Shown: piece by piece, positions 1-64,000 of the stretch
How positions within the stretch are numbered: position 1 is the stretch's first letter
Layout: each line of letters starts with the position of its first letter
From: Phytophthora quininea
Taxonomy: Eukaryota > Oomycota > Peronosporomycetes > Peronosporales > Peronosporaceae
Assembly: GCA_011947345.1 (NCBI GenBank)
Contig: JAAVTG010000408.1
Coordinates: 24,812 to 88,811 of the forward strand
Length of the DNA: 64,000 nt
Reading direction: 5' to 3'
Notes under the pieces: model-generated
What the model was told of the DNA's origin: nothing
Seen by the model: only the letters and a program-made list of their open reading frames with translations
Databases searched by the model: none
Made by a program: the position numbers and the translations under genes

Positions 1-552
1 AGTCTTGGGCACGAAGACTACTTAACCAATACTAAAGTTATACACTACACAAACTCTCTTTGTCCTCTGTTCTTTGAAAGGCCCAGGACTCGGGCCTTAA
101 AGGGTCTCTTTGTTTAACTCCTAGCCCAGACCCAAGGTTAGCACGCGCACCAGTCCCCGAGAGGACAGCAACCCACACAGTATCGGCTTTTCAGCCCAGA
201 ACACTATGCAAGTCACTCTTAGGAAGACACCACGGAAAACCCCCATATTGACTGGGAGTTCCCGGATTATGGGGGCTTGTCACCACCCTGAGACTTATGA
301 GGCTCTATTCTGGGGAACGCTGCAAGTGGCCACCAGGAGCATGTTTCCCAGATTAACTCAGAATTTGTATGGTCCTTGGCTGGCGGCGCTCGGTCCAAGG
401 CTTAGCTTGGAGCCCGTTCACATCATTACTCCTCAGCGCCCAATCCCCTGTCCCCTGCTGGACAGGCAGTGAGAGTTCTCTCCACGCTCTCAGTTACTGC
501 CGTGCGACTTGCTGCGCATCACCATCCATCCACAATCCGTCACGCCATCTTT
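1..552. other. no recognisable gene; left flank
   Basis: Short open frames occur here but none resembles a known protein or has an ATG-led frame that continues into a domain. The homology of the M96-like gene to its downstream paralogue begins only at about 553, so its 5' part is missing or replaced here. A small GGCCC/GGGCC hairpin lies near 80-97. The sequence could be the end of a repeat element, but no terminal signature could be confirmed. Confidence 0.4.
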
Positions 553-683
553 GAAAACCGACCGGTGATGGGGGCCAGCGCTCGAGACGTCTTCGACGCC
601 TTCATCGACGTGGCTCAGAACGCGGAGATCGTCATCTCCGAGATATTCGGCAGCCTCACCATCCGCGAAAACAACGAAGTGGA
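553..683 (+). pseudogene. M96-like START-like protein, 5' fragment cut by an insertion
   Basis: The frame aligns with the middle of the M96-like gene at 8212-9300. Shared features are the sequence ending in F-G-S-[LI]-T-I-R-E and the pattern N-A-E-[IM]-[IV]-x-S-E-[IM]-F-G-S. The homology breaks at 683, exactly where an 11-12 bp duplicated sequence starts an insertion, and resumes in the same frame at 7640. Removing 684-7639 restores one continuous reading frame. The part upstream of residue ~180 of the paralogue is absent, so the gene was already truncated or was truncated separately. The family is abundant in oomycetes (annotated there as M96 mating-specific proteins); its molecular function is not established. 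Confidence 0.6.
672..683. repeat. target-site duplication, left copy
   Basis: CAACGAAGTGGA here is repeated exactly at 7639-7650. The base before it differs (A versus T), so the duplication is at most 12 bp; the first C could match by chance, leaving 11. Confidence 0.75.
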
Positions 684-908
684 GAAAATAAAAAAATGGG
701 CACACAAGTCTGACATTTGGACAAATGTGAGTTTGTCCGCTGCCAGTGACAGGGGCGCAGTGTCAGCCACTGTTGTGGCGCTCAGGGTTCGGTGTAGCAG
801 TTAGGCCTCTCAGGCTCATTTAAAAAGCGCGCGGAGAAGTCAAGGAGGAAGAGCAAGAATGGAGGGGCTGCGGCGGGCAACACGGATGGTGGGCCTGAGG
901 ACAAGGGG

Positions 909-1840
909 TTGGACGCAACTGTAAAGAAGGAGCTCGTCCAGGAGGCCACCACTGCGGCCAAGGGCATCTTGCCGTACAAGAAGCGTGAGCAGAAGAGGAA
1001 ACGTATCAAACCGTCCAACAATCTGTGCGGGTTTACACGCACGCGAAAACAACGGTATTCCGGTCACAAGAAGCCCTTCTACACGTCCTCCAGAGTGTAC
1101 AACGTCGGGAAGATGCAGTCCTTGTTCATGAGCAGCTTCCTGGAGTCCGTGAGGTGCTTGCTGCGAGACGTCAGTCGGTGCTTCAGCAGTCTGAAGCTCC
1201 ACGTGAACCTGGCGTGATTGTAATCGATGGAGATGACGAACCTCTATGGCCTGTAGACGTCGACAAGGTGGAGATTTCGCGCAACCCTGAGAAGATCCGG
1301 TTCCCTGATATTGGGGCTACGGACATGTGCAATTGCGCTTTTGACTGCTTCAGAGACGACTGCGTGAATGCCTGCACGGGCTACTACTGCACGGCAGCTA
1401 GTTGCCGTCGCAATGGCAAGTGCTCGAACAGCTTGCACGAGTGCAAGGACTTGGAGCTGACCGTTACAAAGACAAATGGAATCGGAGCCAAAGCGACAGC
1501 AGCGATTTACTCCGGACCAATCCTTGGCAACTACACAGGAGTGCTAACTACACACGATTTTGAGGCCGGCGAGGAGTAGACTTGTGAGTACGCAATGAAA
1601 CTACAGCAAAAGAGCAGCCGTCGCAAGACAGTCTACATTGATGCTACGACGTGCGGCGGCATGACACGCATGATGAGCCGCTTGTGTAATGCAGCTTGTC
1701 GTTTCGTGGAGTTGCGCAACCGCGCCAATGTGGTTGTAGTGGTGTGGCTAATCGCAGCATCAAAGAAAAAGAAGAGGTGACTGTGGACTATGTGGACCCT
1801 TGGTTCGACTGTCACTGAGGCGAGCCAAAGTGCCGCGGCT
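909..1840 (+). pseudogene. decayed SET-domain (histone-lysine methyltransferase-like) gene
   Basis: Around 1216-1580 the frame has a Cys-rich AWS/pre-SET-like block (C-N-C-x3-C, then several C-x4-C spacings) followed by a SET start (G-I-G-A-K-A, then G-P-I-L-G-N-Y-T-G). After a stop at 1579 another frame resumes with Y-I-D-A-T-x-C-G, R-M-M-S-R-L-C-N-A-x-C-R-F-V-E and, near 1760-1830, E-E-V-T-V-D-Y followed by a post-SET-like C-x-C block that also contains a stop. The family methylates histone lysines. The canonical N-H-S-C step reads S-R-L-C here, so activity is doubtful even without the stops. A basic Lys/Arg-rich stretch at 960-1060 may be its N-terminus. It is probably a captured or element-borne fragment. 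Confidence 0.6.
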
Positions 1841-1850
1841 AGGACAAAAA

Positions 1851-2088
1851 TCCGTGTATTCAGGGTGAAAATCAAACCACAGCAATGCAGTAGATGACAC
1901 CCGGTAACGATCAATACACGTCATGCACATGAGCAACGTCAAAATAAGTACCGCTTTTTGATATAAGGATTTTCCGTGTATTGGAGTTAATCGACATGTA
2001 TTTATCTGTCCAGGGATGCACCGTTCAACAGTAAAGCTTTAATCAGTGGCGTGAGCAACTCCAAAAACAATAAGTCCGTGTATTCTCG
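1851..2088 (+). repeat. repeated TCCGTGTATT 10-mer upstream of the MULE
   Basis: TCCGTGTATT occurs at 1851, 1973 and 2075, and again beyond the transposase at 3764. The copies at 2075 and 3764 extend to a shared TCCGTGTATTCTCG and bracket the transposase reading frames. All are in the same orientation, so they are not terminal inverted repeats. They may be sub-terminal motifs of the element. Confidence 0.45.
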
Positions 2089-2167
2089 GGTTAGTGCGTC
2101 GTAGGAAGCATTCCATACAACCACTTGCGCTCGAATATGTAGTAGTAGGCCCATGAGTACATCTGAT

Positions 2168-3664
2168 TCATTCTATGTCAAGGGCAAAACCGCTAGTACG
2201 GGGACGACCTGCTGGTACGCGAGGCTTGATGGATTGTGACGATCGCTGCCTCTTCTTAGAAGTCCCGCGGTATACCAACGTGGGTTTACCCACTTGCATA
2301 TCTGGACCGGATATGTTTAAGGCATGCAGTAAATGGATGCAACAGCCGAACTTGAAGAAGTAGCCACAGCCACAGCAGTGTTGAATAAGGTCCACCTTCC
2401 ACCCCGATTGCGGCTGACCCTTTCGCTCCATACGTGCGAGTTTAGGTTCATTTGAGCACACACCTCAATTGCCTCAACGGTTTTGTTGCGAGGTGCGTCC
2501 ACCATCTTCGGGGTAGGAAACGAGAAAACATAGCGCCCGTGAGACGCCGCTTGAGTTTCATTAGGCGTCTCAACCACCAGTAAAACGTTTTGCTCGGCTA
2601 GTGGATTCGCTCGTACCTTCAACGCCTTGGGAACTTCAATATCAGTCTTAAACTTAAAATCGAAAGATTCGTTATGGCAACACGAAACCAATTGTTGCAA
2701 GAGAGTTCCCATTTTCAACTTTTGCCGTAACGTGTAGTCTCGCTTGGTGTTTTTGTTGAACTGCTCAACTGGACTATTAGTTGACGCAAACCCACGAGGT
2801 GTTTGAAAGCATTGCCACCTGACAAATTTGCCCTTCAACCATTGTTCGACAAAGTAGCCAGCAAACGCTTTCATTGCAGGTGGTGCTTTCCACTCAGCTA
2901 CTCGTGCTCGAACAAGTGTTGCGCATTCTTGCGGACTTCGACTAGAGTGCATGTCGTATATATCTCGAACAACCTTACTACCAAAGTAAGGTTCCATACT
3001 TTTGTCCGCTTTAGAACGTTAGATATCACGTGGAAGTAGCACATCAGAATCTTTAACGTATTGTCGGAACCGAATGTGTTCTGGATAGCATTGTATTGAG
3101 TCTCCTTGGCATCTCCCATAACGTAGTACACCTTCAAAGATTTCTGCATGATGCGAAAGTACACCAGGCGCAGCGCATTTAACTTCTCTGTGTACTGCGT
3201 TTCCAAACGCTAAGAAGTCACGAACAGAGCTACCAAATGAAATGATCGGCATCGATCTGACATTCCGCACACGAGTACAGGATATTCAACCTGTGCGACC
3301 TTAAATGCAGCATCCACATGAAACACAAACGAATCCACCAGCCGGTCCAGCCGCGAGAGTAGCTTTTTGACGTAACCCCAACGACAAACGGCTTTTCGTC
3401 GGAGCCGATGCCTACGTCAATATGCCCGTTATCATCTTTTCTCCAACCGAACGTAATTGCCGAGCTATCCGCTTCGCTTCCGTTGAACTCCAAAGTGTGT
3501 ATGTAGTCAGCGATCTCGTCCACAAAATCATTGTTCATCATTTTGGTCCTGCGAAAGTAGTTCGAGAAGTTTTGCACAACTTTTAACTCGGGACGATCTT
3601 CAATAGCGACCTGAAATTCTCGGCATAGGATTTCTGGTGCGCGCAGGTCGGAGACCTTGAGCAT
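2168..3664 (-). pseudogene. MULE-type DDE transposase, frameshifted
   Basis: Read from 3664 downward, the pieces form a Mutator-like transposase. There is an N-terminal region, then a block with F-H-V-D-A-A-F-K near 3300-3340 (first catalytic Asp and its context), Y-P-V-L-V-C-G-M-S-D, then V-M-G-D-A-K-E-T-Q near 3110 (second Asp) and M-C-Y-F-H-V-I (the C-x2-H motif) near 3040. The C-terminal part at 2317-2997 has S-P-V-E-Q-F-N-K, typical of the helical region after the catalytic core. At least three frame changes separate the blocks, so no intact protein is made as sequenced. It is encoded antisense to the interrupted gene. Confidence 0.75.
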
Positions 3665-4269
3665 CCATTTCGCGGATGTAAATCTTGTGGGCTTCTGTCA
3701 ACTTGTTCTACTTGGTATCCTTCTCCGGGTTGTTGTGCGTTCCACACTGGTTAGTTGTGAATTTCCGTGTATTCTCGCACTCCATAGCACGCCCGCGCCA
3801 CTGACACTTAGCCGTTCGAATATTGGCGACGAGCAGCTCAAAAGTTGGTAGCGTATTTTGTGCGGAGCTGCTACGGTGCAAACCGAGCACCGAACCGTGT
3901 GGCTGGCCCCTTCTTGAGCTGCTTAAACTTTGTCAACGCAGCTTCGGTGGTAGCAGCATCCACATATTCGTGAACTATCGTCCACTCCAGCGCCATAGCC
4001 GACTGTCCTTGGAGTTGTCCCCGTGCAGATACCGAGCTCGCGCACAGGATATGATTCCGGCAGCCTTGTCTTCAGGGGGAGATCGCTAAATGGGCAGCAA
4101 GGATAGGCTGTAAAGTTGGTAGCACGGTCTTTGGATTGGCTATAACACATGTACAATGTCCATAACTCAGCTGCTCCGTGTACATGTACCAGTCACGTTG
4201 TCAGGTTGTCAGTTGCGATGTCTGGCAAGGCCAATCACTGAATTGACTTGGGAAATCGTTCTACCTGTG

Positions 4270-4462
4270 CGTCACCACCACGGGCGACGTGTGGAACAGG
4301 TCGGCCTGGTCGAACAGCGACGTGCGGTACGTGAGCGAGATCTGCTTGAGGCGCTCCACGGTCTCGTCGGGCAGCGCCGACAGCAGCCGGCGCGTGTCAG
4401 TGATGAGCGTGTTGCCGTGCTTGGGGTCGTCCTCGGGCGGCGCCGCCTGGTTGTCTCGTTCT
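4270..4462 (-). pseudogene. TauD/TfdA-like dioxygenase fragment (N-terminal side)
   Basis: On the minus strand from 4462 the frame reads continuously through G-N-T-L-I-T-D-T-R-R and L-P-D-E-T-V-E-R-L to F-D-Q-A-D-L-F-H. This resembles the part of TauD-family hydroxylases around the G-x-T region. GC content and codon bias match host genes rather than the AT-richer transposon sequence around it. The remaining gene is not on this strand; the C-terminal part lies in the opposite orientation at 4703-4981. The HxD metal site cannot be seen in either piece. Probably a captured host fragment. Confidence 0.45.
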
Positions 4463-4702
4463 AAGCTGGTGTTAGAGATTGAATAGACGAAGGATGGTCC
4501 ATACTAGAGCTGTTGGGACTGCACGTCATGTACGCTGACCCAGCCATTGAAATATAAGCTATCCTTTGAAGAACGAGTCGCATGAATTACTAGTGCAAGA
4601 CGAACGACAGCATTTTTAAAGTTACTTTCATTTTTCAGCCACACTTCCTAGCGACAACTATCAAACGCTGACACCCTCAGTTGAAGTGGATGCGACGCAT
4701 GT

Positions 4703-4981
4703 GTCCCGATGACGGGCGAGTTGGCGCTGCGGTATCACGAGCCGTGGGGGCCTGAGCTCACCAAGATGCACCCGACGTACGTGTCGTCGGTGGGCTACGA
4801 CCCAAAGTCGAACCAGAAGGACGAGGCCGCCGAGTTCGTGACGGAGACGCTGCAGCGCCGACTGTACTCGGAGGAGTTCTGCCACTGGCGCCAGTGGGTC
4901 AAGGGCGAGTTCGTGGTCATGGACAACATCTCGCAGCTGCACGCGCGCACGAAGCTGGGCATGGGCGGCCACAACTTTTGA
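4703..4981 (+). pseudogene. TauD/TfdA-like dioxygenase fragment (C-terminal side)
   Basis: The frame runs to a stop at 4981 and contains W-x-K-G-E-F-V-V-M-D-N followed by Q-L-H-A-R-T. This corresponds to the W-x2-G-D-[LV]-x2-W-D-N-x3-L-H-x2 block of taurine-dioxygenase-type Fe(II)/2-oxoglutarate enzymes, which carries the distal His. It ends a few residues later without the usual 2-oxoglutarate-binding Arg region. With the minus-strand piece at 4270-4462 it appears to be one gene broken by an inversion or by separate captures. Confidence 0.55.
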
Positions 4982-5812
4982 AAGACATCTGATTGGACAA
5001 AATTTTGACCTTTTTTGCTTCAGAGTTCGATACGCAAGACGCGGCGCTGCTGCAGGAGTCGTCGCCGACAGCCGACCGCTGTGCGGCTTCAAGGCCGTCA
5101 TCGATGCTGAAAGGGCATGACAAGGAGGCCAAGACGAAGATGAAGGACCCCTATCGGTGGCACCCAAACCGACGGAGAGAAGGTATGAGGACCCGGCAGG
5201 GCAGGCGGAAGGCTGCTATTTTGTGACGTCATTGTTGACAAGCTGTTGCGCACGCTCAGGTACTGTTATCTTATGCAACAGATAGTACAATTGATTTACT
5301 AACTGCTGGGTATGGTACTACGATTTCTTACGCTTCCGTGACTTGAATGGCAGAGTTTGTGTGCGCGTGCTGCTCCCTTCTCGCTCAAGTCTCAATACTG
5401 TGCTAAGTTTTATCTGCTCTGCCCTGCGGGTCCTTTTGCTCGATTTTAATGTTAGCGTGTCGTAGCCCAGTTTGAATATCTCAACAGCACGTGCTTCGTC
5501 TCACAATTTTGGCATCGGTGCGCCGACTTTAGCCTCGATTCCGTTGGAGATATGACGCATCATCATCGCCCAATCTGACAGCAATGCTCTCTTCTTTGAT
5601 GTGTCTAGGTCATCTGGCAAAATACCATTACCCGAGCCTGCTATTACCAAACCACCACAGTAGCCACGCACCACGGGAATCTATGCTGGGAAAATCAAAG
5701 TGCTGAGGAAGTAAGTGGAATTTACCTCCCTAAGTATAGTAGCGTCGTGTTGCAGCTGACGCTGGCGTTGTCTGTTCCGTAGGTTTGTGGCGATGCAGCC
5801 CCACCTCAACCA
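4982..5812. other. no recognisable gene inside the insertion
   Basis: AT-richer sequence between the TauD fragment and the Crypton. Short open frames show no domain signature. It may include the Crypton 3' flank. Confidence 0.4.
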
Positions 5813-7290
5813 TCAATGATTTAATCTCCTTTCGAAGAAGATCTCTAGTAATGTTGCCAGCTGCAACGCCTTTTTCTCCAGTACGTATTCCATTCGTTTT
5901 TCCAACATTTCAGGGAGAGCATCGATTGACTGTTGCTGCTGGTCCAGTTTTTTTGTAGAGTTCGACGTGTGGAGGGATCCCTGTTGACCTCATCCACTGA
6001 GACTCGCCCTGCTCTAGTTTTTCGTGTAGCCCATTGAGGACACCGGTGCTGGTGAAGACGGATGTCGATAGTAGTGGATGATTCGGCGGAAGCTTTGCTG
6101 TAAAATATTGAGCATGATAAACCAAGGACGCGAGGCAAAGTTGCAAAATGTCTTTGTGGTTTGGCTCAACGGCGAGACCAGGGAACATGTTTTGCACGCT
6201 TGCAGTCACAACTCCGTCTGCTTTGTCACGGAAATGTGGCGGCAACACCGCGAAGCCGGACTCGTTCACGGGTAGGCCTGCTACCACGCGTCTTAGAAAT
6301 TGATCACCAGCCGCTTCATAGCGCAAATATCTGTCCTGCACGCCCCCAATAGACCAACCACAGCGTAAGCAGACGCTCACCATTGAGGGACCGCCAGTAC
6401 TTCCGCCGCATGCAAAGGTACCGACCCCTTTTCGCACAGAATGAGTGCCGTACCGTTCCGAGATGTCATCCTTTTAAGCAGTTGAGACAGCGCCTTGCTA
6501 AAGCGAAGTTTTTGATCGGAACCCGGAAGCAACTGACCAGGTGGCATGCAAGGGTTGCGTGCAAGATAGACTCCTTAGGCAGTAACCCAGCATGTTGACG
6601 GACTAAAAGGGTTGGCATAAATATGCCGAGGGTCAAGTGGCCCTGCACCCTCCTGATTGGTCTTTGTCTTGAAAAAATTGCTCCAACACTATCATCATTT
6701 GCCGAGAGATGTTGCGTCTGGAGATTCTGGACGGACACCGATCTGCACATTAAATTCCACTGAGTTGTTAGAAATAAATGAGAGAATCCACCGTCATTTC
6801 GAGTGAGTGTGGAGTTACACAATTCTTGGTAGAGTGAGTACGTAAGTGACTGCTTTCCCGAGGTTTTAGGAGAGCTGGTTTGATTATGGTCAGCTTCTAA
6901 TCGTTTCAAACCTGAGAACAACTGCTTCATGTATTCACCATGCTCCGCAGGTAGTGCAATTCTCTTTAATCTATAGAGGTCCTTAATTGCACTTCGATAT
7001 CCACTCAAAGTTACAGATCTGGCAATACTTCTTTTGTACACCAGAAATTTTTCAAAAAAGCCAGGGGTGAACTCCATGAGATCAATATCATCAGATTCGT
7101 CGAAAAATTGGCCGGTGTTTGAGTCTTCTTTGGAGAGCTCGTTCCTGATCCATCTCTTGATTACGTTAGTTTTGCCCGTGTACTTCTTCCTCGTTTCGGT
7201 AGAAATGCAGGCGTTACGTATCGCCTTAGCATCAGGTACTGGGGGAGCGGTTGCTAGACCTCTCGCTGTCTGCAAGCCTGTGTCGCCCAT
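5813..7290 (-). pseudogene. Crypton tyrosine recombinase, frameshifted
   Basis: The gene starts at the ATG at 7290. It begins with an N-terminal helical region (K-K-Y-T-G-K-T-N, then G-Y-R-S-A-I-K-D-L-Y) resembling a core-binding domain. Next comes a recombinase core with T-Q-W-N-L-M-C-R-S (conserved Arg). After a frame change it continues with K-T-K-T-N-Q-E-G and R-H-I-Y-A-N-P, and ends with F-A-C-G-G-S-T-G-G-P, C-L-R-x-G-W-S and D-R-Y-L-R-Y-E-A-A-G-D-Q, which holds the probable catalytic Tyr. A final helical tail follows a shift at a T7 run (5948-5954). There are about three frame changes and one in-frame stop (in the block read from ~6590), so it is inactive as sequenced. Cryptons move by tyrosine recombination and are known from fungi, oomycetes and animals. 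Confidence 0.8.
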
Positions 7291-7638
7291 GGCGGCCGGA
7301 GCTTGTAGCTGCTGAGAGAATGAATATGTGGAACTGACTCGGTAGCTCCAAGGTTTTGACCAATCACATGACGATCGTATCTTTGGTTGCTGCTCTTACG
7401 AATTCTCGAACTAATTCGATCCCATGGCCACTATACTAAAATGAACTCAAGGGGCCTGCCTACAGTACGTTTTGACAAAAACTCCATAGCCATATAAAAC
7501 TTACGAAAGCACGAGAATGTGTGCTGTTCCCGTCCGATACGCGCTCATCCGTAGCGACATGCGCCATTCATACATTTTATGCGCATTAAGGTATTCTTGG
7601 GTGAGGTTCCTTAACTTCGTGTATCTTTACCTGTTTCT

Positions 7639-7650
7639 CAACGAAGTGGA
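7639..7650. repeat. target-site duplication, right copy
   Basis: Exact copy of the sequence at 672-683. The coding frame of the interrupted gene resumes within it. Confidence 0.75.
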
Positions 7651-8095
7651 CGAGCGAGAGATCTCTCAGATGCGCCTCGTGACATCGACCTCGCAGGGTA
7701 CGATGGTCGAGTCCAATACCGTCATGTTCGCTGAGTTCGTCGAGGCGCAGAGCGACAAGGACGAGAGCTACGGCATCGTCGTCGCCGACTTTGTCGACTC
7801 GGATGAACTTTACCTGTACCGACCGCAGGAGCGAGTGCGTCGAGACACCACCACCGTCTTCATGATCCGCTCCTACGTCGACAGCACCGACAAGAACTCG
7901 GACGACAAGCAGCGGGTGGTGATGGGGTCGCGTTGGACTAGCACTAAGATCCACCACAGCGACTTGAATTTGTCGTCTGACGCCCTGCAAGAGATCGAGG
8001 AGAGCACCGTCTCATTCGGAGACACCATGAAGAAGTTCATCCAGCAGTGTCTCGGCAAGACTGGCATTCTGAGAGTGCAAAGGAGTGCTTTATAA
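7640..8095 (+). pseudogene. M96-like START-like protein, 3' part after the insertion
   Basis: From 7640 the frame continues the fragment that stops at 683. It reads I-S-Q-M-R-L, G-T-M-V-E-S-N-T-V-M-F, then a D-F-V-D-S-D-E-L-Y motif and E-R-V-R-R-D, ending at a stop at 8095. Each block matches the same order in the neighbouring copy (8212-9300). This C-terminal region is conserved across the oomycete family and resembles START-type lipid-binding folds, but a bound ligand is unknown. Together with 553-683 it represents about 195 residues of the C-terminal half. Confidence 0.6.
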
Positions 8096-8211
8096 ACCAC
8101 CATTCTTGACAGCTTTCTTTGGATTTGATCCATTACGCATCGCCGGATGTGCGTTTCGTAATCTGCGCCTAGAACCCCTAGGGCTCACTTCACAACAGGA
8201 AAGAGACAGTC

Positions 8212-9300
8212 ATGAACCAATCGGTCGTGGCCACGATGCAGCCCAAGAAGACGAAGACTGCATACAAGCTCCGCAAAGAGCGCAAGCGAGCGCTGACGGA
8301 CAAGGTCCAGCAGATGCAGAAGCAGTTAGACAAGCTCAAGTTTCAACTGCTGCTGGAGCAGGGGAGGTGGCCAAGTCCAATGCTCGCACGGAAGCAGTCA
8401 ACACAGTACTCCAGGAACTGATTCAGAAACAACACGTGGCGATTGCCAGTAGCCAGGCCCAACTCAATGGACATGCGGTGAGGAAACTGATGCTGACAGC
8501 GCTGTCAACACTACAGAGACAGCTAACGAACTTCGTGTCTGTAGCAACGCAGTTTGAACGCTCTGCATCCAGCACAGACCGTGATTTGCCTAGGGAAAGA
8601 CTTGACGGAGCGACAGCAAACACTGATGGGGATGAAACAGCGACAGCTCAGAGTTGCAGAGCAGTACCTGGTTGCAAGAAGCAGTGGACTCGACCCCAGA
8701 TCCACATACTGCCAAGAGGAACGCTTCGACCATCCTGGAGACGACTACTGCATTCTGCGCTTCGAGGTGATCCCTGTCCACGGTCCCTGTGCTAAGGCAG
8801 TCTTTGATGCAATCATCGGGTCGGTACTGAATGCCGAGATGATCCTGTCCGAGATGTTTGGGAGCATTACGATCCGTGAAGACACGGACTTTGACAACGA
8901 AGAGTTCTCGCAGATCCGGTTAGCGTCATTGACGTCGTCAGGGGCCACGATCGAGTCTAATACGGTGCTCTTCTCCAAGTTCGTGGCGGAAGAAGACGAC
9001 AACGGTAGAGGTTACGGCGTCATGACCGCAGACTTTGTGGATCATGACGAGCTCTATCCGTACCGTACTGGGGAACGCATTCGCCGAGACGCCACGTCCA
9101 TTGTGATGGTGCGCTCCCTTGACCGACCAGGGTCAGCCAGAAAGGGGCCTCAAGTCGTCGTTACTAGACACACCTGGCTGAAGATTCATCGCAAGGAGAT
9201 CAATATCTCCAATGACCCGGAACGAGAGCTGCAAGAGAGCTCTGTGTGCTACGGGAACACTGCGAAAAGATGCATTGACCAACAACTGGCGATGACATAG
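8212..9300 (+). CDS. M96-like protein: bZIP-like basic coiled coil plus START-like domain
   Basis: The ATG at 8212 is chosen because the next ~45 residues form a basic region and heptad pattern (K-L-R-K-E-R-K-R-A-L, then Q-Q-M-Q-K-Q-L-D-K-L) like a bZIP. The frame is lost at a G4 run (8361-8364), where G5 would continue into E-V-A-K-S-N-A-R. A second change between about 8550 and 8600 leads into the C-terminal domain. That domain contains L-D-P-R-S-T-Y, F-D-A-I-I-G-S-V-L-N-A-E, S-G-A-T-I-E-S-N-T-V-L-F, D-F-V-D-H-D-E-L-Y-P-Y and R-R-D-A-T. The layout suggests a DNA- or protein-binding N-terminus with a ligand-binding tail; function is unproven. It is the tandem partner of the insertion-split copy just upstream. 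Confidence 0.55.
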
Positions 9301-9406
9301 TTCTGCATTGCACTTACCGTAACTACCAAACATCTACTCCATCTCGACATCTTCATCGCCTTCAACTTCCTCACGAGGACGCTTCTTACCCGTCGTAGAA
9401 GTCTTA

Positions 9407-11764
9407 TTACCGCCAGGGAGTTTGAAGCGTTCTGTCAATTCCTCGTTCTACTACGCGCTTTTGCTGTTCTTCGTAGTGGTCACGCGTCTTGGTGATGGTG
9501 ACAAACGCGGCTCGGCCGTTCCCTTCTGCCACCATCGTAAACGACGCATTTGTCTGCGAGTGGCCTGTCCAGCGTCGGGCATGCTTGATATCCCGAAAGA
9601 ACACCAGTCCTGTCGTCGTCATCGTTTGTTCGGGGCCACGGAGAAACGCCCTAACACGCCCGTTGTCGGGAAATTCAGCCTCGTGCATTACCCAGGAAAA
9701 AGAGCTTGTTCAGCAGAGCGAGCTGCTCGTTCAGCCATTTGACTCGACACTCAGCTAACTCAGCAAGTAAAGTAAACCTTTGATCTGTCGTCTCTAGTTC
9801 AGAAGAAAGTTTGGTTACCTTATCAATGACGGAACGTAAATCACTTGCGTCCAACTTCCCAAAGTGATCGACAACCCCTTCAGAATGCTGAGATCGCCAC
9901 AGTCGATAACTTGTTTCCACAGTAGATCGGCATATTGGGATAACATCACTTTGTCCGGCGGTATTTCTTTTGTCTTGGCTAGTGTTGCCGTCAGCAACGC
10001 CTCGCGAGCCTGGCCCTGGTCAGTCCCCTTTAGTACGCGCAAAGTTAACTCTAAAAATTCATCTTTGGAGTAGTAGCCGTAGAATTCGTCAGCATCCGCT
10101 GGAATGGAAAGCACTTTCAGAATCGTGTCTTTGATATCAGCCCAAGCAAATGTTTCCACCAGCAACATGAGACTGCCGGCAAATTCGATTTTTCTGTCAA
10201 ACAGTCGAAGAACTTACTGAAAAACAAATCCACCAGCGTCACCTCATCGGACTTGACAATTAATTCCACGAGCGAGCGACAAAAACCGATTTTGTCAGGC
10301 TTTTCGACTCGCCCGCGCCGTCTGTTCACCTTCTCATCGAGGCTCGCTTTCTCCATAAACGACCGCAGAGCGTTCGCATCGACAGAATCCCTCGCTTCGA
10401 GAACTGCAACTGCAGCATTGACGTTGGCGATATCTAGAGCATATTCAATATCCTTCGACGACGGCCACACAAAGACGGCGTACCTAACGCTAGTTCTCTT
10501 CATCCTCCTTTCCGTGTCACCGTCGTATGGTTCGCCACAGACCGAATTCCACAGTTCCGACAGCTTTAATCTTGCTGGGTTCAAGAACGTGGGCTTCAGC
10601 GTTGGCTCCAGGGCGTCCCTTTCAATATCCGAGAAATACATAGAGGTGACTGGGTTTCCGTACATTTTGCCACTCACAGAGTACCACGCCACCGAGTCTT
10701 TACGATCGTACTCTTGCCAATACGCGCGCTCTGGGTGTCGGTGTGAACCAAAATTGTCGTAGCTTTCGATTGTTCGAGATAGCTGTGCGATGTAGAAGCT
10801 GAAAGCCTTCTCTTCCGGAACTAAACTGCTCGCTTCTAGCAAAGCTCGATACCGCGTTTTATCTTCCCCACACAAAGCGTCGGCCCCTCGCTCAAGAATC
10901 TCTTTCTCGGGGTACTTATTAGACAACAAAAGCGCGAAACATTCGTCGTCTGGTTCTACGTCCTTAAACGCGTCCGCCAGCTCTTCACTCAACGGTCTCT
11001 CACCTTTCGCATCTTCCAAGTGACGCATGTCCGCAGGAAGCGACAGCGAATACCTCAAACCCAACTGATACCCACTCTCCACTACTTCCCTCGAATATAA
11101 CGCATCCGCGAACTGCACCGCGTAGAACGGCAGGTAGGGCGACAACCCTTCACCCACTCCAAAGTCGTGGCGGAACGCCATCTCCCGACCGCGATAGACG
11201 ACCAAAGCTCCGCCTGAATGCTCTGACGGCAGCTGAATTGTTAACACTGCCACCACTCCGTCCTTCTTCTCTTCTTGGTGCTTATCGATCTGAGCCCCTT
11301 CCTCAAAATTACCAACTCCTGCAGCTCAGCTAGCAGCCTCACTCTCTTGAAACCCAGTCGGTCTCCCACCGTCGAACAGAGCTTCTCCAGCTTCTCGTCC
11401 CACATCGGATTCGTGAACGTCACGACATCGGATGGCAGTCTCCACGTATTCATACTTCTTGATCGGCTGTCTCTTCGCATTTTGCAACGATCTTCTCTCT
11501 GCGCTCAGCAGTTAGCGGGACCGGGGAAGCACCAATACCCTTAATTGTAAGACCTGGAATGGCTGGCAGCGTGTGTGCTACCCCGCCGAAGCTGAACTCG
11601 CCCGCATCCACTTCTGCCCTGGTCAGTAACTTGTTGAGTACGCTAGAGCTCTTCCCACTTGGTGCGACTATGTCGTTCAGCTCTCCTACGCAGCCAAAGA
11701 GCCACGCAGGCTTGACCAGCTTGGTCTTGGATGTCATCAAAGATAAAAATGAAAAAGATTTCAT
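9407..11764 (-). pseudogene. Fe(II)/2OG dioxygenase-like protein, copy A (metal site lost)
   Basis: First of eight relatives in the window. Starting near the ATG at 11764, it has the family N-terminal block (E-F-S-F-G-G-V-A). The dioxygenase core follows, but with key losses: the HxD step reads H-Q-E, and the distal H-Y-A-D-A-E-H segment reads Q-F-A-D-A-L-Y-S, so no second His remains; the 2OG-binding Arg in G-Y-R reads G-Y-Q. The helical middle and the C-terminal V-R-A-F-L-R-G-P and V-T-I-T-K-T-R blocks are recognisable. Several frame changes occur (about 11470, 11250, 10160, 9870, 9680). Whatever the sequencing quality, the lost ligands are substitutions and argue against dioxygenase activity. 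Confidence 0.6.
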
Positions 11765-11847
11765 AATCTTTTTATTTTCTTCTTACGACTGCTGAAGGAT
11801 GGATGGAAGTCGACTACGATCTTGTAGTCAAGTCCTCTCAATCTCCA

Positions 11848-14234
11848 TGCCACCACGAATGCTGTCACTTTTCCTTTAGTCGCCATCACGAGCGTCGGCT
11901 CAACAACGATTTTGGCCGTTCGGCGGTGTTGGGGCGAGACACCACGTGCCGCTTCCGGAGGGCGCTGCGTGCTGCCAAATTAACTCCATTCTGGCTCGGG
12001 CGGACGACACCGCGGGGAGTTTTCCTTTGGAGGACAAGCAGCTTCCCTTCCCACAATCCCTGGACTGGTAGTTGATGGGGTGGGGTTCGTGTCGGTTCCA
12101 TTGACGACTGAGGTTGCTGAGAAGCTGATTGCAGTCGGTGACAAGTCTCCGTTCGGCAGAGACTGCGAGACTCTACTTGATGACAATGTCCGCAATAGCT
12201 GGCAGTTGGGTGCAAATAAAGTGAAGATCAATAACCCGCTGTGGAAGATTGGCATTGACAAGTTAATGAAGGCAGTTGCAGAGCGACTGGGGTATAGTGA
12301 CGTGCCGCTGGAGTGCAAGCTGTACAAGCTGCTGGTGTATGGCGAAGGAGGCCACTTCACGAAACACCGTGACACGGAGAAAAAGGACGGTATGATCGCG
12401 ACGCTCGTGATCCAACCGCCCAGTCTGCACAAAGGAGGCGACTTGATTGTGTGTCGGAATGGCACGCAGCAGTATCGTCACGATTTCGGCAAGAAGGGCG
12501 GCACGGCGGGTTATCTTCCCCATTTTGCAGTTCATTATGCAGATGCAGAGCATTCGGTGGAAAATGTTACGAAATTGTATCGACTGGCGCTGGTGTATTC
12601 GATCTGCTTGCCGCTAAGCATTCAATACTTGCAAACGGATCGCTATCATGCACTTAGTGGCGAGTTGTCTGCTGCAATTGGGACCATGACGAACAAAGAT
12701 GACTTTGCGCTTCTGCTGTCTCACCAGTACACAACAAAAAGCATCGAAGAACTGGGTTCTGGGGCACTGAAAGGAGTCGACCGCGCGAGATTCCGCGCCC
12801 TTGAGGAGGCGAATGAATCTGTCGTCTCTGACAGAAGGCTACATTTCTTTCTAGCTGAACTGGAGCATGAGATCGACAATGATGACGCTGACGAGATGTC
12901 CGTGAACTATCGATCCGACTCAATGACTTGGTATTCTGTGCGAGGACAAACACTGTGTGTCTACTCAAACGTGACCTTGCGCTTAAACTTCTTGAACCCA
13001 ATGTTCGAGTCTATATCTCAGATGTGGGAACCTCACGGTACTAGTACACACGAGGGAGACACTGATAACGAGGCAGCGACTCGGAACGTCAAGTATTCTC
13101 GATACGCGGTGATTTTTGGCCAGGTGCAGTTGCTGTCTCCAGGGCGACGATGTATATTGATACCGAGGCTGCTTTGGACGTTTTCATGTCTGAGCTTTCC
13201 GCCAACGCCGCAGTTCGAAGAGCATTCAGAGAGATGACTTCCGAGACTATCGATAAAGACGCTAGGGCTGAAGTGATGCAATACCAACAAACTCTGGAGT
13301 CTGCTGCTCTCAGAAACTTTATGGACGTGGTAGATCGCGACCTCATGGAGGAAGAAGAAGTGGGTCGAGCTTTTATTCGCGTGTTGTGTGAGCTTGTAGT
13401 TAGTACGGGCGATTCCGAGCTGGCGAATCTGCTACTCACACATTTCTGGAGACGGGTGCCTTCTCATTTACGTGTTTGCGTTTCGCCGTCGCTTGTTTTG
13501 CTTGCGAAAGCGTTTGGCTGGGCAGCAATTGCTGAGGCGTTTCTGAAAGCTTTGAGCATAAGCACTTTGACAACTGCTCTTAGTGTAGCCGACGAACTCC
13601 AAGATGAAGAAGCTCAGAAGGCAGTTATAGCAAAACCCATAGAAAAGGTATTGGCTCTTAGTAGCGCGGAGTTGTGTTCGTCTGAAGCTCTCGGACTACT
13701 GTGGAAGTGGGTGATTCGCTGCGAAGACGAAGTTGCAGTCAAAGCTGTCGTGGCCAAGTTCCAGCAAGCAGACCCAAGTTTACTTGGGCCAGTGGCTGCA
13801 GAGTTATCGCAGCAGTTAGGGTGTCTGGATAACGGTAAACGGGAGCTGTTTGCAGGTATTGTCGAGATGAGGGTGAAGTGGTTGGACCACCACATTCAAG
13901 CGCTCGATAAGCCTTTCAGCTGGGAAATGCCCGACGCCTCCTTTCCCAAGAACTTAAAGGTGGAGGCGTTCCTCCGAGGTGGTGAAGAATCGGTGAACAC
14001 CAAGGGGTCCAACGATTTGCGTCTCTTCAAAAGGCTCAAAACTATGCTGCCAAGTGGATGCGTCGGAAGCAGATCGAAGCTTCGTTCCAGTTGGAAGCGC
14101 ACGAAAGTGACGGTGAATTTGCTGTGACCATCACGAAAACGCGCCAGTGGTTTTCCCAGTGCCAGCAGATTCTGCAGATCTACAAGACTGAGCTCAATAC
14201 CTTGAAGGAACGTTGCGGTAGTGGTAGCCAGTAG
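11848..14234 (+). CDS. Fe(II)/2OG dioxygenase-like protein, copy B
   Basis: The core (12080-12700) has K-H-R-D-T-E-K (HxD), G-G-D-L-I-V-C-R, H-F-A-V-H-Y-A-D-A-E-H (distal His) and L-Y-R-L-A-L-V-Y-S (2OG Arg). This fits a prolyl-4-hydroxylase-type double-stranded beta-helix. A long helical region follows and ends in the family tail (F-S-W-E-M-P-D-A-S-F-P, V-E-A-F-L-R-G, V-T-I-T-K-T-R), with a stop at 14234. Frame changes lie at homopolymers: T4 at ~11911, G4 at ~12015, T5 at ~13114 and A4 at ~14030; one extra base at each restores the family sequence. The N-terminal 30 residues before 11911 are poorly conserved and include a stop, so the true start is uncertain. Substrate unknown. Confidence 0.6.
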
Positions 14235-14481
14235 AAAAGTGAGTTGCAAGTTCTGCAGGTTACTACTATGATTCTAACTGTTATCTCCTAATATGCTCTT
14301 GAGCTGCTCTCTTGTTCTGCTTCTTTCATTGTTGTGCTTCCGCCAGATCATGAACTACCCTTTAATTTCGAAGTTTAGTACTAGATTTTTATGTACCTTT
14401 AACTTTTTGAAGGGAAGCCCAAAACCAATTTAAGTTTTTAGAAACCATATATAGCGATTCCCAATTAGATTGTTGGTTTGG

Positions 14482-16846
14482 ATGTGGAGTGACATTAGCG
14501 ATGAGGTAGCAGACAACGCTACGCAGACAGCAGACGAAGAAGTTCCTGTCGCCTTCTCTGACGACTGGCCATTCTACAGCGAATACCGCGATGCCGACGA
14601 ACGGCCATGCCCAGATGAATGTTCCAGTTTGGGCGGCATCATCCGCAACATTTTGAAAAGGGAAAACCCTCAACTGCCATTTGCTGGACGCGAGAACAAG
14701 CTGCCGTTGCATCCGACACTGGAAGTCGATGGTATTGGGAAAATTGCGTTCCCATTGAGCGAAGATCAAGCAACTGTCATATTTAAGGACAATATGTGGG
14801 AGATTGAGGGGAACTGTGTGAAACTGGACGATGATGTGTGGTTCGAAGGGTTGGAGTCACTCATGAGTAAGGTTTGTCGTCAATTGGGCATCGCAGACAT
14901 CGCCGAAGGCTGCTACTATGACGAAGGCGTGCTGTATTGGGAGCTCCATAAGTTGGTTTTATATCGCAAAGGAGGCTTCCCAGTAAACGTGTTGGGAATG
15001 AGGAGGCAATTTTGGTGGTGCATCTTCCGTCGGTCTCGAAAGGTGGAGCAGTGGTTCTTCCTGACGGAAACCAAATGTTTAAATTTGACGGACGGCAGAC
15101 TGCGAACGGTCAGGCGAATTTCGCAGTAGTCACGCCGGATACAACGTACAGACTGAGGGGTCTAGTGCTCGCGTTCAAGCTGCGTTAGTCTTCTCTATCC
15201 ATCTGCAACCTGATCACAGATACTTGGCCAAACAGCGAGTCCCGACATTTAACATCGTCCAGGATTCGACGCCGTCTGTTGTATTGCTCAAGAATATTTA
15301 CACTGAGAAGGAGTTGAATTCGAAAGGGCTGGATGCTCTGACAGGGCTGGACTTGAAGCGCGTGCAAACTTTGAGGTCGTTTAACGGCACTTTATCTTCC
15401 ACTCAACGGCTAACGCTTCTGCCTGTCAAGTTGGTTCGTGAGGTTACGTATGGCATGATCGATTTTCCTGACTATTGGGAAGACGAAACCCACAAAGACT
15501 TCATTGTTTGGTATTCGATTGGCGGACGTATCCTGTCTTCAGCAAAAGACGACTACGACGTAGACATCGAGAAGGAGCAAGTATGCCTAGACTACCCCAA
15601 TCCAGATGGCGAAACGTTCCGACAAATGTGGGCACGGTCTGGTAGCAGCACCATCTTGCTGCCTGATGAAGCGTGCATCGACCGCTGGCGCAGGATGACG
15701 AAGAGCCCGAACGATGTTGATTTCGAGGTTGATTCCAAATCTTCAATGCCAACGAAACGTACGCAATACTCAAGGTATGCAGTGCTTGTTCTACCTGCTA
15801 CGACGAGCATGAAACATATCCAGGACCTTGGCGGAAATGAACTGGCTGTTGCTTACGTAAATCACGCGTCACTGAGTATTCTTGCGGATCTTGCAGCGCT
15901 GCTGGAAACATCTGAATATCTCTATAGCATGTCGATAACCTGGTGGAGCAATATGTGCGAAGCGCTAGTGAAAGCAAGTGATATCTCGCTTGTCCGCGCT
16001 TTCTTCGAGAAATTTAAGTGTGATTTATACGTTGACGTGAAGATCGCCGCTCCGATCGCCAAGCTTGTCAATTCGTTCGGGTGGAAGGCCATCAAGTCGC
16101 TGTATTTATCGTGCTTCAAGAAAACAACCATCGAGAACTTGCTCGATCTCACTGTACAACTTGCGGGTGTCTTGGAAGCTTCCAAGACGAAGAAAAGAGT
16201 TCTCAAGACGCTGTTCAATGAGGCATTGTACTGGGCCCCGCATCGTCTTGGAGATTATATCAATTTTGTCATGCTGTGGGAATGTGTGCAGCAGTGTGAT
16301 AGCAAGAGAGTTTTCAAGGACTTAGTGAAGCTCATCCACCGTCTAGGCACTAACTATTACGGCGACATTATCGACAAGATCGCACAGTATGCAGAGAAGG
16401 TTGGGTTTTCGGAGAGGGAGAGCCGCGAGTTCTTTGGACTTGTCAACGCATATCTCGGATACTTGAGAAGCGTGGTTGAAAAACGAGGCCAACCGGCCGA
16501 CTGGAGAATTCCTGATGCCGAGTGTCCTGATGACCCGGACATTGAGGCGTTCCTACGAGGAGCAGAAGAGTACTTTGTATTACCCGGATGGAGTGACGAG
16601 GACGAGGGCCGAAAATGGATGAAAAAGTATCTCGGCAGCGAATTTGCGTCCATGTTCAGTATGGAATGCCGAGTAAGTCAGCCTGGCGAGTGGGATGTGA
16701 TGCTTTCCAAGTTCAGCTACAAACATGCTGCAGGCGGCTTCTATACACCTTGGACGGATAAGAAAATCGCGGACATGACAGAGAAATATCTCCCAGGAGG
16801 AAAACCAAATCGCAAGTACCTCGCGACCGAGCAGAGAAATAACTGA
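14482..16846 (+). CDS. diverged dioxygenase-family member, copy C (no metal ligands)
   Basis: The most divergent copy. The N-terminal part (from the ATG at 14482) aligns with the family through L-E-V-D-G-I-G-K and W-E-L-H-K-L-V-L-Y-R-K-G-G. The HxD region reads P-V-N-V-L-G-N and the distal His region reads N-F-A-V-V-T-P-D-T, so all iron ligands are gone. One frame change lies near 15000; the alternate frame runs to a stop at 15187. The C-terminal 500 residues (from about 15240 to 16846) form one open frame with the helical region and tail (W-R-I-P-D-A-E-C-P, I-E-A-F-L-R-G-A). The long open C-terminal frame may be a separate gene that kept only the non-catalytic domain. Confidence 0.55.
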
Positions 16847-16933
16847 TTCCTGCAGTTGTCTTGAAAAGGTTTTTCAGTCAGTTGCAGGGTTTGTATTGAC
16901 ATCACAACTTCTCAGATACTCTCTCAATACAGC

Positions 16934-18379
16934 TCAGAAATCCTGATTGTGGAAAAACTTGTTAATCATCTCAAAGGAGACTGCGGGCTGATCCATTGGC
17001 ACCATGTGGCCCGAGTTGAAGACTCGAATAAATGCCAAATTCTCAAACGAACGCACGCGACCAGCATCCTTAGCTGCGGACGTCACGAATGGATGGTTTG
17101 GAGCCTCAGTAAACTGGGCTTTGCCGCTCCAGTCCAGTGCCATGACCCACGCCTGGTTACCCACCCAATTGCACATGATATCTGCGTCTCCAGCGTAAAT
17201 CAACACGCGCACTCCTGCCTCCAGCAGCTGCTTGACATCCTCAGCCGAAGACAACATTTCATCAAACACAAAGCCTGCCCCCACTGTCGCATCACACTCT
17301 CGCCAGGGCTGGGACTTGTGCACGTCAACGCCCAGTTCTTTCAGCACTACAGGCGAGTTCAAGTACTCGTCAATGTGTTCAAAGTGGAAGCACTTCATCA
17401 CGTTCTCTTCGTGACATGCTTGACGGATATCGTACGGGTTTCTTCCCGACTGGTAGTACGGTCCTTCCAGTGTTCCGAAACAGAATTCCATGGCGTCGAA
17501 GCACGTCAGTCGGTCCTTCTGACACTGCAGAATCAGCTCATGGCATACAGGCTGCGCCTTCTTCATGTCCTCGATCGCTTTCTCGTCCAGTAGTGACACA
17601 TTATACGAGTTGAAAGCCATGTCCACACTGTGCTGGTACTGCACGGCTGGATCTGTAAGTCCATTCCCCACCGCAATCCCTGCCAGATTAATGTGCAGAG
17701 CTCCCGGTTTTAAATGACGCAGCATATTCGCCTTTAGAATGTAGTTGGCTGCTGCCGGCACATAATGCCCGCCGTAACTCTCCCCGTCACGAAGAACGCT
17801 CTGTCTGTCAGCTCTGGGTGTGTCTTGAGGAACTCCTGGAGGAACCAGTAGATGTTTTCAGCAACATTGAGCTCCCCGAGTCGTAGTCCACTTTGGGACC
17901 GTATGAGTATCCGACGCCGGTCGGTTGGTCCAGCCAGATGACATTGGCCTCTTGATTCCACGAGTAAGGGTTGCCCTTGGTGGTTAGATCTGGTTGGACA
18001 TGGCACGGCCCATTTTCGGCCAGCAAGGCCATCATACTGGAGCAGCCGGGACCCCCGTCAGCCACAGCACCAAAGGGTCCTGCTGAGGAGCTGAATTGGA
18101 CTCGACAAACCAGTAGAAATAGTGGTCGTCGTCCTTATTGGGGAGTTTGACGTAGCCTGTTTCATGGGCAGTCAGGCCGCAGAAGAACTCTTGGGTGGAG
18201 ACGGTGGATCCTTTCAGGCTCTGGAGAGACGAGTCTTGGTGGACGATGAACGCCAAACAGAGTAGGAAAGTCACCCCCGCAATAGCCACGAGGCTGGAGC
18301 GAGTGGTCGAACGACGGAAGTTCCAGACGGAGCCGTCGGTGACCCCAACAAGAGGCGTCGACTCGGTCGTGCGGCTCAT
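16934..18379 (-). CDS. S10 serine carboxypeptidase 1, membrane-anchored
   Basis: The start is the ATG at 18379. The N-terminus carries E-S-T-P-L-V, then a hydrophobic segment (about residues 30-50, [11 protein letters not shown]), then the peptidase domain ([21 protein letters not shown]). The triad is present once two shifts are corrected: Ser in G-E-S-Y-G-G-H-Y, Asp in [11 protein letters not shown], His in [10 protein letters not shown]. The shifts are at C5 (18052-18056, in the oxyanion-hole G-G-P-G-C-S-S) and C4 (17782-17785, at the catalytic Ser). Both need one more base of the same run. It removes C-terminal residues from peptides, probably in the vacuole/lysosome or at the cell surface. 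No intron. Confidence 0.8.
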
Positions 18380-18471
18380 TTTGATACAAAAATCTCAAGT
18401 GAAGTGGAATGAAAAGCTCATGAGATTTGTGGAAAAAGGTGCAGGGAATTGAGCGAAGACTTTCGGCAGCT
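18380..18471. promoter_or_regulatory. 92-bp divergent promoter between carboxypeptidases 1 and 2
   Basis: Two carboxypeptidase ATGs face away from each other across 92 bp, so both 5' regions must be shared here. No TATA box or named oomycete initiator could be assigned with confidence. Parts of the 5' UTR may overlap. Confidence 0.4.
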
Positions 18472-19938
18472 ATGACGACGGAGAGCACGCCGTTGCTAGA
18501 TGGTTTTACGGTTGAGCGAGCTCACAAGTACCGTGCCCCTCTCCAGGCGTTGATCGGCTTGGTTTGTCTCCTCCTTGGGATCGGTGCACTTCAAGGGTTG
18601 CTTCGCAGAGCATTGCCAAGTGACGACGTCCAAGCCAAGCCAACAGTCAGGACGACGCCCGATGGACTTCCGACCGACTACTTCTGCGGAGACACCAAGC
18701 AGGACTCGGGCTACATCAAGCTGCCCAACAAAGTGGACGACAACTACTTCTTCTGGTACTTTGAAGCTCGACGCAGTCCCGAGACGGCACCGTTGGTGTT
18801 GTGGCTGACCGGCGGACCGGGTGGGTCGAGTATGTTGGCGCTGCTGACCGAGAACGGACCGTGTCGGGTGCTGCCGGACTTGTCGACGGAGCTCCATCCG
18901 TACTCGTGGACTAACGACGCCAACGTGGTGTGGCTGGACCAGCCCACCAACGTCGGCTTCTCGTACGGCCCCGACCCGCACGACGCCGACACCAGCGAAG
19001 ACAATGTCGGAGAGAACATCTTCTGGTTCCTGCAGGGGTTTCTGGAGCGCCATCCAGAGCTGCAAGACCGAGAGTTTTTCATCTCGGGCGAGAGCTACGG
19101 CGGCCACTACGTCCCTGCAGCCGCCCACTTCATTGCCCAGCAGAATCATCACAAACCTGACGGAGCAGTGAATATCAACCTGCAAGGCATCTCGATCGGG
19201 AACGGCTGCACGAACCCTGTCGTCCAGAACCCGCACTTCATCGACATGGCAACCAACGCCTACAACGTGTCGTTCGTGAGCGAAAGCGAGCTGGTCCAGC
19301 TCAAGGCTGAAGCTGCTGTGTGTGAGAAACAAATGGAGGCCTGTCAGTCCAACACGAGCGTGTGTTTCGATGCGGAATCCTATTGCGATGATAAGCTCAG
19401 CAGTCCGTTCATCGCCGCCAAGCGCAACCCGTACGACATCCGCCAGCCGTGCCCGACCAGCGACACGGACGTGCTCAAGTGCATCGACAATGGCCCCGTC
19501 ACGCCGTACCTGAACTCGGCCAACGTGCGGGAGTTTCTTCGCGTGGACAAGCGCGTGGGCGAGTGGCAGATGTGCAACTTCGACGTCAACAAAGCGTTCA
19601 CCGACTCGTTCGACGTCATGCTGTCCAGCAGCTCGTTTGTCGCTGATCTGCTCGACGATGGAGTACGTGTATTGATCTACGCTGGCGACGCGGACCTCAT
19701 GTGCAACTGGTCGGGCAATTTGGCGTGGCTGCAAGCGCTGAAGTGGACCGGCGCGGAGGCTTTCAACGCTGCCGAGACACACAACATGGTTATCGATGAC
19801 GATAGTGCTGGATCGGTGATCTCGTCGAGTGCACTCACGTTCGCTCGCGTGTTTAGTGCCGGTCACATGGTTCCTCAAGATCAGCCTGCGGTGGCGTTGG
19901 AGATGATCAACAAGTTCTTTGGAAATGTTTCGCTCTGA
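18472..19938 (+). CDS. S10 serine carboxypeptidase 2, membrane-anchored, intact
   Basis: 488 residues from the ATG at 18472, chosen because it begins the family N-terminus with E-S-T-P-L-L. A hydrophobic segment spans about residues 25-45, followed by a short stalk. The peptidase domain starts at D-Y-F-C-G-D-T-K-Q and shows W-L-T-G-G-P-G-G-S-S (oxyanion hole), S-G-E-S-Y-G-G-H-Y (Ser), Y-A-G-D-A-D-L-M-C-N-W (Asp) and S-A-G-H-M-V-P-Q-D-Q-P (His). Several N-x-[ST] sites and paired Cys fit a luminal or extracellular domain. The peptidase domain is almost identical to that of the copy at 34135-35646, while the N-terminal ~65 residues and the last four differ. No intron, no frameshift. Confidence 0.92.
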   Translation: MTTESTPLLDGFTVERAHKYRAPLQALIGLVCLLLGIGALQGLLRRALPSDDVQAKPTVRTTPDGLPTDYFCGDTKQDSGYIKLPNKVDDNYFFWYFEARRSPETAPLVLWLTGGPGGSSMLALLTENGPCRVLPDLSTELHPYSWTNDANVVWLDQPTNVGFSYGPDPHDADTSEDNVGENIFWFLQGFLERHPELQDREFFISGESYGGHYVPAAAHFIAQQNHHKPDGAVNINLQGISIGNGCTNPVVQNPHFIDMATNAYNVSFVSESELVQLKAEAAVCEKQMEACQSNTSVCFDAESYCDDKLSSPFIAAKRNPYDIRQPCPTSDTDVLKCIDNGPVTPYLNSANVREFLRVDKRVGEWQMCNFDVNKAFTDSFDVMLSSSSFVADLLDDGVRVLIYAGDADLMCNWSGNLAWLQALKWTGAEAFNAAETHNMVIDDDSAGSVISSSALTFARVFSAGHMVPQDQPAVALEMINKFFGNVSL

Positions 19939-20055
19939 AAATTGATATGCAAGCAAGTAAGACCAGCACAGTGGAATTTGTGCAGTAACACTAGTGATGA
20001 ATGCTGATTCTGAATTGCAACGGCTATATCATCAGCCCGTGGACTGGAGAAAGCC

Positions 20056-21169
20056 TCACTGCCGATCACCACTGCCACCGGTCGAAACATGCTCCAACAA
20101 CCACTTCAACTCCGTTTTATACTGCAGTAGCAGTCCTTGGCGGTGCTCGAACCACTCGCGCGTTTTCGTGATCGTCACGAAGGCTTCACCGTTCGCATAA
20201 TCGGCTTCTATTCGGAACGATAGTTTCTTACGCGTCCACTTGGCAGCGAAGTTGCGAGCTTCTTGAATGTCTTTAAACCGTTTTCCTTTCACTCCAGTAA
20301 TGGTCGTCGGAGTTTCGGCTCCGTGCAAGAACGCCTCCACCTTGTCGTCAGGAAAAGACTTATCGTGCATTTCCCACGAGAATGGTTTGTCCAGTCCGCG
20401 GATTTGGTGGTTCAGCCACTTGATGCGCGTCGAAGCGAGACCTTCCAGTGCAGTAAATCTATCACTCGCTTTGTCAAGACTGGCACTGTCCAGCTGCGTT
20501 ACGATCGCATCAGTCACCGGTTGTAGCAGACTCGGGTCCACTTGCTTGAACTTGTTCACCACTATTTCAAAAGTACTCTTATTGTCACTCGTAATGACCA
20601 CCTTCCACAGCAAACCAACCCACTTGGACAGGCAGAGTTCTTCATCCTTCAGAGTCACCGCATACGCCACAGCGGCTTCCAGTATCGCTTCTTGGGCAGG
20701 CCCCTTATCCAAACTATCGACAATGTTCAGTGCCATTTCGATGTCTAACATTTTGACATGGCGATATTGAGGACCTCGCACTTTACTTTCTAGTGCGTTG
20801 AGCACGGCTTGATCAATGACACTCCATGGGAATGTACGCGCAATCTTGATCAAGCCGGGAACTATTGCTAGGTTTGTTTCCTTCGGTTTGAATCAACTTG
20901 CCAGCAATTTCTTCTGAGAGAGGAAGCGGAACCGATCCGACCCCATCGATTTCTAGTCTTGACAAGGCAGGTAGCGGCTCTGCTTGCCCACCAAAAGAGA
21001 ACTCTCCAGCGTTTTCACCCGCACGAGCCAACGCTTTGTTTATTTGGGAACACGCCGCCTCACGCGGAGCTAGCACGTCTTTCGGGTCTCCAACGACACC
21101 AAATGGCCACTCGTCTTCGAAATCTTTATAACGCTTCTCGTCAACGTGTTCGTCGCAGCTGCTACCCAT
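20056..21169 (-). pseudogene. dioxygenase-family copy D with the catalytic core deleted
   Basis: Starts at the ATG at 21169. About 115 residues of the family N-terminus follow (W-P-F-G-V-V-G-D-P, E-F-S-F-G-G-Q-A, then L-S-E-E-I-A-G-K-L-I). The sequence then jumps near 20880 straight into the helical C-terminal region, so the HxD...H core is gone. The jump also changes frame. From 20853 to 20056 one open frame gives the complete C-terminal region and tail, ending G-G-S-G-D-R-Q. That part is nearly identical to copy G (44736-47154) and to the fragment at 52861-53394, so the deletion is recent or the C-terminal part has been homogenised. Confidence 0.7.
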
Positions 21170-21328
21170 TTGGTAAAATAACTGTGTTCCAAGACGTGAA
21201 TTCGGAAAGGCACCAACGGTTTGGTCAAGTCCCGACACATCAATCAAGGTAGATAGAAATCGGCCACACCCAATCTCGAACGAAGAAAATCTCGTTTGGT
21301 TACCACTACGTAGATCAAGTGTCTTGGT

Positions 21329-23851
21329 TCAATCGAGTCGGGGCCGCTTGCGCTCACTGGCACCTGAATCAGCGCTGCTGTCGAATTGTTCCATCAGAGT
21401 CTGGCGCTCTGACTGATACCGAAGCAGTTCCTTTTGGTGGCTAGCAAACCACGTGCGCGTCTTCGTGATGACCACATAGGCGTCCTGCCCTCTTCCTTCG
21501 GGCTCCAACTCGAAGGAAGCGTTGATTTGCTTCTCTCGCATCCACTTTGCCGCGTAATTTCGGGCATGCTTAATGCCGTTGAAAGAACGCACGCCGATCG
21601 TATTCATCGTTACGTCTGGTCCTCGTAAGAATGCTTGCACCCGAGCATTGTCTGCAAACTGCGCATTGGGCATTTCCCACGAGAATGGCTGCCCCAATGC
21701 TTGGAGTTGAAGACTCAGCCACTCAGTACGCAGAGCAGCAATGGACGACAGCACGGCAAACTTGTCATCGGCTGCATCAATGCCACTTAAGTGCTGAGAG
21801 AACGCCTCGACGACGGGATGTAGCAAGCTAGGATCTGCTCGCTTAAACCTGGCCGCAACAGAGTTAAAAGTGTTGCTGTATTCGCTACGAATGGCCCACT
21901 TCCAGAGTAAGCTGATCGACTTTGAGGAGCACAAGACCTTGTCACTCAGACAATTAGCTTTCTCTACAACAGCATTGAGCAATGCTTGTTGAGCAGCTCC
22001 TGGTTCCAGACCGTCCGCAAGTCTTAAGGTCATTTCAAAATCAGTGTTTGTAGGAGCTCGAGCGTAGAGTGAGAACCCCATGCCAGTGTCATCAACTGCG
22101 CCATTTAGCGAGTTCAGTACCGCTTGCCCAATCTCATTCCAATCGAACGTGCGTACGACCGAGACAATTGCGGGGATCAAAGCTTCTTTGTGTTCCTGTT
22201 GTTTCAACCGGCTGAAGAAGGTGGCGAAGAACAAGTTGACGAGCGATGAGTCGCCAGCGTCCACAAGCAATTCGCACAGCCCACGGCATAATCCCACAGA
22301 CACCGAATTGGTTTGATCCCACGAATACGTACTCTTCTCCTCTGCCAATTTCGTAGTCACTGTGTCCATGAACGTGCGAAGCGCTGCAGCGTTGACGGGC
22401 TTGTGAGCCTGTAGTGCGCCTGTAGCGGCGTCCACGTTGATGAATTTCAGCGCATTTTCAACAGCTTGCACTGCGGGCCAAGCGACGATCGCGTATCTCG
22501 AGTACGTCGTGTCCCTCGTAGCGCCTTCATTTCCCAAGTATCCTTCAAAGGTGCTGTTTCCGTGAGCTTTCCACATATTCGAAAGCGACTCGCGACCAGG
22601 ATTAAGAAAGTTAAGCTTCACAGTATCTTCCGGGGTGTTTGTTGCTGGTCCCTATTAAACACCCCAATATTCAGCTTATTCTCCTTCGAGCGTCCATGGT
22701 TCTTCCCACTCATAGAAAACCAAGTGATACGTTCGTCGCGCCGGTCTTCTTCCCAGCTCCCAGTATCCCGGCCATCTTCCCAGTGGTGCACTTTATGCGA
22801 TAGCTGAGCGATGAAGAAGTGCAGCTTCTTGTCACCCGTGAGAATCGAGTTTGCTTCCTCCAGCGCTTGAAAGCGAGCTCGGTCGACGCCTTTGAGCGCT
22901 CCACAGCCTAAATCTTCTATACTTTTACCCGTATACTCGTGTGACAGCAGCAGCGCAAAGGAGTCATCTCCACTCAAACCGACTAATAGCTGCTGCCAGG
23001 TCTTCACTCAATGGCCTGCTAAGATCTTTGCGCAGATGACGCATCGTTGGCGGCAAGCAGACCGAGTAAACCAATACTAGGCGATATCCACTGGTCACTG
23101 TCTCCAAAGCGTGTTCAGCGTCTGCATAATGCACTGCGTAGTGAGGAACGTACGCTGCCGTACCATCTTTCTTGCCAAAATCATGACGATACTGCACGTC
23201 TTTGCCTCGATAGACCACCAGGTCTCCTCCTTCGTGCAGCGTCGGCAGTTGGATGACCAACGTCGCCACCATTCCGTCCTCCTTCTCTGTATCTTGGTGT
23301 TTGACGAAGTGACCGCCTTCTCCATAGACCAACAGCTTGTACAGCACACACTGCAGCGGGACGTCCTTGTAGCCTAACCTGTCTGCAATGGTCGCACTCA
23401 GCTGCTTAATACCTTGCTGCCACAATGGATTTTTGACTTGCACTTGGTCTGGTTGCAGCTGCCAACTCTTGCGGACATTTTCGTCCATCAACGTGTCCAA
23501 CTTCCGACCGAAAGGAGACTTGACACTCACTGCGATGAGTTTGTTAGCTGCGTCGTGTCCTAAGGGCAAGGATCGACCCCACTCCATTGACGAATAGTCC
23601 AGGCATGGATGGTAATGTATCGGCCCTCCTCCGAAGGAATACTCGCCTGCATTCTCCTCCGCCCTTGATAGTAAGCTACTGACTTCGTTGCAGATGGCTC
23701 CCACTGGACTGAGCACTGTATCGGGGTCTCCTACGCCGCCGAAAGGCCACTTGCCATCGGAGAAGATCTCTTCGGCGTCTGGGACTTCGTCACCGCGCTC
23801 GTCGTCGCTGCCGTAGCCGTAGTTGCGGCGGCCTCGACCGTACCAGGGCAT
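21329..23851 (-). CDS. Fe(II)/2OG dioxygenase-like protein, copy E
   Basis: The best N-terminal half of the family: from the ATG at 23851 the frame runs 295 residues through the entire dioxygenase core. It holds K-H-Q-D-T-E-K (HxD), G-G-D-L-V-V-Y-R, H-Y-A-V-H-Y-A-D-A-E-H (distal His) and G-Y-R-L-V-L-V-Y-S (2OG Arg). Two frame changes follow, one at about 22985 (looks like one extra base, not at a homopolymer) and one at about 22655. The C-terminal 430 residues are open to 21329 and end in a basic R-K-R-P-R motif that could act in nuclear import. If the shifts are sequencing errors the protein is about 830 residues. The P4H-type core hydroxylates protein side chains in known relatives; the substrate here is unknown. 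Confidence 0.65.
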
Positions 23852-24011
23852 CGTTTGCTGTGGATACTGCTATTTTTCAACGTGGTTTTCTACCAATCAA
23901 ATCGATTGGCGCCAAATATTTTGAAAGTGCTTGGGGACTCGTACGGATCCTTTGATGGCACATCAGTTGCATTCGACTCCGTCGTCGAGCTAGCATGCAG
24001 CATGAGTACAA

Positions 24012-24034
24012 CCCGTCTAGCTCAGTCGGTAGAG
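24012..24034 (+). repeat. tRNA 5'-half-like sequence (tRNA or SINE relic)
   Basis: CCCGTCTAGCTCAGTCGGTAGAG matches the D-arm and A-box of a eukaryotic tRNA, closest to tRNA-Lys. The downstream sequence does not fold into an anticodon arm and I see no B-box (GGTTCRANNCC), so it is not a complete tRNA gene. It may be the head of a tRNA-derived SINE, a type known from Phytophthora. Confidence 0.5.
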
Positions 24035-24280
24035 GATGCAGGAATTGACGCTGTTGGTCTCCTCAACGGGACCGCGGCAACGCAGCGATTCCTCAACATC
24101 GTTGACAGTTGATGTTTTCATGCTGAGAACCGGGCACGAATGCTAACATTTTGCAATGGGCAAGTCGTGAATGAATGTTAGCGAACATGCATTCCAGACG
24201 ACCCCATCCTGGAGGACAAGCTCGCGAGGTCAGCCCACAGTTATCATTTTCCCTTTTGCGATCTTCCTGTGCTGTCGACA

Positions 24281-25788
24281 ATGGGACGTGTCAACGAGAA
24301 GACCGAACTTCTTCCTGCTGTCCAAGCCATCAATGGGTCCACAAGCAACAAACTCAAGATCAAGAGGGTTTGATACTCTCTTCTATCCTGGCGGCGGTGG
24401 TGGTGGTTGGTGCTGGGCTTTGGTGGGCATTCTTCAACGACTACAAGACTGAGCAATACATCTGCGGTAATACCAAGAACGAGGCCGGATACATCCATCT
24501 CCCTAATAAGGTCGACGACCACTACTTCTACTGGTTCTTCGAGGCGCAGCACTACGCGAACACAGCGCCGTTGGTTATTTGGCTAACGGGAGGACCTGGT
24601 GGGTCGAGTCTATTGGCGCTGTTCAACGAGAACGGACCGTGCCGCATTCAGGACGACCTCACCACCAAGGCCCACCCACACTCGTGGACGAATGGAGCGA
24701 ACATGATTTGGCTCGACCAACCGACCGGCGTCGGATTCTCGTACAGCTCCGGTGGAGACCGCGACTTCAACGAGACGAATGTGGGCGAGAACTTGTACTG
24801 GTTCTTGCTGGGCTTCCTCGACAAGCACCCAGAGTTCGATGGACGCGCGTTCTTCCTGACGGGGAGAGCTATGCTGGACATTACGTTCCTGGCGCAGCTC
24901 ACTACATTTGGGAGCAGAACAAGGTCAAGCCTGCCAAAGCGAAGCACATCAACCTGCAGGGCATTGCAATCGGTAACGGGTGGACAGACCCCGTCCTACA
25001 GGTATGAACTTCGCTTTGTAGTGCTTGGTTAGCATTCTCATATTCACTTCTTCCTTCAGTTCCTGCATACTTCGGACATGCTCGACAACTCGTACAACAT
25101 CACACTACTGAACGACACTGCGGCCGCGGAATTCAGAGCCAACTCAGCAACGTGCGCAAACTTGACGCGAGTGTGTCAGGACACTTCAACCGAAGAAGGT
25201 TGTGCTGGACCGGACTCCTTTTGCAGCGATAACGTGATCCTTCCTTTGTTCGCCAACTTCACCGGACGGAACCCGTACGACATCCGGGAACACTGCGACT
25301 GGGTGGACTTTGGCTTCTGTCACGGAGTCCCATTGATCGAGGGATATTTGAAACAGGACCACGTCAAGGAGTACTTGGGCGTGGATCGGGAGTGGGTCGG
25401 TGGCAGCGATCAAGTGGGAGAAGACTTCATCATCGACTACTCGCAGGGTTTTGACAGCTACGTGGCCGACCTGCTCAACGACGGCATTCGCGTGCTTCTC
25501 TACGTCGGTGACGCCGATACGCTGTGCAATTACGCTGGCAATAAGGCGTGGATCGACGCGCTGGAATGGAAGTACCAGAGCGATTTCAACGCAGCGGAGG
25601 AACACTCGCTTTTAACTCGCGACCCGCTCGACCCGGAGGCTGCTTTAACGGAGTCTGGGGTCGTGAGGTTCTACGACAGCCTGGCACTTGTGCGCATTTT
25701 CAACGCTGGCCACATGGTGCCGACCCACCAGCCCGCAGCTTCGTTGGATCTCATCGACAAGTTCTTCAAGAATGAAGCGCTTGCGTAA
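24281..25788 (+). CDS. S10 serine carboxypeptidase 3, membrane-anchored
   Basis: The start is the ATG at 24281, giving an N-terminus with E-K-T-E-L-L that matches carboxypeptidase 5. After a shift at G3 (24366-24368) a hydrophobic segment follows (L-A-A-V-V-V-V-G-A-G-L). The peptidase domain has W-L-T-G-G-P-G-G-S-S. The catalytic Ser motif is reached only by adding one G to the G4 at 24861-24864, giving G-E-S-Y-A-G-H-Y-V-P. Exon 1 ends at 25001; a 58-bp intron (25002-25059, GTATGA...TTCAG) falls after D-P-V-L-Q. Exon 2 has Asp in Y-V-G-D-A-D-T-L-C-N-Y and His in N-A-G-H-M-V-P-T-H-Q-P. C-terminal exopeptidase, probably vacuolar or surface. Confidence 0.8.
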
Positions 25789-25943
25789 GGTGGCATCTAG
25801 CATAACGAACGAAATGAAAGTGTGCAAGGTCTTCACCACTTTGATGTGCAATCCCCTGTTGCTGTTGAAACACTCATCAAGGCGCTTCACCATCCGATCG
25901 GCATTCATCAACTCACCGCGGCAGACCGAGACCGAAGATCTAG

Positions 25944-27485
25944 ATGGCGAAGAACGAGCACACTCCACTGGTAGCGCAGCCACTGAACGGCAGTACTAAC
26001 GCGGTCACGACCAGCGGCAAGAAATCGTTCCTGCTGAAGTTTGTGTTTGGTAGCGCGTTGCTCGTCCTGGCGTTGTGGCTGATTCAAGACCACGGACATT
26101 CCGCAGCGAATACTTCGACCGGGGGATCGTTTGTCTGCGGTGTCACCAACAACACTGCCGGGTACATCAGGCTCGCCAATAAGGCAGACGACCATTACTT
26201 CTACTGGTTCTTTGAGTCTCGCAGCAGCCCCGACACGGACCCACTGGTGTTGTGGCTGACCGGCGGACCTGGAGCTTCCAGCTTGTTCGCCTTGTTGACG
26301 GAGAATGGGCCTTGCGCCGTCAACGCTGATTTGTCTACCACGTTCAATCCGTACTCGTGGAACACCAACGCCAACATGATCTGGCTGGACCAACCGACTG
26401 GGGTGGGCTTCTCGTTCGGCTCCCCTGCAGACAAGGACTACAACGAAACCAACGTTGGAGAGAATATCTACTGGTTCTTGCGAGGCTTCTTGGAGCGACA
26501 CCCTCAGTTCGAAGGTCGAGAGTTCTTCATCACGGGGAGAGTTACGGAGGACACTACGTCCCCGCGGCAGGCCACTACATTTGGAAGACAAACAAGGAAA
26601 ATAATGGGAGCGGCGAAGTACCGAAGATCAATCTGAAAGGCATCGCGATAGGCAACGGACTCACCAACCCAGTCATCCAGGTAGGGCTTGCAATAAGCTT
26701 GGAGTTGGGTGGCGAGGAACTAACTTGTTACTTTTTTGCAGTACGCTTACTACCAGGATATGAACCACAATCGATACAACATTTCGATGCTGACAGAAGT
26801 AGAGGAGCAGCAGATGAAGCTCGACAGCGTTGAGTGCATCGACTTGACCCAAGAATGTCAAATGGCACCTCGTAACGGGTCCATTTGCACGATGGCGCAG
26901 CAATGTTGGAACGACAAGCTGGTGGGTCCCTTCATGAAGGCTAACCGCAACGGCTACGACATTCGAGAATTCTGCAACAACAGCGACCCGACTGCAGCTT
27001 GCGGCGAGAACCCAGCGATCCACGAGTATCTGAACTCGGAGGTTGTGCGGAAGTACCTGAACGTCGACTCTCGCTACCCAGTGTGGACCGAAGTCAACAG
27101 CGAGGTGGAATCTACTTTCACCGCGGACGGGGACTGGTCCATGCCATTCCACCAGTTCGTTGCAGACTTGGTCAACGACGAGCTGCGCGTGTTGGTGTAC
27201 GCCGGCGACGCTGATTTGATGTGCAATTGGGTCGGCAATCGAGCGTGGTCGTTGGCTTTGGACTGGAAGGGCAAGGACGGCTTCAACGCTGCCAACGAGC
27301 GAGCTTTCATCGCGCACGACCCGTTGCTCCCAAACGCAAGCGAGGACATTGTTGGAGGCGAGGTGCGTTCCTACGAGAATTTCGCCTTCGTGCGGGTATA
27401 CGATGCCGGTCACATGGTGCCGATGAACCAACCGGTCATCGCATTAGACCTCATCAATAAGTTCTTCGCCGGCAGCGACTACTAG
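25944..27485 (+). CDS. S10 serine carboxypeptidase 4, membrane-anchored
   Basis: Starts at the ATG at 25944 with E-H-T-P-L-V in the first ten residues and a hydrophobic segment at about residues 30-50 (V-F-G-S-A-L-L-V-L-A-L-W-L-I). The peptidase domain has [13 protein letters not shown]. The catalytic Ser motif [10 protein letters not shown] appears if the G4 at 26534-26537 is read as G5. A 61-bp intron (26681-26741, GTAGGG...TTGCAG, with CTAAC branch site) lies after N-P-V-I-Q, in phase 0, at the same place as in copies 3 and 5. Exon 2 has Asp in Y-A-G-D-A-D-L-M-C-N-W and His in D-A-G-H-M-V-P-M-N-Q-P. Same orientation as copy 3, 155 bp downstream of it. Confidence 0.82.
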
Positions 27486-27652
27486 GCGGAGCGCGTCAAG
27501 ACGTGCGGGCAATTTTGATGAGCTTTTTAAATGATCTTGCCTGGGCACTTTAGCATGCTGCCAAACAAAACCGAAGCCAGGAGTTCGACGGGAAAAGCGC
27601 AAGTGTGTTAAACAAACTAAGACACTGACTGCTCCCGCATTGTTATTGCTGT

Positions 27653-29158
27653 CTAGAGCGTCTCGTTCTTCAGGAACTGGTTAATCATCTTGAGAGCGAC
27701 GCGGGGCTGGTCCATTGCGGCCATGTGGCCTGCATTGTGTACGCGCACGAACGTCAAAAGCCCGTCGTGGGTCCACACGGATCCGACCGCTGAGTCATCA
27801 AACTCGTCCACCATCAAGTAGTGACTCTCGACCGCCTCAAACTCCTGTTTGTGAGGCCACTCGAGCTTCTTCATCCACGCCAGACCGCCGTACCAATTGC
27901 ACACCAAGTCTGCGTCGCCGTGGTAGATCAGCACACGCACAGAGCCGTCGCTTAGGACCGCAGCGACGTCCTGCTCGAAGGTCTTCATTAAGTCTGCGTC
28001 AAAATTGGCTTCTACTTCGCTCGAGACCGACTGCCACGGCGCTGGATGCACCTCAGACACGTTCAGGTACGTGCGCATTGCGTCGGAATTGAGGAACTTC
28101 GTAATGCGCGGCACCAAGTCGTCGTAGCAATTGATCGGGTCCAGCTCCGTGCACTCCTGGCGGATGTCCATCATGTTGCGGCCGGCAGCAAAGTACGCCC
28201 CCATCACATTGAACTCGCAAAAGTTCCCGGCATCGCTACACACGCTCGCGTTGGTCTGGCACTGTTTCACTAGAGCTGTGCACTGCTTCTCCGCAACCTT
28301 GGCCTTGGCAAGTGTATCATCGTCCATGAGTTTGATGCCGTACGCGTTCTTGACCATGTCCAAACCGTGTTCGCTCTATCAACAGCACATTAGAATCACA
28401 CTCACAGAATATCGACCAAAACCCGATGTCTTTACCTGCACGACAGTGTTGACCAGTCCATTGCCGATGGCAATCCCGTGCAGGTTCATTCTCGTCGAGT
28501 TTGTGGCCTTGTTCTCCCTCCAGATCTTGTGCGCTGCAGCGGGTACGTAATGACCGGCATAGCTCTCCCCGGTAATAAACAGCGGTCTGCCTTCGAACTG
28601 CGGGTGCTTGTCCAAGAAGCCCGTCAAGAACGCGTAGATGTTGTCCTGCACATCTCCTTCGTTATGGTCTGCATCTGCTTCAACTCCGTAGGAATACCCG
28701 ACATTGGTCGGCTGGTCCAGCCAGACCACATTGGCTTCCGAGTTCCACGAGTAAGGGTTCATCTTGGTCGTCAGGTCCTTCTTGACAGAGCACGGTCCAT
28801 TCTCGCTCAGTAGCGTGAAGAGACTGGAACACCCAGGCCCACCACTGAGCCACAGCACCAACGGGTCGGTGGCAGGAGTGTGTCTGGACTCGAACAGCCA
28901 GTAGAAGTAGTAGTCGTCCAGCTTGTTGGAGAGTTTGATGTAGCCTGCCTCATTACGGCTGCCGTCGCATTCGAGGGCCCCAGCGCGGTGCTTGTGGTGG
29001 TGGAAAAGCACCAGCCACACGCCCGTCCCCACCAGCGCAAGCGCCGCTACAACAGCAGAGAACAGCAGACATCGCTTGATCCGGAGCTTGTTGCTGGCCG
29101 AGCCGTAGATCGCCTGCACGGCAGGCAGCAAGCGGGTCTTCTCATTCACGCGAGCCAT
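27653..29158 (-). CDS. S10 serine carboxypeptidase 5, membrane-anchored, intact
   Basis: The ATG at 29158 opens an N-terminus with E-K-T-R-L-L, then a hydrophobic segment at about residues 29-50 (L-F-S-A-V-V-A-A-L-A-L-V-G). Exon 1 includes W-L-S-G-G-P-G-C-S-S and T-G-E-S-Y-A-G-H-Y-V-P. Here the codon before Gly is ACC, so only four Gs are needed and the frame is unbroken. A 60-bp intron (28376-28435) sits after N-T-V-V-Q. Exon 2 has Asp in Y-H-G-D-A-D-L-V-C-N-W and His in N-A-G-H-M-A-A-M-D-Q-P; the usual V-P after the His motif is A-A. It converges on copy 4 with 167 bp between stops. A small inverted-repeat element lies 25 bp upstream of its ATG. Confidence 0.88.
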
Positions 29159-29182
29159 TTTGCGAAAACAAGATTTTTGGGC

Positions 29183-29849
29183 TTTTGCGAAAAGCGGAGG
29201 CTTTCACAAGTTTCTTGCAGTTTACAACGTTCATTGCTCAAAGCGGAGGTCGACTAACTTCGATTGCAAAACGAGAGATATGACAAGAAGTTCGTGACGA
29301 ATCTGAGTTGAGGTGAGCTTGGCAACTCGACCACACTGATTGTTTTCCAACTGACATTTGCCAATGACGTAGCCAGTCTGTCCCTCGCTTTTAGTACGAT
29401 GTGCCGTCACCTTGAATCTACACTCGTCTCCGCCTTCGCACTTATACGTTAGGAACGCACCGCCGTGTTTTCCTGGGTCCAACCGGACGGTCATGCCATT
29501 GGTGGCAGCTTACACACGCATCGCCGCAGTACACTCTTTCTGAGAAGGAAAGCACAAGCCTTTCTCGATGGTTGCTCTCTGCGCGACTGGGTTTCCTCTT
29601 GGGCGCCATGTCCTGCTGCTATCGGCGACGTCGGTGGCGATGGAGAAGGTGAAGCCATCCCTGAAACCGGACCTCGCAATCGGAAGTGAGTCTGCACGCT
29701 GCAGAGTAACAGCAACTAAGAATAGAGGCTTTCCGTCGGTGAAAGTTGACAGCATTCTCGTTTTGCAATCGAAGTTCGGCGACCTCCGCTTTGAGCAATG
29801 AAAGTTGTAAACTGTAAGAAACTTGTGAAAGCCTCCGCTTTTCGCAAAA
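29183..29849. mobile_element. non-autonomous DNA transposon with ~93-bp terminal inverted repeats
   Basis: The stretch 29183-29275 is repeated in inverted orientation at about 29756-29849, roughly 95% identical by eye. The outer ends are TTTTGCGAAAAGCGGAGG. The ~480-bp interior includes, on the minus strand (29494 to ~29280), a frame with C-x5-C and a later C-x6-C spacing (Y-K-C-E-G-G-D-E-C-R-F-K-V, then G-K-C-Q-L-E-N-N-Q-C-G-R). This resembles the zinc-binding N-terminus of MULE-like transposases. No clear target duplication was found. The left end is 25 bp from the start codon of carboxypeptidase 5 and may affect its expression. Confidence 0.7.
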
Positions 29850-31795
29850 AAACACAATATTTTTAAGTCGACTATCAAAAATTTGTATGATTAGGGATTT
29901 CAATATTGCAAAAACAATATTATAAATCCAAGGTTTTTGCGCACACCGTCCCCCGGATAACCTTCAAGCTGTAGCCGCGACGTTGTCCAACCCATCGATC
30001 CGCTTAGGAACAATGACCTCCTCGATAAAGTTTGACGCACCGGCCCCGATCCGCCCGCAAATGCACAACATCGTTGGCGTTGAAGAGTTGACATCGCTAT
30101 CGCTGTCGTACGCAAACCCTTCGTACCAAACTTCAGGTACCTCAAATTTCACTTTCACATTTTGGGTTGTTTCTTGTGCAGCAAAAGTTGTAACCTCTTT
30201 TCTCCATGTCGATGTTCGTGTGTGGGACTAAGCCATCACAAACTCGAGCACCAACAGCGTCCACAACGGGATGGTCATCATCTCCAGGAATTGCTAGAAT
30301 ACAAGCCTCTCCAATTGTATTTTCGCAGTCCGGAATAATTTTGTCTTGTGTGGTGTTCCGCAGCTCAGCAAGAAAAGCTGCGGATACAGATGACTGCATT
30401 CCGAAGATCAGGATGACTGTCGATATGGCAGGAGGCTGTGAGAACCGCGAGCGACGCCTTCGTTTTATTCGGCCAACTCCAGCTGTCGGAGTTCGGTCGT
30501 GCCGGCAGGTAAGTTCCACATCTTATGCGGCACGGAAGTTCACACGCTATCGGTTGCGAAGCGAAACTTGCCTGACGGTAGTTCCTGAAACACGAATGTC
30601 GCGAAGCGGATGGTCCTGCGGATCACCGGTGGCAAGGTGGTGCCGCCGCGTTCTGCCGTACGAATGCACTTGCGAAGTTCCTCTGATCGGTGGTTAGAAT
30701 GTGCTTACCACGCTTTGCATCTCCTCGTGGCGTTAATTCGGCCGACAATGGCGCGACTGCGCGTAGGGTGTCAGCCAGCACTCAAGTAATTGCGTTGAGA
30801 GCGTCTGTGTGTGAAGATGGCGCTACTCGTTGGTGCCGGTGCTAGCTGTTGAGTACTGTGTGCGCGGGGAGCGCGATGAGGTGGCCCTGATCGCTGCTCT
30901 GAGCTTTCAGTCTTAAGCCGGGTGATCATGTCTTCAACGCGCTGTAGGCGGTCTCGAACTTGAAACGTGTCATCATGACCACCCCGCCTAAACAGGAATC
31001 GCTGCTAGTCGATAGCGCTTGCCCGGTCCCGAAAGCTCTGGTCTGCAAAATCGCGAAAGTTAATGTGGGTACGTGTGGCTCCTCACATGCGTGTTCATCA
31101 TGCAGGCTTTATGAGCCGCGCCCAAGACGATCAACCGGAATCCTTGAAAAACATTTTTGTTTTACAGTCTTTCTTCACCAGGTGGTGATGGAATTTGCAG
31201 CCATCCCTACCCTATAACCCTAATCCGCTGACGTCAGAATCAGGTCGGTCGCGTGACAAGTCGAAGTTGGCTCGGCGCAGGAATGCTCGGCTGATAATAA
31301 TAAAGCTGCTGCTGCTGCAGGCAAGACTGGTAGCGATTCCTTGCTGGTGTATTGTAAACGAGCAGGTTTCTCTCTCTAAACACTCAGTGATAGCGCTCGC
31401 TCATGCGAGTTCTTGGTGGCTGCTGTGCATCCTGCACGGTGCAGGTTCTAGGAACTCGCGCGCCGCGATGAGTCTCCACTTGTCTGGATGGCCTTCATCG
31501 CACAAGCAACATGCATACCTCCTGTCAGCAGCCAACGCTCGCGCCATGTCCGCCGTGCAGCCTCGTCAACTTTGGTCCGACAGACACGTAGAGACCGGTC
31601 CTCGAGCAACAGCGATCGGCAAAGATACTTACCTTGCATACTCCGCGCGGTGTTCGATATTTTGGCCGTGACGCGCCCATTCGGGATTGCTGGCCCTCGA
31701 ATCGCAAGCCCGGCGGCTGCGCTCCTGATTTTCCCGGGCCATTCCTCGATCGACCGCGCAGAGCTCACGTCGTAGCTTTCAAGTCTTCCTCCATC
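29850..31795. other. 1.9-kb stretch without a confident gene
   Basis: On the minus strand, 30519 to about 30150 is an open frame with several Cys (D-C-E-N-T-I-G-E-A-C; N-F-C-C-T-R-N-N-P-K-C) and a hydrophobic stretch, but no ATG precedes that stretch. A second short frame ends near 29965. They could be exons of a small unknown gene or a repeat relic. Nothing is recognised at 30520-31795. Confidence 0.35.
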
Positions 31796-32289
31796 ATGGC
31801 CAACGAGAACACGCCGCTGCTCGCCTCGGACGCGCTCAAGCGCAAGCGCATCATCAGCATCACCGGGGCCGTGGTGGTGCTCGCCGCCATCGCCGTCGTG
31901 CTGTGGCTCACGCTCAGCGGCCACAGCTCCAAGAGCTCCGAGGTGGCGGTGCAGGCCACGCCCGAGCCCACGGCCGCCCCCGCTCTGCGAACGGAGGCCC
32001 CCACTGAAGCGCCGACGGAGGCTCCTACCACTGAGCCGCCGACGGACGCCCCCGCCCGCCCGCTGACCCGCAGCCTGCTGTGGAACCCGTGCCGGCCGCG
32101 GTGCCGGAGCCGCAGCCAGCCCCTGAACAGGCCCAGCCTCAGCCGGCGCAGCCTGCGGCCGCTGCCGATCCTCAACCGGCGCCGGCTGACGCTGCTCCTG
32201 CTCAGCCGGCGGACGCCGCTCCAGTCCAACCGGCTGAAGCTGCCCCGGCGCAGCCTGCTGATGCCGCCCAGCCTGTGGACAATCAGTAG
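31796..32289 (+). CDS. orphan membrane anchor with Pro/Ala/Gln-rich stalk, no peptidase
   Basis: The ATG at 31796 starts E-N-T-P-L-L and a basic patch (K-R-K-R), then one hydrophobic segment at about residues 22-42 (V-V-V-L-A-A-I-A-V-V-L-W). This is the same N-terminal architecture as the carboxypeptidases. After it comes a Thr/Glu/Pro/Ala repeat region (E-A-P-T repeats). At the C5 run 32049-32053 the frame must shift by one to continue into a long Ala/Pro/Gln-rich repeat (A-Q-P-A-D-A-A-type units) ending V-D-N-Q at 32289. In the unshifted frame the downstream residues become Arg/Leu-rich, unlike any stalk. No peptidase domain follows. Probable type II membrane protein with a mucin-like ectodomain; function unknown. 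Confidence 0.6.
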
Positions 32290-32595
32290 AGAGAGCGAAC
32301 GTGACTTGTCGTGAACCAACTAGCGGCCTGATTATAAGGGACCCCCAAATGCCATTTTTGCCGTTGCTTTCGTGTGTTCTTCCGTCGTTGCTGGCTGACA
32401 CGAGGTCCCGGACTGGTTTGACGCCGCCGATCCTGAAGATTTGCGAAGCCACTCGTGCGTGTTGCACCCAAGCAGAAGATCACTCCGGATCGAGAGATGC
32501 AGCTCGAATCCGAATCCAGACACGCACTGCGACACGATGGGGACCTCTCGCTGACAGGCCCCGCCTGGTCGCCTCCTCAGCCACTTCGCGATTAG

Positions 32596-34112
32596 ATGGC
32601 GACTGAGACGACTCCGCTGCGCAATGGCGACCCGCGTCGGTCCCCCGACCGATCCCGGGCCACCACCGTCGGTTGGCCGGACTGGCGGTCTTCGCCTTCG
32701 TCATGCTGGCGATCGCGGTGTTAACCACCACTAGCTTTGGCCGAAAGGCGCCGACGCCGCCACCGGTCAAGGTGACGCACACACGAGTCCCCGCTCAACA
32801 GTTCCAAGCCGGCGACCCCGCACCGATCCCGAAAGACTGGTTCCGCTGCGGCGCCGACGACGGCGAGTCCGGCTACGTCGCTTTGGCCAACAACGGAGAC
32901 CAGTACTTCTACTGGTTCTTCGAGTCGCGTAGTGCCCCGGAACAGGACCCATTAATCTTGTGGTTGACCGGCAGTGGTCCCGGCTGTTCCAGTCTGTCGT
33001 CGCTGCTGACTGAAAACGGACCGTGCAGTCTGAACGCGGACTTGAGTACGGCCTTGAACCCGTACTCGTGGACGACGGCGGCTAGTGTCATTTGGCTGGA
33101 CCAACCGACTAATGTCGGGTTCTCCTATGGACGGGAAGCCGACTCAGACTACACCGAGCAAGACGTGAAGGAAAACATCTACTGGTTCTTGCATGGCTTC
33201 CTGGACAAACATCCGGAGCTCGAAGGAAGAGCTCTGTTCCTAGCTGGAGAAGGGTTAGCTAGCCACTACATCCCGGCAGCAGCTCATTACATTCGGAGTG
33301 AGAACCGCGTGGTGGAAGAAGCCAACGCAACAATTCGGCTCAATCTGCAGGGAATTTCAATCGGCAATGGACTGGTCAACCCGGTTGTTCAGATTCCGCA
33401 CTCGTTGGACATGGCCGTCAAGAACCCGTACAACATCAGCTTACTGAACTCGACGCAACTGACGCTCGCGAAAGAAGCAGCACCAGTGTGTGAGGGACTA
33501 CTACGGCAATGTCAAATGAGCTCCGACGTGTGTGGAGAAGCCTCGACGTACTGCTCTAGTTCTCTTCTGGACGGTTTGAAGGGAGTCCACCGGAACCCGT
33601 TCGACATCCGGAAGAAGTGCTTCGCTCATGATGCAAGAGATTGCTACAACACCAGCACAGTGAGCGAGTATCTCAACTCGAATGCTGTTCGGAACTACCT
33701 CAACGTGTCGGATAAAGTACCAACGTGGCGAGAATGCTCCAACGCATCAAACACGCAGCTCCGTGCTGATCTGCTGAAGAATTTGGACGGATACGTTGCC
33801 GAATTACTGGACGAAGGCTCCGTTCGAGTGTTGGTCTACAACGGAGACGCCGATTTGGTGTGCAATTGGTACGGAAGTCGAGCATGGACGCGGGATCTCA
33901 AGTGGAAGCACCAGAAGGCCTTCAACGAAGCAGAGGGACGAGACTTGCTGGTGCCTGGTGAAACGGGCCCTGTCGAAGTTGGATCGATCCGGTCGTACGA
34001 GACCCAATTCACATTCGTGCGAGTGTTCAGGGCTGGCCACAAAGTGCCGATGGATCAGCCGTTCATTGCACTTGAGATGATAAACAGATTCATCACGAAC
34101 CAAAAGCATTAA
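32596..34112 (+). CDS. S10 carboxypeptidase-like protein 6 lacking the catalytic serine
   Basis: The N-terminus from the ATG at 32596 has E-T-T-P-L, then after one shift near the C5 run 32642-32646 a hydrophobic segment (V-F-A-F-V-M-L-A-I-A-V-L). The remaining 479 residues are one open frame. The nucleophile motif, G-E-S-Y-[AG]-G-H-Y in the other copies, reads G-E-G-L-A-S-H-Y, so Ser is replaced by Gly. The oxyanion-hole loop carries one extra residue (T-G-S-G-P-G-C-S-S). Asp (Y-N-G-D-A-D-L-V-C-N-W) and His (R-A-G-H-K-V-P-M-D-Q-P) remain. It cannot work as a serine peptidase by the known mechanism but is otherwise well kept, so it looks like a pseudoenzyme with a binding or regulatory role. 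Converges with copy 7, 22 bp apart. Confidence 0.85.
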
Positions 34113-34134
34113 GATTACCCAGCAAGAATAATAA

Positions 34135-35646
34135 TTACAGCTCTTGCTTTTGGAAGAACTTGTTGATCATCTCCAACGCCACCGCAGGCTGATCTTGAGG
34201 AACCATGTGACCGGCACTAAACACGCGAGCGAACGTGAGTGCACTCGACGAGATCACCGATCCAGCACTATCGTCATCGATAACCATGTTGTGTGTCTCG
34301 GCAGCGTTGAAAGCCTCCGCGCCGGTCCACTTCAGCGCTTGCAGCCACGCCAAATTGCCCGACCAGTTGCACATGAGGTCCGCGTCGCCAGCGTAGATCA
34401 ATACACGTACTCCATCGTCGAGCAGATCAGCGACAAACGAGCTGCTGGACAGCATGACGTCGAACGAGTCGGTGAACGCTTTGTTGACGTCGAAGTTGCA
34501 CATCTGCCACTCGCCCACGCGCTTGTCCACGCGAAGAAACTCCCGCACGTTGGCCGAGTTCAGGTACGGCGTGACGGGGCCATTGTCGATGCACTTGAGC
34601 GCGTCCGTGTCGCTGGTCGGGCACGGCTGGCGGATGTCGTACGGGTTGCGCTTGGCGGCGATGAACGGACTGCTGAGCTTATCATCGCAATAGGATTCCG
34701 CATCGAAACACACGCTCGTGTTGGACTGACAGGCCTCCATTTGTTTCTCACACACAGCAGCTTCAGCCTTGAGCTGGACCAGCTCGCTTTCGCTCACGAA
34801 CGACACGTTGTAGGCGTTGGTTGCCATGTCGATGAAGTGCGGGTTCTGGACGACCGGGTTCGTGCAGCCGTTCCCGATCGAGATGCCTTGCAGGTTGATA
34901 TTCACTGCTCCGTCAGGTTTGTGACGATTCTGTTGGGCAATGAAGTGGGCGGCTGCAGGGACGTAGTGGCCGCCGTAGCTCTCGCCCGAGATGAAAAACT
35001 CTCGGTCTTGCAGCTCTGGATGGCGCTCCAGAAACCCCTGCAGGAACCAGAAGATGTTCTCTCCGACATTGTCTTCGCTGGTGTCGGCGTCGTGCGGGTC
35101 GGGGCCGTACGAGAAGCCGACGTTGGTGGGCTGGTCCAGCCACACCACGTTGGCGTCGTTAGTCCACGAGTACGGATGGAGCTCCGTCGACAAGTCCGGC
35201 AGCACCCGACACGGTCCGTTCTCGGTCAGCAGCGCCAACATACTCGACCCACCCGGTCCGCCGGTCAGCCACAACACCAACGGTGCCGTCTCGGGACTGC
35301 GTCGAGCTTCAAAGTACCAGAAGAAGTAGTTGTCGTCCACTTTGTTGGGCAGTTTGATGTAACCCGAGTCCTGCTTGGTGTCTCCGCAGAAGTAGTCGGT
35401 CTCAGCTCCATTGGAAGTCAACGAGATCAGTAGTGCCTTGGCTTGGAAATGGCCGGCCACGGAGTTGGGGATCGCGATGCGCCACACGGTGACGCCCAGT
35501 AGCAGACAGAACGCTCCGATCAGAGCGAACGTCGGCACTGGAAGCTTGTGGACTCGAGCATAGCTGGCAACGGACGATACTGAGTCGGAGCTTCTGCTAC
35601 GGGACAGAACTTGGCCGTTGAGCAATGGGGTGATCTCCGAGGACAT
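34135..35646 (-). CDS. S10 serine carboxypeptidase 7, membrane-anchored, intact
   Basis: 503 residues from the ATG at 35646, which begins M-S-S-E-I-T-P-L-L. Upstream in-frame sequence lacks family similarity, so this start is preferred. A hydrophobic segment lies at about residues 33-55 (F-A-L-I-G-A-F-C-L-L-L-G). From D-Y-F-C-G-D-T-K-Q to near the C-terminus the protein is almost identical to copy 2 (only two differences noticed), including the triad motifs [20 protein letters not shown] and S-A-G-H-M-V-P-Q-D-Q-P. The anchor and stalk are unrelated to those of copy 2, and the last four residues also differ. This pattern suggests gene conversion over the peptidase domain. Confidence 0.92.
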   Translation of the reverse strand: MSSEITPLLNGQVLSRSRSSDSVSSVASYARVHKLPVPTFALIGAFCLLLGVTVWRIAIPNSVAGHFQAKALLISLTSNGAETDYFCGDTKQDSGYIKLPNKVDDNYFFWYFEARRSPETAPLVLWLTGGPGGSSMLALLTENGPCRVLPDLSTELHPYSWTNDANVVWLDQPTNVGFSYGPDPHDADTSEDNVGENIFWFLQGFLERHPELQDREFFISGESYGGHYVPAAAHFIAQQNRHKPDGAVNINLQGISIGNGCTNPVVQNPHFIDMATNAYNVSFVSESELVQLKAEAAVCEKQMEACQSNTSVCFDAESYCDDKLSSPFIAAKRNPYDIRQPCPTSDTDALKCIDNGPVTPYLNSANVREFLRVDKRVGEWQMCNFDVNKAFTDSFDVMLSSSSFVADLLDDGVRVLIYAGDADLMCNWSGNLAWLQALKWTGAEAFNAAETHNMVIDDDSAGSVISSSALTFARVFSAGHMVPQDQPAVALEMINKFFQKQEL

Positions 35647-36283
35647 TGTGGTGGTGGTGGCGACCAAGCAAGTCGCAGAATGAGGTTGGTGGTGCCGTGG
35701 CTCGTTGCAGTGTACCAACATTCCGACCCGACAGGCAAGGACGGGCCGCCAGCTTCAATGCCCGGATCGATTAAGTCCCTCGTCTCCTTGACGCTGCTCA
35801 CGGAGATAGGCAACGCTGGCAGATGAGTGTGTTTGAATGTGGTGGTGACGTCGCCGTCGGCAGCAACGCGAGATTCGTCACGGGGACTGCGCCATTTGAT
35901 GATTCTGGTCCAAGTCTTGAATCGAACTTGTGCGTGGAAATGAGCTGGTCGTCATGGATTAGAGCAGCTCGATCTGGTCCATTTCTTTTCCTGACAAGAA
36001 CTCTGATTGTCCCGGCTGGAAGCGTTCGCAAGTCATCTTGCCTTTCACAATGACTGGTTTGAACGAAATGTAGCCATGTGCAACAAATCCCTCCAAGAAC
36101 GAATCATCCTCTCCATCTATAGTCCATACATTCTGTGTTTTACTGTCCCTTTATCTTTGCATCTCTCTTCCAAATCGAACTTGAACTCGATCGGTTTGCG
36201 CAAACATTGCCAAAAAGTAATCCATTTCTGCATCTAAACAGCTCTTCACTGGTCCTCACTTCCCGAGTCCCGAGCCGCGCACC
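35647..36283. other. intergenic, no gene seen
   Basis: Between carboxypeptidase 7 and the sideroflexin gene, which are transcribed divergently. Short frames show no domain similarity. Both promoters must lie here. Confidence 0.5.
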
Positions 36284-37264
36284 ATGTCCGTCAGTGCCCC
36301 CTCATCAACCTGGACGCCCCGCGCTGGGACCAGAGCACCTATGTGGGCCGCGCCAAGCACTTCCTGGCCACCACCAACCCGCTCAACGTGCTGGCTAGTG
36401 ACGCCGAGCTGGACGCCGCCAAGACGCTCGTCGAGGAGTACAAGGCCGGCCTGCACCCGACGCTGCCCGAGGATGACATTTGGAAGGCCAAGCAGCTCGT
36501 GGACAGCGCCTTCCACCCGGACACGGGTGAGAAGAACTTCCTGGCCGGCCGCATGGCCTTCCAGGTGCCCGGCAACATGCTCATCACCGGCTGCATGATG
36601 ACCTTCTACCGGTCCACGCCGGCCGTCGTCTTCTGGCAGTTCATGAACCAGACCTTCAACTCGGTCGTCAACTACACCAACCGCAACGCCAGCACGGGCG
36701 TCAGTCAGGAGCAATTGCTGCAGGCTTACGGTGCAGCCAGTACGGCGTCCGTTGCTACTGCATTGGGCCTCAACCGCTGGGTGGCCAAGCGTCCGGCACT
36801 CAGCAACGGACTTGTCGGTCGTCTCGTGCCCCTCGTGGCCGTCGCTGCCGCCAACTGCGTCAACATCCCATTGATGCGTCAGCGCGAGCTGCTCAATGGC
36901 ATCGAGGTGGAGACCGCCGCTGGAGAGAAGGTCGGCAAGAGCAAGCGCGCCGCCGTGGAGGCCGTGGCGCAGGTCGTGCCGTCCCGCATCCTCATGGCCG
37001 CCCCCGCCATGTTCATCCCGCCGGTCATCATGAACAAGCTCGAGCAGCGACCGACCTTCCGCAACAACAAGCTGCTGAACGCCACCACCATGGTGCTGCT
37101 CACGGGCGTGTGCCTGTGCTTCTCCACGCCGCTGTGCTGCGCGCTGTTCCCGCAGCGCAGCTCCATGGCCGTGTCGTCGCTCGAGCCAGAGCTGCAGGAA
37201 CGTCCGCCAGCGCACCTTCAAGAAGGACGAGGTCACCCACGTCTTCTACAACAAGGGACTGTAA
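36284..37264 (+). CDS. sideroflexin family, mitochondrial serine/amino-acid transporter
   Basis: The ATG at 36284 is followed, after correcting C5 to C6 at 36297-36301, by the conserved sideroflexin start (I-N-L-D-A-P-R-W-D-Q-S-T-Y, then G-R-A-K-H-F). The body has H-P-D-T-G-E-K, G-R-M-A-F-Q-V-P-G-N-M, W-Q-F-M-N-Q-T-F-N, N-Y-T-N-R-N-A and, later, A-A-N-C-V-N-I-P-L-M-R. These are family hallmarks of the multi-pass inner-membrane protein (about five segments). Near 37200 another one-step frame change leads to the typical C-terminus ending F-Y-N-K-G-L at 37264. Length ~325 residues is normal. In animals SFXN1-type proteins import serine for one-carbon metabolism. Two indels in so conserved a gene point to sequence error. 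Confidence 0.88.
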
Positions 37265-37390
37265 GACGCGGCAGCATCGAAGCCTTCGAGCTCATGACCC
37301 TGCAGCAATAAACATACTAATACACCCGCGTATACCATATCGAAAACAAACCGAAGTGCATTTGAATCAACTCCAGACGCTGCCTCAGGC

Positions 37391-37923
<533 letters not shown>

Positions 37924-38034
37924 GTTGCTACGTGGAACTGACTTGGAAAATGAATGGGCACGTGTCATAAAATTCATTTTGTGCACCACACCACTGTTTA
38001 AAATTGATTTTTTTCACTTCAACTTGCCTTCCAT

Positions 38035-38247
38035 TTAATCCTTCGGGTCACCTCTCCGCAGTCGTCTCGAGTCTCCGTAGGGGCCGATCAAGCGGATGAT
38101 CAGTGCCAGCATGAGCACTCCCACCAGCCACTGCATGATCCGGAGCTTCCGCCGAGTCCCCGTCGACCACTTGGCTCGGTTCTGCTGGTGGAGATGTCGA
38201 TCGTGGACCATCAAGGGCGTGCTCTCGTTCGCTGCAGAAGCCGCCAT
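38035..38247 (-). CDS. orphan 70-residue carboxypeptidase-type membrane anchor
   Basis: From the ATG at 38247 the frame gives N-E-S-T-P-L-M, a basic region (R-R-K-L-R), and a hydrophobic segment at about residues 42-60 (W-L-V-G-V-L-M-L-A-L-I-I-R-L-I). It then stops after a short charged tail at 38035. This is exactly the N-terminal cassette of the neighbouring S10 genes, with no peptidase domain downstream. It lies on the same strand as carboxypeptidase 8 but downstream of it, so it is not that gene's first exon. It may be a truncated copy or a small membrane protein in its own right. Confidence 0.5.
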   Translation of the reverse strand: MAASAANESTPLMVHDRHLHQQNRAKWSTGTRRKLRIMQWLVGVLMLALIIRLIGPYGDSRRLRRGDPKD

Positions 38248-38479
38248 GGTCGACGCTTGAGCATGCGCCGGCGTTTCCAGAAGTGACCTCACCTTTGCTT
38301 GCGATTGAATTATTGTACACAGCATACAAAGGCCAGTTCGAAGCTGTTGCTGCTCATTTCTGGACCGATACTAGTTGCGATTGTGAAGTTACCAGTAGGA
38401 AATGTTTAGGCAAGAACACGTTCAATGGCTTGTGGAGCTTCAGTACGGCTTCTTATTTGGAAGTATGCTATCTCCTTGT
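38248..38479. other. short intergenic stretch
   Basis: Between the orphan anchor and the end of carboxypeptidase 8. Nothing recognised. Confidence 0.4.
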
Positions 38480-39971
38480 TCAAAACGCTTGGTTGGTGAG
38501 GAACTTGTTGAGCATTTCCAGCGCAACTGCTGGTTGGTCTTGAGGCACCATGTGACCCGAGTTGAAAACCCGTAGGAATATGAACTGGTTGTTAAACGAC
38601 CGTACTTCGCCGGCATTCGTGCCATCCATCACTGATGAAAGCGTTAACGGGTGCCGCATTGAAACCTCGCTACCTTCCACTGCAGCGCCTTCGTCCACGC
38701 TTCGTTGCCGTACCAGTTGCACATCAAATCCGCATCACCAGTGTAGATCAAAACACGTAGATCATCGTTCAGCAAGTCCGCGACGTACGTGTTAAAAGGT
38801 TTCGCCAGGTCTGCTGTCATGTAGAACGCCACGTTCACTTGCATGTTGCACTCCTGCCACGCACCGACGCGCTTCGAGTCAACGCCCAGTGACGCGCGAA
38901 CGTTGGGGAGTCCAGGTACTTGGACACGTACGACATGTCGTAGCACTTGGTCGGGTCGTCCATGCGGGTGCACGGCATGCGGATGTCGTACGGGTTGCGG
39001 TCGGCCGACAACAGCGGTGCGAACAGCTTCTCGGTGCAGAAGTCGGTGCCGTCGTAGCACGCCGTCACGTTCTGCGGACACTGGGCCAGGATCTCTCCGC
39101 ACACGGGAGCCGCCTGTTTCATCTCCTGCAGCTGCGCGTCGTCCACCAGCGTGATGTTGTAGGCGTTCTCGATGGCCATGTCGATGTAGTGCGGCAGCTG
39201 GATGGAGGCCTGCGTGATGCCGTTGCCGATGGCGATGCCCTTGAGGTTGATGTGTTTGGTTGTGTCGGCGTTCTGCTTGTTCATCTGCCACACGTAGTGC
39301 GCGGCCACCGGCACGTAGTGTCCGCCGTAGCTCTCACCGGTGATGTAAAAGTCTCGGCCGGCCAGCTCCGGGTGCTTGTCGAAGAAACCCTGCAGGAAGT
39401 AGTAGATGTTCTCGCCCACGTTGTCCTCGCTGTCGTCGGCGTCCTGCTCGTCACCGTACGTGAAGCCCACGGTGGTGGGCTGGTCGAGCCACACGACGTT
39501 GCTCTCGTTGGTCCACGAGTACGGGTTGATACGTGTGGACAGGTCCGGCAGTACGTGGCACGGTCCGTTCTCCGTGAGCAGGGCCATCATACTGGAGCAG
39601 CCGGGTCCGCCGGTGAGCCAGAGCACGAGCGGGTCGGTGCTGGGCTGGCTGCGGGACTCAAAGTACCAGTAGAAGTAGTGGTCGTCCACCTTGTTGGGCA
39701 GTTTGATGTAGCCTGCGTCTTGGGTCGTGAGCCCGCAGAAGACCTCGTCGTCGCCGGTCGTTGCCGTCACCGGAACTGCTTCGGGTACGTCGCTCTTGCT
39801 CTCGTGAGCCCTCAGGTACAACGGTTCCCCCACGTACACCACCACAAGACAAGCGACGATCAGTGACAGAATAGCGATCAATGCCCGGCGGACGTTGCGG
39901 TTGCGAGCTTCCAGCCGCTCATAGTGCTGCAGGTTCGTGTCGATCGTCAACGGGGTCGTCTCCGTCGCCAT
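38480..39971 (-). CDS. S10 serine carboxypeptidase 8, membrane-anchored
   Basis: The ATG at 39971 begins M-A-T-E-T-T-P-L. A hydrophobic segment covers about residues 30-48 (A-L-I-A-I-L-S-L-I-V-A-C-L-V-V-V). The peptidase domain starts at V-F-C-G-L-T-T-Q-D-A-G-Y with W-L-T-G-G-P-G-C-S-S and [11 protein letters not shown]. The frame is lost at a G4 run (plus-strand 38905-38908; one more base restores V-R-A-S-L-G-V-D). More single-base losses show near 38645-38690 against its inverted twin at 40288-41811. Asp (Y-T-G-D-A-D-L-M-C-N-W) and His (N-S-G-H-M-V-P-Q-D-Q-P) are present. Intronless. Confidence 0.82.
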
Positions 39972-40287
39972 CTTGCTCCCGTCTTGTGCTTGGTCTGCTG
40001 CCAACCGGGGGAATTCCGAAGTGATGAGTGTGCGGGCCTCAGTCGAAGGCCACGCTGGACAAGATGAAGCGTAACGGACTGGAAAGATCGCAACGAATAA
40101 GACGCAGCTGTCTGCTTGCCAATCGACAAAGTGTCCTCCTGATTGTGGACACTTGCTCTCCATGGCGTGTTGCTTCTCTTGCGCAGGCTGCTGCGCTTGT
40201 CGCGGGCTCCGACGATAGGACGCTCTCGCCGTTCCGACCAGCGTCGGGCCCGTCCAACCTCATTTCCCGACTGAATTGCTTGTCGTC
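39972..40287. promoter_or_regulatory. 316-bp divergent promoter of the carboxypeptidase 8/9 palindrome
   Basis: The region between two outward-facing start codons in an inverted duplication. The arms are near-identical, but the centre, including both anchors and this spacer, is not. The two copies may therefore be regulated or sorted differently. Confidence 0.4.
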
Positions 40288-41811
40288 ATGGCGTCCGAGA
40301 CGACTCCGTTGAGAAGACCTCGCTGCAGTACAACGTCCGTCTGTGGCAGCGCGAGGAGACCCGCAAGCAAGAGCTACGTCGCGGCGGTCTGTTCGTCCTT
40401 GCGATCTCTGCGCTTTGTCTGCTCTTCACGTTCGGATCCGAATCTCTGGCTGGTATTAATGGAGACCATAGTGACCACAATGCTCAACCGGAAGTGCAGA
40501 CACGCAGCGACGGAAGCAGAACCGGTGACGACAACGACCGGCGACGACGAGGTCTTCTGCGGGCTCACGACCCAAGACGCAGGCTACATCAAACTGCCCA
40601 ACAAGGTGGACGACCACTACTTCTACTGGTACTTTGAGTCCCGCAGCCAGCCCAGCACCGACCCGCTCGTGCTCTGGCTCACCGGCGGACCCGCTGCTCC
40701 AGTATGATGGCCCTGCTCACGGAGAACGGACCGTGCCACGTACTGCCGGACCTGTCCACGTATCAACCCGTACTCGTGGACCAACGAGAGCAACGTCGTG
40801 TGGCTCGACCAGCCCACCACCGTGGGCTTCACGTACGGTGACGAGCAGGACGCCGACGACAGCGAGGACAACGTGGGCGAGAACATCTACTACTTCCTGC
40901 AGGGTTTCTTCGACAAGCACCCGGAGCTGGCCGGCCGAGACTTTTACATCACCGGTGAGAGCTACGGCGGACACTACGTGCCGGTGGCCGCGCACTACGT
41001 GTGGCAGATGAACAAGCAGAACGCCGACACAACCAAACACATCAACCTCAAGGGCATCGCCATCGGCAACGGCATCACGCAGGCCTCCATCCAGCTGCCG
41101 CACTACATCGACATGGCCATCGAGAACGCCTACAACATCACGCTGGTGGACGACGCGCAGCTGCAGGAGATGAAACAGGCGGCTCCCGTGTGCGGAGATC
41201 CTGGCCCAGTGTCCGCAGAACGTGACGGCGTGCTACGACGGCACCGACTTCTGCACCGAGAAGCTGTTCGCACCGCTGTTGTCGGCCGACCGCAACCCGT
41301 ACGACATCCGCATGCCGTGCACCCGCATGGACGACCCGACCAAGTGCTACGACATGTCGTACGTGTCCAAGTACCTGGACTCCCCAACGTTCGCGCGTCA
41401 CTGGGCGTTGACTCGAAGCGCGTCGGTGCGTGGCAGGAGTGCAACATGCAAGTGAACGTGGCGTTCTACATGACAGCAGACCTGGCGAAACCTTTTAACA
41501 CGTACGTCGCGGACTTGCTGAACGATGATCTACGTGTTTTGATCTACACTGGTGATGCGGATTTGATGTGCAACTGGTACGGCAACGAAGCGTGGACGAA
41601 GGCGCTGCAGTGGGAAGGTAGCGAGGGTTTCAATGCGGCACCCGTTAACGCTTTCATCACGAGTGATGGCACGAATGCCGGCGAAGTACGGTCGTTTAAC
41701 AACCAGTTCATATTCCTACGGGTTTTCAACTCCGGTCACATGGTGCCTCAAGACCAACCGGCAGTGGCTCTCGACATGCTCAACAAGTTCCTCAACGACC
41801 AAACACTGTAG
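40288..41811 (+). CDS. S10 serine carboxypeptidase 9, membrane-anchored
   Basis: Starts at the ATG at 40288 (M-A-S-E-T-T-P-L). In the frame entered just after this motif a good hydrophobic segment appears (G-L-F-V-L-A-I-S-A-L-C-L-L-F-T-F). From E-A-E-P-V-T at about 40515 it is an inverted near-copy of carboxypeptidase 8. Small losses relative to that twin are one G near 40690 (oxyanion loop), AC near 40762, AG near 41195, and the shared C4 at 41382-41385. The triad motifs match copy 8 ([22 protein letters not shown]). The last residues differ (N-D-Q-T-L versus T-N-Q-A-F). It is a pseudogene if these losses are real; indels at short repeats instead suggest sequence error. Confidence 0.78.
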
Positions 41812-41927
41812 AGAAATGTGTGCAATATGCAAAATACCGTTGAAAGATGGTTGTTGACAAAGGTGTACTACTACGAAGTATTTTCCTTCAGTCTCCTTTT
41901 TCTCCTGTACCGTGCAGAGCTTTAGCC

Positions 41928-44292
41928 ATGCCTCGTTCTAGCTCTCCGTACACCCGGGAGAAAGCGAGAGAAGAAGGCTACGACAGCGACTTCTACCCGA
42001 ACGACTATCGGGACGACTTCAAGAAGTGGCCATTTGGCATCAAGGGGCCAACGACGTACTGCTGCCAGAGGGTGACACTTGTATGGAAATCAACAAAATT
42101 CTGGCTCGAGCGGATGAAAGTGCTGACGAGTTTTCGTTCGGCGGAGTAGCAGAGTCACTCCCGTCGATTCCAGGCCTCGTCGTTGATGGAGTGGGGACCA
42201 TCTCGATGCCTCTGAATGAAGACACCGCCAACAAGTTGATCGCAGTCTGTGATCGCTCTCCGTTTGGACGGAAGTTCGAGACGTTGATGGACAACAGTGT
42301 CCGCAAGAGTTGGCAGTTGGGATCGCACAACGTGAAGCTTGAAAACCCGTTGTGGTATTCCGGGATGGAGAAATTGGTCGAGACAATCGCTGACCGATTG
42401 GGCTACTCGGGAGTTCATCTGCAATGCAAGCTGTACAAGCTCTTGGTGTACGCTGAAGGAGGCCACTTCGCCAAGCATCGTGACACCGAGAAAGCCGACG
42501 GGATGATCGCAACCTTAGTGATTCAACCGCCGAGTTTCCACGAAGGAGGGAATTTGATTGTATTTCGCAACGGCGTCAAGGAATGTCGCCACGATTTCGG
42601 GAAGAGTGACGGCAAAGCAGCGTATCTGACACATTACGCCGTTCACTTTGCGGATGCCGAGCACTCGTTGGAGCAAGTGACAAAGGGACACCGACTTGCG
42701 TTGGTGTACTCAATCTGCTTGCCTCCAGGAATGCTACGCACGAGTCGAAACCATTACCACGCACTCAGTCACGTTGACGATTCCTTTGCACTGTTGCAAG
42801 TTCACAAGTACACTGAGAAGAGTACTATCGAGCTAGGATGTCACGCTTTCAAAGGCGTCGATCGAGCAATATTCAATGCGCTGGAAGAAGCGAACGAGAT
42901 GGTTCCGACCGAAAAGAAGTTGCTGTTCTTTATGGCCAAATTGGACAACGAAATTAAGGTTAGCGGCGAGTGCTATCGTGGGCCCAAAAGCGATGGGGAG
43001 CACCTGGAATACGTGACTTGGTTTTAGATTCTGGGAGGAAGCTTGGACGCATTCTGCGGATGGAAGAGCAGCTCAACTTTCTGAACCCCAGCCACGAAAC
43101 GTTGTCTGGCTCTGGGAGACAAACGGCACCAGTGTCCACGAAGGAAATCTCGGCAACGCGAGCGCTACAAGGCACACAACTTATTCGCAGTATGCTGTCG
43201 TGATTTGGCCCGAAGTGGAAGCTGTAAACAATGCACTCACATTCATCAATGTGGACGCAACTGCTGAAGCGACTCAACAGCATAAAGTAGTGGATGTAGC
43301 GACGGTCTCAGAGTTCATGGATGTGGCAATTAATAAGACTGTGATGAAGAAGACGTGGGGAGCGGAGTGCAGCCGAAGCCTATCGAGTTCTCGGTCGAGT
43401 TCTTTTGCACTTTGAGCCAGCTACTTGTCATGGCTGGGAGCTCTGCACTCGTTAATCGATTCTTCACAGAGTTTTGGGGTCGTCTCCACCGAGAAGCAGA
43501 CAAGAAATTGCTGATCCCATCGCTCACTGGCATCGCTCGAGCGTTTAGCTGGAGTGACATTGGCACGGCGTTCTTGACGGTGTTTGCGGGAAGTTCCAGC
43601 GAGTTTGACACGGAGATGGCGCTCCAAATTGCCGATGGTTTAGATACTGGAGTCGCTCGAGCCACACTACTGAAATTCGTCGTCGACAAAGTCGTCGCCT
43701 TCCCCGACGAAGACTTGTGCGATTTCAGCTGTGTAGATCTACTTTGGAAGTGTTTGATCTCGTGTGAAGACAAGGACTTGTTGAAACGTGTGGCTGGTAA
43801 ATTCTTGCAGATGGATGCAATTTTACTCGGTACGATCGTTGAGCTCTTCCCGCCCTACCTGGCTGGTCTTGACGAGAATGATGACAAGCGTCTGATGTTG
43901 TCCTTGATCGCAGCTAAGAGGGTGAAGTGGCTGAACCACCAGATCCGAGCTCTCGACAAACCTTTTTCGTGGGAAATGCCTAACGCAGTTTTCCTGACAA
44001 TGCGCAGATTGAGCAATTTCTGCGAGGCCCCAACGAAACCATGGACACGAAGAAAGCGATCAAATTCAAGAAGATCGGAGAAGCGCAAAACTACGCGGCC
44101 AGGTGGATGCGACGACCGCAGGTGAAGGCGTCGTTCGAGATGGAGGCGGAGAGAGCCCACCGAGTGAACTTTGTCAACATCACGAAAACGAAGACGTGGT
44201 TTGAAGAGCGGCAGAAGCAATTGAAACTCGACCGGAGTGAACTCGATTTCTTGAAGGAACACTTTGGTGTTAGTGGAGAGGCTGGTAAGTAA
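41928..44292 (+). CDS. Fe(II)/2OG dioxygenase-like protein, copy F
   Basis: From the ATG at 41928 the frame has an acidic N-terminus ending K-K-W-P-F-G. The family body follows with E-F-S-F-G-G-V-A-E-S-L-P, then K-H-R-D-T-E-K (HxD), G-G-N-L-I-V-F-R, H-Y-A-V-H-F-A-D-A-E-H (distal His) and G-H-R-L-A-L-V-Y-S (2OG Arg). All catalytic residues are kept. Frame changes lie at G4 (42044-42047), T4 (~43022), near 43110, G4 (43357-43360) and T4 (43989-43992); nearly all are repaired by one more base of the same run. The tail has F-S-W-E-M-P-N-A, I-E-Q-F-L-R-G-P and N-I-T-K-T-K, ending at 44292. Confidence 0.65.
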
Positions 44293-44329
44293 GTGCTAAG
44301 TGCATAAGTGCATAAGTGCACAAGTGCAA
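44291..44329 (+). repeat. AAGTGCAT short tandem repeat
   Basis: Five head-to-tail units of AAGTGC(AT/T/AC) follow the stop codon of copy F. Probably a small 3'-UTR microsatellite. Confidence 0.7.
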
Positions 44330-44735
44330 GGACTGAAGAATGGCAACGCGTTTCGCATTCTGACACGGTGATTAAAGTCCAGCTGGTTTATACAGCATTT
44401 CTGGCGGCATAGCGTCGACGCTACTTCGTTCAAGCGATTTTGGCTGGCACAACGGATTCCTAGTAGGAGACATAACAATCGAGGCACGTTTGCTTTTGCG
44501 CTCGGAATACGAACCAAGTTGCTTTTGATTCCATGACAGCGCCCTCATTCTTTTACGGTAAAAACTACAGATGACGAACCAGAGGTTGATGCCATGGTCG
44601 TTGTTATTCAAAAGGGTAAACGAAAGGCTTTCAGGACACCAAACGACTCGTTTTGCTAATTGTCCCCGTCTGGTCTTGGTCCTGTAGCAGTACTTTCAAA
44701 GAAATGCGTTTTGAAACGCGATTGATGAGGAACCG
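44330..44735. other. intergenic, no gene seen
   Basis: Lies between two convergent dioxygenase-family genes. Nothing recognised. Confidence 0.5.
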
Positions 44736-47154
44736 TCATGACGCCACATCACCGTCAACCTGCCGATCACCACTACCACCAGCCGAAACATGCTCCAGCA
44801 GCCTCTTCCACTCCGTTTTATACTGCAGTAGCAACCCCTGACGGTGCTCGAACCACTCGCGTGTTTTCGTGATCGTCACAAAAGATTTACCATTCGCATA
44901 GTCTTCTTCCATTCGGAATGATAGTTTCATACGCGTCCACTTGGCAGCGAAGTTGCGAGCTTCTTGAATGTCTATAAACCGTTTTCCTTTCACCCCAGTA
45001 GTGGCCGTCGAAGTTTCGGCTCCGTGCAAGAACGCCTCCACCTTGTAGTCAGGAAAAGTAGCATCGTGCATTTCCCACGAGAACGATTTGCCCAGTCCGC
45101 GGATTTGGTGGTTCAGCCACTTGATGCGCGTCGAAGCGAGACCTTCCAGTGCAGTAAATCTATCACTCGCTTTGTCAAGACTGGCACTGTCCAGCTGCGT
45201 TACGATTGCCTCGGTCACCGGTTGCAGCAGACTCGGGTCCACTTGCTTGAACTTGTTCACCACAGCTTCAAAAGTACTCTTATTGTCACTCGTAATGACC
45301 ACCTTCCACAGCAAACCAACCCACTTGGACAGGCAGAGTTCTTCATCCTTCAGAGTCACCGCATAGGCCACAGCGGCTTCCAGTATCGATTCTTGGGCAG
45401 GCCCCTTATCCAAACCATCGACGACATTCAGTGCCATATTGATGTCTAACATTTTGACATGGCGATATTGAGGACCTCGCACTTTACTTTCTAGTGCGTT
45501 GAGCACGGCTTGATCAATAATGACACCCCATGGGAATGTACGCGCAATCTTGATCAAGCCGGGAACTATTGCTAGGTTTGTTTCGTGGTTCGGTTTGAGT
45601 CGGTCCAAAAGTTTGGTGAAGAATTCATCGACTAAGTCCTGGTCATTAACTGCGGCAAGCAGCTCGCATATCTTGCAAAAGAAATCAGCAGACACGTACT
45701 TGGGTTTGGGGTCGTCCCATGAGCCCGAAAACGAATACCTTCTCTCCTTCAATGCGCACACAGCCGTCAAGAAAGAGCTGAGCGTTGCGGCGTCAACATT
45801 TTCTCGGGTCTGTAGAATCGACAGAGTTGCATCTTCGTTGACGATTTTCAGTGCGTTTGCAGCGCTTGTCGTCGCCGGGAAGGCAACAAGTGCATAGCGT
45901 GAGTATGTCGTGTCTCTGGTCAGCGCTTCATTGCCCAAACTGCCTTCGTATGTGCTGCTTCCGTACGGTCTCCATAGTCGAGAAAGAGTGTCCTGACTCG
46001 GATTCAAGAAATTGAACGTCGGTTCTTTGGGAGTTTGCACACCGAAACACTCACCGGTTGTGGAATACCAAGCAGACATGTCCTCAGCTGACGCTTCTCC
46101 CACGAACCTCCACCCTCGTTTTCGTAAAACTTAAGCATGTGTTCCAGCTTGGCAATAAAGAATAGCAATTTCTTATCGTCCGGAACCGCAGTATTTGCTT
46201 CCCCAAAACGTGAAACCTGGCACGGTCAATGCCTTTGACAGCTCCAGCCCCCAACTCGCGGATGCTCTTCTCCGTATACTGGTGGGACAAAATCAATGCA
46301 AACGAGTCATCACCTTCTTTCATGCTGCCAATTGCGTTTGCCAGACCGTCGATTACTTGTTTGTCGTCATTTAAGCGTACTTGACTCACCGATGGCGGCA
46401 AACAGATTGAATACACTAGCACCAGGCGATATCCGTCCGTCACCGTTTCCAGAGCGTGTTCGGCATCGGCATAATGGACAGCGTAGTGTGGAACGAACGC
46501 AGCCGTTCCAGCCTTCTGGCCGAAATCGTGACGATATTCAGTCTCAGTGTCGCGGTACACCAACAGGTCGCCGCCTTCGTGCACACTTGGTGGCTGAACC
46601 ACTAAGGTGGCAATCATGCCGTCCTCTTTTTCCGTGTCCTTGTGCTTGGCAAAGTGACCTCCTTCAGCATACACCAGCAGCTTGTAGAGCTTGCATTGCA
46701 GTGGAATATCCTTGTATCCAAGTCGTTCAGCGATCGTCTGGCTCAGTTCGTCGATACCTTCTTGCCATTTTGGATTTGTCAGCTTCACTTGACTCGACTC
46801 GAGCTGCCAGCTCTTGCGGACTTCATCATTGACCAGTGTCTCGTACTTGCGTCCAAATGGAGACTTCTGGCAAACAGCAATAAGGTCTTTTGCTATCGAT
46901 TCTGTCAGAGGAAGTGCGACTGGACCCAACCCATCCACGACAAGTCCTGGAGCACTAGGTAACGACTCTGCTACTCAACTAAACATGAACTCGTTGCCTC
47001 CTACGTCAGCCAACAGCTTGTTGATCTGCAAACACGCGGTCCCCGATGGAGCAGACACATCCTTCGGCTCACCAAAAACGCCAAAAGGCCACTCATCTTC
47101 GAAGTCTTCATAACGTTTGTCGTCAACATATTCATCGCCACTGCTATAGCCCAT
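44736..47154 (-). pseudogene. Fe(II)/2OG dioxygenase-like protein, copy G with in-frame stop
   Basis: From the ATG at 47154 the N-terminus (D-E-W-P-F-G-V-F-G-E-P-K-D-V) runs into a TGA at 46975-46977. There the family has F-G-G-V-A-E-S; here it reads F-S-stop-V-A-E-S. The frame continues unchanged beyond it with the full core: K-H-K-D-T-E-K, G-G-D-L-L-V-Y-R, H-Y-A-V-H-Y-A-D-A-E-H, G-Y-R-L-V-L-V-Y-S. A shift near 46205 and another near 46105 precede the 455-residue helical C-terminus (open to 44736), nearly identical to copy D and to the fragment at 52861. The stop is not at a homopolymer, so it may be a true null mutation unless read-through or an error is involved. Confidence 0.7.
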
Positions 47155-47261
47155 AACTACCTTGTGAACCGAGAACGAAATAGCAAAATGAGCACGAAGT
47201 AGTTAAGGCCCCTGCGTGGTCAGCAGCCATCACTTCAACGTAGTCTGTTACCATCAAATTG

Positions 47262-48419
47262 CTACCCAATCTTTAGCAACTTCTTGGCATTGTCACGCAG
47301 AATGGCACTCTGCACGTTGGCAGTCATGTTCGCCATGATTTCGTAGTTGGAAAGTGTCGAGCGCCAGTCCAGCTCGCTCAGGTCATGTTCCTTGGCTTCC
47401 TCATCTGTCAGTGGTGGGAAGAATGGGTGATCAGTGCCAAACACGATCTTATCAGACCCAACAAAATCAATCAGACACTGCAACGCAGGCTCATGGTAAG
47501 CGACGGCATCGTAGTAGAACCGTTTCAGGTACACGCTTGGCGCATGCTTCAACTTCTCTGCAATAGCAGCGTCATGGGCCACACAGCTATCCAATCGTCC
47601 AGCCAAAAACGGCAAAGTGCCCCCTGAGTGAGCGAGAAGAAGCTGTAGAGTGTCGGGCACTTGATCCAGCAGGCCTGACAGTACAAGCTGCGACACCGCC
47701 ACCGTCGTCTCGAAGGTAAACCCCAAGGCCAGGAACAAGGCGTGTCCGTACTTCCCGTAGTGCTCATTGCCCACACCATAGTGCGGGTGCAAGAAGATGG
47801 TCAACCCCGCGTGGTCCATTGCTCGATAGAACTGGAGCATCTCTGGATCGTCCAATCCTTTGCCATTCAAGCCAGCAGTGCTCAAGATCACACCACGGAC
47901 GTGTGGCAGCTCAGTCGACAGTCGTTGCACTTCTTCCACAGCCGTCTCGGCGTCTTGTGGCACGACACCAAAGGCCAAGAAGCGGCCCTCAGACCTTTGA
48001 CAAAGCTGCTCCATGTCGTCGTTCAGGAGTGCCGCCTGACGGATCTGCTCTTCCAACGGCAGGAAGTCCAGCCACGGATTGGCCAGACTCAGCACCGACG
48101 TGCGGATACCGTGGCGGTCCATGTACCGGAGCTTGTTGGTCACGTCCCAGTACTCTGGGCCGATGGGGCGGCCAGCACTGATACTGGCAGTGGTGGGGTT
48201 GTTTTGACGCTGTTTCTCTTCCAGTTGCTGCTGCTCTGCTGGGAGAATCACCAGCCGCTCTCCATTGTCACCGGGACGCACGAACGGCACGTCGGTTCTT
48301 GCTCGAAGGATGTCCATGTAGCGAGGGAGATACACGTGCGTGTGTAGATCGATGGCGTCCAGTTGACGAACCGTTTGCTTGCCTTGGCTGGCGAGCAGTG
48401 TGGATAAAGCTCGAGACAT
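47262..48419 (-). CDS. ACMSD-type amidohydrolase / metal-dependent decarboxylase
   Basis: About 385 residues from the ATG at 48419 (M-S-R-A-L-S-T-L). A longer in-frame start at 48551 adds a basic, Ser/Arg-rich extension that could be a mitochondrial presequence. Motifs of the amidohydrolase_2 family are in order: D-L-H-T-H (HxH, metal) near residue 25, G-P-E-Y-W-D, L-H-P-H-Y-G (metal His), L-A-H-S-G-G-T-L-P-F-L-A-G-R (second metal His), and G-T-D-H-P-F-F-P-P (catalytic Asp). This is the layout of aminocarboxymuconate-semialdehyde decarboxylase and related enzymes acting in tryptophan/kynurenine or aromatic-acid catabolism. The exact substrate cannot be told from sequence. Intact single exon. 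Confidence 0.85.
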   Translation of the reverse strand: MSRALSTLLASQGKQTVRQLDAIDLHTHVYLPRYMDILRARTDVPFVRPGDNGERLVILPAEQQQLEEKQRQNNPTTASISAGRPIGPEYWDVTNKLRYMDRHGIRTSVLSLANPWLDFLPLEEQIRQAALLNDDMEQLCQRSEGRFLAFGVVPQDAETAVEEVQRLSTELPHVRGVILSTAGLNGKGLDDPEMLQFYRAMDHAGLTIFLHPHYGVGNEHYGKYGHALFLALGFTFETTVAVSQLVLSGLLDQVPDTLQLLLAHSGGTLPFLAGRLDSCVAHDAAIAEKLKHAPSVYLKRFYYDAVAYHEPALQCLIDFVGSDKIVFGTDHPFFPPLTDEEAKEHDLSELDWRSTLSNYEIMANMTANVQSAILRDNAKKLLKIG

Positions 48420-49293
48420 CTTGGAGGGGCGGAGGCGAGTTCGGGAGTGAGACCAAAGCGACGTTGCAGCGGTTAGTATCCGCCGGATGACTCGACCATG
48501 ACGGAGGATGCGTCGATCGGGATCAGATTTCTGAGACCAAGTTGAAGCCAAGGATACTTTTTACTAAAAATTTTAGCTGGTCGAACATTGCATAGTAAGT
48601 CTCGCCATCGATGCCACCGAGTTCCACGTTGCGGCGCTACGGTGGCGTATGCGGGAGCAGCCGTACCTGTATACTCTTCGACTAGATGGACCGGGAGCGG
48701 CGACGACTCACATCTGGCGACCAGAGGTGTCCTCCACTGTTAAATAGGAGTTGAGCCCCTCTCGGTGGGATGTTGCTACACGAGAGCGCAGTTGAAGCGG
48801 GGGTAAGATCGCATTTACTGTCGGGGACCCTCGGGTGCACGGGCGTGCAGACTCAACGAGTGACTCATTGATGGAGCGAGATGTAGGCTTCCAGTGGTCA
48901 CTCGACAGCGTTGTTCCTGAATCTAACGAGGCGCTAGTGGCCGCAGCAACCTCAACAGGGATTTCCTAGATGCGTGCAGGACATTAGGGGCCCAAGCAAA
49001 GCCTTCAAGCAGTTTGCCCATCAAGCAAACGTGCACCAGTGTCTCCCTTCTTGCACGGTGGAACGTTCACCTGCTGCGCGCCACTTGCGTACATGGGGGA
49101 TCAACTTGTGATTCACGAGGCCGCCGCCAGAGATCGCTGGTAAAAGGCCGCTTGACTTCGGTGTGTCATGGGCGCTCTCCAAAGTGCTGTAGGTCTTGGA
49201 CGACGCCGGCGCAGTGATCGCTGCCCTCAACGCTAGTTAAACCAGCCATTTCTACTTTCTCCGCGTGCCGCGCAGCCGCCTCAACTCTCCAAC
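48420..49293. other. intergenic, possible repeat relic, no gene seen
   Basis: No frame with domain similarity. The amidohydrolase and the gene at 49294 are transcribed away from here, so both promoters should lie in it. Confidence 0.4.
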
Positions 49294-49764
49294 ATGGCAC
49301 CACGAACCTCCGTCGAAGTCGTCACTGTCCACGAGACCACCCAGCCCCGACTTCATGGCATCCTGCTGAGTTGGGACGTCGCGCTGCTAGCCAAATTCAT
49401 CGCGGCAGCCAACCAAGTCGTCGCAGTCGAGGACTCAATGCTTGAGCTGCCGCACTGGCTGACTGAACCACGGGGAGCATCCACTGCCCAGGGCTTCGTT
49501 CAAGACACTATGCGGTATCTCGCCGAGGACTCGGGCAACTTCCACGGCACAATCGTGTCGCCGCTTACACCAATGCAGTCGCTCCAGCTGTTCAGGCGAC
49601 TGGGTCAAATCGAGATGCATCCGTTCCTGCAAGCTTGCGCCAAGAACTTGCCAGAAGGAGCAAGCCTCGTTGTTGGGACGCACTTCTTCCAAGACCCTGG
49701 CACCGATGGGGTGTCGACAAACCTACCTGGTCCGCCAGCTCCTCACCGCCAACTGTTCCGTTAG
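49294..49764 (+). CDS. hypothetical protein, 156 aa
   Basis: An ATG-led frame with host-like codon use. The predicted protein is soluble and mixed alpha/beta, with no signal peptide or membrane segment: N-terminal S-V-E-V-V-T-V-H, middle L-P-H-W-L-T-E-P, C-terminal A-S-L-V-V-G-T-H-F-F. I do not recognise a family. It ends 130 bp before the stop of the convergent transporter gene. Confidence 0.5.
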   Translation: MAPRTSVEVVTVHETTQPRLHGILLSWDVALLAKFIAAANQVVAVEDSMLELPHWLTEPRGASTAQGFVQDTMRYLAEDSGNFHGTIVSPLTPMQSLQLFRRLGQIEMHPFLQACAKNLPEGASLVVGTHFFQDPGTDGVSTNLPGPPAPHRQLFR

Positions 49765-49894
49765 TTACCTGAGCAAATAGTTGGCAATCTTCATGTAATT
49801 GAAAGTCTGGGGTGCATTAGTTGAAACATGGAAGCAGATACATATGATCTTCTGGCAAATATATGCGTGACGTACATGTCGCCTGTAGTCAAAT

Positions 49895-51897
49895 TCACGT
49901 GGTTGTGGGGACGTGCGATGTTGTCGAACGACTGCCCAATAACGGTTCAGCCAGGAAGTTATCGGCATCTAGTCCGGCTTCGTTCGCGTACATCATGCGG
50001 TCCCTTTCATCGTCTTCGTCCCCGATTTCCTCGTCGTCATCGTCAGTCTCAAAGTACATTGAGGACGTCGATGGAGACTCGCCATACGTCGGAGAGAGAA
50101 GCGGAGCTGGCGTCGCCGTTTTTCTCCCTATTGGAAAGACCTTGCCAACCGGTAACGACAAAGCCACACCGATACCGACCAGATACACCCCGAGGCAACC
50201 ACATAGGGCAGCGCTTGAGACCAAACCGACTCACGTGTCATCGCAGCGTACAGCGAGCCAAATAGAATTGGCCCGATCGCTTCGAAGATGGAGCGAGCTC
50301 CATAAATCGCTCCCTGTAAACGACCTTGCTCCTGGACAGCAAAATAAACGTAAGACCAGCCAGTTATACTTTTACTCGTGCATTCTCACACGTGACTTAC
50401 CTTGTCAGACACGTTCATCGACTTGAGCGCTGAAATGGCCGGGAAGGACAGATCGCTGATACAGCCGGGCACGGTCAAGGCAAAAATCAACCACTTGTGC
50501 GGATAATACGCACTCGCGGCGTAGCCACATGTGCCGACCATGCTCGCAAAGATCGCGAGAACAATCACGCCTTTTCCCTCAAACACCGTACCAAAGAATT
50601 CAAAAGTAAACCTTGAGCCACCAACGCACCAACACCGCCGAGCAGCATCAGATTGCCGAAATCCTTTACATTGAACCCCACGACAGTCTACAACATCGAA
50701 GTTAGTTGCAATCCGACAAAATAATGAACGTTATGTACTACGAACATTCAAGAAGAAGGTGTTGATCTGGAAACTACCAAACATGGCGAACGTCGTCAGG
50801 CCGACGAGGCACGTGAGACGCATAAATAATTGGTCGCGGAAGAGGATCGACATGGAGCTGAGCGGGTTCTCCAGAACCCAACGAGCTTTACTGCGTGTCC
50901 GCAGCGGCAGCGTCTCTGGCAATACGAAGATTGCCCACAAGACCCGCACCACGAATAAACCAGCAGCAATCTGCAATACTTGATCCTGTCGAATGCACAC
51001 CAAGTCAGTAGGTGGCCAAGTACTGTTCATCAACTCCTTGACGCTTACTCGAGAAAAAATGGGGCGATAAAGGCGCTGATGCAGTACCCAACCGAAAGGC
51101 TGGCGAACGTGATTCCAAAGGCCACCGCGAGGTCATCGGGAGCGACAATATCGGCGACAGCGGCGCTCGTCACACCCGCAGTTCTATGAAGTAGTTTCCA
51201 TGAGCTTTGGGTCAGGAACGAGGTAGATATCAAAAGCATTTTACCCAAAGCCGGAGTCAACGAGTCTGAGGATGAAATACGGGGCGATAGACCCTCGTGG
51301 CTGCATGAAGTACATGATCGAAAATGGCACACCAACTCTCACGACCTGACTGAGCACAAGGAACGGCTAATAGCGGCATTACCGCAGTAAGATGTTAGTT
51401 ATCTACAAACTAAAATGCATCCTGCAAATGAACAAACCTTGCGGCCGTATACATCCGACGCTTGCCCCAACATTGGCGACATAACGAGGTTGCCCACACT
51501 GCCCAACGCCGAGAAAATGCTGTCAACCAAAACAATATCAGGCCCAACGAAACAATAAGTTTTGCCATGTAGGAATTTGCTTACCTAGAGACCCACGCCG
51601 CCTGCCTCGATCCTGCCGTGCAGGCCTAAAACCATAAAATAAATGAATCGGTTAGTTATTCCTTCATTCCTAACCCATACATATTAAAATATGTAGTACG
51701 TCGTTGTGCGGGTTGGCTCCGCAGTCAATTGGCATCCCAGCCGTATGCATCCTGGCAAAGTACTCGGTCATGAGGATGCTTAGGATGGGGCTCATGACGC
51801 CGAAGGCTGCGGACACGAGGAACTGCAGCCCCACGATGGCCCCCACTTGGCGGTACACCGTCTTCTTCCGCGGCAGGGCGTCCACGCTGCTCTCCAT
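49895..51897 (-). CDS. MFS transporter, MFSD14/HIAT1-like
   Basis: Exon 1 starts at the ATG at 51897 and encodes Q-V-G-A-I-V-G-L-Q-F-L-V and S-I-L-M-T-E-Y-F-A; the first intron begins at 51699. Later exons give G-Q-A-S-D-V-Y-G-R-K (the MFS loop 2-3 signature), A-A-V-A-D-I-V-A-P-D-D, then V-L-P-E-T-L-P-L, T-V-V-G-F-N-V-K-D-F-G-N-L-M-L and L-Q-G-A-I-Y-G-A-R-S-I-F. Each matches the MFSD14/HIAT1 family of 11-12-segment transporters. About eight short introns are present. The C-terminus (50100-49895) is a long acidic, Ser-rich cytosolic tail. Animal members are ER/Golgi or endosomal; substrate unknown. A decayed paralogue lies just upstream on the other strand. Confidence 0.75.
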
Positions 51898-52151
51898 GCT
51901 GCTGCTTGGTGTTATCTCTCTTTAAAGAATCCGAGCAGCGAAAAAATACACTTGAATACAAACACCAAGTCCAACAATACGAATTTGTGTTCTGAATGGT
52001 ATCTTCACAACTGCACCGCACAGCTAAACACTCCCCGGCAATTCTTTCTGTTCATGAACGCAGATGTGACCAGAAACTAGCGTCGCATCATCTGTGGTAA
52101 AAACAACAGGCACCCAGATTCAATCAGTGAAGAGGCGTTGAGATTGGCAAT
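51898..52151. other. short divergent intergenic region
   Basis: Lies between the transporter gene and its decayed paralogue. AT-rich; no gene. Confidence 0.4.
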
Positions 52152-52815
52152 ATGGAGGCCTCGATTCCAGTGGCATCGCAGAGAGGGAGGTCCAATTGTC
52201 GGTCTGTGGGGGCGATCGCTGTTTTGCAGTTCCTCGAGAACGCGGCGTCCTGAGCCCTGTTCTGTCGATCCTCATGACCGAGTACTTTGCCAGGAAGTTC
52301 TCGGGTGGGACCTCCATCGACTGCGGAGCTAACACACACAACGAGGTACATACAAGGTAAAGAACAATCTTTACCGCAGTATTGCCGTTTATTGATGGGT
52401 TTTGCTTGTAGGCATGCACCAACATCTTCCGCTCCGTAGGTTGTTGTTGGATTTAATGTGCAAGATTTTGGAAATGTGATGCTGCTGAGCGGTGTTGCAG
52501 CACTAGTGGTCTGTATAAAAGAAAAGGGTGTAGTCACGCTCGCCCTGGTTGCTGGTGTACTCGCCTCGAGTGGTTTTGTGGCTGTGGCGTATTATCCTCA
52601 CAAGATGTTGGTATATCCCGTAATGGTAACTTTCGTGATCGGTGATCTTGCCTTTCCAGCAACATTAGCGCTCATGTCCGGTGTGTACTTACTTTAGTTC
52701 CAATCATGCTTTACAGGAACAAAGACGTTTGCAAGGAGCCATTTAAAGGGCCCGATCAGTCTTTGAAGTCCTGGGCCCTGTCGTGTTTGCTTCGCTGTGG
52801 CTTTATAGTTGTTGA
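52152..52815 (+). pseudogene. decayed MFSD14/HIAT1-like transporter paralogue
   Basis: The start (ATG 52152) resembles the intact gene: S-V-G-A-I-A-V-L-Q-F-L, then after a shift S-I-L-M-T-E-Y-F-A-R, I-D-C-G-A-N. An intron-like GTACAT follows. The next homology is V-G-F-N-V-Q-D-F-G-N-V-M-L-L-S-G (52450 on) and Y-Y-P-H-K-M-L-V, corresponding to the late third of the transporter. The whole middle is therefore deleted. The final block reads R-L-Q-G-A-I-stop, where the intact gene reads A-I-Y-G-A-R. Clearly non-functional as a transporter. Confidence 0.75.
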
Positions 52816-52860
52816 CCGCCAAATCTCCCCATCAAGACTATTGGATTTTGCAAGCGATGG

Positions 52861-53394
52861 GCGCTGAGAATTGTCGATGGGTTGGACAAGGGGCAGCTCA
52901 CGACGCGATGCTAGGAGCGGCGGTGGAGAAAGCTCTGACGTTGGAAGATGCAGAGCTTTGCTTGTCCAAGTGGGTTGGTTTGCTGTGGAAGGTGGTCATT
53001 ACGAGTGACAACAAGAGTACTTTTGAAATAGTGATGAACAAGTTCAAGCAAGTGGACCCGAGTCTGCTGCAACCGGTGACCGAGGCAATCGTAACGCAGC
53101 TGGACAGTGGCAGTCTTGACAAAGCGAGTGATAGATTTACTGCACTGGAAGGTCTCGCTTCGACGCGCATCAAGTGGCTGAACCACCAAATCCGCGGACT
53201 GGACAAACCATTCTCGTGGGAAATGCACGATGCTACTTTTCCTGACAAGGTGGGGGCGTGCGAATGGTGAAGCATTCGTGACGATCACGAAAACACACGA
53301 GTGGTTTTGTCAGCGTCAGGAGTTGCTGCAGAAGTATAAGGGTGAGCTGGCGTCTTTGATGGAGCACTTTGCGAGTGGTGGCAACGGAAACTGA
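52861..53394 (+). pseudogene. dioxygenase-family C-terminal fragment, copy H
   Basis: Begins abruptly with I-V-D-G-L-D-K-G, continues with L-C-L-S-K-W-V-G-L-L-W-K-V-V-I and F-S-W-E-M-H-D-A-T-F-P-D-K. It then skips about 45 residues to F-V-T-I-T-K-T-H-E-W-F and ends at 53394. The catalytic domain is absent. It is nearly identical to copies D and G over the shared part. It sits 45 bp after the decayed transporter, outside the main cluster, so the fragment was probably moved or left behind by rearrangement. Confidence 0.75.
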
Positions 53395-53663
53395 GGACAA
53401 GGTCGATAATCGGCGTTACTAAGTTTTCGGGAAGGGGATAATGCGAAATAAAAGAGCAAGTCGCTGGTAATTCTTCGCTTTGTGAGCCCAGGAACGCTAT
53501 TGTCGTCAAAACAGCAAGTAATCAAACCACCACGTTCTCATTCACTAAATGCTGCTGAATAAAAAGATAGTTAGACAAAGAACAATCGTCACGGCGATTC
53601 AATTTCTGACTTTACACATTGCTGGTGAATGCTCCTTGTTCTCCTGCTGCCATGGTCGTTCCT
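53395..53663. other. short intergenic region
   Basis: No gene seen; 3' flanks of two convergent genes. Confidence 0.4.
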
Positions 53664-54683
53664 TTAGAAATTGCGTTCGCCCCTGAAAACTCGATCCTTA
53701 GCATTTAACTGGGATATCCAGCACAATTGGGGGTGCCGTGGCTTTGCCAGCAGTGTGCTCGTCGCAGCGTTTACAAACACCGTTTTCCCGACGCGTGCAG
53801 CTCCATACGCTTCATGGATGTGGCCGAAAATGTGGAAACTCGGCCGAATACGAGACATGGTCTCCTTCATTAGCGTCTCGCTGCCGACATGCAGTCCCGT
53901 TAACGTCGCATCCAAAATGCCATACGGCGGGCCATGTGTGACCAGCACGTCCACGTCGGACGGCACCTTGGCCCAGTGTTGTTCGTCAGCGTATCCTCTA
54001 GCTACATTAAACGCCCCCACGCGTCCAGGGATTGGCGGTGTCATGGGCGACCCGTAAATCTTGACGCCATCAATCACCACCGAACGATTCTCCACGTAGG
54101 TGCAATTGGTTAGCAGTTCCCTAGATACATTAGGGTCGTTGTATTTCTTGTGATGGAACTCCTTGTCCCAATGGAGATCGTACTCTGCAGCGTCCATACA
54201 CAGGTCGTGGTTGCCTGCAATCACCAGTTTGTGCTTGTGCGGTAGCGATCCGATCCAGTCGTTAAAGTCGCGGATCTCGTCGTGTGTGCCGCGCTGTGTA
54301 AAGTCCCCTGCGTGTATCAACACGTCACCACCTGGGATGGTCTTGATGTTGCGATGTTTTGAGTGCGTGTCGGAGATGCAGACGACGCGTAACGTCCCCT
54401 TCTGCTGTGGTTCACTGGACAATGACTGGATCAAGACGTCGGTACTGCGTAGCCACTTGTAGCTCCAGCCCAAGACTCCCACAGCGTTCCAATAGAGCCA
54501 ACGACCGCCTAGAACCACCAGAATGAGAGCTATGAAAGCAGCCACGCGAGTCCCATACAGATGCTGGAGAGTTAAGATCACTAGAGACAAGAGGAATACA
54601 AAGGCGCCTGCCAGGACGCCCACGACCTGCTCTGGCGTCGTGTCATGAGGGATTCGCTTGATCACTTGGTCACTCAACGTCAT
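53664..54683 (-). CDS. MPPED1/2-type metallophosphoesterase, membrane-anchored
   Basis: 339 residues, one exon, ATG at 54683. The N-terminal ~75 residues contain two hydrophobic segments (V-V-G-V-L-A-G-A-F-V-F-L-L and A-A-F-I-A-L-I-L-V-V-L-G). Calcineurin-type motifs follow in order: I-S-D-T-H-S-K-H (D-x-H), H-A-G-D-F-T-Q (G-D), A-G-N-H-D (G-N-H-D), T-H-G-P-P-Y-G (H) and F-G-H-I-H-E-A-Y-G (G-H-x-H). The spacing matches the MPPED/UPF0046 group, whose animal members hydrolyse phosphodiesters weakly. The catalytic domain is complete. The membrane hairpin is not typical of animal MPPED. It shares a 116-bp divergent promoter with the LRR gene. Confidence 0.9.
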   Translation of the reverse strand: MTLSDQVIKRIPHDTTPEQVVGVLAGAFVFLLSLVILTLQHLYGTRVAAFIALILVVLGGRWLYWNAVGVLGWSYKWLRSTDVLIQSLSSEPQQKGTLRVVCISDTHSKHRNIKTIPGGDVLIHAGDFTQRGTHDEIRDFNDWIGSLPHKHKLVIAGNHDLCMDAAEYDLHWDKEFHHKKYNDPNVSRELLTNCTYVENRSVVIDGVKIYGSPMTPPIPGRVGAFNVARGYADEQHWAKVPSDVDVLVTHGPPYGILDATLTGLHVGSETLMKETMSRIRPSFHIFGHIHEAYGAARVGKTVFVNAATSTLLAKPRHPQLCWISQLNAKDRVFRGERNF

Positions 54684-54799
54684 TTTCGTAAACTGAATAC
54701 ATATATTCGGTTTTTTAATGACATCGGTAGAAAACTGATTTTATAGTTTTTAAACTATAAAATAGTTGAAGTTGATGTATTTTGAAACGACGCCTGTCG

Positions 54800-57700
54800 A
54801 TGGAGCCTGGTCGAAGCTCCTCTGGAGACAGCTTGCTGCCGCCCCTGCGTCATCCGTCCGCTAAGGGCAATCGCAAGAGCTCTACACAGATGTCCAGCGA
54901 CCAAGAAGGCGAGCAGTTGCCCGAGAGCGACGCTATGAACCACGAAACCAGTGGAGAGCTACTATCGACTGGTCAGCAGGAGAAGATGCGGATCTTTGCA
55001 GACTCTGCAGATTTAGAGCTTTTATGCAGGGAGAACGGACTGACCGCGGCGCAGTTTGCGCGACACAGCGAGACGGTGACGACTCTGGACCTGTTTCTGG
55101 GCTTCTGGAGCTCAATGAAGAGCGTCATGTACTTCCCCGCTCTAAAGGAGCTAGCGATCATTAACCAGCCCACAATTGGCGAGCTGGAGGGGTTAATTAC
55201 TGCAGCAACTTGGAGAAATTATGCATCACAGAGTGCAGTTTGAGCAGGATTATGAATTTGGAAAACTGTAGCAGGTTGAAGCAGCTGAATCTGAGCAGCA
55301 ACAGAATCAGGAAGCTCGAGAACTTGGAGAGTCTTGTAGAGTTGCAGCAGCTGTGGGTGAATCATAATCAGCTAGAGAGACTTGATGGACTGTGGAGATT
55401 GGTTAACTTGAAGAAACTGTGGGCCTGCAGAAACAAGATCGACCGACTGGATGCAGCGCTGAATAGCTGTGTGAATCTGATCGAATTAAATCTAGCAGAT
55501 AATAGGCTGTCGAGTTTTAAGGGTTTGTTGTCGCTGACGAATCTAGACCAACTCGCCGTGCTTACGATGAATGATCCGCATTTCGGAGATAATCCGGTCT
55601 GCAGATTGTGTAACTACCAAACATATCTAATGTGTCAGCTCCCGCGTTTAAGTATCCTGGATACGGTCGAGTTATCGGCACGCAATAAACAAATCGCAGA
55701 GGCCACAATGATCAAGAAGAAAATGTACTATAACATGAGGATAAAGGCCATCAAACGAGATGTCCATTCCCGAACACGGCATGCCGAGACGATTCGCAAT
55801 CAAGCAGAACATCAGATGGAAAGCAGTGTAACAGCCTTGGTCAGGCAGAAGAAAGAGATCGAAAGATATCTAGTGGAGACTAGTTCCTCAAAGGATGACT
55901 CGGGACTATCACAAACCTTACGGAAGGGACTGGAGAAGAAGTTGGAATGCATAAACGTCTGTCTAAGTGATCGATATGCCACTGTCTATCGTATGAATCA
56001 AGATTTCGAGTGTCTTAAAACAAGTCTGAGGTGTACCTCCGAAATGAATATAGCAAGGATGCTGTTAGAGCTAGAAACAGGTGGAAATATTCGCCTCGAG
56101 GACGGAAAGCCTTCGGATGCGTGGTTCGTATCGTGTGTGGAGCTGGTACGTTCACGGTTTTTCTTTCCGAGTTACAGAAGATTGGAGTCCGAGACGTTCG
56201 CATCAACCGAGTCACGAGGATAAATAATCGATATCTTCGAAACCGATTTCACTCTCGAATGGAGGAAGTGCTCGTTGATCCAGACAAGAAAGTGAAAGAC
56301 AACGTATCGAAAAAGGGTGTGACGGTGCCCAACGAAGATGCGGACGTGGAACCTGACAACGATAAAGCGGGCGACAACACTTCTGAAATCCTGCAAGAGT
56401 CAGGCAACCAACCTCAAAATCCATGTCCTGGATCGACGCTAGAGACATCGATGGAATATTTATTTTATGTCCCGTCAACTCCGCAAAACGAAGCAGATAT
56501 GGAGCAACTCTTTATTGCAGAGAATGGCTTTAGGGGTTTTCAGGCCTTGGTACGACAGATTTTGGCGCTGCGATCAAGCTCGCAAATTCTATCGCACTGT
56601 TAGATGTTTCGAGAATATCTGCAGCCCTTGCTTTGAAAGGACAGCAAATTCAACACTCTGACAAGGTACAATCTTCCCAGGCACAAACAACGCAGCAAGG
56701 AAGTGTACAGGATGTAAAGATAGCTCTACAGCATGCAACAAACAGAGACTGGGAGTTGCCGTGTAGTGTGCTACTGGTAGCAAAAGTTTTTCCCGGTATA
56801 CAAAATGTATCAGCAACGCAGATGTAGCCCTCGCAAAAGCAAAGGGAGGCTCGATGATAGGGGGTGGACAACAATTTTCTGGTATACAGAGTCTTCAAGT
56901 GATGCACGGTGGCGTCGCAGTTTCCACGGTCGGCGGGGAAGCAGCTGCGAGCAAGCAGAAACTGTATTATGTGTTCGACAGCGCCTTGGTTCTCCCTGAG
57001 TACTTCGTTGAATACCAATACGTATTCGATGATAATCGACCGGGATCACGATCCGCCAATACTTCACTTCGCCTGACAAAATCTCCTCGAGTTTTCAATT
57101 GCAACGAAGAGGATGCAGTTAATCTTGGCGTCGCAGCAAAGCAAGTTGACGATTTTGAGCGGAGGTACCGCATCCGCCGATCACAGACTCCTCAAACCGC
57201 GGAAAATAATATTTATTCAAGCGCGGATGAAGATGTAGTGCGGTTGCTTCAGATGGAGCCTCTATTACCTGCTCCCAGCGCTTCGATGGAGAGGGTCTAC
57301 CGTCAGTATCTGTCGCAGCAATGAGACTACACGAAGCATGCACGAACCAGCTTCAGTATTTGAGCTTGCTCGGCTGTGATCTTGAGGCGATTCCTGACTT
57401 GTCGAATTTGAAAGATCACCTCCAAGTTCTGGTGTTGAGTTACAACAAAATCCAATGCATTTGCAGCAATCTTCAACCACTTTCGAAACTCCAAGTGCTC
57501 GACTTGTCATACAATCACATTTCGAGGATGGATCACCTCGACGGCCTTTGCAACTTGCAGACATTGGAAGCAACACATAATTTAATCCGATCATTCGACG
57601 ACGTAGCGTATGTTGGGAAAGTGCTGGGAAAACTGGCGTTAAAGCGCCTCGATCTCCGAAAGAACGCTATCTGTGACTCCAAACGCTATCGACTTCATGT

Positions 57701-60208
57701 GCTCCAGTGCTTGCCGGGGTTGGAACAGCTCGATCAGCAAGTTGCTTCGCAAGAGGAAGTGTCTACTGCGCAGAGACTTGTCACCCAGCTATCTCTCTCG
57801 AAAGTGTGGGCACTTCACTGCCAAAAGACCCGTTGTACGATTCCACTTTCTTCGTCCGAAAGCCACTCCGATCGCCATCCCGAATCTGACGATGAATCTG
57901 AGTTTGATTCAGCTACACACAACGCGGAATGGAGCTCCGTCGAGGAGATTATTTTGAATCACGAATTGCTGGGCTCGATTGACGGACTAACCAAAGCCGT
58001 TAATTTGCGCGTCGCGTCCTTTTCAGACAACATGATCAAACGAATCGACGGACTACAAGCGTGTACGAGACTTGAAGAGCTGAGTCTAGACGACAACGAA
58101 ATCACGCGTATCGAAAATTTGGAGTCGCTTTCCTTTCTTAAGAAACTGCACCTCGGACGCAATCGTTTGACTGCCATTCAACACTTGGAATCGCTAGAAA
58201 ATCTTATCCAGCTTTCGCTAGAAGAAAACCAAATCTCGAGTTTACGGGGATTAGGAGCAGCATTGAAATTGATGGAGCTGTACTTGGGCAACAACCAAAT
58301 CGAGAACCTGAAAGAGATCCAGTGCTTGAAATCCTTACCAAAACTAACAATCTTGGACTTGTCAGGTAATGAGATCACTAGATTGCCAGATTACCGTCTC
58401 TACACGGTATACTACCTACGTCGAGTCAAGGTTCTGGACGGGTTGAGCGTCTCGACTCAAGACCAAAGCAACGCAAAACAAAAATACAGTGGAAAGTTAA
58501 CATTAGAGTTTATCCTTGACAAATGTGCAGGTGGAGGTGGTATAGCGCCGTGTGGAGATAACTCTTATGGACGCATCGTGGATATGGATCTATCATCCTG
58601 TCGAATACGTGAGGTCACGGCGATTACTGGGGAAAACTTTCCAAATATCCGTGAGATCAATCTTGAAAACAACCAAATCAGTGATATCTCGAGTCTTGAC
58701 GGACTCAACAGGCTTCGCGTATTAAATCTTAATCGCAATCGAATCGAAAAGCTCGTGCCAAACAACGGCCAGCCGATGGATTACACGCTTCCTGAGAACT
58801 GTGAGGGTGGAGGAAAGGGGATCCTCGCGTGTCTTCACCTCGAGCAACTGCATTTGGCATATAACCAAATTGTGGATATGACGGTGTTGGGTCTTCAGTA
58901 TTTGGATTCATTGAAGGTATGTGCAAGCACGAAAACTGCTCGTATATTCCTTTCGAGTAAATGCCTGTTTTTGCTGCTGACCATAGGTACTTCACTTGCA
59001 AGGCAACGCTATCGTATACTTTGCTGGACTGGAATGCAACACGGAACTCGTGGACATTCGGCTCGACAAGAATCGTATTCGTCAACTTGACCCGCATTCG
59101 ACCCTCGCGCTACGACAGCTGAGGTCCCTGAACTTGGAAGAGAATGGGCTCAAGTCACTGTCCAATTTCAACAATCTGCTAAGTCTCGAGGTTCGTGAGA
59201 ACGCTGCTTTGTTATTGTCTCTTTTGGTCTGAGTATTTTCCATGTTGTGGAGTACAGACACTCGAGCTTTCTAACAACCGGTTAACAGACCTGGAGGAAG
59301 TAGAGAAACTGGCAGCGTTACCGTCACTCGTAGATGTGCGAATGACCAACAATGCTATGGCGAAGAAGCATTTATATCGGCAACATGTTCTATACAAGCT
59401 GAATGCACTCAAAGTGCTGGATGGAAAAGACGTGTACAGCGACGAAAAAGAGAGGATCGACCTCTTGTTTCTACACGAGCGTGTTGCAGCTACAACATCC
59501 GGAGCGACCGCGACTGTCCCGGCAGATACCCGCACTGGGCTCCAGCCCCAGCTTGTTTTAACACCGTCGACCATCCCGCATAAAAATTCTTCGGCAGCAG
59601 CCTCTCAAGCGTTGGGTATCCCTCACAGCGAAGTGCTGACCGGTTCGCTACTGCGAAAGACTCCAACTGGGCCAGTCCCGACTCCTCCTCCGATTTTATC
59701 GTCGCCATCGTTTCCTCTACCTGACCATCAGGTGGATCTCTCGATCACGATCGGAGCATCCAACACCACCACACGCTCATTATTGGCGCCGACTCATCAC
59801 AGCTCCTATCGGAATTTGAATTCTCTTGGAAGCCAATCGAGTTGGCAAGTTGGTTCGTCGAGCGGTGCTATGGCGAGCAGTAGTATCCCAACTGTGCCGT
59901 CTGCTTCAACTGCAACTGTTGCTTCGGCACTCAATGCCAACCTTTCAAAAGGTGTTGGTCCTCCTGCAGTCGACCCGTTGTATATGGGTAGCAGCTACCG
60001 AAGACGTCTATCAAGCGTCCATTACGACCAGCAACAAAACGGTAAGCCGTTGCATCGCTGTGTTTGGCACATGTCAACTCCTCTCATGATCATTTTCACT
60101 GCAGGTTCTTTTCAAGCTGGTAGTCTCTTCAATGGAACTCCAGAGACGAAGTTTCCTGTCGGAATTGTGTCTTCTCAAGGAGTTGTTCGTGGTTCCCAGC
60201 GACGATAA
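54800..60208 (+). CDS. LRRC9-like giant leucine-rich-repeat protein
   Basis: About 1,750 residues from the ATG at 54800. A disordered N-terminus precedes LRR block 1 (L-K-E-L-A-I, then R-L-K-Q-L-N-L-S-S-N-R-I-R-K-L-E-N-L). The signature D-P-H-F-G-D-N-P-V-C-R-L-C-N-Y, V-K-K/I-K-K-K-M-Y-Y-N-M-R and L-P-E-Y-F-V-E-Y match animal LRRC9, as does the later LRR block (57320-59400). Introns: 58917-58986, 59191-59257 and 60042-60104. Frame changes at G4 (55189-55192), T5 (56158-56162), G4 (56533-56536) and near 56830 and 57320 are mostly one-base homopolymer losses. The C-terminus (59500-60200) is Ser/Thr/Pro-rich; a frame at 60261-60503 may be a last exon. LRRC9 relatives are typical of ciliated lineages, fitting zoospores. 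Confidence 0.8.
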
Positions 60209-60503
60209 GAAGAGGTGCGAGGCGCTTTCGTTGCTAAATTGATGGAGTGGCTAATGGTCTGTGGGTATTGCAGCGGGCTTGAACATGCAACCCTCCTCCG
60301 TTGACACGCAGGTCAAACCGACGGCCCAGATTCCAGTGGATCATAGTCTTCCTAACAATGACGCTGCACACGGGAGTTTCTCGGGGTATGTGGTGACAAT
60401 TGGCAACCAAAAGCGGTATTCCAACTATCCTGGCTCACAGCAAGAGCCAACAATCCCCTACTTGTCCACCAAACTGCAACAACAAACAAAAAGGCAGCGG
60501 TAA

Positions 60504-61050
60504 TACAGTAGAATAGAGCACAAGTACGTGCAATGGCATGCCATGTAAACTAAAGAATCGTGTTGCGTTCAAGCTACAGCTACAGCTACGTGTGTGTTTG
60601 CCTCAGTAGGATCAATTGGAAAATAAAAAGTTTTCATCAACATTTTGATCAGGGAGAACATGGTCATCACTGGCAAACACACAAACATGAACATCCATCG
60701 AATTTCAAGCACCTGAGACTGGCTCGGTGCTTGGTCGGGGGACTGGAGTGGGAACGGAGTGCCTCAGACTGACGTGCAAATATCAGAAAGATTGGTGTCC
60801 ACCATTGAAATCGATGGTCTCAGCAGTTTCGCTTCATCGGCCTCCGTTCTCCACTCAGTCCAACGCCAAAGTCCAAAGCACCTCCAGTCCAATTGCTCAC
60901 CTACAAGAAGACACAACGTAAATTCAACCCCACAGCATCATTCCGTCCGGGAAACCTCCTCTCAGAGTGTATTACAATGGCTCAACCCGAAGGGAGCAAG
61001 CAATAGAAAACCCAACAGTCTCCAGTGCATGCACATCACCTTCCAACGCT
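60504..61050. other. convergent intergenic region
   Basis: Lies between the LRR gene and RPS15. No gene recognised; likely 3' UTRs. Contains an AGCTAC triplet repeat near 60572. Confidence 0.4.
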
Positions 61051-61718
61051 CTACTTGAGCGGGATGAAACGCGACGAGTTGGTGGCGCCGATACCGGGGC
61101 GGCCGTGGGTCACCGGCTTGTAAGAGATGGCGAACTCACCCAGGTAGTGGCCGATCATCTCCGGCTACAATAAGAAACCCATAACGTTAGTTCACCCCAA
61201 CAATATCTAGCAATAAATAAACAATACATATAAACTCTCTGGGTCGCCCCGTACACAGAACGTCGTCTAGGGGCTGGCAGTCGGGGCCTATCACGTAAGA
61301 CAGACCCCTCCTCTCGTCAAGGCTGCCAGCCCCCGAGAGATTGCGAGCTGTTCTGGACACATACCTTGATCTCAATGCCGTTGAACTCCTTGCCGTTGTA
61401 CACGCCGACCACCGAGCCGATCATCTCGGGCACGATGATCATGTTACGCAGGTGGGTCTTGATACCCTCGGGGCGCTCCATGGGCTTGGCGGCGGCCTTG
61501 GCCTTGCGCAGACGCTTGATCAGAGCCATCGGCTTGCGCTTGAGGCCACGCGAGAAGCGACGACGGGCGCGGGCGTTGACCAGGTCCATCAGCTCCTCGT
61601 GGTTCAGGTCCAGCAGCTTGTCCAGGTCCACGCCGCGGTACGAGAACTTGCGGAACGTGCGCTTCTTGCGCAGAGCAGCGAGCTCCAGGTTCTTCTCCTC
61701 AGTCGATTGGTCAGCCAT
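61051..61718 (-). CDS. RPS15: 40S ribosomal protein S15 (uS19)
   Basis: The ATG at 61718 gives M-A-D-Q-S-T-E-E-K. Exon 1 (61365-61718) reads [16 protein letters not shown], then R-R-R-F-S-R-G-L and [15 protein letters not shown] 200-bp intron (61165-61364) separates exon 2 (61051-61164): [29 protein letters not shown]. The protein is about 155 residues, as expected for eukaryotic S15, which sits at the head of the small subunit near the A site. The intron is unusually long for this window and could host regulatory RNA, but I see no snoRNA boxes. Intact. Confidence 0.95.
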
Positions 61719-61885
61719 TGTTTCCAGTAATGAGCTCACCGGTCGGAAAAAGGTGTGCGCCGCAGGAGGATGACTGGCTGGAGAGCGTTCGTGCCAGACA
61801 ATGTGCTAGACGCATGTATGGGACGGTTCTTGGGTCGATACAAAAATGTGAATGTACCCCTTAGTGTAACCTTTTGGATGCCTCG

Positions 61886-62458
61886 ATGGAGCACGAGCAT
61901 GCCGCGAGTTTGACGGCGCGCGCGGTGAAGAAGGCGCTCCCGGAGCGCGCGATTTTGAGCAAGGATGCGAGACAGACGCTGAACTCGGCGGCCAGCATGT
62001 TTACACTGTATCTGGCGTCAATGTACGTGTGGAAATTCATTATATGCCATAGTGTAACCTTCTGACCGCTTGTCCTGATCAAGAGCCCATGAGACGTCGG
62101 TGGCTAACAAGCGCTGTACCATCACTCTGAAGGACGTATTGCAGACGCTGAGGGACGCAGACTTTGAGCACTTCATCGAGCCCATCGAGGCCTGTCTGCA
62201 GGAGGCCAAAGCGGCGGCCAGTCGCAAGAAGAGTCAGAAGAAGGCGGCAGTGGACGAGTCCGTGACGACCACCGAAGTGGCGGAGCAGTTGGAGGACGTG
62301 GCCATTGAGACCAACGAAGAGGAAGAAGATGAGGAACAAGAGGACGCTACCATGTCAGTGGAGGAGCCGTCCGATGCAGAGGAGAAGGGGATGCCGAGGA
62401 CAGGAGAGAGGACGATGGAGAGGACTCGGTTGAGGAGATGGAAGTGACGCAATCTTAG
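61886..62458 (+). CDS. POLE3: POLE3/DPB4-like histone-fold subunit
   Basis: Exon 1 (61886-62026) encodes A-R-A-V-K-K-A-L-P, I-L-S-K-D-A-R-Q-T-L and A-A-S-M-F-T-L-Y-L-A-S. A 67-bp intron (62027-62093, with a CTGAC branch site) precedes exon 2: K-R-C-T-I-T-L-K-D-V-L-Q-T-L and F-E-H-F-I-E-P-I. This is the H2B-like histone fold of DNA polymerase epsilon subunit 3, also shared by CHRAC-type remodellers. A long acidic tail follows, as in animal POLE3. As sequenced the frame ends at 62447. Reading the G4 at 62387-62390 as G5 keeps the tail acidic to a stop at 62458. Divergent from RPS15. Confidence 0.87.
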
Positions 62459-62500
62459 ATAATTATATGCAGGCAGTGGCTGTGTATTTTGCTGTGCTGA

Positions 62501-63547
62501 TTATTCCTCCATGGCGACGTCATCAGTGGCTTGTACCTGCACGCCGCCAGTGATTCCTCTGCGCTTGTCGGCGTGCTCCAATACGGCTAAGCAAGAGGTA
62601 GAGATGGCATCGAGTGCTTGACCGTACTTTAGTCCGGACAAAGGCCGATGTTGACAATGTCGTACGGCGATCGCAGCAGGATATCGCGAGTAGCCCCACT
62701 GGAGAAAACCAGGTTCCGACCGCCCGTGAGCCGCACTAGGTTGCTCGCGTTCGAGAAGAAGTACCGGCGGCCGACTGTGTCCTCCAGACAGGGCGTGTAC
62801 GTGATCTCAAAGTAAATAGAGCGCTTGATGGCGGCAGCAATCTGTAGCAAAAATCGGGTCAGCAAGGAGGTTCTCAACGCAGAGTCGATGCCAGCTACTC
62901 ACCCACGGCCGCTTGATCTGGAACGGCAGTCGATTAGTCACGTCAAATGTAATGAGATCCACTTCGGCCTGCTCGCAGAGGTACTGGAACACCTTGGGCG
63001 TCTCCGCTTCCGCTGCCACCACATCGTAACCCTTCACAGCATCTGATGCCAGCTACAATCGAAGTGAGTTTCGCTGCAATTGACATCCACTCGGCATCGA
63101 CATCATCTCACCAGCCTCTGCGCTGCCACAATGTCCGCCAGTTTTAGCGTAATGCGCTTCCGTTGTCGAATCTCCTTCTTATCGCCAGCTGTGTCCTTCA
63201 ATTGCAGTGTATTGCCAAAGGCAGCCGTGTACTGCTTGACCTTCTTCCCAGGTCTACCATTCTTCAGCACACTCTGCGGTAAATCCTGTAGCGTTTCGAC
63301 CTGTAAAGAATCAACAGTCAGCAACTAAAAAGCCATTGCAATAGCCCCAGATGTCAATTGCTTCCTACCGACTTGGGCTTCTGGTCTCCGTCGCAATCCA
63401 CCGCCACGCAGACCGTCTTGTACCCCACTACCCATCCACATTTAGCTTTCGTCCAGCGCCATAACCATCTCAAAACGCGTCTTACGTCGCTGCAGCTCGC
63501 CCGCAGACACCTTGCCCGTCGCGCGCATTTAAGTCCACATACACCAT
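62501..63547 (-). CDS. RPP30: RNase P/MRP protein subunit p30
   Basis: The start ATG at 63547 gives M-V-Y-V-D-L-N, like the family's F-A-D-L start. Exons, approximately: 63490-63547, a segment near 63360-63450 (G-Y-K-T-V-C-V-A-V-D-C-D-G), 63115-63302 (L-K-L-A-D-I-V-A-A-Q-R-L), 62905-63055 (G-Y-D-V-V-A-A-E-A-E-T, L-I-T-F-D-V-T-N-R-L-P-F) and 62501-62842. The last contains Y-F-E-I-T-Y, N-L-V-R-L-T-G-G-R-N-L-V-F-S-S-G-A and S-P-Y-D-I-V-N. After a one-base loss at 62634-62637 it continues G-L-K-Y-G-Q-A-L-D-A to a stop at 62501. TIM-barrel-like subunit needed for tRNA 5' processing. The first splice junction is unresolved. Confidence 0.85.
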
Positions 63548-63601
63548 CCAAAGCAATTGCGAATTGCAAAAATCACGTTAGTATTGTCACTTTTACATTT
63601 G

Positions 63602-64000
63602 ATGGACGTGACGGACGACGAGCTGGCGCAGTGTGTGGCCGTGCTGCAGAAGCTGCATGACGATGAGGCCTACGCGGCGTTCCAGTCGCAGCCGCGCTTC
63701 AAGGCACTTCGCACAGCACTGGTGCCGCTGCTGCCAGACCTACGGGCCAAGTTCTTCCACGGTAACTCGGCAGCAGACAACAGCAGTCGACAGGAGCGTA
63801 AGCGCCAGCGGAAAATGGAGCGAGCCAGGCAGAAGGCCCTGGACCAGCAGTTCGTGAATAATACCAAGCTCAGAGCCGACCGACTGGCGAGATTGCAGGC
63901 ACTACAAGCGGAGAACCCTCTGCTGGCGAATGTGCCGGACGGAGTGGCAGCGGAGCAGCCCAAGCTGCTGGAAGATGACAAAATGGAAGAGAACGAGGAG
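63602..64000 (+). CDS. probable short-chain dehydrogenase with N-terminal helical extension (5' part)
   Basis: From the ATG at 63602 the frame is open to the window end. It encodes a helical, charged region: D-D-E-L-A-Q-C-V-A-V-L-Q-K-L, then F-K-A-L-R, a Gln/Arg/Lys-rich stretch, L-R-A-D-R-L-A-R-L-Q and N-V-P-D-G-V. This order resembles the N-terminal extension found before a zinc-binding and Rossmann SDR domain in some plant, oomycete and bacterial oxidoreductases. The Rossmann part, which would prove the call, lies beyond the window. It diverges from RPP30 with only 54 bp between start codons. Confidence 0.45.
   Translation, partial: MDVTDDELAQCVAVLQKLHDDEAYAAFQSQPRFKALRTALVPLLPDLRAKFFHGNSAADNSSRQERKRQRKMERARQKALDQQFVNNTKLRADRLARLQALQAENPLLANVPDGVAAEQPKLLEDDKMEENEE

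Follow-up and report, generated by a model that had tools for sequence, protein, structure and literature searches.

The closest described counterparts of the motif reported here are acidic-dileucine sorting signals of the form [DE]xxxL[LI], as far as the available text of the papers cited below goes. In yeast Vld1 the signal is 233-EITPLL-238; AP-3 sorting to the vacuole is impaired by deletion of the last six residues, which include the two leucines, and also by the single substitution E233A (PMC5811209). Since the AITPAA form of Vld1 was unstable, the leucines were probed by truncation alone (PMC5811209). Ypq1, with EQQPLL, depends on AP-3, the PQLC2 signal is EREPLL, and several cargoes of the ALP (AP-3) pathway are reported to have a proline ahead of the dileucine (PMC4649669). 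Lysosomal signals include ETERLL in mucolipin-1 and DERAPLI in LIMP2 (PMC5297682), and an ExxxLV sequence docks into the sigma1 pocket (PMC4018625). The available portions of PMC5811209, PMC4649669 and PMC4018625 hold no support for R, T, N or Q at the second-leucine position of an AP signal; those of PMC13195334 and PMC13415926 give dileucine examples and nothing on tolerance at that position.

For the S10 carboxypeptidases of oomycetes, 'very few' members were found in the predicted secretome of A. euteiches and one S10 protein was found among its secreted proteins by mass spectrometry (PMC10084794). At odds with this, S10 is counted as one of the principal protease families in the A. euteiches core secretome (PMC8780586). 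Neither paper, in its available text, states whether the secreted S10 proteins are of an anchored kind, and the S10 and carboxypeptidase statements in the available text of the Saprolegnia parasitica genome paper deal with other matters (PMC3681718). Among the best-ranked literature results, judged by title and the start of the abstract, none describes an anchored, tagged oomycete or type II S10 family, and none of those naming both oomycete and dileucine is about such a signal.

The window analysed in this study is a stretch of 64,000 nucleotides of Phytophthora quininea (contig C384, 24812-88811, in an 87-Mb assembly), and its motif-bearing part lies at 16934..41811. PF00450 matches to the genome place nine S10 carboxypeptidase genes (A to I) in the window, all nine of which exceed the curated cut-off in one or more pieces. 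Nine mirrored S10 genes, also found as PF00450 matches, lie on contig C555, which is probably the other haplotype. A short hydrophilic tail opens each of the nine window genes as well as two orphan anchors.

Gene A (16934..18379, minus strand) starts with a Met at 18379 and has its motif, ESTPLV, at 18347..18364; frame changes lie inside its S10 domain both in the window and on C555. Gene B (18472..19938, plus strand) is open over 488 aa, with ESTPLL at 18481..18498. The extents of the next three genes come from PF00450 matches and ORFs: gene C (24281..25788, plus strand), with frame changes, has EKTELL at 24296..24313 behind a Met at 24281, in a frame that differs from that of the listed catalytic ORF; gene D (25944..27485, plus strand), also with frame changes, has EHTPLV at 25956..25973; and gene E (27653..29158, minus strand), in two reading-frame pieces, has EKTRLL at 29126..29143. 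The catalytic ORF of gene F lies at 32703..34112 on the plus strand, and ahead of it, in a different frame and separated by frame changes, are ETTPLR at 32605..32622 and a Met at 32596. Gene G (34135..35646, minus strand; EITPLL at 35620..35637) is open over 503 aa and was the one modelled. Gene H (38480..39971, minus strand; ETTPLT at 39945..39962) has a frame change in the window, and its C555 copy encodes 497 aa. Gene I (40288..41811, plus strand; PF00450, ORFs), with ETTPLR at 40297..40314, has frame changes behind the tail, and its C555 copy has the tail, the anchor and the first part of the domain in one frame (391 aa). The anchor is out of frame with the motif in the window copies of C, F and I. 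The catalytic-residue segments GESYGGH, AGDAD and AGHM are present in genes B and G, and GESY[AG]GH is found within the stretch read of genes E and H; gene F has GEGL, with Gly for the catalytic Ser.

Orphan 1 (31796..32314, plus strand; ENTPLL at 31805..31822) is composed of a tail, an anchor and a P/T/E/A-rich stalk without a catalytic domain. Seven relatives of it, from Phytophthora, Peronospora, Bremia and one unnamed source, have E[TK]TPLR and the same anchor. The ORF at 31796 was also considered as the N-terminus of gene F and was rejected, since it is a separate conserved gene. Orphan 2 (38035..38247, minus strand; ESTPLM at 38209..38226) is a 70-aa tail and anchor only.

The initial annotation described a six-residue motif, E-x-T-P-L-[LVMT], ahead of a single membrane segment in all carboxypeptidases. 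As written, the pattern fits seven of the 11 units, five of the nine enzymes (A, B, D, G and H) and both orphans, but it misses C, E, F and I by one residue each; the form common to all 11 is E-x-T-x-L. The distance given, 10-30 residues from motif to hydrophobic segment, holds in the eight units in which both lie in a shared open frame. A six-frame translation of the window contains 10 E.TPL matches, against a mean of 1.40 and a maximum of 6 in 60 first-order Markov windows. When each match must also have a Met no more than 25 residues ahead of it and a hydrophobic segment behind it, seven are left in the window and none in any of the 60 simulated windows, and thus a chance origin can be dismissed. 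The motif codons differ at synonymous sites (Leu as CTT, TTG or CTG; Pro as CCT, CCG, CCA or CCC), which indicates that the protein, not the DNA, is conserved.

On C555 the motif reads ESTPLV (A), ESTPLL (B), EKTKLL (C), ERTPLV (D), EKTRLL (E), ENTPLL (orphan 1), EITPLL (G), ETTPLT (H) and ETTPLR (I), so that it differs from the window only at position 2 in gene D and at position 4 in gene C. A scan of contig C555 gave no copy of the gene F and orphan 2 tails. In the pairs B/G and H/I, the catalytic part is mostly 93-100% identical per 60-column block, whereas ahead of it identity is only about 10-60%, with the motif kept.

Within the cluster the motif is thus carried by all the carboxypeptidases, with the variation given above. 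Further S10 genes lie on contigs C197, C691, C830, C89 (two genes), C613, C606 and C229/C752, and among those whose N-terminus could be assigned one has a similar tail. This is a distant S10 on contig C197, with ERLPLT ahead of a hydrophobic segment; as a true signal that tail is suggestive only, since 2.06 of 134 shuffled tails (about 1.5%) have E..PL as well. The S10 genes on C691 and C830 and one of two on C89 have a signal-peptide-like start and no motif, and the starts of the first two agree with the earlier remark on a cleaved signal peptide in canonical S10 enzymes. Beyond S10 the signal is hardly seen in the two families examined: in the Aa_trans family of amino-acid transporters (30 loci, the first Met being uncertain in many of the ORFs), EDAPLL is found in two near-identical copies and EASTLI, inside a partial frame, in two more, and the single DPP-IV match in the genome is without such a tail. 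The PQ-loop family has 13 matches in the genome.

Oomycete S10 N-termini beyond the window were collected with two protein searches, the best 120 of 2237 matches to gene G (E <= 0.001) and the best 120 of 2820 from the second, which combine to 156 listed S10 proteins, oomycete wherever named. Among the best 120 of 2237 listed for gene G, the closest is from Phytophthora, at 74% identity. A script that demanded a domain block, a hydrophobic segment ahead of it and a tail retained 134 of the 156. Its domain pattern was looser, and its hydropathy cut lower (1.5, previously 1.7), than in the earlier filters on the first set, which had kept 91 of 120 proteins (charge count) and 99 of 120 (tail alignment). 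The rows dropped include truncated models and motif bearers missed by the domain pattern (e.g. P0015, P0026, P0060, P0063, P0084 and P0107), P0011, which has the motif and no hydrophobic segment, and P0009, P0095, P0120 and P0150, whose hydrophobic segment begins at one of positions 1 to 4.

E-x-x-x-L was found in 129 of the 134 tails, the five rows without it being retained in all these counts, against a mean of 24.87 and a maximum of 38 in shuffled tails. E-x-x-P-L was found in 108 (shuffled mean 2.06, maximum 8) and E.TPL in 76 (shuffled mean 0.18). When one protein was taken per 70% cluster (n = 50), the three patterns were present in 47, 41 and 23, with shuffled expectations of 7.49 and 0.64 for the first two. 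A control pattern, Y..[LIVMF] (YxxPhi), was scarcely enriched (28 of 134 versus 18.78 shuffled, maximum 31). Gene G was also aligned with 49 homologs, hand-chosen from the 156 so that all have tail and motif and the five lacking E-x-x-x-L are absent. Here E4 and L8 are listed as invariant together with positions of the catalytic domain, and the remaining tail is scarcely alignable. Retention of E and L in an otherwise scarcely alignable tail indicates a short linear signal under selection. By these counts the original observation stands and is wider than it was stated; the motif is family-wide.

Of 91 proteins, 83 have a more positive flank ahead of the anchor than behind it, and six are ties. 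An AlphaFold2 model of gene G, made from the 50-row alignment, has a mean pLDDT of 86.7; residues 1-38 are below 50, a helix spans 40-58, the stalk is weak, and a confident S10 domain begins at about residue 90. Glycosylation sequons in the tails (13 versus 16.4 expected) do not discriminate topology. The cytosolic type II tail proposed at the outset is therefore what the charge bias and the gene G model predict, while the sequon counts are uninformative about it. The predicted arrangement is a single N-terminal anchor, N-in and putatively uncleaved, though signal-peptidase cleavage behind the anchor may also occur.

From what the sequences themselves establish, namely the motif, its conservation, the constraint on position 6 and the presence of AP sigma subunits in the genome, we infer a topology, an adaptor and a destination. 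We propose, with a probability of roughly 55%, that these proteins are type II S10 carboxypeptidases sent to the vacuole or lysosome by an AP-type signal with a relaxed second position. Each would begin with a cytosolic tail some 20-45 residues long, followed by a single anchor helix, a variable stalk and a luminal carboxypeptidase Y-like domain. The tail would hold a linear sorting signal with the core E-x-x-[P/R]-L-(L/V/I/F or R/T/N/Q) and an action like that of acidic-dileucine signals. Its glutamate and leucine would dock at the sigma/large-subunit site of an AP complex, AP-3 most likely (or AP-1), which would route the enzyme from the Golgi to the membrane of the vacuole or lysosome; the second hydrophobic position would have been relaxed in oomycetes. 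In favour of this proposal is the small number of S10 members in the predicted A. euteiches secretome (PMC10084794). Against it stand the S10 protein detected by mass spectrometry among the secreted proteins of that species, the place of S10 among the principal families of its core secretome (PMC8780586), the R, T, N, Q or S residues at position 6 and the scarcity of the signal beyond S10 in the families examined. Judged from sequence comparison, AP-dependent vacuole/lysosome delivery is the most likely role of the motif.

The residue after the leucine, position 6, is where the family departs from the textbook signal. The initial annotation considered that the motif fits [DE]xxxL[LI]. All 11 units of the window have an acid at -4 and Leu at 0, Pro or Arg stands at -1 in most tails and a hydrophobic residue at +1 is enriched, but Leu or Ile at +1 is limited to five of the 11 (B, C, E, G and orphan 1) and the strict form to 31 of the 134 homologs, or 75 when V, M and F are allowed. 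On this comparison, only the copies that fit [DE]xxxL[LI] can be counted as strict members, and the family as a whole is not one. In 96 aligned tails of the first set, position 6 is taken by L in 25, V in 21, R in 18, T in 16, N in 5, Q in 4, F in 3, I in 2 and S in 1, a tally of 95 of the 96, so that R, T, N, Q or S stands there in 44. The 47 cluster representatives have a hydrophobic residue in 26 cases, against 7.3 (maximum 17) for random tail residues, and A, G, D, E, K, P, S, C, W or Y in two, against 25.1 expected (minimum 13). Going by these draws, position 6 is constrained, though often not as a second leucine.

Such a pattern might reflect a code of two classes, in which L, V, I, F or M marks vacuolar AP cargo and R, T, N or Q leads to another adaptor or a weaker affinity, and the protein ends at the surface or endosome. 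Nearly all residues at position 6 belong to one or other of these sets; 19 of the 47 representatives have R, T, N or Q, compared with 13.4 for random tail residues, and 4.9% of draws were as high. On a quick tree of the catalytic part (110 rows), 13 changes suffice for the labels hydrophobic, polar and none, compared with 40.6 for shuffled labels, and subfamilies with R, T, N or Q in place of the second leucine retain that class; thus the class of position 6 appears old in several subfamilies, on a tree in which the placement of winE, winD, altC, C691 and C830 is marked unsure, short rows are unsurely placed and near-copies contribute. Near-copies, however, would also produce such clustering of labels. 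Moreover, orphan 1 has L in the window and R in its seven relatives with a like anchor, which suggests that L and R are interchangeable in one protein. Genes H and I, nearly the same in their catalytic parts, have T and R, yet both of these belong to the polar class. We consider the two-class code possible but doubtful. Equally tentative is a broader form of it, an oomycete-own class E-x-x-P-L-z in which a two-state switch after the leucine (hydrophobic or R/T/N/Q) would spread carboxypeptidases and a non-catalytic anchor protein over compartments, with gene conversion keeping the catalytic domains alike.

The proposed adaptor route has its components in the genome. Clat_adaptor_s matches include the sigma subunits of AP-2, AP-3 and AP-1, by the best PDB match of their pieces, and a fourth match that resembles the AP-4 sigma, assigned by eye alone; the C-terminal domain of AP-3 beta was also found. 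The sigma segments RRYAGL/RHYATL and NVCEL, which line the dileucine site in solved complexes, are retained and the site looks ordinary, and thus there seems to be no special receptor to account for the loosened position 6. Because the AP-2 sigma is among these subunits and the routes are indistinguishable by sequence, the enzymes might instead reside on the cell surface facing the wall, with the motif merely retrieving them as an AP-2 endocytosis signal. Dileucine signals are indeed common to AP-1, AP-2 and AP-3 (PMC5297682, PMC13415926). On the other hand, a term search of the main text of the Saprolegnia plasma-membrane proteome did not find the word carboxypeptidase (PMC11302233), and we regard this placement as unlikely.

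It is still less probable that the motif has no part in trafficking and is a phosphorylation (TP) site, a topogenic element or an oligomerisation element. Among the 96 aligned tails of the first set, position 3 is T in 78 and S in 13, that is T or S in 91, with A in four and L in one, and position 4 is P in 78 and R in nine. However, position 3 is A in the gene G subfamily of several Phytophthora (EIAPLL), and in the Saprolegniales of the second search it varies, with A, L, I, M or K in some (EKTPLF, EQAPLF, EKLPLF, EASPLV, ERLPLT and EYIPLR are examples of their tails). Position 4 is R in EKTRLL, and the invariant residues are E and L. Since position 3 is free in these Saprolegniales, the conserved core is E-x-x-P-L, as in an AP signal, rather than a T/S site; the phosphosite reading was rejected because T or S is not obligatory. 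That the motif is a functionless relic of common descent is very unlikely, for although the genes are paralogous and some are recent copies, E and L are invariant while the rest of the tail has diverged, the pairs B/G and H/I keep the motif in a diverged region ahead of a near-identical catalytic part, and orphan 1 keeps it without being catalytic.

If vacuolar or lysosomal delivery by an AP-type signal is correct, the motif would offer a simple, testable handle on delivery to this compartment in oomycetes. It would account for such S10 proteins missing from secretome predictions that discard transmembrane proteins, and it would question the need for the second leucine of the textbook signal in the oomycete lineage.

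Compared with known systems, the oomycete tails share with the dileucine signals of Vld1, Ypq1, PQLC2, LIMP2 and mucolipin-1 the acid at -4, the Leu at 0 and a cytosolic segment, the last being predicted here, and in most cases also Pro or Arg at -1. The gene G motif, EITPLL, agrees with the Vld1 AP-3 signal at all six letters, a short identity that can be convergent. The oomycete tails differ in that most have V, F, R, T, N or Q where the second Leu/Ile would stand, that most of the first set add T or S at -2, and that the place of the motif is fixed within the first residues. Carboxypeptidase Y and other S10 enzymes (PF00450) have the same catalytic domain, the gene G domain matching the carboxypeptidase Y structure 1wpx at E 3.6e-78. 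Carboxypeptidase Y is soluble and has a cleaved signal peptide, whereas the window enzymes have an uncleaved-looking anchor and a tail. Yeast carboxypeptidase S is a type II precursor of a vacuolar carboxypeptidase, like the proposal for the window enzymes, but it belongs to a different peptidase family and is sorted by ubiquitin rather than by a dileucine. The topology of Pho8, the yeast vacuolar alkaline phosphatase, is also type II. Pho8 is likewise a vacuolar hydrolase and an AP-3 dileucine cargo (PMC8591511, PMC4649669), a destination that is predicted for the window enzymes, from which it differs in being an alkaline phosphatase and not an S10 carboxypeptidase.

Two pairs of genes among the nine S10 carboxypeptidase genes (A to I), namely B (18472-19938) with G (34135-35646) and H (38480-39971) with I (40288-41811), were compared at the DNA level. 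Identity of the catalytic part is mostly 93-100% per 60-column block, drops to about 10-60% in the blocks ahead of it, and changes abruptly, with edges near the domain start. Because high identity in the catalytic part adjoins low identity ahead of it at sharp edges, the alignments suggest gene conversion or exchange limited to the catalytic part in both pairs. At the protein level, B and G are 99% identical, and H is 97% identical to the copy of I on C555, a contig of the same genome that carries nine mirrored S10 genes and is probably the other haplotype.

In gene F (32703-34112), which reads GEGL at the catalytic serine segment, and in P0092, P0112 and P0118, its three nearest homologs among the matches listed, glycine replaces the catalytic serine (GEG[LY]), so these four proteins likely form a conserved pseudoenzyme subfamily.

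The reading frame shifts within the window copies of A, C, D, F, H and I (16934-41811). The C555 copies of A, C and D are interrupted at roughly the point in the domain where the window copies are. On that contig I and G also have a frame change, and H is open. These changes may reflect introns, pseudogenes or assembly errors.

Three ORFs adjoining S10 genes (20813-21169, 22964-23851 and 41847-42149) share an N-terminal WPFG-type stretch and may belong to another repeated family whose members alternate with the S10 genes.

The ExxPL tail also occurs outside the cluster, as ERLPLT with a hydrophobic segment in a distant S10 gene on contig C197 (piece L020, 2071-2784). On C555, a B-type tail and anchor continue into other sequence (piece L012, about 1860-2117), about 2.6 kb away from the catalytic part that would match B.

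Orphan 1 (31796-32314) consists of a tail, an anchor and a P/T/E/A-rich stalk without a catalytic domain. It is conserved as a gene and has seven relatives; the six with a named source come from Phytophthora, Peronospora and Bremia. Judged by the locus numbers, the P. rubi relative adjoins an S10 gene (PR002_g1222 and g1221), and that of B. lactucae, CCR75_003791, is flanked by the S10 genes 003789 and 003792.
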